From: Salinicola sp.
GTDB lineage: Bacteria > Pseudomonadota > Gammaproteobacteria > Pseudomonadales > Halomonadaceae
Assembly (NCBI GenBank): GCA_002695065.1
Contig: NZNW01000014.1
Span: 1-43,015, forward strand
Direction: 5' to 3'
DNA: 43,015 nucleotides
Part shown: positions 1 to 43,015 of the stretch, in pieces
Position numbering within the stretch: the stretch's first letter is position 1
Layout: every line of letters starts with the position of its first letter
The notes under the pieces: generated by a model
Database searches by the model: none
What the model was told of the DNA's origin: nothing
Seen by the model: the letters and a program-made list of their open reading frames with translations, nothing else
Position numbers and translations under genes: made by a program

Positions 1-85
1 CTTCGAGCTTCGAGCTTCGAGCTTCGAGCTTCGAGCTTCGAGCTTCGAGCTTCGAGCTTCGAGCTTCGAGCTTCGAGCTTCGAGC
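1..85. repeat. Heptanucleotide tandem array (CTTCGAG), 12 copies
   Basis: Twelve uninterrupted perfect copies of the 7-bp unit CTTCGAG run from the first base to about 84, followed by one extra C. The window starts inside the array, so its true length is unknown. Seven is not a multiple of three and no gene runs through it, so it is non-coding. It lies downstream of the tesB stop codon. Read on the minus strand the unit is GCTCGAA, which differs by two bases from the GCTCGCG unit of the array at 144-178. Perfect copies suggest recent slippage or copy-number variation. Confidence 0.95.
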
Positions 86-120
86 GAAGAACGCCAGCGA
101 CGATGTCGCTGGCGTTCTTC
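86..120. terminator. Perfect 16-bp inverted repeat, possible tesB terminator
   Basis: Bases 86-101 and 105-120 are perfect reverse complements (16 bp) around a 3-base loop. The element sits directly after the CTTCGAG array and downstream of tesB, so a transcript of tesB would form a very stable hairpin. No clear T-run follows on either strand, so intrinsic termination is plausible but not certain. It may instead be part of a composite repeat together with the two heptamer arrays. Confidence 0.45.
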
Positions 121-143
121 GTTCCGCATCCACGCTGTTCTTC

Positions 144-178
144 GCGGCTCGCGGCTCGCGGCTCGCGGCTCGCGGCTC
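144..178. repeat. Heptanucleotide tandem array (GCGGCTC), 5 copies
   Basis: Five perfect head-to-tail copies of GCGGCTC occupy 144-178. The array overlaps the stop codon of tesB (177-179 on the minus strand), so array changes could alter the end of that protein. In another register the unit is GCTCGCG, close to the reverse complement (GCTCGAA) of the array at 1-85. The two arrays are therefore related units in opposite orientation around the hairpin at 86-120. Confidence 0.9.
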
Positions 179-989
179 AGGGCTGAACCCTCACCAACCC
201 CTCCTGCGCGGTCGAGGCCACCAGACGGCCGTCGCGGTCGTAGAAGCTGCCGCGCGCGAAACCGCGCGCGCCGCCCGCCCAGGGGCTCTCCATCACGTAC
301 AGCAACCACTCGTCGATTCTGGGGTCCTCGTGGATCCACAGGGCGTGATCCAGGCTGGCGATGCGCAGGCGTGGATCGCCGAACTCCACGTCGTGGGCCA
401 GCAGCGAGGTCAACAGCAGGTTGAAGTCCGAGCTGTAGGAGAGCAGGTAGCGGTGGAGTGCCGGATCGTCCGGCATCGGACCGCCGCCCATTCGGAACCA
501 GATCATCCGCGAGGGGGGGCAGTCATGGCGCTCCTCCACCGTGATGAATTCGACGGGGTGTCCACGAAAGCGCTGGTGGACCGCCTTGCCTTCCGCCAGC
601 AGCGCCTCGGGGGTCGGGACATCGGGCGCCATGGGTTGGTGGCTCAGGCCGTGTTCCCGTCCCTGGAAGGAGGCGCTGCAGAAGAATATCGGTTTGCCCT
701 TCTGGATCGCGGTGACGCGCCGCGTCGTGAAGCTGCCACCATCGCGAACGCGATCGACGGAGTAGACCACCGGGAGCTGGGCGTCGCCGGGGCGCAGGAA
801 ATAGCCATGCAGCGAGTGCAGATAGCGATCCTCGGGCACCGTGCGGGTCGCGGCGGCGGCAGACTGCCCCAGGGCCTGGCCTCCGAAAAGCTGCGGCAGT
901 CCCAGATCCTGGCTCTGGCCGCGGAACAGGTTCTCCTCCAGCGCTTCCAGGCCGAGAAGCTGGATAAGGTCGTTCAGCGCTTGTGTCAT
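177..989 (-). CDS. tesB: Acyl-CoA thioesterase II
   Basis: This 270-aa protein is a TesB-type double-hotdog thioesterase, which hydrolyses acyl-CoA to free fatty acid and CoA in the cytoplasm. Family motifs are clear: GGQALGQS near residue 36, HSLHGYFLRPGD near 58, SLDHALWIHE near 212 and the C-terminal QEGLVR. The E. coli catalytic triad Asp204/Thr228/Gln278 maps by spacing to Asp188, Ser212 and Gln262, so Thr appears replaced by Ser. I chose the ATG at 989 because an AAGGA ribosome site lies about 8 bases upstream. The frame stays open to 1097, but that extension has no family similarity. The gene is divergent from tadA (97-bp gap). Its last codons lie against the GCGGCTC array. Confidence 0.93.
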   Translation of the reverse strand: MTQALNDLIQLLGLEALEENLFRGQSQDLGLPQLFGGQALGQSAAAATRTVPEDRYLHSLHGYFLRPGDAQLPVVYSVDRVRDGGSFTTRRVTAIQKGKPIFFCSASFQGREHGLSHQPMAPDVPTPEALLAEGKAVHQRFRGHPVEFITVEERHDCPPSRMIWFRMGGGPMPDDPALHRYLLSYSSDFNLLLTSLLAHDVEFGDPRLRIASLDHALWIHEDPRIDEWLLYVMESPWAGGARGFARGSFYDRDGRLVASTAQEGLVRVQP

Positions 990-1086
990 TCGGGTATCCT
1001 TGATGGCGCGTCGGTGATGGCTGGTCACGAGTATATCCTGCTCGCTGGCGACTCGCCGCGACGCGGCGCGGCAATACGGGACGATC

Positions 1087-1560
1087 ATGATACGCAACGA
1101 TGAATTCTACATGCACCGGGCGCTGGAGCAGGCCCGGCTGGCGCTGGAGGCGGGCGAGGTGCCGGTTGGCGCCGTGGTCGTGGATGGCCGGGGCGAGCCG
1201 ATCGGTGCCGGCTACAACTGCCCGGTCGGTGGCCAGGATCCTACCGCCCATGCCGAAGTCCAGGCGTTGAGAAGCGCGGCGCTGGCGCTGGGCAACTATC
1301 GGCTGGACGACTGCACGCTGTTCGTCACCCTCGAGCCCTGCCTCATGTGCACGGGGGCGATCATCCATGCCCGCATCCGGCGGGTCGTCTACGCCACCGC
1401 GGAGCCCAAGGGCGGTATGGCCGAATCCCGCGCCAATCTCTTTGCGCAGCCCTGGTTCAATCATCGGGTCGAGGTGGAGGGTGGCGTGCTGGCCGTGCCG
1501 GCAAAGCGGCTGCTCCAGCAGTTCTTCCGGGAACGCCGGCGGGATGCCATGCAGCCGTGA
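1087..1560 (+). CDS. tadA: tRNA-specific adenosine deaminase
   Basis: TadA (157 aa) deaminates adenosine 34 to inosine in tRNA-Arg(ACG), allowing wobble decoding. It is a zinc-dependent cytidine-deaminase-fold enzyme. The active-site HAE is at residues 55-57 (His zinc ligand, Glu proton shuttle) and PCLMC is at 84-88 (two Cys zinc ligands). Length is typical for the family. The ATG at 1087 has only a weak GGGA upstream; Met9 is an alternative start. In E. coli tadA neighbours mltF and purL. Here a diguanylate cyclase gene lies between tadA and mltF, convergent with tadA and only 6 bp from its stop. Confidence 0.94.
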   Translation: MIRNDEFYMHRALEQARLALEAGEVPVGAVVVDGRGEPIGAGYNCPVGGQDPTAHAEVQALRSAALALGNYRLDDCTLFVTLEPCLMCTGAIIHARIRRVVYATAEPKGGMAESRANLFAQPWFNHRVEVEGGVLAVPAKRLLQQFFRERRRDAMQP

Positions 1561-1566
1561 ACCGGC

Positions 1567-3525
1567 TCAGGTGGCGTCGGTGAGGATCACGCGATTGCGT
1601 CCGCCCTGTTTGGCGCGGTAGAGCGAATCGTCGGCGGCCTGGAAGAGTCGATCGCGACGGATCGGCGGCTCGTCGGTGATACTGACGCCAATGCTGAGCG
1701 TCACCGGCACGTTGCCCGGCAGGAGCAGGCCACTCTCGGCCACCGCCACACGCAGCGCCTCGGCGATCTCCCCGGCGGTCTGTCGATCGCAGTTCGGCAG
1801 GCAGGCCACGAACTCCTCTCCGCCGTAACGGGCGAACAGCCCGCCCGCGCGCTCTACCGGCCGTCGACAGCGCTGGGCGATCGTCTTGAGATAGCGATCG
1901 CCCTCCAGGTGCCCGAAGTGGTCGTTGACACTCTTGAAGTGATCCAGATCGCAGATCAGCAGCGCCAGCGGTAGCGGGTCCCGTTGATCGTCCATCCAGC
2001 GCAGCAGTTCGCGCCGATTGGGCAACTGGGTCAACTCGTCGTGACGGGCGATCCATTCGATCTCGTGCTGAAGACGCTCGCGCGCCTTCATCTCCTCGCG
2101 CAGCGAGGCGTTGGCCCGGTTGGCCAGGTGATGCTGGTGGGCCAGTCGACGGTAGATATAGAGCACCATGTGCAGCAGGTAGGCCAGCAGGATGCCGAAG
2201 GCGAGGGTGATTTCCGGCAGCCGACTCCGTTTCGCCTGCAGCCAGTGCAGGGAGGGCGCCACGCTCAGGGTCAGTCGATCGGTGCCCACGGTGACGGATT
2301 GGCGATACTGCCAGTCCGCGAGATTGCCCAGCGGGCCGTAGTAGAAGTAGAGCTGCCGGTGGTCGCTGAGCGTCACCGCACGGTCCTGGTTGGGCGTCTG
2401 CGCCAGTAGCGAATTGAGCAGCTTGTCGACGCTCACCACCATCCCCACCGCACCGATCAGTGTTCCATCCACGACGTCGCGCACCGGGAGGTAGCTGATC
2501 ACGCCACGCCCGCCCTGGATGAAATCGACGATCCCCGTCTGCCCTTCGATGCCGTAGACCAGTGGACGATCCAGTGCCTCCCGGTCCTGTGAGTCCACCC
2601 GGTAGAGATTGGTGCCGAGTACTGTCTGATTGCCGCGTAGCGGATAGACGCGGATGACGGTGCCGTCGAGGTCGATGAAGGCGATGTTGCGGAAGTAGCC
2701 GAAGTCGTCATGGTAGAGCCTGGCCTGTTGTTCCCACTCGGAGCGAGTCGGAACATCGCCCAGCATGTTCCAGAAACTGGTGAAGCGTCGCATCGCCTTG
2801 AGGTGAGATGCCGTCTCCGAAGCCATCCTGGTGGCGATGTCGTTGCCCTCGCTGGCGGCAAGGTCATACAGGCGCAGGTTGTCGGTCTGGCGCTGCTCCT
2901 GCCAACTGATCATGGCCAGCAGGGCAATCAGGCCGCCGGTCGCCAGGGGCGGCAGGATTCGCCGCCAGTAGCGGCGGAGCGCGGGAAGCAGCGCCAGGCA
3001 CTGGGCGAACCAGAAAAGCCACAACGCCGCCAGGATCGCCACGGGCACTCCCGTCGTGCTGGACGCGTATTGCGGGGGCGGAGCCAGCGAGCGGTAGCCG
3101 AGCCAGGCGCCGCCCATGGCGACCAGCAACAGCAGCATCGGCGAGCCAAGGCCCAGGCGCGACAGCAGCAGGACGTTGAGCGTCAGACCGAAGATCATGC
3201 AGAGCGAGAGAATCGGAGGCCGGCTGCGGAACAGCTCCCAGCTTCCCGGTAGCCGATCGAGCCACTGCTGCCAGACATCGGCGCTGAGCCAGGTCTCTGC
3301 CACCAGGTAACTGGCGAGGATTGTCAGGGTGAGGAGGCAGGTAGGAATCAGCAGCCAGCGGCTGGTCCTGATCCACTGGCGTGATGCGGCGACCTGACCC
3401 AGCCAGAGCGCGCCCAGCAGTGGCATCAGCAGCCAGCGCTGATCCGGTTCGCCGGCGGGCCAGAGGGCAATCAACGCGATCGGGAACGCCAGGTACAACG
3501 ATAGACGGGACACCACCAGAGGCAT
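1567..3525 (-). CDS. Membrane diguanylate cyclase with CHASE-like sensor
   Basis: This 652-aa protein should make cyclic di-GMP from two GTP. Residues 1-210 hold about seven hydrophobic segments (a MASE-like integral membrane region). Residues about 215-430 form an extracytoplasmic sensor resembling CHASE domains (IAFIDLDGTVIRVYP near 281), closed by a membrane helix at about 438-458 and a short linker. The GGDEF domain follows: DELTQLPNR at 496, DLDHFKSVND at 526 and the active-site GGEEF at 568-572. The inhibitory I-site (RxxD before GGEEF) reads RAGG, so the Asp is missing and product inhibition may be weak. The start at 3525 begins a plausible signal-anchor. It sits between tadA and mltF, which are usually adjacent. 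The ligand is unknown. Confidence 0.85.
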   Translation of the reverse strand: MPLVVSRLSLYLAFPIALIALWPAGEPDQRWLLMPLLGALWLGQVAASRQWIRTSRWLLIPTCLLTLTILASYLVAETWLSADVWQQWLDRLPGSWELFRSRPPILSLCMIFGLTLNVLLLSRLGLGSPMLLLLVAMGGAWLGYRSLAPPPQYASSTTGVPVAILAALWLFWFAQCLALLPALRRYWRRILPPLATGGLIALLAMISWQEQRQTDNLRLYDLAASEGNDIATRMASETASHLKAMRRFTSFWNMLGDVPTRSEWEQQARLYHDDFGYFRNIAFIDLDGTVIRVYPLRGNQTVLGTNLYRVDSQDREALDRPLVYGIEGQTGIVDFIQGGRGVISYLPVRDVVDGTLIGAVGMVVSVDKLLNSLLAQTPNQDRAVTLSDHRQLYFYYGPLGNLADWQYRQSVTVGTDRLTLSVAPSLHWLQAKRSRLPEITLAFGILLAYLLHMVLYIYRRLAHQHHLANRANASLREEMKARERLQHEIEWIARHDELTQLPNRRELLRWMDDQRDPLPLALLICDLDHFKSVNDHFGHLEGDRYLKTIAQRCRRPVERAGGLFARYGGEEFVACLPNCDRQTAGEIAEALRVAVAESGLLLPGNVPVTLSIGVSITDEPPIRRDRLFQAADDSLYRAKQGGRNRVILTDAT

Positions 3526-3558
3526 GGGCGTTAGGGTTCTCCACGGCGCGGCCGCCGA

Positions 3559-5010
3559 TTACAGCAGCGGGGCGACGATTTCGAAGGGCGCGGTACTCTC
3601 CTCGTCCAGTGCGCGCTCGCCCAGCTGGTTGAACTGCTGCTGGCTACGATTGACGTACTTCAGTATCTCGTAATAACGGCGCACGTTACGGACGTAGATT
3701 ACCGGTTCGCCGCCACGAGCGTAACCGTGGCGCACCCGGGAGTACCACTCGCGCTCCTGCAGCAACGGCAGCGCTTCGCGGACATCGGCCCAGCGCTTGG
3801 GGTCGCCGCCGCGCAGGCGAACGATCTCCTGGGCGTCGAACAGGTGCCCCAGGCCGACATTGTAGGCGGCCAGCGCCATCCAGGTTCGATCGGGTTCAGG
3901 TATGTCATCGGCAAGGCGCTGTTTGACCTGAAGCAGGTACCTGGCGCCACCGTCGATACTTTGACGCGGGTCGAGGCGATTATCGATGCCGACCTCGTCG
4001 GCGGTGGGGTGCGTCAGCATCATCAACCCGCGAACGCCGGTCGGCGATTCGGCATCGGCCTCCCAGTGTGACTCCTGAAAGCCGAGCGCGGCCAGCAGGT
4101 GCCAGTCGAAGCCGGTCTCCCGGGCGGCCTCCTTGAAGTAGGGCACGAAGCGCGGCAGCCGCGTCCCCACGTGGTGGATGAAGAGCCGGGCGCCAACGTA
4201 CTCGAGATAATCGTCGTGGCCGAAGTAGCGCCCCACGAGCTCATCGAGCTCGCCGTTGCGACGCTGCTCTTCCAGGAAATCGTTGGCGGCGCTGAGCAGG
4301 TCGATCGGCTGGTTCGCCGCGAAGGCCCAGGCCAGACTCATCGGCTTGCCCAGCGGGAAGCCGCGTTCGACGTTGGGGAAGAACAGCCGGTTGAGCCTGA
4401 ATTGCTGGGTGTAGACCACGGCCGCATCGAGGTCGTCGCGCTCGACCATCTCCATCAGATCGGCGATGGCCAGGCCCTCCGCCTCCTTCCAGCCCAGACC
4501 CGGAAGATTGCGCTGCTGGGTGCGTAGCGCCTCGGCATTGCCGGAGTCGGCGATCACGCCGATACGCAGACCGACGAGATCGTCCAGGGTACGTACCGGA
4601 GGCAGGCCCCGGCGATAGACCACCAGCGGCTGCAGCGTGAGGATCGGTTGGCTGTACCGGATGCCTTTCCGATCCAGGTCGAGTGCCAGGGCCGCGGCGC
4701 CCATGTCGGCGTCGCCCCGTCTCACGTGGTCGATCACGCCGCCGATACTCTCCTCGGTATCGACCGACAGACTGACGCCCAGCGACCGTGCAAAGCGACG
4801 CATCAGCTCGTATTCGAAGCCGGTCGGGCCATGCCCCCCGGCGTAGAAGGTGATCGGCCCGCTGCGTGTCGCCACCTGCAGGAAATCGCGCTTGCGGATC
4901 GGCTCCAGCCCGTCGCCGAAACGCGGCGCCAACTGAGCGGGACAGAGGACGATCGTCAGCGCCAACAGCAGGACCAGCGCGCGCCGCAGACGTGTCATGA
5001 GCTTGGACAT
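3559..5010 (-). CDS. mltF: Membrane-bound lytic murein transglycosylase F
   Basis: MltF cleaves peptidoglycan glycan strands non-hydrolytically, forming 1,6-anhydromuramic ends, at the inner face of the outer membrane. From the ATG at 5010 the protein is 483 aa: a signal peptide (basic start, hydrophobic core about 11-24), an ABC-type solute-binding regulatory domain at about 40-265, and an SLT family-1E domain from about 285. The catalytic Glu is Glu313 in FQESHW, next to E. coli Glu314. The frame is open to 5070, but the extra 20 residues precede the signal peptide; no strong ribosome site separates the candidate starts (5010, 4998). The gene is divergent from purL, as in E. coli. Confidence 0.92.
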
Positions 5011-5095
5011 GCAGTGGGGATCGGTGACAGCGTGACGGCACACCATAGCCGGCCCCCGTCCCGCTGTCATCCATTGGCTACCGCGCTACGCATCC

Positions 5096-5113
5096 CGAGG
5101 GGCGGGCCTCTCG
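5096..5113. repeat. REP-like GC palindrome, copy 1 (upstream of purL)
   Basis: CGAGGGGC and GCCTCTCG form an 8-bp stem with one G-T wobble around a 2-base loop, followed by CTCCC. A near-identical unit lies at 9363-9380 on the other side of purL. Two copies of the same palindrome in non-coding positions suggest a dispersed repeat family rather than a gene-specific site. Its position in the mltF/purL divergent region could also affect transcription. Confidence 0.5.
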
Positions 5114-5283
5114 CTCCCGTTGTAGAGGATTTTTCCACGCTGCAGCGGCCTCGATCGGCGTCAGGCCCGTTGCCTTAGCGAGCGCCGTCGCTTTCCAGTA
5201 TCATGGCGCCCTGATCCCGGCATCGTCGTCCGTCTCGCACGAGACAGGCGCGATCCTCGACCGTCCTGGAGGCTTTCCACGCC

Positions 5284-8200
5284 ATGCTCGAATTGCAAGG
5301 CGCTCCCGCGCTATCTGCATTCCGTCACGCCAAACTGCTCGCCGATCTTCGCGCTGTCGTTCCCGAAGTCGAGTCCCTCAACGCACATTACGTTCATTTC
5401 GTCGACCATCACGACGAGCTCGACACCGAGGCGCGCCAGGTACTGGAGCGGTTGCTGGGCCATGGCCAGGGTTCCGAACCCGGACGGGACGCATCGACCG
5501 AAGGGTATCTGTTTCTGGTCGTGCCCCGTATCGGCACGATCTCGCCGTGGTCCTCCAAGGCCACCGATATCGCCCACAACTGTGGTCTCGAGTCGGTGGC
5601 GCGGATCGAGCGGGGCATCGCCTATCGGGTGGCGCTGAAGAGCGCGCCGGCCCCCGACAGCTACGAGGCCCTGGTGGCGCGCCTGCACGATCGAATGACG
5701 GAAACCGTGCTGTTCGACTCCAGCGACGCGGCCAAGCTGTTCTCCCATCACCGGCCGACGCCGCTGGCCACGGTCGACGTGATCCAGGGCGGGCGTCCGG
5801 CGCTGGCGGACGCCAACGGCAAGTTGGGGCTGGCGCTGGCCGACGACGAGATCGACTATCTGGTCGAGGCCTTCCGGGAGCTGGGGCGCAACCCGACCGA
5901 CGTCGAGCTGATGATGTTCGCCCAGGCCAACTCCGAACACTGCCGCCACAAGATCTTCAACGCCGACTGGGTGATCGACGGCGAGCCGCAGACCCATTCG
6001 CTGTTCAAGATGATCAAGAACACCTTCGAGTGTTCCAGCGACAAGGTGCTCTCGGCCTACAGCGACAACGCCGCGATCATCGAAGGGCCGACAGCGGGGC
6101 GTTTCTTCCCTTCGCCGGAGAATCAGGTTTACGGGGCGACTCAGGAACCGATCCATATCCTGATGAAGGTGGAGACTCACAATCACCCGACGGCAATTGC
6201 GCCGCATCCGGGGGCGGCCACCGGTGCCGGCGGCGAGATTCGCGACGAGGGCGCCACCGGCCGCGGCGGCAAGCCCAAGGCGGGCTTGACCGGCTTCACT
6301 GTCTCCAACCTGCGGATTCCCGAATTCGTCCAGCCGTGGGAGGCGTTCGACTACGGCAAGCCCGAGCGCATCCAGTCGGCCCTCGATATCATGCTCGAAG
6401 GCCCGATCGGTGGCGCGGCGTTCAACAACGAGTTCGGCCGCCCCAACCTCAACGGTTTCTTCCGCACCTTCGAGCTCGACGCCGTGGGCGCCGGCGGGAT
6501 CGAGCGGCGCGGCTATCACAAGCCGGTGATGCTGGCCGGCGGCTACGGCAACGTCCGCGACGGCCACGTGCTCAAGGGCGAGATCCCGGTCGGCGCCAAG
6601 CTGATCGTGATGGGCGGTCCGGCGATGCTGATCGGCCTCGGCGGCGGTGCGGCGTCGTCGATGGCCTCCGGCGCCTCCAGCGAGGATCTCGATTTCGCCT
6701 CGGTGCAGCGCGACAACCCCGAGATCGAACGCCGCGCCCAGGAAGTGATCGACCGCTGCTGGGCGCTGGGCGACGACAACCCCATCGCCTTCATCCATGA
6801 CGTCGGTGCCGGCGGTCTCTCCAATGCCTTGCCGGAGCTGGTCAAGGATGGCGGCCGCGGCGGCCTGTTCGACCTGCGTGCGGTGCCCAACGCCGAGCCG
6901 GGCATGAGCCCGCTGGAGATCTGGTGCAACGAGGCCCAGGAGCGCTACGTGCTGGCGGTGACGCCGGCGCAGCTCGAGCGCTTCGATGCGCTGTGTGCCC
7001 GCGAGCGCTGTCCCTATGCCGTGGTCGGCGAGGCTACCGAGTCGCACCACCTGGCCGTGCGCGACGGTCATTTCGAGGCCGATCCGGTGGATCTGCCGAT
7101 GAGCGTACTGTTCGGCAAGCCACCCAAGATGCAGCGCAGCTTCGAGCGCGAGACGCTCAACCTGCCGGGCCTCGGGCTCGACAACCTCGATCTGCGCGAA
7201 GCGCTGGATCGGGTGCTGCGGCTGCCGACGGTGGCCTCGAAGAGCTTTTTGATCACCATCGGCGACCGCTCGATCACAGGCATGGTCGCGCGCGACCAGA
7301 TGGTCGGCCCGTGGCAGGTGCCGGTGGCGGACTGCGCGGTTACCACGTCGAGCTACGACACCCACGCCGGCGAGGCGATGGCCATGGGCGAGCGCCCGCC
7401 GGTGGCGCTGATCGATCCGGCGGCCAGCGCGCGTCTGGCGGTGGCCGAGGCGATCACCAATCTCGCCGCCGCGCCGATCGAGAAGCTCTCCGACATCAAG
7501 CTCTCCGCCAACTGGATGAGCGCCGCCGATCACGTCGGCGAGAATCAGGCGCTTTACGACGCCGTCCACGCCGTGGGCATGGAGCTGTGCCCGGCGTTGG
7601 GCATCTCCGTACCGGTGGGCAAGGATTCGATGTCCATGCGCACCGCCTGGCAGACCGAAGAGGGCGAGAAGAGCATCACCGCGCCGTTGACGTTGAACAT
7701 CACCGGCTTTGCCCCGGTCACCGACGCGCTGCGCACGCTCACGCCCCAGTTGCGCCTCGACCAGGACGAGAGCGACCTGATCTTGATCGATCTCGGTCGC
7801 GGCCGGAATCGTCTCGGCGGCTCCGCCCTGGCGCAGGTCTACGGCCAGGTCGGCAACGTCTGCCCGGATCTGGACGAAGCCGAGGACCTGGTGGCGTTCT
7901 TCAGCGTCATCCAGGGGCTCAACGCCGACGGCAAGCTGCTCGCCTATCATGACCGCAGCGACGGCGGCCTGATCGTGACCCTGCTGGAGATGGCCTTCGC
8001 CGGCCGCGGCGGGCTCGAGATCAAGCTCGACTGGCTCACCGACGATGCCGTCGGCGCGGTGGATGCGCTGTTCGCCGAGGAGCTGGGCGCGGTGATTCAG
8101 GTCAACCGCCAGGATACCGAATTCGTGCTGGCGCAGTTCGCCGCTGCCGGCATCGAGACCTGTGGCGTCATCGCCCGCCCGCGTTACGACGACCAGGTCC

Positions 8201-9195
8201 GCGTGACGCTGTTCGAAGAGCCGCTGCTGGAAACCACCCGGGCCATGACCCAGCGCGTCTGGTCGGAAACCAGCTATCGGATGCAGGCGCTGCGCGACAA
8301 CCCCGAATCCGCCAAGAGCGAATTCGACGGCCTGCTCAACCTGCGCGATCCGGGGCTGTCGGCCAGTCCCACCTTCGATGTCGACGACGACGTCGCTGCG
8401 CCTTACATCCAGACCGGGGTGCGGCCGCGGGTGGCGATCCTGCGCGAGCAGGGCGTCAACGGACACATGGAAATGGCGGCGGCGTTCGACCATGCCGGCT
8501 TCGAGGCGGTCGATGTCCACATGAGCGACATTCTCGCCGGGCGTGTCACCCTCGATGACATGAAGGGCCTGGTCGGCTGCGGCGGCTTCTCCTACGGCGA
8601 CGTGCTCGGCGCCGGCGGCGGCTGGGCCAAGTCGGCGCTGTTCAACGGCCGCGCTCGCGACCAGTTCGCGGCCTTCTTCGAACGGGAAGACACCTTCGGC
8701 CTCGGCGTCTGCAACGGCTGTCAGATGTTCTCGCAGCTGAAAGAGCTGATCCCCGGCGCCGAGCGCTGGCCGCGCTTCGTGCGCAACGGCTCGGAGCAGT
8801 TCGAGGCCCGCGTGTCGATGGTCCAGGTCGAGGATAGCCCGTCGATCCTGCTCGCCGGCATGGCCGGTTCGACCCTGCCGATCGCCGTCGCCCACGGCGA
8901 GGGTCAGGCGCTGTTCGAGGATAGCGGCCACCTGCGCGGCATGCAGACCAGCGGCCAGATCGCGCTGCGCTACATCGACAACGAGGGCCAGGTGACGACG
9001 CGCTATCCGGCCAACCCCAACGGCTCGCCGGCCGGTATCACCGGCCTGACCACGCCGGACGGCCGCGTCACCATCATGATGCCCCATCCGGAGCGGGTCG
9101 CCCGCGCGGTGACCAACTCCTGGCGGCCGCCGGCGTGGACGCAGGATGGCGCCTGGATGCGGATGTTCCGCAATGCGCGGGTCTGGGTCGGGTGA
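5284..9195 (+). CDS. purL: Phosphoribosylformylglycinamidine synthase (FGAM synthase)
   Basis: This is the large single-chain PurL (1303 aa; E. coli 1295), which converts FGAR, glutamine and ATP to FGAM in purine synthesis. It has an N-terminal domain, a linker, two AIRS-like halves forming the ATP site ([11 protein letters not shown]-type stretch near residue 310) and a C-terminal class-I glutaminase domain from about 1040. The glutaminase triad is Cys1143 (VCNGCQMF), His1268 and Glu1270 (PHPERV), each eight residues beyond the E. coli positions. A GGAGG lies about 11 bases before the ATG. It is followed by a strong terminator at 9231-9280, so it is probably monocistronic. The very long frame on the opposite strand is a composition artefact. 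Confidence 0.98.
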
Positions 9196-9230
9196 TGTAG
9201 GGGACTGACGCCAGCGTTGGCGTGATGACG

Positions 9231-9280
9231 AAAACCGGCTTGTCCTAGGGTTTATAACCTTGGGGCAAGCCGGTTTTTTT
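9231..9280 (+). terminator. Rho-independent terminator of purL
   Basis: A 12-bp perfect stem pairs 9231-9242 with 9266-9277. The loop contains a second small stem (AGGGTT with AACCTT). The right arm ends in seven T residues (9274-9280), and the left arm begins AAAA, so it could also work from the opposite strand. It starts 35 bases after the purL stop. Confidence 0.9.
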
Positions 9281-9617
9281 ATGGGTGATTGGCCGGATGG
9301 TTGGTTCTATGTTGGTGAGGCTACGACTGACGGCACATTAACTGCCCTTGCGCGCGTTATTACGAGGGGCAGGCCCCTCGCGCTCCCCTTTTTGACGCCA
9401 CAGAACGATGAAGTCCCGAGCGTTTGAGCACCAAACTCGGGTCGGCGCCTAGGGACATCCTTGTCCCAACGCGCCTCGCGCGACATCCATGTCGCGCGCC
9501 CCGGTTTGTGTGCTCATCGCTCGGCATCGTTCTGAATAGGCGTCGTGGGGTGGCGGCCTTCACCTCAACGAATTTCCCAGATGGTTCACCGTCTTCAAGA
9601 AAAGGATGGCGAAACTC
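9281..9617. repeat. Gene-free stretch with a cluster of palindromes
   Basis: No convincing gene lies between the purL terminator and the lyase gene. The stretch holds three inverted repeats. CGAGGGGC-AG-GCCCCTCG at 9363-9380 is perfect and is followed by CGCTCCCC and five T; it is a second copy of the unit at 5096. GGGACA/TGTCCC is at 9452-9467. A perfect 10-bp stem with a 2-base loop is at 9477-9498. The last two share the core GACATCC-W-TGTC and lie 9 bases apart, so they look like tandem diverged units of one REP-type family. Confidence 0.55.
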
Positions 9618-11165
9618 TCATTCATAGAGCGCCCAGTGCCGCGCCCGTATCCGCTCCAGGCAGAGCCTGAGCTCACCATCCAGCGCACGGTCTTCGACCA
9701 CCGGGACGAAATCCTCGCGCAGCGTCGCGACCATGGCGGCAAGCGGGGCGGGCAGGGGATCGCCACGCAGGTGGACGCCCTGGAGTCCGGCCAGTAGCGC
9801 AGCGGCGGCGACCTGTTCGGTGAGCTCGAGCACGCGCAGGGCGTCGCGGGCGGCGATGGTGCCCATGCTCACCTTGTCCTGGTTGTGGCACTCGGTGGAG
9901 CGCGAGAAGACGCTGGCGGGCATGGTGCCCTTGAGCGCTTCGGCGGCCCAGGCTGAGGCGCCGATCTGGACCGCCTTGAAGCCGTGATTGATCATTGCCC
10001 GCCCGGCCGGGGCACCGGAGAGGTTGCTCGACAGGCCGTGGTTGTAGCGGCTGTCGACCAGCAGCGCGAGCTGACGGTCGAGCAGGTCGGCGACGTTGGC
10101 GGTCAGGGTCTTGAGGCTGTCCATGGCGAAGGCGATATGGCCGCCGTAGAAGTGGCCGCCGTGCATCACTTCGCCCGCATCCGGGTCGATCAGCGGGTTG
10201 TCGTTGGCGCTGTTGAGCTCGGTCTCGATGAAGCCGCGCAGCCAGTCGAGACTGTCGGCCAGCACCCCCAGCACGTGGGGCGCGCAGCGCAGCGAATAGC
10301 GATCCTGCAGGCGCTGCTGGGGCGGCAGGCTTTCCAGTTCCAGATCGGCACGCAGCCAGGCGGCGACCCTGGCCTGGCCTGGATGAGGCTTGGCCGCGAA
10401 CAGCCGCGCGCTGAAGTGATCGGGGTTGCCGCGCATCGCGGCCACGTTGAGTGCGGTGATCCGCGTGGCGAGCTTCAGCAGATACTCGGCGCGACCGAAC
10501 GCCTGGCACGCCAGCGCGGTCATCACCGCGGTGCCATTCATCAGCGCCAGCGCCTCCTTGGGTCGCAGCGTCAGCGGCTGCCAGCCCAGCTCGGCATGGA
10601 CGTCGGCCGCCATCCGGACCTCGCCTCGCCAGATCACTTCGCGCTCGCCGCAGAGCATGGCGGCGACGTAGGAGAGCGGCGTCAGGTCGCCGCTGGCGCC
10701 CACCGAGCCCTCCTCGGGAATTCTGGGCAGCAGATCTTCCCGCAGGCAGGCGTGAAGGCGCTCGAGCAGCGCGAAGCGCACGCCGGACACGCCCTGGCAA
10801 AGCGACTGAAGACGGGCGGCGAGCACCGCGCGCGCGGCCTCGGCGTCAAGGAAACGACCCAGCCCGCAGCCATGGAACGTATACAGCTGACGTGGCAGCG
10901 CCTCGACCTGGGAGAGCGGAATCGCGGTGACGCAGGAGTCGCCGTAGCCGGTGGTGATGCCGTAGATCTCCCCTTCGCGATCGAGCAGGCCGTCGACGAT
11001 CGCCGCTCCCCGATCGATTCGCTCGCGCCAGAGCGGATCGGCGTCGAGCCTTGATTCCACGCGGCGCTCGGCCAGGGCGACGATCGATTCGATGGATAGC
11101 GGCTCGGGGCCGAAAGTGACCGGCGGGGTGTTCGGGGACATGCGGCGGCGTCCGATTGGGCTCAT
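9618..11165 (-). CDS. MIO-type aromatic amino-acid ammonia-lyase (HutH/PAL family)
   Basis: A 515-aa member of the histidine/phenylalanine/tyrosine ammonia-lyase family, which eliminates ammonia using the self-made methylidene-imidazolone (MIO) group. The MIO triad Ala157-Ser158-Gly159 lies in GSVGASGDLTPL, and the catalytic Tyr is in YGITTGYG (Tyr69). The substrate-selectivity pair is Phe97-His98 (LYTFHGCG). Histidine lyases usually have Ser-His here, tyrosine lyases His-Leu, and plant phenylalanine lyases Phe-Leu, so substrate cannot be read off. No hut genes are nearby, which argues against histidine use. The start at 11165 or the ATG at 11141 are both possible; neither has a good ribosome site. 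It lies 72 bp downstream of the monooxygenase-like gene on the same strand. Confidence 0.82.
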   Translation of the reverse strand: MSPIGRRRMSPNTPPVTFGPEPLSIESIVALAERRVESRLDADPLWRERIDRGAAIVDGLLDREGEIYGITTGYGDSCVTAIPLSQVEALPRQLYTFHGCGLGRFLDAEAARAVLAARLQSLCQGVSGVRFALLERLHACLREDLLPRIPEEGSVGASGDLTPLSYVAAMLCGEREVIWRGEVRMAADVHAELGWQPLTLRPKEALALMNGTAVMTALACQAFGRAEYLLKLATRITALNVAAMRGNPDHFSARLFAAKPHPGQARVAAWLRADLELESLPPQQRLQDRYSLRCAPHVLGVLADSLDWLRGFIETELNSANDNPLIDPDAGEVMHGGHFYGGHIAFAMDSLKTLTANVADLLDRQLALLVDSRYNHGLSSNLSGAPAGRAMINHGFKAVQIGASAWAAEALKGTMPASVFSRSTECHNQDKVSMGTIAARDALRVLELTEQVAAAALLAGLQGVHLRGDPLPAPLAAMVATLREDFVPVVEDRALDGELRLCLERIRARHWALYE

Positions 11166-11180
11166 GGATCGCCGAGTGTA

Positions 11181-11231
11181 GCCGCGAGCAAAGGCTCGCG
11201 GCCAGCGGGAGCGGACGGGAAGCGCTTCCCG
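11181..11231. repeat. Two adjacent perfect inverted repeats
   Basis: GCCGCGAGC-AAAG-GCTCGCGGC (11181-11202) is a perfect 9-bp hairpin whose right arm contains GCTCGCG, the same heptamer that forms the array at 144-178. Thirteen bases on, CGGGAAGCGCTTCCCG (11216-11231) is a perfect 16-bp palindrome ending seven bases before the stop of the small monooxygenase-like gene. Neither has a T-run. They may attenuate read-through from that gene into the lyase gene, or be dispersed repeats. Confidence 0.45.
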
Positions 11232-11237
11232 GTGGGC

Positions 11238-11552
11238 TTATTCGGGGCGGGTGGCGGTGTAGAAGAAACGCACCGAAGGTTCGGCGGCGAGCAGCGGGGC
11301 GGAACCCTCCTTGAACGGCGCGTAGTGCGGCATCTGGGTGTGATGCTCGAAGGCGGCGCGGTCGCGATAGACCTCGTGCAGCACGACGATATCCTCGCTG
11401 CCCTCCGGCGTCAGCACGTCGAAGGCGAAGCAGCCCTCTTCATTGGCCAGGGACTCGCTGGCGTCGTTGTGCGCCAGCGCCAGAAAGGCCGGGACTTGCC
11501 CAGCCTTGACCTGGAATTCGGCGATGACCACGAAATGGGTGGTGTCGGCCAT
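11238..11552 (-). CDS. Putative quinol monooxygenase (antibiotic biosynthesis monooxygenase fold)
   Basis: A 104-aa protein of the ABM/YgiN dimeric alpha+beta barrel type. The pattern is typical: an N-terminal strand (FVVIAEFQVKAG), a helix rich in Ala and Asn, EEGCFAFDVL, then a second strand ending HEVYRDRAAFEHH, followed by PHYAPF. Family members act on quinols or other aromatic compounds without a bound cofactor, but many are uncharacterised. A clear AAGGAGA lies 6-7 bases upstream of the ATG. It is on the same strand as the lyase gene downstream and the unrecognised gene upstream, so the three may be co-transcribed, though hairpins lie between. Confidence 0.78.
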   Translation of the reverse strand: MADTTHFVVIAEFQVKAGQVPAFLALAHNDASESLANEEGCFAFDVLTPEGSEDIVVLHEVYRDRAAFEHHTQMPHYAPFKEGSAPLLAAEPSVRFFYTATRPE

Positions 11553-11634
11553 GGGAATCTCCTTTGGGGGAATGGATGTGTTGCAGGCAGTCTAGGCACG
11601 CGATGGCGGGGGCGAAAGCCGCCGGCCCTGTCAG

Positions 11635-12066
11635 TCAGTGGACGCGAGGTGCCTCGCCCATGCCGAGACGCTCCTGGAATTCGGCCACCGCGCTCTTGAG
11701 CAGTTCCAGCAATCCGGGAATCAGCGCCACGCCCTGATCCGGCCCCTCGACGAACTGCTCGACGCTGACATGCACGGCTTCGTTGTGCACCACCAGTTTC
11801 GCGGCTTTCAGGGTATTCATCACCTCGTTGGCGGTTTCCAGTAACAGAATCCGGGTGGTGGTCTCCGCGGCCTGCCATACGCCGGGCAGCATCAACTGGA
11901 AGAACGCCGGCTCGTCGGCGGCGACCACCAGCACGAATTCCAGCTGGTCCTGGCGTATGCGTGCCGCATGGGTGTCCATCGCCTCGATGTCGATCTCCAT
12001 GGCGCGCAGCTGTTCGATGTAACGCTGGAGTGGTGCGTTGGATTCCTGTGCTGTATCGGCTTGCAT
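11635..12066 (-). CDS. Unrecognised small acidic protein
   Basis: I do not recognise this 143-aa product. It looks soluble, acidic and mostly helical. It begins with a polar helix (about 12-40), has a hydrophobic strand FVLVVA near 44, and a long amphipathic region ending in a helix LLELLKSAVAEFQERLG near the C-terminus. It has no signal peptide and no cysteine. The ATG at 12066 is preferred because GGAG lies about 9 bases upstream; the frame extends to 12117 without a ribosome site. It is 82 bp upstream of the monooxygenase-like gene on the same strand. Coding-like composition supports it being real. Confidence 0.6.
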   Translation of the reverse strand: MQADTAQESNAPLQRYIEQLRAMEIDIEAMDTHAARIRQDQLEFVLVVAADEPAFFQLMLPGVWQAAETTTRILLLETANEVMNTLKAAKLVVHNEAVHVSVEQFVEGPDQGVALIPGLLELLKSAVAEFQERLGMGEAPRVH

Positions 12067-12169
12067 TAGTGCGCTCCGGGCAGAGTCGTGTCTTGGGCGC
12101 GGCGGCGCCAACGACATTCATTGTAATGCAGGACGCCGCGGAAGACGGGCTTGATCGGCCGGGTCCGAT

Positions 12170-12937
12170 TCAGGGCTGTATCCTGGACGGATTGAGGATC
12201 GTGGCGCCGAGTCTCTCGAACGGTTCGATCCGCTCATCGGTAGCGTCGGTTATCAGAGTCCAGCGTGGCGGAAAGGCGGTCCAGTGCTGCTGGCTCGCGC
12301 GACCCAGCTTGGTGGCATCCGCCATCACGTAGACTTCGGCGGCGCGGGCGATCATCGCCTCCTTGAGCCACGCCTGTTCCGGGCTGGCTTCGCACAGCCC
12401 CAGCTCGGTGACACCGTCGGCACTGAGAAACAGTCGGTCGACAGTCAGCCTCGCCAGAGCGGCATGCGCCAGTGGGCCGTAGGCGGTCATGCTCGAGGCG
12501 CGCAGATCGCCCCCCAGCACGGTCGTATGACCCTCCGGCAGGTTCGTCAGCCACGTCAGTGCCGCCATGTTGTTGGTGACCACGTGAAGGCCGCGTCGCT
12601 CGTTGAGCCGTGCGGCCAGCGCGGTCGTCGTGGTGCCGCCATCCAGCAGCACGGTGTCGTTGTCTTCGATGCAACCCAGCGCGCAGTCCGCCAGACGCGC
12701 CTTGACGTCGCCCTGGCGCGTGCGTCGCTGCTCCAGCGTCAGCTCCGGTTCGCGATGGCCGATGTGGGCTGCCGCACCGCCATAGGTGCGCACCAGCAGG
12801 CCCTGGTCGGACAGCGCGCCCAGATCGCGGCGGGCGGTCGCTTCGGAAATCCCGAAATGCTGGCAGAGGGCCTCGATGCTGGTGATGCCGGAGAGCACGG
12901 CATCCAGCATGGCCTGGCGGCGTTTGGCGACTTTCAT
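12170..12937 (-). CDS. DeoR/GlpR-family transcriptional regulator
   Basis: A 255-aa repressor-type protein. The N-terminal winged helix-turn-helix spans about 5-55, with the recognition segment ISEATARRDLGALSDQG, and it is followed by the family linker YGGAAA. The C-terminal DeoR sensor domain (about 75-240) has the sugar-phosphate motif LLDGGTTTTALA near 97. DeoR proteins normally respond to phosphorylated sugars or acids, which fits the DUF1537 kinase and PdxA2 encoded nearby. It is divergent from the tctB operon, and three copies of the TGATCG-WWW-CGATCA palindrome lie in the shared 343-bp gap. It is therefore the best candidate for control of the 12-30 kb island, including itself. Confidence 0.9.
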   Translation of the reverse strand: MKVAKRRQAMLDAVLSGITSIEALCQHFGISEATARRDLGALSDQGLLVRTYGGAAAHIGHREPELTLEQRRTRQGDVKARLADCALGCIEDNDTVLLDGGTTTTALAARLNERRGLHVVTNNMAALTWLTNLPEGHTTVLGGDLRASSMTAYGPLAHAALARLTVDRLFLSADGVTELGLCEASPEQAWLKEAMIARAAEVYVMADATKLGRASQQHWTAFPPRWTLITDATDERIEPFERLGATILNPSRIQP

Positions 12938-13050
12938 GGCGGTGTCCCGTGTTCAGTTATAGCGACATTACGGCATAAGCGGCGTGGTGTTAAAGGAGGG
13001 CGATGAGGTGGCCGTCCGGCTGTCGGTTAAGCGATGTTAGTTCGACATTT

Positions 13051-13065
13051 TGATCAAATCGAGCA
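13051..13065. promoter_or_regulatory. Operator-like palindrome, site 1 before tctB (two mismatches)
   Basis: TGATCAAATCGAGCA matches the island consensus TGATCG-WWW-CGATCA except at two positions. It is the site nearest the deoR gene (114 bp from its start codon) and could mediate autoregulation. The spacing to the next site is 133 bp centre to centre. Confidence 0.5.
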
Positions 13066-13183
13066 TTACCGGAAGAGATATTTCCTGCCTCTTTCGCGGT
13101 CGGGTAGTGCATCAGTCCGTCTCTTTTTACCAGCAAGGTCGCGATTCGCGTTGTCCCTTAGCCAAGAGTCTTATTGCCACTCA

Positions 13184-13198
13184 AGATCGAATCGATCA
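13184..13198. promoter_or_regulatory. Operator-like palindrome, site 2 before tctB
   Basis: AGATCGAATCGATCA is one base from the perfect palindrome found at 24550 and 30223. Its centre is 41 bp from that of site 3, close to four helical turns, so both lie on the same DNA face. Confidence 0.7.
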
Positions 13199-13224
13199 TT
13201 TTTGGTTTGCTCTTTGCGCTTTTA

Positions 13225-13239
13225 TGATCGTTTCGATCG
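13225..13239. promoter_or_regulatory. Operator-like palindrome, site 3 before tctB, overlapping a possible -10
   Basis: TGATCGTTTCGATCG is one base from the consensus. The preceding bases give TATGAT (13223-13228), a good -10 element that overlaps the site, although no good -35 is evident. Overlap of operator and -10 would fit repression of the tctB operon, whose start codon is about 40 bases on. Confidence 0.65.
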
Positions 13240-13280
13240 AAAACAGGCGGGGAGCGATTCGAGAATATCCGAAGCCGTCG

Positions 13281-13751
13281 ATGGTAGCTGAAGCGAGAGA
13301 CGATGTGATTCGAAGAAAGACGGATTGCCAGCTTGCGCTGTTCCTGATGCTGTTTTGCGCTTTTGCCGCATGGCGCACGACGCTGATTCCAGCTTCCGGT
13401 ACCGGCACCCGGGCGGGACCGGACTTCTTTCCCTGGCTGGCGATCATTGGCATCGCCGTGCTGGCACTGGCGCTACTGCTGAGGGGACTCAGGACCTCGC
13501 CCCGGCCCAAGCCAGAAGCGGGCGCCGGACGCATCGGCTACGGCGTGTTGAGTCTGTTTGCCGTCCTGATGGTGGCCTATGCCGCCACCTTCGAACGGGT
13601 CGGGTATCTGCCCAGCACGATCGTGATGTACGTGATCGGCATGCTGCTGCTCAAGGAGCGGCGGGTGGTGCATTTCCTGCTGGTGCCCGTGGCCGTCGTC
13701 CTGGGGGTCTATTTCGGCTTTACCGGACTGCTCGATGTCTATCTGCCTTGA
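13281..13751 (+). CDS. tctB: Tripartite tricarboxylate transporter small membrane subunit TctB
   Basis: A 156-aa small integral membrane subunit with about four hydrophobic segments (at roughly 17-32, 49-68, 85-105 and 120-150) and the family GPDFFPWL stretch after the first loop. With TctA and the binding protein TctC it forms a sodium- or proton-coupled transporter for carboxylates. The frame is open from 13050, but residues before the ATG at 13281 are unlike the family and the resulting length is normal. A GTG at 13305 is an alternative start. It is the first gene of the operon tctB-tctC-tctA-larA-like, downstream of three operator-like palindromes. Confidence 0.85.
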   Translation: MVAEARDDVIRRKTDCQLALFLMLFCAFAAWRTTLIPASGTGTRAGPDFFPWLAIIGIAVLALALLLRGLRTSPRPKPEAGAGRIGYGVLSLFAVLMVAYAATFERVGYLPSTIVMYVIGMLLLKERRVVHFLLVPVAVVLGVYFGFTGLLDVYLP

Positions 13752-13821
13752 GGATGTCGAGGCACCGGAGGTAAGTCGTAACCGACGACCGACATATCGA
13801 TAACAACGCTAGGAGACGATG

Positions 13822-14799
13822 ATGAAAACGCAGTGGATGAATGCACTGGCACTGGCCGCGGGGATGACCGGCCTGTTCACGGGGTCGGCGACCGCGGCGG
13901 ACTATCCGGTCAGGCCGATTCAGGTGATCGTGCCCTACTCGGCCGGCGGAGGGACGGACCTTTCCGCGCGGATCATGGCCGACACGATCAAGAAGTATCT
14001 GGACAAGCCCATGATCGTGCGTAATCAGCCCGGCGGGGGCGGCTCCATCGGTACCAGTTCGATACTGCACGCGCGCCCCGACGGTTACACGCTGGGGACG
14101 GGCGCTCAAGGGCCCCTGGCGATGCTGCCGCACTATGGTGGCGTCGACTACAGCATCGACGACGTCGAGTTTCTTGCGCTGATGGGGCGCAACCTGATGG
14201 TTCTGGCAGCCTGTCAGGGCGCGCCGTTCGATGATGCCCAGGGCTTTCTCGACTACGCCGAGGCTCATCCGGGTGAGGTGAGGGTCGGTAACTCCGGTGC
14301 CGGCGGAGCGAACCACATTGCCATGGAGGGGCTGGCGAATGCCGCCGGCCTCGAAGTGAAGAGCATGCCTTTCGGCGGTTCCTCCGCTGCCGTGACCGCC
14401 TGTGTCGGCGGACATATCGACGGTGTCGTGGCGTCACCGGCCGAGGTGCTGCCGCAAGCAGACAACGGGGGGCTCGAGCCCATACTGGTGATGGAGGACA
14501 AGCGCATCGACGTGCTGCCGGATACGCCCGTTCCCAGCGAGTTCGGCATCGACTTCGCCTGGTCATCCTGGAAAGGCGTCATCGCGCCCAAGGGGCTGCC
14601 GGAAGCGGTCAAGAAGACGCTGAGCGAGGCGCTGAGGAAGACTTTCCAGGACGAGGATTTTCTCTCCCGCATGAAGGATATGGGGGAATTCGTCGACTAT
14701 CGCACAGGCGACGCCTACCGCGAGCTGGCGGAGAAAGATTCGAAAACGGCGGAAGCCATCATCCGCAAGCTCGGCATGTATGGCGTCAACCAGCAGTGA
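13822..14799 (+). CDS. tctC: Tripartite tricarboxylate transporter periplasmic binding protein TctC
   Basis: A 325-aa periplasmic solute receptor of the TctC/BUG family. It has a signal peptide (cleavage likely after ATAA near residue 26) followed by the typical start YPVRPIQVIVPYSAGGGTD. Other family blocks are NQPGGGGSIG, the ligand-loop GNSGAGGANHIA and the C-terminal WSSWKGVIAPKGLP. These proteins bind mono-, di- or tricarboxylates; the ligand cannot be named from sequence. AGGAG at 13811-13815 is six bases from this ATG and only three from the ATG at 13819, so I prefer 13822. It is 70 bp downstream of tctB. Confidence 0.93.
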   Translation: MKTQWMNALALAAGMTGLFTGSATAADYPVRPIQVIVPYSAGGGTDLSARIMADTIKKYLDKPMIVRNQPGGGGSIGTSSILHARPDGYTLGTGAQGPLAMLPHYGGVDYSIDDVEFLALMGRNLMVLAACQGAPFDDAQGFLDYAEAHPGEVRVGNSGAGGANHIAMEGLANAAGLEVKSMPFGGSSAAVTACVGGHIDGVVASPAEVLPQADNGGLEPILVMEDKRIDVLPDTPVPSEFGIDFAWSSWKGVIAPKGLPEAVKKTLSEALRKTFQDEDFLSRMKDMGEFVDYRTGDAYRELAEKDSKTAEAIIRKLGMYGVNQQ

Positions 14800-14874
14800 C
14801 TCAGGGCGTTTCCCGCACGGCGACAGGCCGTGTGGGGGCGTCGCGGTATCGACCAGTCGTTCGGAAGCCTAGTC

Positions 14875-16359
14875 ATGGATATTTCACCGCACGTGCTCGC
14901 GGTCTTCGACCCCGAAGTGTTATGGACCATCGCCCTGGGGACCCTTGGCGGCATCGTCATCGGTGCACTGCCCGGCTTGACGGCGACCATGGGGGTGGCG
15001 CTGCTGATTCCGCTGACCTTCGGCATGGCCCCGATACTGGGATTGAACATGCTGATCGGGATCTATATCGGGGGAATCTACGGCGGCTGCGTCTCGGCGA
15101 TCCTGCTGCGCACGCCGGGCACGCCCTCGTCCGCCGCGACGGTGCTGGACGGTTACCCGCTGGCGCAAAAGGGTGAAGCCGGCAAGGCACTGGGCATGGC
15201 GACCATCGCCTCGTTCGTGGGCGGTATCATCGCTGCCGTGGTGCTGGCGGCCCTGGCCCCGCAACTGGCGACCCTGGCGCTGAAATTCGGGCCGGCGGAG
15301 TATTTCGCGCTGGCCGTCTTCGGTCTCACGATTATCGCCAGCCTGTCCCAGGATATCCTCAAGGGCGCTATCGCCGGTCTGGCCGGCATCCTCATCGGCT
15401 GCGTGGGCGCGGACCCGATCAGCGGCATCTCGCGCTACACGTTCGGGATCTCGGGCTTCGCCTCCGGATTCGCCTTCACCCCGGCACTGATCGGCCTGTT
15501 CGCCCTCTCCGAGGTGTTCTCGCAGATCGAGAAGATCCTGAGCGACCGCGTGGAGCGGATGAAGGTGTCGGGTATCTGGCCCTCGCGCGCGGACCTCAAG
15601 GGATCTTTGACCACCATGGTGAGAGGCTCGGTGATCGGGACCTTCATCGGCATCATCCCGGGGACGGGGTCGGGCACGGCTTCCTGGATCAGCTACAACG
15701 AGGCGCGTCGCACCTCGAAGACGCCGGAGAAGTTCGGCACCGGCCACATGCCGGGGATCGCAGCGACGGAGAGTGCCAACAATGCGGTCTGTGCCGCGGC
15801 CTTGATCCCGTTGCTGGCATTGGGGATCCCCGGCGACGTGGTCACAGCGGTGCTGATGGGCGGTCTGATGATCCAGGGCCTAGCACCCGGTCCGATGCTG
15901 TTCCAGCAGCATCCCGACATCGTCGTCGGCATCTTCACCGGGACTTTCGTGGCGACGATCTTCATGCTGGTGTTCGGCCTGTTGGGCATTCGCTTCTTCA
16001 CCCAGATACTGCGAGTCCCGCGGCGCATCCTGACCCTGGCGATCGTGGTGTTCTGTTTCGTGGGCGCCTACTCGATCAATCTCAACGTCGTCGACCTCTA
16101 CACCATGGTCGGATTCGGCGTGCTGGGTTACTTCATGCATAAATTCGGTTTCTCCCAGGCGGCGCTCTGTATCGCACTGATCCTGGGGCCAATGGCGGAG
16201 TCCAACCTGCGGCTCGGCCTGATGAGCGCCGATGACAATGTCGGCGTGCTGCTATCCGGCCCGATCACCGCGACGTTCCTGATCCTGGCGGCACTGTCGC
16301 TGCTGTTGCCGCTCTATCGAAGCTATCGCGGTCGCCGGGTAGCGGTTGCCGCCCAATGA
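14875..16359 (+). CDS. tctA: Tripartite tricarboxylate transporter large membrane subunit TctA
   Basis: A 494-aa polytopic subunit with about eleven or twelve hydrophobic segments. TctA motifs are present: GTLGGIVIGALPGLTATMG near residue 20, the GGIYGGCVSAILLRTPGTPSS signature near 65, and the repeat GIIPGTGSGTASWISYNEARR near 260, which mirrors it in the second half. The ATG at 14875 has GGAAG eight bases upstream; the frame is open back to 14830 without family similarity. It completes the transporter with tctB and tctC and is followed after 37 bp by a LarA-superfamily gene, which suggests that the transported acid is an isomerase substrate. Confidence 0.93.
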   Translation: MDISPHVLAVFDPEVLWTIALGTLGGIVIGALPGLTATMGVALLIPLTFGMAPILGLNMLIGIYIGGIYGGCVSAILLRTPGTPSSAATVLDGYPLAQKGEAGKALGMATIASFVGGIIAAVVLAALAPQLATLALKFGPAEYFALAVFGLTIIASLSQDILKGAIAGLAGILIGCVGADPISGISRYTFGISGFASGFAFTPALIGLFALSEVFSQIEKILSDRVERMKVSGIWPSRADLKGSLTTMVRGSVIGTFIGIIPGTGSGTASWISYNEARRTSKTPEKFGTGHMPGIAATESANNAVCAAALIPLLALGIPGDVVTAVLMGGLMIQGLAPGPMLFQQHPDIVVGIFTGTFVATIFMLVFGLLGIRFFTQILRVPRRILTLAIVVFCFVGAYSINLNVVDLYTMVGFGVLGYFMHKFGFSQAALCIALILGPMAESNLRLGLMSADDNVGVLLSGPITATFLILAALSLLLPLYRSYRGRRVAVAAQ

Positions 16360-16396
16360 CAGTCGAGCCGATGTCGCATCGCGTCCTGGAGCGGTC

Positions 16397-17713
16397 ATGA
16401 AGCCAAGCTACGCCAGACTGGTCGAGGCGGTTCCGCTGCCACCGATGGCGCTGGTGCGCCAACGGTTCCAGGCCACGGATGTCGATAGCCCGACAGCGGC
16501 AGTGCGGGCGGCCATCGATGCCGCCGACATCGTCGACGAGCGCGTCAGGCCCGGCATGTCGATCGCGCTGACGGTCGGCAGTCGCGGTCTCGCCAATCTG
16601 CCGGAGCTGGTGAGAGCCATCGTCGATGCGCTGCTGGCCCGGGGTGCCAAGCCCTTCATCGTGCCGTCGATGGGCAGCCATGGCGGCGCCACCGCGGAGG
16701 GGCAGCGCCGCGTGCTGGCGCAACTCGGCGTGACCGAGGAGAGCGCAGGCTGCGAGATTCGCTCCAGCATGGAAACGGTGGCGCTGGGCACGCTCGACAA
16801 CGGGATGTCGGTGCGTATCGACCGGCTGGCTTTCGAGGCCGACGGCATCGTGCTGTTCAATCGCATCAAGCCACACAGCGCCTTTCGCGCCGACAACGAG
16901 AGCGGGCTGGTCAAGATGCTCTCGATCGGCCTGGGCAAGCAGTCCGGCGCCGAGAACTGCCACGCCTGGGGGTTCCATTACGTCGGCCGGTTCATCGTGG
17001 AGATGGCGAGGGTCAAGCTACGAACCTGCCGGATCCTGTTCGGGATCGGCACGCTCGAGAATGCCTACGATCGTCTCTCCCGAGTCGTCGTATTGCCACC
17101 GGAGACGCTGATCGAGGAAGAGCGGATCCATCTTGCCGAGGCGATGCGCAACATGCCGCGTCTACCGCTGGGCCCGCCCGGAGACGCGATGGCCTCGGGG
17201 CCTCTCGACGTGCTGGTCGTGGATGAGGTCGGCAAGGAGTACTCGGGCAGCGGCATGGACCCCAACATCACCGGGCGCCCTTCGACCACGGCGATCAGCG
17301 GTGGTCCGGACGTGTCCCGGATCGCGGTGCTTGACGTCAGCGACAAGAGCGAGGGCAATGCCAATGGCGTGGCACGTGCCGACGTCATTACCGAGCGGCT
17401 GTTCCAGCGCTTCGACCGGGAAAAGGTCTATACCAACTCGCTGACATCGGGCGTACTGATCGCCGCCTCTATTCCCCTCGCCATGCCCGACGATCGCACA
17501 GCGATCCAGGCCGCGATCAAGACCTGCGGCTCCCACGATCCGGACGCGATCACGTTGATGCGGATCCCCAACACGCTTCATCTCGAGTATCTCTATGCCT
17601 CGGAAGCGCTGCTGCTGTCGCTGCGAGGGCGACCGGGGATCGAGATCGTGCACGAACCGCGCCCCATGCGTTTCGATGACCAGGGCCGGCTGCTGGATTC
17701 CTGGCCGCACTGA
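16397..17713 (+). CDS. LarA-superfamily nickel-pincer isomerase (divergent paralogue)
   Basis: A 438-aa divergent relative of lactate racemase LarA. The residues that hold the nickel-pincer nucleotide and do acid-base catalysis are recognisable by order and spacing: His95 (SMGSHGGAT), His160 (RIKPHSAFR), Lys173 (SGLVKMLSIGLGK) and His189 (ENCHAWG). They match His108, His174, Lys184 and His200 of Lactobacillus LarA. Members of this superfamily racemise or epimerise 2-hydroxy acids. The ATG has GGAG five bases upstream. It ends the tct operon, while the cofactor enzymes LarB, LarC and LarE are encoded in another operon of the same island, next to a second, canonical LarA. The substrate is unknown. 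Confidence 0.8.
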   Translation: MKPSYARLVEAVPLPPMALVRQRFQATDVDSPTAAVRAAIDAADIVDERVRPGMSIALTVGSRGLANLPELVRAIVDALLARGAKPFIVPSMGSHGGATAEGQRRVLAQLGVTEESAGCEIRSSMETVALGTLDNGMSVRIDRLAFEADGIVLFNRIKPHSAFRADNESGLVKMLSIGLGKQSGAENCHAWGFHYVGRFIVEMARVKLRTCRILFGIGTLENAYDRLSRVVVLPPETLIEEERIHLAEAMRNMPRLPLGPPGDAMASGPLDVLVVDEVGKEYSGSGMDPNITGRPSTTAISGGPDVSRIAVLDVSDKSEGNANGVARADVITERLFQRFDREKVYTNSLTSGVLIAASIPLAMPDDRTAIQAAIKTCGSHDPDAITLMRIPNTLHLEYLYASEALLLSLRGRPGIEIVHEPRPMRFDDQGRLLDSWPH

Positions 17714-17763
17714 GTCTCCCGAGGACCTCTCCGTCCGGTCATGGCCGGCGACAGGAACGCGCG

Positions 17764-17804
17764 ATTGCCGCCACTCGCCGACGCTATCGGCGAGTGGCGG
17801 CGAT
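17764..17804. terminator. Bidirectional terminator between convergent operons
   Basis: A perfect 15-bp stem (17767-17781 with 17787-17801) around a 5-base loop, extended by three further pairs including one wobble. It lies between the stop of the larA-like gene and the stop of the convergent hydroxyacid dehydrogenase gene. There is no long T-run, but position and stability suit a two-way terminator. Confidence 0.65.
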
Positions 17805-17806
17805 GC

Positions 17807-18751
17807 TCAGGCCGACACCGGATGGCGAGGTGCGCGACCATCGATGACGGCGATCACGTCATCGACGCAGCTCTGGCTCAGGGTCGTCAGCGCGTTCTCG
17901 GTATAGCCGGCGACATGCGATGTCGCGATGACGTTGTCGAGCGCGAACAGCGGATGCTCCGAGGCTGGTTCGATCTCGAAGGCATCGACCGCGGCGGCGG
18001 CGATCGTTCCCTGGGTCAGGGCATCGTAAAGCGCCGACTCATCGACGATCCCGCCACGCGCCGCGTTGATCAGCACCGCCGTCGGCTTCATCGACCCGAG
18101 CCGGGCGGCATCGATCAGGTGTCGCGTCTGTTCGGACAGGCCGACGTGAAGCGTGAGGTAGTCGGCGCGACGGCAGAGTTCGTCCAGCGGCATCAGTTCG
18201 ACGCTCAGCGCGCTGGCAACGTCGGCATCCGCAAAGGGGTCATGAGCGACCAGGGTCATGTCGAACCCGGCCGCACGGCGGGCGACGGCCTGGCCGATGC
18301 TGCCGAGGCCGACGATGCCTAACGTGGCACCGTGCACGTCGCGGCCGAAGTGGCGCGGCCACTCGCCTCGCTTGGTGGCGGTATCGATCCGCGGGATGGC
18401 ACGGGCCGACGCCATCAGCAGGGCGAAGGTGAAGTCCGCCACCGCCTCGCGGTTGGCGGCGGGCACGTTGGTGACGGTCACGCCGTGCCGTGCGGCGGCG
18501 GCAAGGTCGATGTTGTCGACGCCGACGCCGTGCTTCGCGACGATCTTCATCGCCGGTAGCGCGCCCAGCACACGATCGCTGATGGCGTTGAAGGCGACGA
18601 TGGCGCCGACGGCGCCGTCGGCACGCTCGATGAAGGTGGTTTCGTCGATGTCCGCCGGCAGCGCGACCAGTTCGATGTCGCGAGCCTCCAGCGATTCGAT
18701 CGGCGCACGGGAATACCTGGCGAAAGAGGGCGAGGTACAGACGATCTTCAT
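17807..18751 (-). CDS. D-isomer-specific 2-hydroxyacid dehydrogenase
   Basis: A 314-aa NAD(P)-dependent dehydrogenase of the SerA/GhrB superfamily, interconverting 2-oxo acids and D-2-hydroxy acids. The nucleotide-binding motif GLGSIG lies at 148-153, followed by His-Asp at 170-171. The catalytic residues are Arg232 (INAARGG), Glu261 (AFEIEP) and His279 (TSHVAGYT). There is no ACT domain, so it is not a full-length feedback-regulated SerA. GAGGA lies eight bases before the ATG. It is the last gene of the NRAMP-like operon, 11 bp after the ltnD-like gene. It may reduce or oxidise a 2-oxo acid product of the pathway. Confidence 0.87.
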   Translation of the reverse strand: MKIVCTSPSFARYSRAPIESLEARDIELVALPADIDETTFIERADGAVGAIVAFNAISDRVLGALPAMKIVAKHGVGVDNIDLAAAARHGVTVTNVPAANREAVADFTFALLMASARAIPRIDTATKRGEWPRHFGRDVHGATLGIVGLGSIGQAVARRAAGFDMTLVAHDPFADADVASALSVELMPLDELCRRADYLTLHVGLSEQTRHLIDAARLGSMKPTAVLINAARGGIVDESALYDALTQGTIAAAAVDAFEIEPASEHPLFALDNVIATSHVAGYTENALTTLSQSCVDDVIAVIDGRAPRHPVSA

Positions 18752-18762
18752 GAGCCGGGTCC

Positions 18763-19665
18763 TCAGAACAAGGTCAGTTGATGGCGCGCGGCAACGATGT
18801 CGGAGAGCTCGGGCACGAACTTCTCGCCGTCGCCCTGGGATTCCGCGCTGGCGTAGAGATCGCGGACGGCCCTGGCGACGCCGGCCTCCACGTTCATCGC
18901 CTCGGCCAGCGAGGCCAGGTAGCGCGTGTCCTTGTGAGCGTTGGCCAGGGTGAAGCGATGGGCGTTGCGGTCGCGCTCCAGCACGTACTGGAAGAAGGTC
19001 TGGTAGAAGCCGCTGTCCATGCGCGATCCCCGGATAACGCTGTCGAAGGTCTGCGGCGTGATGCCGGCCTTGGCACCGATGGTGAGCGCTTCGGCGAAGA
19101 TCGCCCCGTAGCCCATGGCGAGGAAGTTGTTGAGCAGCTTCATGGTGTGGCCAGCGCCCACCGGGCCGACGTGGATGATCTTCGACGTCCAGGTCTCGAG
19201 AACCGGCCTCACGCGTTCCAGCACGCCATCATCCGCGCCCACGATCGCCTGCAGTTCGCCGGCGTCGGCCTGGGTCGGGGTGCCGCCAAGGGGGGCGTCG
19301 ATCAGCGTGATGCCGTCGGCGGCGAGCGATTCGGCCAGGCGCCGGGTCAGCGTCGGTTCGGAGGTGGAGCAGTCGACGATCACCAGGTCCTGTCGGTTGG
19401 CGCGGCGGGCGCCGGCGCGGATGCCGTCCTCGCCGTCGATGATTGCCTCGACCTGCGGCGCGCCTGTCACGCAGAGAAACACGATATCGCACTCGGCGCC
19501 GAGTGCGGCGGCATCATCTACCTCCATCGCACCCTCGGCACGGAGTGCCTCGATCGGCTGACGGTTGCGGTGGGCCAGCGCCTTGAGCGGGTAGCCTGCC
19601 TTGAGGATGTTGCGGGCGATTCCGGCGCCCATGAGCCCGAGTCCTGCGAATCCGATGGTTGGCAT
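18763..19665 (-). CDS. LtnD/GarR-type 3-hydroxyacid dehydrogenase family protein
   Basis: A 300-aa beta-hydroxyacid dehydrogenase. It has the N-terminal dinucleotide fold GLGLMGAGIARN (residues 8-19), the substrate loop DAPLGGTPTQADAGEL near 123-138, and the catalytic Lys176 in GAGHTMKLLNN. Related enzymes include tartronate-semialdehyde reductase (GarR, GlxR) and L-threonate or D-erythronate 2-dehydrogenases (LtnD, DenD). With a DUF1537 kinase and PdxA2 in the same operon, a role in four-carbon acid-sugar oxidation is likely, but the exact substrate is not visible. AGGAG is six bases before the ATG. The gene is 36 bp after pdxA2. Confidence 0.85.
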   Translation of the reverse strand: MPTIGFAGLGLMGAGIARNILKAGYPLKALAHRNRQPIEALRAEGAMEVDDAAALGAECDIVFLCVTGAPQVEAIIDGEDGIRAGARRANRQDLVIVDCSTSEPTLTRRLAESLAADGITLIDAPLGGTPTQADAGELQAIVGADDGVLERVRPVLETWTSKIIHVGPVGAGHTMKLLNNFLAMGYGAIFAEALTIGAKAGITPQTFDSVIRGSRMDSGFYQTFFQYVLERDRNAHRFTLANAHKDTRYLASLAEAMNVEAGVARAVRDLYASAESQGDGEKFVPELSDIVAARHQLTLF

Positions 19666-19701
19666 GTCGCTCTCCTGCTTTGGGAATGGGTGAATTCGAT
19701 G

Positions 19702-20712
19702 TCAGGTCGGCAGCGCGGTTCGACGGCTGGCGAGTTCGACGGCCTGGCGTAGCGCCTCGATCAGGCTGCGCTCGTCGGCGATGCCCTTGCCGGCAATATC
19801 GAACGCGGTGCCATGGTCGACCGAGGTGCGAACCACCGGCAGGCCGACGGTGACGTTGACGCCCGCCTCGAGCCCCATCACCTTGACCGGGCCATGGCCC
19901 TGGTCGTGGTACATCGCCACGACACAGTCGAAGTCTCCGCGGCCGGCACGGAAGAACAGCGTGTCGGCGGGCAGAGGGCCTTCGACGTTCCAGCCGCGCT
20001 CGCGCAACGCCTTGATCGCCGGGACGATTTTCTCTTCCTCTTCGCCATAGCCGAACAGCCCGTTCTCGCCGGCGTGGGGATTGATGCCGCAGACGGCGAT
20101 GCGCGGGTCGTGAATGCCGGCCCGGGCCAGCGTTTCGTGGGCGCGCTCGATGGTCCGCGTGACCAGCTCCGGCTCGATGCGCGCGATGGCATCGATGATG
20201 CCGATATGGGTGGTGACGTGGATCACTTTCATCTTCGGCGTCACCAGCATCATCGAGACTTCCTCAGTGCCGGTCAGGTGCGCCAGCAGTTCGGTGTGGC
20301 CCGGGAAGAGGTGGCCGCCGGCATGCAGCGCCTCCTTGTTGAGCGGCGCGGTGCAGATCGCGTCGAGTTCGCCGGCCTCGATCAGTTCGACAGTCCTGGC
20401 GATGTAGCGATAGGCGGCATCGCCGGCTATTCTGGAGACCTTCCCCCAGGGCAGGTCAGCGGGGATCAGCCCGAGATCGATACACTCGAGGGTGCCGCGT
20501 TCGAACCGTGCCTGGGCGGGGGTCTCCACCACATGCAGCTCGAGCGTCGAGCCGACGATCTCCATCGCCTGGCGCAGGCGTCCGGCGTCGCCGATGACCA
20601 GCGGCCGGCAGCTGTCGTGGACGGTGTCCTGGGCCAGTGCCTTGACGATGATCTCCGGCCCGACGCCGGCGGCATCGCCCATGGTGATGCCGATGACGGG
20701 ACGATCGGTCAT
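19702..20712 (-). CDS. pdxA2: 4-phospho-D-threonate 3-dehydrogenase-like PdxA2
   Basis: A 336-aa PdxA-family metal- and NAD-dependent dehydrogenase/decarboxylase. It has the family start GITMGDAAGVGPE, the phosphate-binding PGHTELLAHLTG near 137 and the three metal-binding His at 169 (TTHI), 213 (NPHAGE) and 269 (MYHDQGH). PdxA itself makes the pyridoxine precursor from 4-phosphohydroxy-threonine. The PdxA2 branch, encoded beside DUF1537 kinases, oxidises and decarboxylates 4-phospho-threonate to dihydroxyacetone phosphate. Here the start overlaps the kinase stop by four bases (ATGA), implying translational coupling and favouring PdxA2. GAGGA lies seven bases upstream. Confidence 0.88.
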   Translation of the reverse strand: MTDRPVIGITMGDAAGVGPEIIVKALAQDTVHDSCRPLVIGDAGRLRQAMEIVGSTLELHVVETPAQARFERGTLECIDLGLIPADLPWGKVSRIAGDAAYRYIARTVELIEAGELDAICTAPLNKEALHAGGHLFPGHTELLAHLTGTEEVSMMLVTPKMKVIHVTTHIGIIDAIARIEPELVTRTIERAHETLARAGIHDPRIAVCGINPHAGENGLFGYGEEEEKIVPAIKALRERGWNVEGPLPADTLFFRAGRGDFDCVVAMYHDQGHGPVKVMGLEAGVNVTVGLPVVRTSVDHGTAFDIAGKGIADERSLIEALRQAVELASRRTALPT

Positions 20713-22031
20713 GTGCGTATCCTCTGTTGAGTCTGGAAAGTGGAGATGGAACCGGTGTCGTGCCAGATCCGCACGAAGGCTTCGGTATCGCCGAAGCCGC
20801 CCGCCTTGGTGATCACTTCGAGCGTCCGGCCGTCATGATTCGCATGCATCCTTGCCATCCCGGTGTCGGGCGCATCGACGAGATCGAGCTCGGTGACCTC
20901 TGCCGCCATCAGTAGCGCTCGTGCGGTGGCGCCGCCCGTGGCGATCAGGCGATCGACCTCGGTCAGGTACGGTGCGAGTATCGCGCCGAGTTCGACGCTG
21001 AGCCTCGGCCCCTCGGCGGCATCGCGATCGCCGGGCTGGGCCAGTCGAACCATGACGTCGTTCCCGGCCTGCAGCGTTTGCCGGATGCGATCGTCGAGCG
21101 CGGCCCGGACGGACGTTTGCGGGCGGGCGCCCAGAAAGTCCCCGGCATCGATCTCGACCACTTCGAGCGCAGGGGTGACATCGACCAGCGCGTCGGCCTG
21201 TGCGTGCGAAATGCGACTCATGCTTCCGACCACGATCAGGGTCGGGCGTCGACGCAGGGCGGGCGCCGGCTGGGCCGCGCCCGGCGTGCCGGAAAGCCTC
21301 AGCGCCCGGGGCAGGGCAAGCCCCAACCCCGCCGACCCGACCCAGAACACGCGTTCCAGGGGCGCCGACAGCGTTGCCAGACGCGTCAGGTCGGCATCCG
21401 TCAGCGCATCGCAGATCACGGCGTGAACGCCCCTTTGCCGGTATCGGCGCAAAGTGTCCGTCACCGCCGCGTCCGCTTCGTGGAGCGCCGACAGGTCCAG
21501 CCGACGTGTCTTCAGGCCGGCCCCTTCCAGCATCTCGACCAGATCGGCACGACCGCCGATACCTTCGTTGGTCCAGACCTCGCTCTCTTCGACCGGGCGT
21601 TCGTGGAGCCACTGGCGGCCATCCCGAGTGGTTCTGCCGGTGGCGGGATAGGCCGGCGCGACGATCGCCATGCCGGCGCTCGGCACCAGGCTCGCGACCT
21701 CGGCGGCAAGGTTGCCGCGCAGGGTCGAGTCGACCTTCTTGAACAGATGACGGTAGCGTCCGGCCCACCGGGTCAGGCAGTGATGGTGCCGTGCTGCCGC
21801 GTCGCCAGCGTTGCAGGCGCGCGAATCGAGATCCACCGCGGCGACGTCCGCCACGCTGGCCGCTTCGGCAGACAGCATGATCTGCGTCGTCAGGCCGAGC
21901 TGCGCGCACCCGACCGCCGAATCCGCGGTGCCGGTCAGGTCATCGGCCAGGATGAGCAACTTCACGGGCACGGAAGAAGCTTTCCCGGATGCCGTCATCG
22001 CCAATGCCGAAGGGGCGTCAGACGTCGACAC
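20709..22031 (-). CDS. Four-carbon acid-sugar kinase (DUF1537; DtnK/OtnK type)
   Basis: A 440-aa ATP-dependent kinase of the DUF1537 family, which phosphorylates C4 sugar acids such as D-threonate or 2-oxo-tetronate. Motifs are ILADDLTGTADSAV at 27-40 (substrate Asp pair), KKVDSTLRGN at 98-107, and the C-terminal nucleotide-binding GGATARALL and TKAGGFGD. The start is a GTG at 22031 with GAGG about nine bases upstream. It overlaps the preceding aldolase gene by 14 bases. An ATG at 21998 and a GTG near 21965 are shorter options, and the last would give the usual family N-terminus. Pairing with PdxA2 points to a D-threonate-like route to dihydroxyacetone phosphate. Confidence 0.88.
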   Translation of the reverse strand: MSTSDAPSALAMTASGKASSVPVKLLILADDLTGTADSAVGCAQLGLTTQIMLSAEAASVADVAAVDLDSRACNAGDAAARHHHCLTRWAGRYRHLFKKVDSTLRGNLAAEVASLVPSAGMAIVAPAYPATGRTTRDGRQWLHERPVEESEVWTNEGIGGRADLVEMLEGAGLKTRRLDLSALHEADAAVTDTLRRYRQRGVHAVICDALTDADLTRLATLSAPLERVFWVGSAGLGLALPRALRLSGTPGAAQPAPALRRRPTLIVVGSMSRISHAQADALVDVTPALEVVEIDAGDFLGARPQTSVRAALDDRIRQTLQAGNDVMVRLAQPGDRDAAEGPRLSVELGAILAPYLTEVDRLIATGGATARALLMAAEVTELDLVDAPDTGMARMHANHDGRTLEVITKAGGFGDTEAFVRIWHDTGSISTFQTQQRIRT

Positions 22032-22905
22032 GGGAGTACGCCTCGAGAGCCTGCTTCAGCTTGGCGAGCGCCTGCGGCGTCAGTGCCTGGACCGGCGAGC
22101 GAGCGGGCCCCGCGGGCATGCCGAGCAGATTGGCTGCCGTCTTCAGCACGCTCGGCATGGTACCCAGGGCGAAGGCGCTGCGCAGGGGCCGCAGCTTCTC
22201 CTGGGCTTCGCGGGCGGTCTCGAAATCGCCGGCCCGCCACGCGTTCCAGATCGTCATCACCACGTCCGGTACCGCGTTGGTGGTCGCCGCCACGGCGCCG
22301 TCGCCGCCTGCCATCAATGTCCACAGAATCATCGAGTCGGTGCCGGTGAACACGGCGAAGTCGTCCCGGCGCAGGCGGATCAACTGGACCAGGCGATCGA
22401 AGTCGCCGCCGCTATCCTTGATCCCGCGAATGTTGGGAATCTTCGACAGCGTCGCTACGCTCGATACTTCCAGCGTCACTCCCGCCTTGGCCGGAATGGT
22501 GTAGAGCAGGATCGGCAGGTCGGTCGCCGCGGCGATGCGCTCGTAGTGGGTGATCAGTTCGGCTTGGGTCGCACCGTTGAAATAGGGGGTGATGATCGAC
22601 AGGCCATCGACCCCGACGTCGGCCATGCGGGCATTGAGCTCGATCACGCCGCGAGTGGTATAGCCGCCAGTGCCGGCATAGACCGGTACGCGACCCGCGG
22701 CCTGGTCCTTGACGATGGTGGCGACACGCACCTTCTCCTCGTCGGAGAGCGAGAAGAACTCGCCATTGGTACCCAGGGCGAACAGGCCGTGAACACCCTT
22801 GGAGATCAGGATGTCGACCAGGCGACGCAGGCCCGCTTCGTCGATCTCCTCGTGGGAATCGAGCGGCGTGATGAGCGCGGGAACGATGCCTTTGAACTGT
22901 GTCAT
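22018..22905 (-). CDS. DapA/NanA-family class I aldolase or dehydratase
   Basis: A 295-aa TIM-barrel enzyme of the dihydrodipicolinate synthase/N-acetylneuraminate lyase family. It has GTNGEF at 45-50, the catalytic Tyr135 (LLYTIP) and the Schiff-base Lys163 (IRGIKDSGGD). Family members condense with or release pyruvate from 2-oxo acids, or dehydrate sugar acids. True DapA would belong to lysine synthesis, but this gene sits in a catabolic operon and has GTNGE rather than the usual GTTGE, so a pyruvate-forming aldolase is more likely. A strong GAGGAG precedes the ATG. It is 45 bp downstream of the NRAMP-like gene. The substrate is not known. Confidence 0.85.
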   Translation of the reverse strand: MTQFKGIVPALITPLDSHEEIDEAGLRRLVDILISKGVHGLFALGTNGEFFSLSDEEKVRVATIVKDQAAGRVPVYAGTGGYTTRGVIELNARMADVGVDGLSIITPYFNGATQAELITHYERIAAATDLPILLYTIPAKAGVTLEVSSVATLSKIPNIRGIKDSGGDFDRLVQLIRLRRDDFAVFTGTDSMILWTLMAGGDGAVAATTNAVPDVVMTIWNAWRAGDFETAREAQEKLRPLRSAFALGTMPSVLKTAANLLGMPAGPARSPVQALTPQALAKLKQALEAYSRVDV

Positions 22906-22950
22906 GCGAGTCTCCTCGTGGAAAATGAGAGTGAAAGCATGCGTCGATCG

Positions 22951-24321
22951 CTACTGGGCGACCCTGGCGATGGCGCCCGCCAGATTGGTCAGGATGGCGT
23001 AGAGCGACCAGAGGCCGATGAGGGAGATGACACCCAGGATCAGGGTTTCCCACCAACGGTTGGCGTAGTCGTCGAGCATGAAGCGACGGCTGGTGGTCAG
23101 GATCAGGATGCCGATCAGAATCGGCGGCAGTACCGTGGCCGTGATCACGCTGGTACCGAAGACGCTCAGATAGACGAGATTGGGCGCGAAGGGCAGCGTG
23201 ATGAACAGTGGGGCGACGATGAACAGGCCGATCAGGGCTGGACGATAGCGCGGGTCCTGCTCGGGGCGCATCTCGCCGTCTCTCTTTCCGGTCGCCAGGT
23301 GGAGCCCGTTGAACATCAGCTTGGCCAGCCCGTGCGCCTGGGCGGGGAAGCTGGTGAAGGCGGCCATGAACAGGCTGACCCAGAGCAGAGTCGGTCCCCA
23401 GTCGCCGACTGCCATCTGCATCATCGTGGCGAGATCGGTCTCGCTGGAAACGGTCACGCCCGTTCCACGCAGCGTCTCCGCCGCCACGATCCAGAACAGC
23501 GCGTTGATGATCAGCAGCGGCAGCATGCCCGCGATCAGATCCAGCCGCTGGATCTTGCGGTGGGCCGGGCGATTCCAGCCACGATCATCCATGAAGTAGG
23601 GGTAGAGCAGGTTGATCGCCGAACCACCGATGGTGCCGATGGTCGCCACCGCGATGAACAGCGCATCGAAGGGACCGTTGTCGGCCGGAACCGCGAACGT
23701 CAGGCCGCTGAGCAGGGCGGGAAAATCGATGTGACCGATCCGGAACAGGGCGTAGACGAACGAACCGATGATGATCACGGAAGCGACCCGCGCCAAGCGC
23801 TCGAGCCACTTGAACGCGTTGCGGCCCGCCAGCATGACCAGCGACAGCAGCATGACGATGAGACCCATCAGCGGCAGGCCGAATCCATCGGGCAGCGTCA
23901 AGCCGGTGGATTCGATCAGGTGCACCAGCGCGACGGCGCAGGCGCGCATGAAGCTCATCTGGATGATCAGGCCGTAGACCAGCATCAGGATGGCGAAGAA
24001 TGCCGGAAAGCCCTTCCACAGGCGCTGGTAACCGGCCATCAGCGACGAGTCTTCGAACCGGTTGGCCAGCTTGTACTTGGCGATGGCCGAGATCATGCAG
24101 TAGCGGGCGGCCAGGGCGACCACCAGGGTCCACATCAGCGCGTAGCCGTAGTTGGCGCCCGACACGGTGGAACTGACCAGGTCGCCGGTTCCCAGAAAGG
24201 CCATGGCGAGTACCAGCCCGGGCCCGATGCTGCGCAGGTAGTCGCCAAGCGTCGTCGGCAGTCTGGGCGGCAAGTCGGCGTCCAGGTCGCCGGCGATTCG
24301 GCTCGATTGAGGAGTTGCCAT
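22951..24321 (-). CDS. NRAMP-family-like membrane transporter with altered metal-site motifs
   Basis: A 456-aa protein with about eleven hydrophobic segments and an NRAMP/MntH-like layout (IGPGLVLAMAF start, SGANYGYALMWTL after helix 1). The metal-coordinating motifs of true NRAMP transporters are not kept. The helix-1 DPGN position reads Gly-Thr-Gly-Asp (44-47), and the helix-6 MPH region reads GTIGGSAINLLYPY (229-241) with no Met-Pro-His. So Mn, Fe or Ni transport should not be assumed. As first gene of an acid-sugar operon it may carry an organic acid or another ion; both are inference. Two good operator-like palindromes lie in the 240 bp upstream. The start at 24321 has AAGAG about 10 bases before it. 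Confidence 0.8.
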   Translation of the reverse strand: MATPQSSRIAGDLDADLPPRLPTTLGDYLRSIGPGLVLAMAFLGTGDLVSSTVSGANYGYALMWTLVVALAARYCMISAIAKYKLANRFEDSSLMAGYQRLWKGFPAFFAILMLVYGLIIQMSFMRACAVALVHLIESTGLTLPDGFGLPLMGLIVMLLSLVMLAGRNAFKWLERLARVASVIIIGSFVYALFRIGHIDFPALLSGLTFAVPADNGPFDALFIAVATIGTIGGSAINLLYPYFMDDRGWNRPAHRKIQRLDLIAGMLPLLIINALFWIVAAETLRGTGVTVSSETDLATMMQMAVGDWGPTLLWVSLFMAAFTSFPAQAHGLAKLMFNGLHLATGKRDGEMRPEQDPRYRPALIGLFIVAPLFITLPFAPNLVYLSVFGTSVITATVLPPILIGILILTTSRRFMLDDYANRWWETLILGVISLIGLWSLYAILTNLAGAIARVAQ

Positions 24322-24336
24322 GTCATCGGCTCTTTT

Positions 24337-24351
24337 TGATCGCAGTGAGCA
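24337..24351. promoter_or_regulatory. Weak operator-like half-site before the NRAMP-like gene
   Basis: TGATCGCAGTGAGCA keeps one full half-site (TGATCG) and a partial second half (GAGCA). Its centre is 21 bp from that of the perfect site at 24358, two helical turns, the same spacing as the pair before kdgT. Confidence 0.4.
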
Positions 24352-24357
24352 TAAAAT

Positions 24358-24372
24358 TGATCGTTACGATCA
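24358..24372. promoter_or_regulatory. Operator-like palindrome before the NRAMP-like operon
   Basis: TGATCGTTACGATCA has two perfect 6-bp half-sites around a 3-base AT centre. It lies 37 bases upstream of the start codon of the NRAMP-like gene, where a repressor would block the promoter or early transcription. Confidence 0.72.
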
Positions 24373-24549
24373 TAATGACAACCCTTGGCTGCAGAATACC
24401 CTGAGGAAAACCGGCGCAGGTCGCTAATTTCCTTCTACGTCAGCCAGTTGCGTAATATTAGACATTGGTCTACCGACGCCGGAATCGCCGGTGGGGAGAG
24501 GCGATTGACACGACCTTCGTTGATCGAGCCGCCTCGTCGGTCGCCATTA

Positions 24550-24564
24550 TGATCGAATCGATCA
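24550..24564. promoter_or_regulatory. Perfect operator-like palindrome overlapping the larC stop
   Basis: TGATCGAATCGATCA is identical to the site at 30223. Its last three bases (24562-24564) are the larC stop codon on the minus strand. It is 192 bp centre to centre from the site at 24358, so a loop between the two over the NRAMP-like promoter is possible. Confidence 0.68.
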
Positions 24565-25809
24565 AGGTCGGGGCCGGCGCTCCCGGGATCGGTGCCAGGC
24601 CGCCAGGATGACTTGCTGGACCTCGACGAACGGCAGGCGGTGGCGGAAGGCGAGCGCGCTCACATCCTCGAATTCCGGTGTGGTCCGCAACGTCTCTCCC
24701 TCGAGAGAACCGATCTTGACCCTGGCGCTTCCCAAGGGGGTTTCCACCGTTTCGATCCGGCGCTCCAGGATACGTCGACTGGTGTCGTGACGGCGCACGC
24801 CGAACGTCGGCGTCTGGCGCAGCATCAGCAGTTCGAGCGCCTCCGCCCGGTTCAGCGGCGCCAGCACCGTCACCAGATGGCCCGGCCGGGACTTTTTCAT
24901 GGTGACGGGGGTGAAGAAGACGTCGAGGGCGCCGGCCTCCAGCAGCAGCTCGATCACGTGACCGAGCTGCTCCCCGGTGGCGTCGTCGAGCTGGCAGGCC
25001 AGCACGGCGATGGTCTCTCTGCCCTGATCGGGTACCGCTGTTTCCATCGAAATCACGCGCAGCACGTTGGGATGGGGGAAGTCGCGGTTGCCGGCACCGT
25101 AGCCGATCTCGACCGGGGTACCCGCCGCAGCGGAGCGGAACGAGTCGACCAGGGTGGCCAGGAACGCGGCGCCGGTGGGTGTGGTCAGCTCGCCCGTGAC
25201 ATCGGGCTCGAAGGTGGATAGCGGCACGCCCTTGAGCAGTTCCAGTGTCGCCGGCGCCGGGATCGGAAAGCGGCCATGGGCCATGCTGACCACGCCGTAT
25301 CCCACCGGCACCGGGGTTGCGGTGATCGTCTCGACATCGAGGGCTTCCAGTGCCAGGCAGACGCCGAGGATGTCGATGATCGAGTCCATCGCGCCCACTT
25401 CGTGCAGATGAACCTCGGCGGGATCGATTCCATGGATTCGCCCTTCGGCTTGAGCAATGGCGGTGAAGATCGCCGTCGCCCGGCGCCTTACGCGAGGAGG
25501 CAGATCGGCATCGGCGACCATTGTCAGAATATCTCCCGCCCGGCGGTGAGGGTGGCCGGCGTGGCCGTGCACATGCTCATGACCGTGATCATGAGGATGA
25601 ACGCCACCAGCGGGCTCGAGCGCGATGTCGAGCAACCGCGCGCGGATACCGCAGCGATCCACCGGCCGGGTCTCGAGTGCGAACGGATCGATCGGCAAGC
25701 GGCGCAACGACGCCGCGATCCCTTCCAGATCGGCGCCGAGGTCCACCAGCGCCGCCAGCAGCATGTCGCCGGCGATGCCGAAGGTGCAGTCGATATGAAG
25801 CGTCTTCAT
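24562..25809 (-). CDS. larC: Nickel insertion enzyme for the pincer cofactor, LarC
   Basis: LarC (415 aa) inserts nickel into the pyridinium bis-thiocarboxylate mononucleotide to complete the nickel-pincer nucleotide of LarA enzymes, using CTP. The N-terminus MKTLHIDCTFGIAGDM is typical. A His-rich loop at about 71-88 (HPHDHGHEHVHGHAGHPH) probably handles nickel. The block EVHLHEVGAMDSIIDILG and the TPTGAAFL segment follow, and the C-terminal CTP-binding domain contains MKKSRPG. Here it is one continuous frame, unlike L. plantarum, where larC needs a frameshift. The ATG overlaps the larB stop by four bases. It is the last gene of kdgT-larA-larE-larB-larC. Confidence 0.93.
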   Translation of the reverse strand: MKTLHIDCTFGIAGDMLLAALVDLGADLEGIAASLRRLPIDPFALETRPVDRCGIRARLLDIALEPAGGVHPHDHGHEHVHGHAGHPHRRAGDILTMVADADLPPRVRRRATAIFTAIAQAEGRIHGIDPAEVHLHEVGAMDSIIDILGVCLALEALDVETITATPVPVGYGVVSMAHGRFPIPAPATLELLKGVPLSTFEPDVTGELTTPTGAAFLATLVDSFRSAAAGTPVEIGYGAGNRDFPHPNVLRVISMETAVPDQGRETIAVLACQLDDATGEQLGHVIELLLEAGALDVFFTPVTMKKSRPGHLVTVLAPLNRAEALELLMLRQTPTFGVRRHDTSRRILERRIETVETPLGSARVKIGSLEGETLRTTPEFEDVSALAFRHRLPFVEVQQVILAAWHRSRERRPRP

Positions 25810-26579
25810 GAGCTGCGGGGCCCTGTTGAGGCGGATTCGGCGGGTCCCTCGGCGGCGGCTGCCGAACTGTCGAAGCTGGCGGGCCGCGGATCGGGCCCCC
25901 GCTCGAGCAGCGAGAGAATGCTGGCGGCCTGCCAGGCGGCGCCGAAACCGTTGTCGATATTGACCGCGCTCATGCCGGTGGCGCACGCCGAGAGCATGCC
26001 GAGCAGGGCGGTAATGCCCTGCAGGCTGGCGCCGTAGCCCACCGAGGTCGGTACCGCGATCACCGGGTTGCGCACCAGCCCGGTGATCACGCTGGGCAGC
26101 GCGCCTTCCATGCCGGCAATCACAATCAGCACATCGGCCCGGGTCAGTGCCTCGCGGTGGGCCAGAAGTCGATCGAGCCCGGCGACGCCGACATCGTTGA
26201 GTCGGGCGACGTTGGCCCCCAGCCAATTGAGCGTGCCAGCCGCCTCCTCGGCCACGGGCAGGTCCGAGGTGCCGGCGCAGATCACTGCCACGGTGCCGGG
26301 GAGACGCTTCGGCGAGGCACCCCACGAAAGCAAACGGCTGATCGGATCGTAGTGGCCGTGGGGATGATCCTGAAGCACGCGTTCGGCACGCTCGGCATCG
26401 AGTCGGGTGACCAGCGCCCGCTGGTGACGATCGATCAGGCGGGCGACGATGGCGCTGATCTGATCGGCCTGCTTGCCCTCGCCGAACACGACTTCGGGGA
26501 CGCCGTTGCGAGCTTCGCGAGCGTGATCGACGCGGGCGAATCCCAGGTCGGAAATGGGGCGGTCAGGGCGTTCGGTCAT
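25806..26579 (-). CDS. larB: Pyridinium-3,5-biscarboxylate mononucleotide synthase LarB
   Basis: LarB (257 aa) starts nickel-pincer cofactor synthesis: it carboxylates the pyridinium ring of nicotinic acid adenine dinucleotide and hydrolyses the phosphoanhydride. The C-terminal half resembles PurE (AIR carboxylase), with CAGTSDLPVAEEAA near 101, the GMEGALPSVITGLV loop near 155 and PTSVGYGAS near 177. The N-terminal VPEVVFGEGK is typical for LarB. The last 30 residues are low-complexity Ala/Ser/Pro and are probably disordered. It lies 22 bp after larE and overlaps larC by four bases. Confidence 0.93.
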   Translation of the reverse strand: MTERPDRPISDLGFARVDHAREARNGVPEVVFGEGKQADQISAIVARLIDRHQRALVTRLDAERAERVLQDHPHGHYDPISRLLSWGASPKRLPGTVAVICAGTSDLPVAEEAAGTLNWLGANVARLNDVGVAGLDRLLAHREALTRADVLIVIAGMEGALPSVITGLVRNPVIAVPTSVGYGASLQGITALLGMLSACATGMSAVNIDNGFGAAWQAASILSLLERGPDPRPASFDSSAAAAEGPAESASTGPRSS

Positions 26580-26601
26580 GCAATTTCCCGTCGAACTAAA
26601 T

Positions 26602-27510
26602 TCAAGGCAGCAGTCGATTCATGCTGCCGCTGCGGTAGCCGGCCAGATCCAGCGTCACCCAGGCGTATCCCAGCGCCGTGAGTTCCGCGACCAGCCGGTC
26701 GTGATGTTCGAGCACCGTCGCCATGTCCTGGGGTTCGACTTCGATCCGCGCCAGTTCGCCATGATGGCGCACGCGGAGCTGGCCGATGTTCAGAGCTCTG
26801 ACGCGGCGCTCGGCTTCGGCGATCCGCTCGAGCTTCTCCAGCGTGATACGTTCGCCGTAGGCGACCCGCGACGACAGGCAGGCCAGCGAAGGCTTGTTCC
26901 AGGTCGGTAACCCCATGGCCTGGGAGAGTTCGCGGATCTCGGCCTTGTAGAGTCCGACCTCGTGCAGCGGTCCGCGCACGCCATATTCGCGGGCCGCCTG
27001 GGTGCCGGGGCGATGTTCGCCGTCGTCGTCGGCGATCAGGCCGAAGACGATATTATGGAATCCGGCGTCGACCATGATCGGCGCCAGATGGGTGAACAGG
27101 CCGGATTTGCAGTAGTAGCAGCGGTTGGCGTCGTTCTCGGCGTAGCCGGGAATGGCGATCTCCGAGGTCTCGATGACCCGGTGCGGCGCCTCCAGACGCC
27201 GGGCCAGTTCGCGGGCGGCATCGAGTTCCTCGAACGGATAGGATTCCGAGTCGGCGGTGACCGCCAGGACGCGTTCCCGGCCCAGCGTCTCCAGCGCGAT
27301 GGCCAGCAGGAAGGTGCTGTCGACGCCACCGGAGAACGCCACCACCACGTCGCCCATCTCGCGAAGCACGTGACGCAGGCGTTCCAGCTTGGCCTCGAGT
27401 TCGGCGCCCTGGGTCACGTCGGCGGTCAGCGACACGCTGTGCGGGCGTGACGGCGCCGCCGCGTCCACGCTCAAGGCGTCGATCCGTTCGCTTCGAGCCA
27501 TCGAGGTCAT
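26602..27510 (-). CDS. larE: Pincer cofactor sulfur transferase LarE
   Basis: LarE (302 aa) adenylates the carboxylates of the pincer precursor and inserts sulfur. It is a PP-loop ATPase with SGGVDS at 60-65. Besides the conserved Cys211 (PSLACLSSR), equivalent to the sacrificial Cys176 of L. plantarum LarE, it has RCYYC with Cys131 and Cys134. A three-cysteine set is reported to carry a [4Fe-4S] cluster in other LarE proteins (for example Thermotoga maritima), so this enzyme may be catalytic rather than sacrificial. GGAGG lies seven bases upstream of the ATG. About 35 N-terminal residues precede the usual start of homology. It is 53 bp downstream of larA. Confidence 0.93.
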
Positions 27511-27563
27511 TGGGTCCCTCCCGTCGTGTGTCCGTCGACCGGACGTTCAGTCATCGACACAGC

Positions 27564-28826
27564 TCAGTCATCAACATAGGGTACCGTCAGCGGTCCCAGC
27601 GGCATCACGGCAATCGACATTTCCTCGCCGTAACGTGCTTTCAATGCCTGCAGCGTTTCGGCGATGTCATGGACGGGCTCCAACAGCGCGGCGCGCGCCT
27701 GATCGTCGCTCAGTGTCGAATAGAGCATCACGTCGGCCCAGCTCTGGATGACCGCCTGCTTCTGCACCTGCCACTGGTCGAGCATGGCGAATTCCGGATC
27801 CTCGATCATCTCGAGCAGGGCCTGGGGTGAATCGGCCATGGCCAGAATCTCGGCGAACTTGCCGTGGTCGGGGATGCCATCCGAGCACTCGCAGGCCATC
27901 AGGATGGTGCCGCCGCGCTTGACGATCTTGTGCGCGGCACTCATGCCCTTGACTGCCTGATAGAGGTTCTGGTCCAGCGGATAGCCGGAATTGCCGGTGA
28001 TCACCACGTCGAAACGCCGATCGGCTTTCACCATCGCGTGCTCGAGTTCATGTTCGCAACCCTGGCGGTGCGCCTCGGTGAGATCGCCGGCAAACACCCG
28101 GGTGATCGCCTTGTCGCGATTGAGCGTGACGTTGAGCATGAAGTGCGGCGGACACAGGGCGTTGATCTCGCGGGTCATCGCCTGCAGCGGATTGTCGTCC
28201 ATGTTGCCCCAGGTCGAACGCGGGTCGCCGATCATGCGGGCATTATGGAAAGTCATGATGGTTTCGAGCCCGGCGATGCCCGGCATCACCCCTTTGGGTC
28301 CGCCGGAGAAGCCAGCGAAGAAATGGGGTTCGATGAAGCCGGTGACGATACGGAAATCGGCCTCGACCCAGCGACGGTTGAGCCAGGAAGGGCAGCCGAA
28401 ACTGTTGTCGCCGACGTTGACCAGTTCATCGTAGTTGTCGCAGTGGTTGTTGATGATCTCGATGTGATCCACCACCCAGTCGCCCAGCATGCCGCGGAGC
28501 TCCTCGACCGTCTGGTCGCGGTGGGTGCCGGTGCCGTTGATGATGACGAAATTCTCGTGCGGCACGTGATCGAGCGTTTCGATCAGCAGCGGCACCAGCA
28601 GGTGGTTGGGCGTAGGCCGGGTGATGTCGCTGATCACGATGGCGACGCGGTCGCTGGCCTTGACCATCTCCTTGAGCGGTGGGGTGCCGATCGGCGTCTC
28701 GAGCGCTTCGCGAACCCCGGCCTCGGGATTCACCATGGCATGTTGCGTCGGCGGTTCGACGACGAAAGCGTCGTCCGGCAAGTCGAGTGCCAGCTCACCC
28801 TTGCCGTAGAGCAGAGAGGTTTTCAT
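27564..28826 (-). CDS. larA: Nickel-dependent lactate racemase-type enzyme LarA
   Basis: LarA (420 aa) racemises 2-hydroxy acids by hydride transfer to the nickel-pincer nucleotide. All key residues are present, each six positions before the L. plantarum number: His102 (GTGTHRDQT), His168 (IEPHFF), Lys178, the cofactor attachment site (SGGPKGVMPG), His194 (TFHNARM), and Tyr288/Lys292 (YPLDQNLYQAVKG). Nothing in the sequence proves lactate as substrate: relatives act on malate, aryl-lactates and sugar acids. A TGGAG site precedes the ATG. It follows the KdgT-type permease gene by 82 bp and is followed by the three cofactor genes, a self-sufficient unit. Confidence 0.95.
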   Translation of the reverse strand: MKTSLLYGKGELALDLPDDAFVVEPPTQHAMVNPEAGVREALETPIGTPPLKEMVKASDRVAIVISDITRPTPNHLLVPLLIETLDHVPHENFVIINGTGTHRDQTVEELRGMLGDWVVDHIEIINNHCDNYDELVNVGDNSFGCPSWLNRRWVEADFRIVTGFIEPHFFAGFSGGPKGVMPGIAGLETIMTFHNARMIGDPRSTWGNMDDNPLQAMTREINALCPPHFMLNVTLNRDKAITRVFAGDLTEAHRQGCEHELEHAMVKADRRFDVVITGNSGYPLDQNLYQAVKGMSAAHKIVKRGGTILMACECSDGIPDHGKFAEILAMADSPQALLEMIEDPEFAMLDQWQVQKQAVIQSWADVMLYSTLSDDQARAALLEPVHDIAETLQALKARYGEEMSIAVMPLGPLTVPYVDD

Positions 28827-28908
28827 GCAGGCTCCAGGTTGACGGCGCTTTCGCGCCGCCAGGGAATAGCTTGGGTTTCAGCATGCCACGATATCGACGT
28901 GACGTCGC

Positions 28909-30033
28909 TCAACCGTTGCGCGCCGTATTCAGGTCCTCGTCGGCACGGCGATGGGGTTCGTCCTCGAGGGTGCCGTCGATACCGCGCCTCTTTTGCCAGC
29001 GGTCGACCAGCATCACGGCGATCGGCCCCAGAATGGCGGTCGTCAACGTGGCGATCGAGATCTGCGACGTGGCGATGTTGACCAGGTCGTGATAGCTCTG
29101 CGCCTCGGCCGCGCTCATCATGCCCGAGTTGGCGGCCACCGCCGCCGCGGCAGCGATGGCGGCCGGCGTGCCGGCGGCGTTGCCTGCCGTGGTCGCTTCG
29201 GACACCGGCGCGATGACACTGGGCTCGCGGAACAGCCGGAACACCAGGATACCCGCGCCACCGGTGAGAATCGTGGTCATGACCCCCAGCAGCAGACCGG
29301 CGCCCACGACCTCGGGATTGAAGAAGGCCGCCAGGTTCATGTTGGCGCCCAGGGCAAAGGCGAAGAAGGGGACCGGCAGTATCTCGCCGGGCTTGAGGAA
29401 GGTGCGGATGTCTCGATCGAGATTGCCCAGCAGCATCCCCAGCGCGATCGGCAGTAGCACGGCGATGAAGGCGATCACCGGGAACTGGGAGCCCAGCAGA
29501 CCCAGCGACATCAGGGTGAAGAACGGGCCATCGTTGAGTGACAGGATCGCCACCGCGCCAGTGTCCGAGCGATTGCCGTACTGGCTGGTCAAGGCCGCAT
29601 ACATGCCGCCGTTGCCGTTGGTCATGGCGGCGATGATCGCCACCGTCGAAAGACCCAGCAGGCCGTCGATCGGATCGAACATCAGCCCCAGGCCCACGCC
29701 CACCGCCAAACCGGTCAGGTATTTGGCGGTGACCAGCAGGGCGCCTTTCTTGAGCGCCTTGCCCCCCACGCGCAGGTTCATCTGGCTACCGGAGCAGAAC
29801 AGGAACAGCGCGATCAGTACCAGCGCGCCATCCTTGAACAACTCTTGGGAAAAACCGCCTATACGCAGGAATTCGTACTGGCCGCTGTCGGTTTGCCCTG
29901 CCCCCAGCCACTGCAGGATCGCGGTGATCCAGGACAGGTGAAGCTGATCGATGGTATTGAGCGCGGCACCGAAGATGAGGGGAACCACCATCAGGCCTCC
30001 GGGGACCTTCTGGATCGTGGCGAGCAGTTTCAT
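28909..30033 (-). CDS. 2-keto-3-deoxygluconate permease family transporter (KdgT type)
   Basis: A 374-aa inner-membrane proton symporter of the KdgT family, with about ten hydrophobic segments. Typical features are the start MKLLATIQKVPGGLMVVPL, the GSQMNLR stretch near 110, the AAMTNGNGGMYAALT segment near 165 and SLNDGPFFTL near 195. Known members import 2-keto-3-deoxygluconate, but a lar-linked homologue may carry another hydroxy or sugar acid. The chosen ATG at 30033 has GGGAG seven bases upstream; the frame is open to 30111 without family similarity. It is about 50 residues longer than E. coli KdgT, through an Ala-rich insert near 300 and a charged tail. It is the first gene of the lar operon. 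Confidence 0.88.
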   Translation of the reverse strand: MKLLATIQKVPGGLMVVPLIFGAALNTIDQLHLSWITAILQWLGAGQTDSGQYEFLRIGGFSQELFKDGALVLIALFLFCSGSQMNLRVGGKALKKGALLVTAKYLTGLAVGVGLGLMFDPIDGLLGLSTVAIIAAMTNGNGGMYAALTSQYGNRSDTGAVAILSLNDGPFFTLMSLGLLGSQFPVIAFIAVLLPIALGMLLGNLDRDIRTFLKPGEILPVPFFAFALGANMNLAAFFNPEVVGAGLLLGVMTTILTGGAGILVFRLFREPSVIAPVSEATTAGNAAGTPAAIAAAAAVAANSGMMSAAEAQSYHDLVNIATSQISIATLTTAILGPIAVMLVDRWQKRRGIDGTLEDEPHRRADEDLNTARNG

Positions 30034-30201
30034 GGGTTGACTCCCGTGCGCCATGCGTGGCGAGTGGTTCGCTAGGGAAACCCTGCATAAATGCCTGCGC
30101 GAGCAAATCACTTCTTGTGCGGTGCCGCTTCGCTTCGAGCCTGTGCTCCGTACGCCTTGTGCTTTACACCACCGCTTGCCGATTTATTCAGCGCTTCCAG
30201 A

Positions 30202-30216
30202 TGATCGAAACGATTG
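30202..30216. promoter_or_regulatory. Operator-like palindrome before kdgT, site 1
   Basis: TGATCGAAACGATTG is two bases from the consensus palindrome. Its centre is 21 bp from that of the perfect site at 30223, exactly two helical turns, so two dimers could bind side by side. Confidence 0.6.
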
Positions 30217-30222
30217 ACAATT

Positions 30223-30237
30223 TGATCGAATCGATCA
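30223..30237. promoter_or_regulatory. Perfect operator-like palindrome before kdgT, site 2
   Basis: TGATCGAATCGATCA is identical to the site at 24550. It lies about 190 bases upstream of the kdgT start in the AT-richer part of the 324-bp gap between kdgT and radD. The rest of that gap shows no gene. Confidence 0.72.
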
Positions 30238-30357
30238 TTAATGGCAATTCAACTAAAGATGTAGAGGGAGTGGGCGCGCGTCTTTGATCGCTGCAGTCAA
30301 AGTGCTGTGCCGTAGGCCGCGATCGAGCCGTTCCCTCGGCCGCGCGACCTGAGTACC

Positions 30358-32307
30358 ATGCCGCTCATGTCCAGACCCGCCTCGACCAATCCCGCCCCTC
30401 GACTTCGCCCCTACCAGACGCAAGCCGTCGATAACGTCATCGCGCACTTCCGTGGCAGTGACGATCCGGCCGTGGTCGTGTTGCCGACGGGAAGCGGCAA
30501 GTCCCTGGTCATCGCCGAACTGGCCCGGCGCGCCCGCGGTCGCGTGCTGGTACTGGCCCATGTGCGTGAACTGGTCGAGCAGAACCATGCCAAGTACCTG
30601 GCCTACGGCCTGGAGGCGGATATCTTCAGCGCCGGGCTGGGGCGCAAGGAGAGCGGGCGCCAGGTGGTGTTCGGTTCGGTGCAGTCCGTGGTCAACGGAC
30701 TGGATGATTTCGCCACCGGCGAGTTCACGCTGCTGGTGATCGACGAATGCCATCGCCTATCGATTTCCAAAGAGGCGCTGGCCCGCGGCGCCGGCAAGGC
30801 CGAGAGCGAACGCCGACGCAGCGCTTCCTCCTACGAGAGGGTGATCGCACGGCTGCGCGAGGCGCGACCCAGCCTCAAGGTGCTGGGGCTGACGGCAACG
30901 CCCTATCGGCTCGGCGAGGGCTTTCTCTATCACCGCCACTACCACGGCATGGTGAAAGGGCCTGAGGAGGCGTTCTTCCGCGACTGCGTGTTCGAGCAGC
31001 CGCTGCGTGTCATGGTGCGTCAGGGCTACCTCGCCGAGCCCAGGCGCATCGATGGTGCCCTGGCGTTCTACGACTTCTCCCGATTGATGCCGCAGCGCAA
31101 CGGCCAGTTCGCCGAGCGCGATCTGAATGGCGTGGTGCAGGGCAATCGCGCCACGCCGCGGATCGTTGATGACGTGATCGAGCGAGCCCGGGACCGGGAG
31201 GGCGTGATGATCTTCGCCGCCACCGTCGCCCACGCCGAGGAAGTGCTGGGGCTGTTGCCGCCGGAGGAGAGCGCGCTGGTGACCGGGGCGACGCCGGGGG
31301 TGGAGCGGGAGCGCCTGATTGCCGCGTTCAAGGCCCGCGAGCTCAAGTACCTGGTCAACGTTGCCGTGCTCACCACGGGCTTCGATGCCCCCCATGTGGA
31401 TGTGATCGCCATTCTGCGCCCGACCGAATCGGTGGGCCTCTACCAGCAGATCGTCGGCCGCGGCCTGCGGCTCTCGCCGGGCAAGACCGACTGCCTGATC
31501 CTCGACTACGCCGGCAATCCGTGGGACCTCTACGCGCCGGAGATTGCCCAGGCGCGCCCGGACGGCGAAAGCGAACCGGTGCAGGTCGAATGCCCCGAAT
31601 GCGGCTTCGCCAATACCTTCTGGGGCAAGCGCGACGGCGATCTTGTGATCGAACATCATGGTCGGCGCTGTCAAGGGCTTCTTTTCACACGCGGCCAAAG
31701 CCCCGCGCTCTCTACACGCGCCCAAGACTGCGCGAAAAGCGGAAGGTCAAACCCGGAGAAGGAGGTCGATGCCGGCGCGGAGTCGGGCGCCGTGGAGAGT
31801 CGACATCAATGCACGTTCCGTTTTCGCTTCAAGGTGTGCGAGCAGTGCGGGGGCGAGAACGATATCGCCGCGCGTGCCTGCGGCCACTGCGGCGAGCGCC
31901 TGGTCGACCCGGACGACAAGCTGCGCGATGCGCTCAAGCTGCGTCACGCCAAGGTGCTGCGGGTGAGTGGCATGCAGCTCGAGGCGACCACCAACGGGCG
32001 CGGCGTGCCGCGGCTCAAGGTGACCTACCACGACGAGGATGGCGAGACGCTGGACGAGTGGTTCGGGCTCGACACGCCGGCGCAGCAGCATGTGTTCGCG
32101 CGCGTCTTTCTCCGCCAGCATCTGCGCGCACCGGGCAGTGGCTGGCGGCCCGGCTCGGCCGAGCAGGCGGCTGCCGAAGCGGGGCGCCTACGCGCGCCGG
32201 ACTTCGTCATCGGCCGCAAGACCGGACGCCACTGGCGGGTCGACGAGAAGCTGTTCGACTATGTCGGGCGTTATCGCACGGCGGACACGGCAGGCGCCGA
32301 AGGGTAG
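30358..32307 (+). CDS. radD: DNA repair helicase-like ATPase RadD
   Basis: RadD (YejH) is a superfamily-2 ATPase that helps process recombination intermediates with RecA and SSB. This 649-aa copy has Walker A PTGSGKS (43-49), DECHR (129-133), LTATPYR and the C-terminal helicase motif QQIVGRGLR. Zinc-finger cysteines follow: [13 protein letters not shown], then RRCQG, and CEQCGGEND with CGHCGERL. Between RRCQG and the next finger (about residues 440-480) there is an insert of roughly 35 residues, rich in Ser, Arg, Lys and Glu, which I do not expect in E. coli RadD (586 aa). It is divergent from the kdgT operon. Met4 is an alternative start. Confidence 0.88.
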
Positions 32308-32332
32308 AATCGTTTTCTTGCTAATAAAAGCA

Positions 32333-32361
32333 TTGGGCCAATCGCGCCCTTTGGCTAGAAT
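32333..32361 (+). promoter_or_regulatory. Predicted sigma-70 promoter of the pqq operon
   Basis: TTGGGC (32333-32338) and TAGAAT (32356-32361) are separated by exactly 17 bases. The -10 ends 53 bases before the pqqA start. A 6-bp inverted repeat, CGCTCG-TT-CGAGCG (32369-32382), falls in the expected leader just after the start point and could be regulatory. Confidence 0.6.
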
Positions 32362-32414
32362 GAAGTGCCGCTCGTTCGAGCGCTCACCCCAAACCGAAGA
32401 TCAAGGAGCTCCCC

Positions 32415-32492
32415 ATGAGCTGGACAACCCCGGAAGTGAAGGAAATCTGCGTCGGCATGGAAATCAACGACTACATGCCCGCTGAATTTTGA
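32415..32492 (+). CDS. pqqA: PQQ precursor peptide PqqA
   Basis: A 25-residue peptide that is the substrate for pyrroloquinoline quinone synthesis. The Glu16 and Tyr20 that become cross-linked are in place (GMEINDYMP). The EICVGME core resembles the PqqA of methylotrophs rather than the short LRxGxEVTxY type. AAGGAG (32403-32408) is six bases upstream of the ATG. The stop codon overlaps the TTG start of pqqB. Confidence 0.93.
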   Translation: MSWTTPEVKEICVGMEINDYMPAEF

Positions 32493-33424
32493 GCCAACAG
32501 CAAGACACGCGCGGCGGCGCTGCCCTGCAGCTGCGCGTACTGGGGGCGGCCGCCGGTGGCGGTTCGCCTCAGTGGAACTGCCGCTGCGACGTGTGCCGCC
32601 TGGTCTGGGAGGGCGACCCACGCGTCACGCCACGGACCCAATCCTCGATTGCCGTCAGTGTCGACGGCGAAAACTGGGCGCTGATTAACTGCGCGCCCGA
32701 CATTCTCAAGCAGATTCAACAGACGCCGGCACTGCATCCGCGCGTGGGTCGACGGCATACGCCGATCGCCAGCGTGCTGCTGACCAATGCCGACGTCGAT
32801 CACATTGGCGGGCTGCTCAATCTGCGCGAGAGCTCGCCGTTCCGACTGCTGGCAACGCCGATGATTCAGGATGTCCTGCGCGGCAGTCCGATCTTCGAGG
32901 TGCTGAACCCCGACCACGTCAGCCGCGAATCGATCGCCCTGGATCAGCCCTTTGCGCTGCTCGAGGGCCTGCAAGCCCGGCTGTTCGCGGTGCCGGGCAA
33001 GACCGCGCTCTATCTCGAGGGCGACCGGGTCGAGATCGGCATCGAAGGCGAGAGCACGGTGGGCGTCGAGCTGATCGGCAATGACAAGCGTGCGTTCTAC
33101 ATTCCCGGCTGTGCGGCGATGACTCCGGCACTCGCCGCGCGCCTCGACGGTGCCGACCTGCTGCTGTTCGATGGCACCCTGTGGCGGGACGATGAAATGG
33201 TACGGGCGGGCGTCGGCCACAAGACGGGGCAACGCATGGGCCACATGTCGATGTCCGGTGAAGACGGCAGCATCGCCGCGCTGGCCGAACTCTCGCTGGG
33301 CCAGCGTGTCTTCGTCCACATCAACAACACCAACCCGGTGTTGATCGCGGACTCTCCGGAGCGTCGGGCCGCCGAGCGCGCCGGCTGGGAGATCGCCCAT
33401 GACGGCATGGAGCTGAGCTGTTGA
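32489..33424 (+). CDS. pqqB: PQQ biosynthesis protein PqqB
   Basis: PqqB (311 aa) is a metallo-beta-lactamase-fold protein proposed to hydroxylate the tyrosine part of the PQQ precursor. It has the zinc-binding cysteine cluster NCRCDVC near residue 30, LLTNADVDHIGGL near 97 and the late MGHMSMSGEDGS block. Homology begins at LRVLGAAAGGGSPQWN. No ATG or GTG lies between the pqqA stop and that point, so I accept the TTG at 32489, which overlaps the pqqA stop as TTGA. No ribosome site is visible, so translation probably depends on coupling to pqqA. Confidence 0.93.
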   Translation: MSQQQDTRGGAALQLRVLGAAAGGGSPQWNCRCDVCRLVWEGDPRVTPRTQSSIAVSVDGENWALINCAPDILKQIQQTPALHPRVGRRHTPIASVLLTNADVDHIGGLLNLRESSPFRLLATPMIQDVLRGSPIFEVLNPDHVSRESIALDQPFALLEGLQARLFAVPGKTALYLEGDRVEIGIEGESTVGVELIGNDKRAFYIPGCAAMTPALAARLDGADLLLFDGTLWRDDEMVRAGVGHKTGQRMGHMSMSGEDGSIAALAELSLGQRVFVHINNTNPVLIADSPERRAAERAGWEIAHDGMELSC

Positions 33425-34251
33425 GCCTCTCTTTCGAGAATCATCCGGATCTCATCGAGCCGCTGAGCATGGAGGCGCTGGAAGCACGCCTGCGCGAGGT
33501 CGGCGAGACGCGCTATCACCATCGTCATCCGTTCCAGCTGATGCTGCAGAACGGCGAGCTCGACAAGCGCCAGGTCCAGGCCTGGGCGCTCAATCGCTAC
33601 TACTACCAGGCGATGATCCCGATCAAGGACGCCTCGCTGATGGCGAGACTCGACGATCCCGAACTGCGCCGCACCTGGCGCTCGCGGTTGGTCGACCATG
33701 ACGGAGAAGCGCCGGGCGAGGGCGGCATCGAGCGCTGGCTGAAGCTAACCGACGGGCTCGGCCTGTCGCGGGAGCTGGTCGTCTCGACCCGCGGCATCCT
33801 CCCGGCGACGCGCTTTGCCGTGGAGGCCTACACCCACTTCGTGCGCGACCGGACGCTGCTGGAGGCGATCGCCTCGTCGCTGACCGAGCTGTTCTCGCCG
33901 ATGGTGATCGGCCAGCGCGTGCGCGGCATGCTCGAACACTACGATTTCGTCTCCCGCGAGACGCTCTCCTACTTCGAGCCGCGGTTGACCCAGGCGCCGC
34001 GGGATGCCGAGATGGCGCTCGACTACGTCAAGCGCCACGCGGTGCGCGCCGACCAGCAGCAGGCGGTGATCGATGCGCTGCGCTTCAAGTGCAGCGTGCT
34101 GTGGGCGATGCTCGATGCGCTTCAGCACGCCTATGTCGGTTCCGGCTCGAAGTCCGCGGGCCAGGTGCCGCCGGGCGCCTGGGGCAGCGGCGTCGAAGGG
34201 CAGGAGATCGAAGGTGACGGCCTGAATGACCACGGGAGGCATGCCCGATGA
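33421..34251 (+). CDS. pqqC: Pyrroloquinoline-quinone synthase PqqC
   Basis: PqqC (276 aa) performs the final ring closure and eight-electron oxidation to PQQ without a metal. Conserved blocks include RYHHRHPFQ near the N-terminus, NRYYYQAMIPIKDA, RLVDHDG and the central VEAYTHFVRDR. The start is TTG at 33421, overlapping the pqqB stop as TTGA, with GGAG about eight bases upstream. The next in-frame ATG would remove part of the conserved N-terminus less clearly, so TTG is favoured but not proven. The C-terminus has about 20 extra Gly-rich residues before the overlap with pqqD. Confidence 0.93.
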   Translation: MSLSFENHPDLIEPLSMEALEARLREVGETRYHHRHPFQLMLQNGELDKRQVQAWALNRYYYQAMIPIKDASLMARLDDPELRRTWRSRLVDHDGEAPGEGGIERWLKLTDGLGLSRELVVSTRGILPATRFAVEAYTHFVRDRTLLEAIASSLTELFSPMVIGQRVRGMLEHYDFVSRETLSYFEPRLTQAPRDAEMALDYVKRHAVRADQQQAVIDALRFKCSVLWAMLDALQHAYVGSGSKSAGQVPPGAWGSGVEGQEIEGDGLNDHGRHAR

Positions 34252-34568
34252 GTGCCGATACCCATAGCAATGGCGACGCCGGCGGCGTGCCCGGTCTTCA
34301 CGAATCCGACGTGGTGAAGATCCCGCGCGGTGTGCGGCTGCGCGAGGACAAGGCCCGCGGTGGCTGGGTGCTGCTGGCGCCGGAGCGGGTGTTCCAGCTC
34401 GATCCCATCGCCCAGCAGGTGCTCACCCGCGTCGACGGCGAGCGCGATATCGCCGCCATCGTCGACGATCTGGCTGAAACCTTCGCGGCGCCCCGCGAGC
34501 GCATACTCGTCGATGTGCGCGCGATGCTCGCCGACCTGATCACCAAGAACGTCCTGGAAGTGACATGA
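34248..34568 (+). CDS. pqqD: PQQ biosynthesis chaperone PqqD
   Basis: PqqD (106 aa) is the small winged-helix peptide chaperone that binds PqqA and presents it to the radical SAM enzyme PqqE. It has the family blocks [29 protein letters not shown] and VDDLAETF. About 18 polar N-terminal residues precede the domain. Start and stop both overlap neighbours by four bases (ATGA with pqqC and with pqqE), indicating tight coupling. Confidence 0.93.
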
Positions 34569-35689
34569 ATACCCCGTCGGAAGCGCGTCAGTCGCCCTCG
34601 ATGCAGCCACCCCCTATTGGCATGCTGGCGGAACTGACCCATCGCTGCCCGCTGCAGTGCCCGTACTGCTCCAACCCGGTCGAACTGACCCGCAAGCGCG
34701 AGGAGCTCGATACCGAGACCTGGCAGCGGGTCTTCGCCGAGGCGGCCGAGCTCGGCGTGCTGCAGGTGCATCTTTCCGGTGGCGAGCCGGCGTTGCGCCA
34801 GGATCTGGAAGCGCTGGTGGCGAGCTGCGCCGAACACGGCCTCTACTCCAACCTGATCACGGCCGGGGTCAATATCGGTCGCGCGCGTCTCGAAGCGCTG
34901 GCCGACGCCGGGCTCGATCACGTCCAGCTCTCGGTGCAGGGTGCGACGGCGGAGGTCAACGATCATATCGCCAACCTGCCCGGCGCCTTCGACAAGAAGC
35001 TGGCCTTCGCTCGCGAGGTGACCGACGTCGGGCTGCCGTTGACGCTCAACACTGTGATCCATCGCGCCAACCTGCATCAGATCCCCGATCTGGTCGAGCT
35101 GGCGCTGGCACTCGGCGCGCGGCGCCTCGAGATCGCGCATGCGCAGTATTACGGCTGGGCGCTTCAGAACCGTGGCGCGCTGATGCCGCCGCGGGAACAG
35201 GTGATGGAGGCGCTGGATCTGGTGGAGGCGGCCCGCGGGCGGCTCAAGGGCAAGCTGGTGATCGACGCCGTGGTGCCGGATTACTATGCGCGGCTGCCCA
35301 AGCCTTGCATGAACGGCTGGGGCCGACAGTCGCTCAACGTCACGCCCGCGGGCAAGGTGCTGCCTTGCCACGCCGCCGAGACGATCCCCGGCCTCGAGTT
35401 CTGGAACGTGGGCGAGCATTCGCTGGGCGATATCTGGCAGCACAGCCCCGCCTTCAACGCCTATCGCGGTACCGACTGGATGCCGGACGCCTGCCAGAGC
35501 TGCGACCGGCGCGAGATCGACTGGGGCGGCTGTCGCTGCCAGGCCTTGATGTTGACCGGCGACGCCACCCAGATGGACCCGGTCTGCGAGCTCTCTCCCT
35601 ACCACGACGAGATCCAGACGCTGGCGATCATCGATTCGAGCCGAGACGACGAATTCACCTACCGGCGATTTTCGCGCCAACCCGCCTGA
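34565..35689 (+). CDS. pqqE: Radical SAM PqqA cross-linking enzyme PqqE
   Basis: PqqE (374 aa) forms the carbon-carbon bond between Glu and Tyr of PqqA. The radical SAM cluster motif is [12 protein letters not shown] (CxxxCxxC near residues 28-36), followed by HLSGGEP. The C-terminal SPASM domain binds auxiliary clusters through [28 protein letters not shown] and a final Cys. It is the last recognisable gene of pqqABCDE. No pqqF protease and no PQQ-dependent dehydrogenase is in the window, so these must be elsewhere if the cofactor is made and used. Confidence 0.95.
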
Positions 35690-35802
35690 TATCCGACGAT
35701 GGCGACGTCTCCACTGTGGGTCCGTCGACGTCGTGTCGATAGGCCATCGTTGCCTGCCTTGTTAGACTGCGATTATTGTCCAGTCATGATCCGGGAGGCG
35801 GC

Positions 35803-36768
35803 GTGAGCGTGATCGAATCCGAACGACCCGATGCCGCCGAGGCGTCGCCGTCGGGGCAGCTGCCACTCGACTTCGTGGTCCGGGTCAACGGCGAGCGCCT
35901 GACCGAGCTGCCGCAGGATCTCTATATCCCGCCGGAAGCGCTCAAGGTCTTCCTCGAGACCTTCGAGGGGCCGCTCGATCTGCTGCTCTATCTGATCCGG
36001 CGGCAGAATCTCGACATCCTGGCCATCAACGTCGCCGCCATCACCCATCAGTACGTCGAGTACGTGGATCTGATGCAGGCGATGGAGATCGACCTGGCCG
36101 GCGAGTATCTGGTGATGGCCGCGATGCTCGCCGAGATCAAGTCGCGCACGCTGTTGCCACGGCCGCCCAAGGGCGACGACGAGGACGAGGAAGCCGATCC
36201 GCGGGCCGAACTGATCCGGCGTCTGCAGGAGTACGAACAGCTCAAGCTCTCCGCCGAGGAACTCGACGCGCTGCCGCGCATGGGGCGCGACTGGTATCCG
36301 GCGCAGGCGGCGCTGCCGGAACTCGAGCCGCGGGTGGTCCATCCCGACGTATCGCTGAACGATCTGCTGGGCGCGCTCGGCGGCATGCTCAAGCGGGCCG
36401 ATCTGCGCCAGTCCCATCGGATCAGTCGCGAGGTGCTCTCGACCCGCGAGCGGATGCTCTCGATCATGGCCAAATTGAACGCCGATCGCTACACGCCGTT
36501 CGAGGCGCTGTTCGACCTTTCCGAGGGTCGCGCCGGGGTCATCGTCACCTTCATGGCGATTCTCGAATTAGCGCGTGAGTCGATGATCGAAATCGTGCAG
36601 AATGCGCCGCTCTCGCCAATACACCTGCGTGCCAGGCTGGCGATCGAGGACTGTGCCGCAGGCGACGATGGCGACATCGAGGGCGAGCCGGCTTTCGAGG
36701 CCGCAACGTCCGCGTCGGCGACAGGCGTCGATGAATCCGATAACGGCGACGGCGAGACCCGGGCATGA
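35803..36768 (+). CDS. scpA: Segregation and condensation protein A
   Basis: ScpA (321 aa) is the kleisin subunit of the SMC-ScpAB condensin-like complex acting in chromosome segregation. The kleisin N-terminus FEGPLDLLLYLIRRQNLDI near residue 48 and the block EYLVMAAMLAEIKSRTLLP near 100 are diagnostic. The acidic linker and a C-terminal winged helix (RYTPFEALFDLSEGRAGVIVTFMAILEL) follow. The start is GTG at 35803 with GGGAGG four bases before; a GTG at 35809 is equally possible. The longer TTG-started frame (35776) lacks a ribosome site. It overlaps scpB by four bases. Confidence 0.92.
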   Translation: MSVIESERPDAAEASPSGQLPLDFVVRVNGERLTELPQDLYIPPEALKVFLETFEGPLDLLLYLIRRQNLDILAINVAAITHQYVEYVDLMQAMEIDLAGEYLVMAAMLAEIKSRTLLPRPPKGDDEDEEADPRAELIRRLQEYEQLKLSAEELDALPRMGRDWYPAQAALPELEPRVVHPDVSLNDLLGALGGMLKRADLRQSHRISREVLSTRERMLSIMAKLNADRYTPFEALFDLSEGRAGVIVTFMAILELARESMIEIVQNAPLSPIHLRARLAIEDCAAGDDGDIEGEPAFEAATSASATGVDESDNGDGETRA

Positions 36769-37676
36769 ACCGCCTGACCGACCCTTACGTGATCCCAGCG
36801 CTGGACGAGATTCTGGAAGCGGTACTGCTGGCCGCCGGTGAGCCGCTCTCGCTGGAGCGGATCGAGGCGCTGTTCGGCGACGGCCCGTTCGATTCGGGGC
36901 AGCCGCCGGCCCGCGCCGCGCTTCGCGAGTCGCTAAATAAGCTGTCCGAGCGATTGGCGGCCGGCGGCGCGCTGGAGCTGCAGGAGTCGGCCTCGGGTTA
37001 CCAGATCAGGATCCGTCAGCGCTATTCGCCCTGGGTGTCGCGGCTGTGGGACGAGAAACCGCAACGCTACTCGCGGGCACTGCTCGAGACGCTGGCGCTG
37101 ATCGCCTACCGCCAGCCGGTCACCCGTGGGGACATCGAGGAGGTGCGCGGCGTGGCGGTCAGCAGCTCGATCATGCGCACGCTGGTGGAGCGGGGCTGGA
37201 TCCGGGTCGTCGGCCATCGCGACGTGCCGGGACGGCCGGCGGTCTACGCCACCACCCGGGCGTTTCTCGATGACCTGGGGCTGCAGACGCTGGATTCGTT
37301 GCCGCCGATGCATGAACTCAAGTCCTTCGAGACGTTCGAAACGGCCATGCACCAGCCGTTCGCCGATGTGCCCGATGGCGTCGCTCCCGATGTCGGGCCC
37401 GGCGCTGACGAGACGGGCGAGAGCGATGCCGAAGCCGGTGTCGATGACACCGCACCGCTCGACGACACACCGGCCGGTTGGGAAGAGGTATCGGCAACGT
37501 CGGAACCTGAGTCCGACACTGACGAACACGCCGAGATGGCGTCCCCCGGCGAGTCGCCGAGTTTTGCCGAGCTCGAGGCGCGACTGGCCGAACGTGCCCG
37601 CAGACGTCGGGATGAATCGGAGGTGCCGGATAGCGGCACCGATTCGGACCAGCATGGAACGGACACGGACACCTGA
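36765..37676 (+). CDS. scpB: Segregation and condensation protein B
   Basis: ScpB (303 aa) forms dimers that bind ScpA. The two winged-helix domains cover about residues 10-185, with EAVLLAAGEPLSLERIEALF at the start and LETLALIAYRQPVTRGDIEEVRGVAVSSSIMRTL in the second domain. After residue about 195 comes a long acidic tail rich in Asp, Glu, Ser and Thr, probably disordered; such tails are common in halophile-related proteobacteria. ATGA overlap with scpA implies coupled synthesis. Confidence 0.93.
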   Translation: MNRLTDPYVIPALDEILEAVLLAAGEPLSLERIEALFGDGPFDSGQPPARAALRESLNKLSERLAAGGALELQESASGYQIRIRQRYSPWVSRLWDEKPQRYSRALLETLALIAYRQPVTRGDIEEVRGVAVSSSIMRTLVERGWIRVVGHRDVPGRPAVYATTRAFLDDLGLQTLDSLPPMHELKSFETFETAMHQPFADVPDGVAPDVGPGADETGESDAEAGVDDTAPLDDTPAGWEEVSATSEPESDTDEHAEMASPGESPSFAELEARLAERARRRRDESEVPDSGTDSDQHGTDTDT

Positions 37677-37747
37677 AGTCGCCTCGAACCGAACTGCCGA
37701 CAGGCCGGGCGGGAGGTGGCGACTAGCCGATGAGGCAATGAAGCATC

Positions 37748-38614
37748 ATGACGGATACCAATACCGAGAAATTGCAGAAAGTGCTGGCGCGCGCCGGATA
37801 TGGCTCGCGACGCGAAATGGAAACCGCGATCAGCGCCGGCCGGATCAAGGTCAACGGCCAGGTCGCCAAGCTGGGCGATCGTGTCGGGTCGCGCGACCGC
37901 GTGGCGCTGGACGACCGGGCCATCAACCTGCGCGCCGTCGAGGAGGTACCTCGCCGGGTCATCATGTACAACAAGCCGGAGGGCGAGCTGTGCACGCGCA
38001 AGGATCCGGAGGGGCGGCGGACCGTGTTCGAACGCCTGCCGCGACTGAAGGGCGAACGCTGGATCGCGATCGGCCGCCTCGACATCAATACCAGCGGGCT
38101 TCTGCTGTTCACCACCGACGGTGAACTGGCCAACCGGCTGATGCACCCCTCGCACCAGATCGAGCGCGAATATGCCGTCCGCGTCATGGGGGAAGTGAAG
38201 CGCGAGCACGTGGTCGCCATGGTCGAGGGTGTGATGCTCGAGGATGGTCCGGCACGCTTCTCCGACGTCCAGGAGTTTGGCGGCGAGGGTATCAACACCT
38301 GGTTCCACGTCGTGATCCTGGAGGGGCGCAACCGGGAAGTTCGGCGGCTGTGGGAGTCCCAGGGGCTGACCGTGAGCCGCCTGAAGCGGGTTCGCTACGG
38401 CAATATCTTCCTCGACAAGCGGGCCAAGGCCGGCGAGTGGACCGAGATGACCCAGGACGAGATCGACGAGCTGTCGAACCTCGCCGGTCTCGAACCGCGC
38501 AAGGTGCCCGAGCTGACGCCGGACGAGAAAAATCGCTGGAGTCGCGACAAGAACAAGCGTCGTCCGGTGACGGCGATGAAGAAACCGCGTCGTCCGCGTC
38601 GCCAGGACTCCTGA
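37748..38614 (+). CDS. rluB: 23S rRNA pseudouridine(2605) synthase RluB
   Basis: RluB (288 aa) modifies U2605 of 23S rRNA. An N-terminal S4 RNA-binding domain (about 7-55: [21 protein letters not shown]) is followed by the RsuA/RluB catalytic domain, with the active-site Asp in [14 protein letters not shown] near 117 and the binding block [13 protein letters not shown] near 195. The basic C-terminal tail (KKPRRPRRQ) suits RNA contact. It is 71 bp after scpB on the same strand, the usual gammaproteobacterial order. Confidence 0.93.
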
Positions 38615-38655
38615 TTCCGGCGTTGCGCCAGCGGCCTCGGGGCGGGAAAAAACGC

Positions 38656-38684
38656 TTGCCTGCTCCGAGGCTTATGAGTAATAT
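38656..38684 (+). promoter_or_regulatory. Strong sigma-70 promoter of the tRNA-Lys array
   Basis: TTGCCT (38656-38661) and TAATAT (38679-38684) are 17 bases apart. The next bases, GTGCGCCC, form a GC-rich discriminator, the hallmark of stringently controlled stable-RNA promoters. The first tRNA begins 17 bases after the -10. Confidence 0.78.
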
Positions 38685-38701
38685 GTGCGCCCAGTCGGAA
38701 G

Positions 38702-38777
38702 GGGTCGTTAGCTCAGTTGGTAGAGCAGTTGGCTTTTAACCAATTGGTCGTAGGTTCGAATCCTACACGACCCACCA
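38702..38777 (+). tRNA. tRNA-Lys(TTT), copy 1
   Basis: 76 nt with an encoded CCA end. The acceptor stem GGGTCGT pairs with ACGACCC, the D-loop holds AGCTCAGTTGGTAGAGC, the anticodon TTT is at 38735-38737 in loop CTTTTAA, and the T-arm is GTAGGTTCGAATCCTAC. All stems pair. Identical to the two following copies. Confidence 0.98.
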
Positions 38778-38833
38778 CTTTCCGACGGGTCGATGTTTTT
38801 GGCGCGAACGAGCGTCATTGATCAAAAGCGCAT

Positions 38834-38909
38834 GGGTCGTTAGCTCAGTTGGTAGAGCAGTTGGCTTTTAACCAATTGGTCGTAGGTTCGAATCCTACAC
38901 GACCCACCA
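38834..38909 (+). tRNA. tRNA-Lys(TTT), copy 2
   Basis: Identical in all 76 bases to copy 1, including the CCA end. The 56-base spacer before it shows no similarity to the next spacer and no promoter, so co-transcription from the promoter at 38656 is likely. Confidence 0.98.
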
Positions 38910-38970
38910 TCGATCTCCCCCTCGCCGTTTCGGCATCACTGCGCAGCGCCCGCTGTCGGTGGCACGTTTC

Positions 38971-39046
38971 GGGTCGTTAGCTCAGTTGGTAGAGCAGTTG
39001 GCTTTTAACCAATTGGTCGTAGGTTCGAATCCTACACGACCCACCA
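38971..39046 (+). tRNA. tRNA-Lys(TTT), copy 3
   Basis: Third identical copy, after a 61-base unrelated spacer. No clear intrinsic terminator follows before the serine hydrolase gene, whose start lies 88 bases on, so some read-through is possible. Confidence 0.98.
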
Positions 39047-39134
39047 TTTCAGCGGTTCCCCTCTTCGCCGACAAATCGATGCACGTCTTCGCGTGGCTGT
39101 GTTACTGATTGAGGATTCCCTCAGGAGAGCTCTC

Positions 39135-40382
39135 ATGACGTCCAGTTCGCTCCAGCCAGGTTTTGCCCGTCCCGCCGACGCGTCTCGCCTCGAGCCGTCC
39201 TGCTCGAGCGCCATCTACCATCATGCCGACGAGCCGATCGGTGACATCGAGCAGGCCTACAGCGGCCGTCTGACCCCCGATCTGGCGGTGAACACCTTTC
39301 GCAATATCGACCGCCTGTTTCCCACTCGAATCATCGCCGCTGGCGCTTCGCCGCGTCCGCTCGGGCAGGCGCCGGCGAGCCTCGATGGCGTGATCGCCAG
39401 CGCCAACGGCGACGCCTACGATCTCTACGACTACCTGGCGCTGAACAGTGTCACCGGTCTGCTGGTGCTCCGCCACGGCGAGATCGTTCATGAGACCTAC
39501 CAGCGCGGCAATCGGCGCGATACCCGCTGGATGTCGATGTCGGTGGCCAAGTCCATCTGTTCGACGCTGGCCGGCATGGCGATCCGGGACGGTCTGATCC
39601 CCGAGGGCCTCTCCTCGCGGGTGACCGATTACGTACCGGCGCTGGCGGGAAGCGCCTACGAGGGCGTCAGCCTGCGCGACCTGCTGATGATGGCGTCCGG
39701 CGTCGCCTGGAACGAGACCTACACCGATCCCCGATCCGATCGTCGCGCGCTGCTGAAGGCGCAGGTCGCCCAGCGGCCGGGCGGGGCGATAAAGGTGATG
39801 GCAGCGCTGCCCCGCGCCGCCCGACCGGGGACGCTCCATAACTACAGCACCGGCGAGACGCAGATTCTCGCCGAACTGGTTCGGCGAGCCGTTGGCCGAC
39901 CGCTGTCCGACTATCTCTCGGAGAAACTGTGGCAGCCCTACGGCATGGAGAGCGATGCCCGCTGGTGGCTGGAGTCCGCCGACGGCGTCGAGATCGGCGG
40001 TAGCGGCATCGCGGCAACCTTGAGGGATTACGCACGCTTCGGCCAGTTCATGCTCGACGGCGGCAGGATCGACGGCCAACCGCTGCTACCCGAGGGGTGG
40101 ATCGACGCCGCCACGCGACCCACCACTCTCGTCGGAGGCCAATCGCCACTGGAATACGGCTACATGTGGTGGACTGCCTGGACGGAACCCTCGCGCCGGG
40201 ATCGCGCCTTCGCCGCGAGGGGAATTCACGGCCAGCTCATCTACGTCAATCCGGCGCGTGACATCGTGATCGCGCAGAATGCCGCCGCGCCGAAACCGCT
40301 CGGCAGATTGGTGATCGATCCGATGGTGTTCTGCGATGCGGTCGTGGCACATCTCGAGGGGCAGGCTGGCGCGCCAGCCTGA
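39135..40382 (+). CDS. Beta-lactamase-fold serine hydrolase (class C-like)
   Basis: A 415-aa protein of the beta-lactamase/penicillin-binding-protein fold, family of AmpC-like esterases and hydrolases. The nucleophile motif is SVAK (Ser136, Lys139) in WMSMSVAKS. The second motif reads Tyr237-Ser-Thr (HNYSTGET) in place of YxN. The third is HGQL near the C-terminus in place of KTG. These variants suggest an esterase-like or amidase-like hydrolase rather than a resistance enzyme. No convincing signal peptide is seen from the ATG at 39135, which has AGGAG seven bases upstream; the frame is open to 39093. It is convergent with bepA. Confidence 0.83.
   Translation: MTSSSLQPGFARPADASRLEPSCSSAIYHHADEPIGDIEQAYSGRLTPDLAVNTFRNIDRLFPTRIIAAGASPRPLGQAPASLDGVIASANGDAYDLYDYLALNSVTGLLVLRHGEIVHETYQRGNRRDTRWMSMSVAKSICSTLAGMAIRDGLIPEGLSSRVTDYVPALAGSAYEGVSLRDLLMMASGVAWNETYTDPRSDRRALLKAQVAQRPGGAIKVMAALPRAARPGTLHNYSTGETQILAELVRRAVGRPLSDYLSEKLWQPYGMESDARWWLESADGVEIGGSGIAATLRDYARFGQFMLDGGRIDGQPLLPEGWIDAATRPTTLVGGQSPLEYGYMWWTAWTEPSRRDRAFAARGIHGQLIYVNPARDIVIAQNAAAPKPLGRLVIDPMVFCDAVVAHLEGQAGAPA
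40362..40381. terminator. Palindrome at the end of convergent genes, possible terminator
   Basis: CAGGCTGGCG and CGCCAGCCTG form a perfect 20-bp palindrome that overlaps the serine hydrolase stop codon and ends 11 bases before the bepA stop. It could form a strong hairpin in both transcripts. There is no T-run, so the role is tentative. Confidence 0.4.
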
Positions 40383-40392
40383 GACCGCTCGG

Positions 40393-41856
40393 TCAGAAGC
40401 TCCGCATGGTGTCCCGGTAGCCGAGGAAATCCTTGCGTCGCTGCTCGATGCGGCTAGCCATGGCGTAGTCGCCACTCTGTTTGGCGACTTTTTCGGCGGA
40501 ATCGATCTGACGAATGGCGGTGTCGATGCGACCCTCGAGCTGGAGCTGCTCGGCGCGGGCCAGCTGGCCCCAGGCATCGCGGCCGGTGCGGCCGGCCGCC
40601 TCGGAGAGCAGGCCGAACACGTTGGGATCCTCCGGATACTGCTCGCTCATCGTTCGCAGCACGTCGAACGCCTGCGTCGGCGCCGTCTGCACCAGTGTCT
40701 CTGCCTGCACCCACTGCGCCGGATAATAGCCGGGAGACAGCCGCAGGATGTGTCGTGCCCTCGCCAGTGCGTCCGGGTGGCGCCCGGCGTCGTAGGCGAC
40801 CTGGGCGGCGGTGGCGGGGATCATCGAAAGGTCGGGATAATCTCTGGCAAGCTCATCGAGGGTCTTCAGCGCCGCGTCGGGACGCGCCTGCTGTGCATCG
40901 GTGAGCGCTTGCAGATAGCGGACGGCGGCCGGCGGCGGATCGTCCTGGCGAAGCGCCGTCATCGCCTGGGTCGGGTTATCCCGGTTGAGCATCAGCAATG
41001 CTCGCCCGCGGATCATGGCGTAGGTCGGGTCGTCCCGGTGTGGCGGCGAGGGCAACTGGTCGGCCCGGGCCTGGGTGTCACTGATCCGCGATTCGGTGAC
41101 CGGGTGGGTCAGCAGGAACTCGGGGGGATTGCCGCCCTGGAGTGCGGCGAGTTTCTGCAGCGTGCGGAACATCTCCGGCATCGCCTGCGGGTCGTAACCG
41201 GCCTTGGCCATGGCGTTGAGGCCCACGCGGTCGGCCTCCTGTTCGAACCGGCGGGAGTAGGCGAGCTGATCCTGGATGAACGCCGCCTGCGAGCCCATCA
41301 TCGCGGCGATGCCCGCGCCACCGCCACCGCCTGCCGCGAAGATCATCCCGGCCAGCATCGCCGCCATGGTGGGCAGCTGCGTCTCCTCCACCCGCTCCAT
41401 GCGCCGGGCGTAGTGGCGCTGGGCCAGATGCCCCAGCTCGTGTGCCAGCACCGAGGCGAACTCACCCTCGTCGGGCGCGGTGGCGAACAGGCCGGCGTTG
41501 ACCCCGACCACCCCTCCGGGTACGGCGAACGCGTTCAGCAGGCGGCTGTCGACCATCGTCACCACGAGTCGCTCGTTGACCCCGCTGTAGGGCACCAGCT
41601 TGGCCAGCATCGAGCGGACGTAGGTCTGGGTGATCGGGTCCTGCCACGGATCGGTCTGGGCGCGGAATTGACGCAGCCAGGCACGACCCAGACGATACTC
41701 GTCGTTGGACGTGACGGCGGCGCTGGTACTGCCGAGATCCGGGAGCTGATAGCCTTGCTGGGCGTGCGCGGTCGGCAGGGTGCCGGCCAGTCCCGCGGAA
41801 AGCAGTGAAACGGCCAGCAGGCGCCGCTTGAATGATGCCAGTCGTTGACGTTTCAT
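40393..41856 (-). CDS. bepA: Periplasmic M48 metalloprotease/chaperone BepA
   Basis: BepA maintains outer-membrane assembly: it helps LptD mature and degrades stalled forms. From the ATG at 41856 it is 487 aa, the E. coli length. A signal peptide ends at AHA (about residue 32). The M48 domain has HELGH at 139-143, with the third zinc ligand expected in FEQEADRVGL. TPR helices occupy about 290-470. A frame from 41877 would add seven residues with no better ribosome site. It is divergent from tusA across a 225-bp gap that carries a long inverted repeat. Confidence 0.93.
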   Translation of the reverse strand: MKRQRLASFKRRLLAVSLLSAGLAGTLPTAHAQQGYQLPDLGSTSAAVTSNDEYRLGRAWLRQFRAQTDPWQDPITQTYVRSMLAKLVPYSGVNERLVVTMVDSRLLNAFAVPGGVVGVNAGLFATAPDEGEFASVLAHELGHLAQRHYARRMERVEETQLPTMAAMLAGMIFAAGGGGGAGIAAMMGSQAAFIQDQLAYSRRFEQEADRVGLNAMAKAGYDPQAMPEMFRTLQKLAALQGGNPPEFLLTHPVTESRISDTQARADQLPSPPHRDDPTYAMIRGRALLMLNRDNPTQAMTALRQDDPPPAAVRYLQALTDAQQARPDAALKTLDELARDYPDLSMIPATAAQVAYDAGRHPDALARARHILRLSPGYYPAQWVQAETLVQTAPTQAFDVLRTMSEQYPEDPNVFGLLSEAAGRTGRDAWGQLARAEQLQLEGRIDTAIRQIDSAEKVAKQSGDYAMASRIEQRRKDFLGYRDTMRSF

Positions 41857-41953
41857 GCTGACGATCTCGATCCTCATTCAGGCTGAAGCCGGGGTGGCCG
41901 ATGGTGGTCTGCGCTATCATGCGTTCGACCGCAGCTTGTCGCAGACGTTGCCT

Positions 41954-42000
41954 AGGGCCTGTTCACACTATACGACGCGTGGAGAGTGTGAACAGACCCT
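41954..42000. repeat. 16-bp inverted repeat between bepA and tusA
   Basis: AGGGCCTGTTCACACT (41954-41969) and AGTGTGAACAGACCCT (41985-42000) are inverted copies with one mismatch and a 15-base spacer. It lies in a divergent promoter region, not at a gene end, so it is unlikely to be a simple terminator. It resembles a mobile or dispersed repeat arm, or a large operator. Confidence 0.6.
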
Positions 42001-42081
42001 GGAAAAACCGGGCGTTGCAACAGCCGTCGTGGCGGGCTTGTCGCGCCAGCGGGCCTCTTTTCAATCAATCTGGGGTATGTC

Positions 42082-42333
42082 ATGTCTCAACAGCCGGATC
42101 GTCGACTGGATGCCTCCGGCCTGAGCTGCCCGTTGCCGCTGCTGAAAGCCAAGCAGGCGCTGGCGGGCATGCAGGCCGGGCAGCTGCTCGAGGTGATCGC
42201 GACGGACGCCGGTTCGTGGCGGGATTTCGAAAGTTTCGTCGAGCATAGCCGACATGCGCTGGTCGGGCGCGAAGAGAAGTCGGGTGTGTATCGCTACTGG
42301 CTGCGTAAAGCCGATGGAGAGGCGCGAGCATGA
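42082..42333 (+). CDS. TusA-family sulfurtransferase
   Basis: An 83-aa protein of the TusA/SirA family. The sulfur-carrying Cys16 lies in the CPxP motif (LSCPLPLLKAK), followed by the usual two-layer fold with LLEVIATDAGSWRDFESF. Family members relay persulfide sulfur, in E. coli toward 2-thiouridine of tRNA; other members serve different pathways, so I do not name it TusA outright. GGGG lies about eight bases before the ATG. Its stop overlaps the start of the perM-like gene by four bases (ATGA). Confidence 0.88.
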   Translation: MSQQPDRRLDASGLSCPLPLLKAKQALAGMQAGQLLEVIATDAGSWRDFESFVEHSRHALVGREEKSGVYRYWLRKADGEARA

Positions 42334-43015
42334 GTTTGAAGGGCATCCTGCGTAACTGGTTCGAGCGGTACCTGTCCGACGAGGAGGCCATCGTCCTGCT
42401 GGCGCTGCTGATCGGCGGCTTTGCCATCGTCATCTGGCTCGGCGGTGCGCTGGCTCCGTTCTTTACCGCGCTGGTGGTCGCCTTTCTGCTGCAGGGCGTG
42501 GTGGCCTGGCTGGAACGGCGCGGATTGCCGCGACTGCTGGCGGTGGGGCTGGTCTTCCTGCTGTTCGTGGGCGCGCTGCTGGCGCTGGCGCTGATCGTGA
42601 TGCCGCTGGTCTGGAACCAGCTGGTCGAACTGGTGAGGGAGGCCCCCGACATGTTCGCCAGCAGCCAGCGCTGGCTGGGAGAAATGCAGGCCAGATACCC
42701 CACCATCGTCACCCCGGACCAGGTCCAGGGCTGGATCGCCACGGCGGGTCACCAGGCGTCACAGCTCGGTCAGCGCGCGCTGACCTTCTCGCTGGCGTCG
42801 CTGGGCAACCTGATGGCGGTGATCATCTATCTGGTGCTGGTGCCGATTCTGGTCTTCTTCATGCTCAAGGACCGCGAGCGGCTGGTCGATTTCATGCTGT
42901 CGATGCTACCCGGCAAGCGTACGCTGATGACTCGCATCTGGCAGGAGATGGACGACCAGATCGCCAACTACGTGCGCGGCAAGACGATCGAGATCATCAT
43001 CGTCGGCAGCGTGGC
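42330..43015 (+). CDS. AI-2E/PerM family permease (5' part, cut by window end)
   Basis: The first 228 codons of a PerM-type (AI-2E transporter family) membrane protein. Visible are an N-terminal amphipathic segment and hydrophobic helices at about residues 20-37, 40-56 and 66-92. A soluble helical domain follows (about 95-150), then LMAVIIYLVLVPILVFFMLKD near 165 and the typical NYVRGKTIEIIIVG at the cut. Family members are about 350 aa. They have been linked to quorum-signal export or sodium/proton exchange, but the substrate is uncertain. Coupled to the sulfurtransferase gene by a four-base overlap. Confidence 0.9.
   Translation, partial: MSLKGILRNWFERYLSDEEAIVLLALLIGGFAIVIWLGGALAPFFTALVVAFLLQGVVAWLERRGLPRLLAVGLVFLLFVGALLALALIVMPLVWNQLVELVREAPDMFASSQRWLGEMQARYPTIVTPDQVQGWIATAGHQASQLGQRALTFSLASLGNLMAVIIYLVLVPILVFFMLKDRERLVDFMLSMLPGKRTLMTRIWQEMDDQIANYVRGKTIEIIIVGSV

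Follow-up and report, generated by a model that had tools for sequence, protein, structure and literature searches.

The window (the whole 43,015-nt stretch of Salinicola sp. DNA that was analysed) contained a gene for a DeoR-family regulator, three putative transcription units and eight copies of a palindrome, TGATCG-NNN-CGATCA (Table 1). In the regulator, the N-terminal helix-turn-helix of the DeoR/GlpR family (HTH_DeoR, PF08220; 55.5 bits, cut-off 21) and the DeoRC sensor domain (PF00455; 126.7 bits, cut-off 31.8) were both recognized. None of the 10 NCBIfam equivalogs matching it reached its cut-off: GlpR-type models fell short, and the YgbI-type model (NF040890) gave 87.6 bits against a cut-off of 400. 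A PDB sequence search with the protein gave no match at E ≤ 0.001. The motif SEAT.RRDL was invariant among 16 aligned orthologs (of 24 found).

Table 1. Genes and putative operators of the island. Mismatches are counted against TGATCG-NNN-CGATCA.
Feature	Position	Strand	Basis or remark
DeoR-family regulator, proposed binder of all sites	12170–12937	-	HTH_DeoR and DeoRC profiles
Putative operator TGATCAAATCGAGCA	13051–13065	.	2 mismatches; deoR/tctB gap; aligns with sites in four relatives
Putative operator AGATCGAATCGATCA	13184–13198	.	1 mismatch; aligns with sites in four relatives
Putative operator TGATCGTTTCGATCG	13225–13239	.	1 mismatch; weaker copies aligned in four relatives
Unit 1: tctB, tctC, tctA, nickel-pincer isomerase	13305–17713	+	ORFs; tctB start chosen by eye
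Nickel-pincer isomerase, NCBIfam group 22	16346–17713	+	488 bits, cut-off 400
Unit 2: six genes	17807–24321	-	Read downward from 24321; ORFs and profiles
Putative weak operator TGATCGCAGTGAGCA	24337–24351	.	2 mismatches
Putative operator TGATCGTTACGATCA	24358–24372	.	0 mismatches; perfect palindrome
Putative distal operator TGATCGAATCGATCA	24550–24564	.	0 mismatches; overlaps larC stop codon
Unit 3: kdgT, larA, larE, larB, larC	24562–30111	-	Read downward from 30111; Pfam
Putative operator TGATCGAAACGATTG	30202–30216	.	2 mismatches; kept in several Salinicola relatives
Putative operator TGATCGAATCGATCA	30223–30237	.	0 mismatches; adjoins conserved block with ATTG(CC)

The tct names (tripartite tricarboxylate-type transporter) are those assigned in an earlier sequence-only reading of this DNA. 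Unit 2 was ordered NRAMP-like transporter, DapA-like protein, DUF1537 kinase, PdxA2-like dehydrogenase, GarR-like reductase and D-2-hydroxyacid dehydrogenase; close gene spacing suggests a single transcript here, and spacing suggests the same for unit 3. The NRAMP-like transporter was without the usual metal motif (aligned residues GSA), and the DapA-like protein reached the dapA model in a profile search. The best model for the DUF1537 kinase was D-threonate kinase (179 bits, below the cut-off of 450), and the PdxA2-like protein scored 346 bits with D-threonate 4-phosphate dehydrogenase (cut-off 583) and 372 bits with the general pdxA model (TIGR00557; cut-off 290). Both belong to the same families as the D-threonate pathway enzymes, at scores short of the named equivalogs. 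Pfam domains in unit 3 were KdgT, Lar_N/LarA_C, NAD_synthase (taken as LarE by context), AIRC (LarB) and Ni_insertion (LarC), and LarA reached the LarA-type lactate racemase model (NF033504; 536 bits, cut-off 460).

A pattern count found all eight palindromes where the sequence-only reading had placed them, with sites before each of the three units. As it had also claimed, the sites at 24550 and 30223 were one identical 15-mer, the perfect palindrome at 24358 had a different centre (TTA), and the spacings were 41 bp (13184–13225) and 21 bp (24337–24358 and 30202–30223). The weak site at 24337 has four mismatches if an A/T centre is required; a relative (L063) carried a better copy of it at the same 21-bp spacing (6983/7004). 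The 192 bp between the 24358 site and the distal site were likewise repeated in this relative (7004/7196), in a 20-kb stretch without lar genes.

The rest of the window had no further place with 0 or 1 mismatch, in agreement with that reading. At ≤3 mismatches, the window had 98 matches and shuffled sequence 35 ± 6, which makes sites with 2–3 mismatches unconvincing by themselves; the genome-wide statements are pattern searches and are valid only for the consensus with ≤1 mismatch. With any centre (N3), the 4.68-Mb genome had 14 perfect places, 3 of them in the island, and 188 with ≤1 mismatch. When the centre was restricted to A/T (TGATCGWWWCGATCA), perfect sites numbered three and all lay in the island; the chance that three of three fall within 17.3 kb is about 5e-8. 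Thirteen A/T-centred places had ≤1 mismatch, five in the island; the eight off-island places, each with 1 mismatch, all look coding, and six overlapped ORFs with coding base composition. One (L019) was within an ORF named by eye as a PfkB-like sugar kinase; another (L020) was near the beginning of an ORF likewise named as ATPase-like.

Orthologs of the regulator were found in 24 of 151 family genomes (own genome counted) at 58–95% identity to the window protein, and the next homologs listed had ≤38%. One match (in genome G037) was without residues 1–56, the helix-turn-helix, and had no cluster adjoining. The DUF1537 kinase (E ≤ 1e-25) was present in 22 of the 24 DeoR-positive genomes and LarA (E ≤ 1e-80) in 13, versus 0 of the 127 DeoR-negative genomes for either; Fisher values for these counts overstate independence, because the co-occurrence of regulator and genes is phylogenetically clustered. 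The most widely shared genes were the kinase and PdxA2, with tct, lar, kdgT and the NRAMP-like gene variably present. The regulator gene followed the cluster, in the same orientation, in 20 of the 23 stretches fetched. Whatever the gene order, 22 of the 23 island-side stretches had sites (≤2 mismatches) in the gaps upstream of cluster operons, and 12 stretches from the opposite side of deoR had one such site altogether. In one relative (L066) larE-larB-larC was without a site (≤2 mismatches) beyond larE, the expected promoter position.

Palindromes with TGAT or GATC letters are common among bacterial operators, and the sites could in principle belong to another regulator, global or local, next to which the DeoR gene lies by coincidence. 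Perfect sites were used to weigh this. The 24 DeoR-positive genomes had 22, of which 16 fell in the island or in the stretches fetched for deoR (about 0.04 expected there by chance). The other six (0.25 per genome) represent a background level, comparable with the 41 perfect sites in the 127 DeoR-negative genomes (0.32 per genome). Among 30 perfect-site loci (L090–L119), considered as possible further members of the regulon, three lay in deoR stretches (L104, L107, L114); three others (L116–L118) were one place within a gene that looked by eye like rpoD, and L119 was a different place. All 30 sites overlapped stop-free stretches of at least 100 codons, a weak test because 7 of the 8 island sites were covered too. 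In Halomonadaceae, at most Pseudomonas loci and at nearly all Burkholderiales loci, the sites go together with the kinase gene and the ortholog of DeoR; that they belong to another regulator, with DeoR a coincidental neighbour, is very unlikely.

The association was also seen away from the regulator and in other orders. Two Kushneria-type genomes had their kinase–PdxA2 operon 235–249 kb from deoR, in each case with two sites, the only ones with ≤2 mismatches in 18 kb. The link of site, regulator and genes extended to Pseudomonas and Burkholderiales DeoR orthologs (52–63% identity), where a site with ≤1 mismatch was found at 9 of 19 and 29 of 35 loci, respectively; 150 permuted palindromes gave means of 0.05 and 0.12 loci (largest 3 and 3). 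When spacers of 0–10 were compared, spacer 3 gave 31 perfect matches and the next best 7. Five of the 19 Pseudomonas loci (L149, L151, L153, L154, L156) give no support: they shared TGATCGACACCATCA, with 2 mismatches and away from the operon start, which falls at the stretch end in all five. Locus L175 had no site directly upstream of its kinase gene.

That the palindromes reflect chance, terminators, Dam/SeqA-type GATC pairs or FNR-like boxes is scarcely credible. Two GATC occur in every perfect site, but one is often lost, because palindrome position 5 can be C or T. The half-sites resemble TTGAT/ATCAA of FNR-like boxes, but the spacing differs from that of an FNR box, and permuted palindromes were almost absent. 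A terminator scan flagged two of the sites; a terminator role for these was rejected, since genes follow them and relatives have sites at these places too.

Very probably, the DeoR protein and its orthologs use the palindrome as their operator; the protein would repress the three units and deoR itself. The single regulon proposed in the sequence-only reading is upheld by rarity, co-occurrence, promoter positions, unlinked operons and other orders, except that the motif is not confined to the island and deoR need not be divergent. A DeoR dimer would bind TGATCGAWTCGATCA with A/T-rich flanks. Many promoters had two operators 21 or 30–33 bp apart near the operon start (two or three helical turns) and a further operator about 110–310 bp away; promoter block by DeoR is therefore probable and bridging of sites by looping possible. 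The distal spacings had no common helical phase.

Such distal sites would also suit an activator, or a protein that represses or activates depending on the promoter, and some DeoR-family members do activate (one NCBIfam model is named L-fucose operon activator). Against this, the proximal sites abut a conserved block upstream of kdgT, the ATTG(CC) block beside 30223, which may hold the -35 element, and YgbI and VdtR, the two characterized DeoR-family regulators of DUF1537 clusters in the literature searched, are reported to repress (PMC8464067, PMC10580937); activation is improbable. A consensus scan for sigma-70 promoters gave no match at the three gaps, so any overlap of the sites with a promoter is presumed. 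Under repression, DeoR would hold down the tct-isomerase unit, the NRAMP-like/DUF1537 kinase/PdxA2 unit, the kdgT-lar unit and its own gene until the pathway receives a sugar acid, probably a four-carbon one of threonate/erythronate type. The releasing signal would most likely be a phosphorylated intermediate that the DUF1537 kinase produces.

GlpR of E. coli, a DeoR-family protein of the glycerol-phosphate regulon, recognizes the half-site TGTTCG and inverted CGAACA with a spacer of 4. The TGATCG/CGATCA operator is close to these half-sites and differs in spacer. YgbI of E. coli K-12 is described as a repressor of ygbJKLMN with its binding site in the divergent gap (PMC8464067, consulted in part). 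It has in common with the present system a DeoR-family regulator adjoining a DUF1537 (putative 3-oxo-tetronate kinase) cluster, but the two regulators have 30% identity over 229 residues, YgbI is described there with a single target, unlike the three units here, and the ygb cluster has putative L-threonate dehydrogenase, isomerase and decarboxylase genes where PdxA2 is found here. The 12-kb E. coli ygb region contained no TGATCGWWWCGATCA-like site at ≤3 mismatches and was thereby discarded as a carrier of the same operator. In Brucella, VdtR is reported to repress the otnK (DUF1537) erythronate/threonate cluster through several binding sites within one promoter; D-erythronate or L-threonate activated the pathway, and neither altered VdtR DNA binding in vitro (PMC10580937, partial text). 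Compared by description, that cluster is an ltnD/otnK gene set, unlike the present one. Four forms of the 15-mer were not found in any paper of the literature searched. The claim that operator and regulon are undescribed is accordingly narrowed: the operator apparently is, within that literature, and the regulon for sugar-acid use appears to be, but DeoR control of DUF1537 clusters is known from YgbI and VdtR. The analysis gives a DeoR group without an equivalog name a concrete putative operator, whose conservation reaches from Salinicola to Pseudomonas and Burkholderiales.

The regulated route is best read as DUF1537/PdxA2 (tetronate-type), with the nickel-pincer racemase operon probably added in Salinicola and Kushneria. 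Through the operator, the NRAMP-like protein, the DapA-like protein, the group-22 isomerase and the KdgT-like carriers could be placed in a single metabolic programme. The lar genes of Lactiplantibacillus, which serve its nickel-pincer lactate racemase, likewise combine LarA with LarB, LarC and LarE (PMC7583248, PMC11770544), but the lar genes here accompany kdgT and have a putative operator in common with the DUF1537/PdxA2 unit. Tentatively, and with considerable doubt, the regulon might join a nickel-pincer C2-epimerase, LarA and perhaps the group-22 isomerase as well, to the kinase/PdxA2 route, D-erythronate being converted to D-threonate by C2 epimerization, then phosphorylated and oxidized to dihydroxyacetone phosphate, with every step controlled through one DeoR operator. 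If true, the nickel-pincer cofactor would gain a new physiological role. According to the part of PMC11770544 consulted, which lists no assay with threonate or erythronate themselves, some LarA enzymes epimerize the 4-deoxy analogues of these acids. The operator also makes the natural role of the racemase testable.

All eight copies of the palindrome TGATCG-WWW-CGATCA (WWW, A/T centre) that the sequence-only reading had located in the island were found at the coordinates claimed, and the spacings of 41, 21 and 21 bp given for its site pairs were correct; the site observation is confirmed. Their frequency was determined by pattern search of the whole genome (4,682,890 bases, 153 contigs). The half-sites alone are not rare, as TGATCGNNNCGATCA had 14 perfect places and 188 with ≤1 mismatch. 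All three perfect A/T-centred sites of the genome were inside the island, as were 5 of the 13 with ≤1 mismatch; 6 of the other 8 overlapped open reading frames (ORFs) with coding base composition. Of the remaining two, L019 lay within a PfkB-like sugar-kinase ORF and L020 close to where an ATPase-like ORF begins, with both ORFs named by eye.

Positions of the putative regulator, the three units and the palindromic sites in the window
Feature	Position	Strand	Content
Putative regulator DeoR	12170-12937	-	
Unit 1	13305-17713	+	tctB, tctC, tctA (names from sequence reading), nickel-pincer isomerase (NCBIfam group 22)
Group-22 isomerase	16346-17713	+	
Unit 2	17807-24321	-	NRAMP-like transporter, DapA-like protein, DUF1537 kinase, PdxA2-like dehydrogenase, GarR-like reductase, D-2-hydroxyacid dehydrogenase
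NRAMP-like transporter	22951-24321	-	
Unit 3	24562-30111	-	kdgT-larA-larE-larB-larC
LarA	27564-28826	-	
Perfect sites	24358, 24550, 30223		0 mismatches
One-mismatch sites	13184, 13225		1 mismatch
Two-mismatch sites	13051, 24337, 30202		2 mismatches

By profile search the regulator has a helix-turn-helix of the DeoR type and a DeoRC sensor domain, but it reached no named NCBIfam equivalog. Both the DUF1537 kinase and the PdxA2-like dehydrogenase are members of D-threonate-pathway families, yet their scores stayed under the cut-offs of the equivalog models for that pathway. The general pdxA model was reached by the PdxA2 protein, and the dapA model by the DapA-like protein at 231 bits (cut-off 206). 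The substrate and sugar-acid reading of each single gene is therefore only putative.

Co-occurrence was counted across 151 Halomonadaceae genomes, own genome included. DeoR orthologs were present in 24 (58-95% identity in the other 23), and the next homologs among the matches listed were ≤38% identical. The DUF1537 kinase (E ≤ 1e-25) was found in 22 genomes and LarA (E ≤ 1e-80) in 13, every one among the 24 DeoR-positive; as the genomes are related, a Fisher test overstates the independence of these counts. The DeoR-positive genomes without a kinase at this threshold were G016, where a 31% identical DUF1537 kinase adjoins deoR, and G037. The DeoR match of G037 (L048/L077) spans residues 57-240 only and lacks the helix-turn-helix, with the cluster genes absent beside it; it is perhaps a regulator that decayed after its targets were lost.

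For site placement, 23 island-side stretches (≤20 kb) and 12 from the opposite side of deoR were fetched. Cluster genes were present in 22 of the 23, with ≤2-mismatch sites in the gaps upstream of them, the sole exception being G037, where DeoR residues 1-56 are missing; the 12 opposite-side stretches held one such site in total. In 20/23, deoR shared the strand of the cluster and lay downstream of it, in some with a gap >1 kb, and divergent tct genes as in the window were seen only in L055 and L066. No site was found beyond larE in L066, so not every gene group carries one. The genome of L066 (G149) has larC, larB and larE but no LarA ortholog at E ≤ 1e-80, and the group-22 isomerase may use the Lar cofactor there. 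Gaps hand-picked from the fetched stretches (window included, L077 left out) contained 80 sites with ≤3 mismatches; the profile built from those with ≤2 was TGATCGAWTCGATCA, flanked by A/T-rich sequence and alternating between C and T at position 5. A frequent layout was a pair 21 or 30-33 bp apart plus a further site ~110-310 bp off. In the deoR/tctB gap three sites aligned across five species, that at 13225 with weaker copies.

That the motif is simply linked to deoR does not account for the sites, because unlinked kinase operons carry two each. In two Kushneria-type genomes (G015, G072) the kinase-PdxA2 operon lies ~235 and ~249 kb from deoR, which the lar and kdgT genes still adjoin. The 18 kb fetched around each unlinked kinase gene (L219, L220) contained exactly two ≤2-mismatch sites, both in the gap preceding that gene, 21 bp apart in one genome and 116 bp in the other.

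The 24 DeoR-positive genomes contained 22 perfect A/T-centred sites, of which 16 fell inside island/deoR stretches and 6 outside them; the 127 genomes without the regulator contained 41. The check on motif frequency elsewhere came out in favour of the regulon: outside the stretches perfect sites occurred at 0.25 per genome, much as in regulator-less genomes (0.32), and at background rate ~0.04 perfect sites would be expected in the stretches by chance. The perfect sites of three regulator-less genomes (L116-L118) were one place within a gene identified by eye as rpoD, an example of how codon choice can produce the 15-mer.

Scanning named genomes yielded 146 pattern stretches, 96 relatives and, after selection, 80 loci, with identity down to 52%. 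By name these were 26 Halomonadaceae (overlapping the 151-genome set), 19 Pseudomonas and 35 Burkholderiales. Sites anywhere in a locus were counted against 150 permuted palindromes. With ≤2 mismatches every locus had a site (26/26, 19/19 and 35/35, respectively; permuted means 1.25, 0.93 and 1.31, largest 9, 9 and 13); with ≤1 mismatch 17/26, 9/19 and 29/35 did (means 0.04, 0.05 and 0.12, largest 2, 3 and 3). Spacer 3 was strongly preferred, with 31 perfect occurrences in the 80 loci vs. 7 for the next, TGATCG-N7-CGATCA. Placement relative to genes was viewed in 70 loci, the other ten being Salinicola-type from genomes already covered. In 14/19 Pseudomonas loci a site immediately preceded the DapA-like gene, first of the operon. 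The other five (L149, L151, L153, L154, L156) give no support, because their common site is not at the operon start, which falls at the end of the stretch. In Burkholderiales sites preceded kdgT, kinase or pdxA2 genes whether deoR was divergent or downstream, except in L175. Two Pseudomonas loci had iron-type alcohol dehydrogenase and sodium:solute symporter genes between the DapA-like gene and deoR, with further genes for a BNR-repeat protein and a short-chain dehydrogenase in L145 and an MFS transporter in L149.

Co-occurrence, site placement, background rate, the unlinked operon and this depth support the reading of the three units as one regulon, very probably of the adjacent DeoR-family protein. 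A dimeric DeoR-type repressor would bind the 15-bp operator; the phased site pairs suggest cooperative binding and the distal sites DNA looping. The block adjoining the operator upstream of kdgT was kept in 8/8 aligned Salinicola-type sequences (TTGCC in 5, TTGCT in 1, TTGT in 2) and may hold a -35 element; a consensus promoter scan, kdgT upstream included, found no promoter.

The kind of system is already known, since GlpR, YgbI and VdtR resemble it. The GlpR operator has half-sites similar to those of the window. Phosphorylated sugars are the usual signals of DeoR sensor domains. YgbI represses a DUF1537 cluster in E. coli, according to the available text of PMC8464067; it is 30% identical to the window DeoR and, unlike the window, its region had none of the palindromic sites. 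VdtR of Brucella has a similar role, and in the part of PMC10580937 available free acids activate its pathway in the cell without effect on its DNA binding in vitro; our best guess at the ligand, by analogy, is therefore a phosphorylated intermediate. In the literature searched, however, neither the operator nor its spread appears to have been described, nor does a regulon composed of nickel-pincer enzymes, PdxA2 and an NRAMP-like protein.

On the boldest reading, LarA would putatively feed D-erythronate into the kinase route via C2 epimerisation. In the HMMER alignment of the NRAMP-like transporter with its nearest solved relative, 10ky, GTGD and GSA stood opposite DPGN and MPH, the usual metal-binding motifs, which are therefore missing; it may transport a substrate that is not a metal ion, such as the sugar acid. 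The group-22 isomerase and LarA both belong to the nickel-pincer racemase superfamily, and the proposed regulon, which includes the two, has a single set of cofactor genes (larB, larC, larE).
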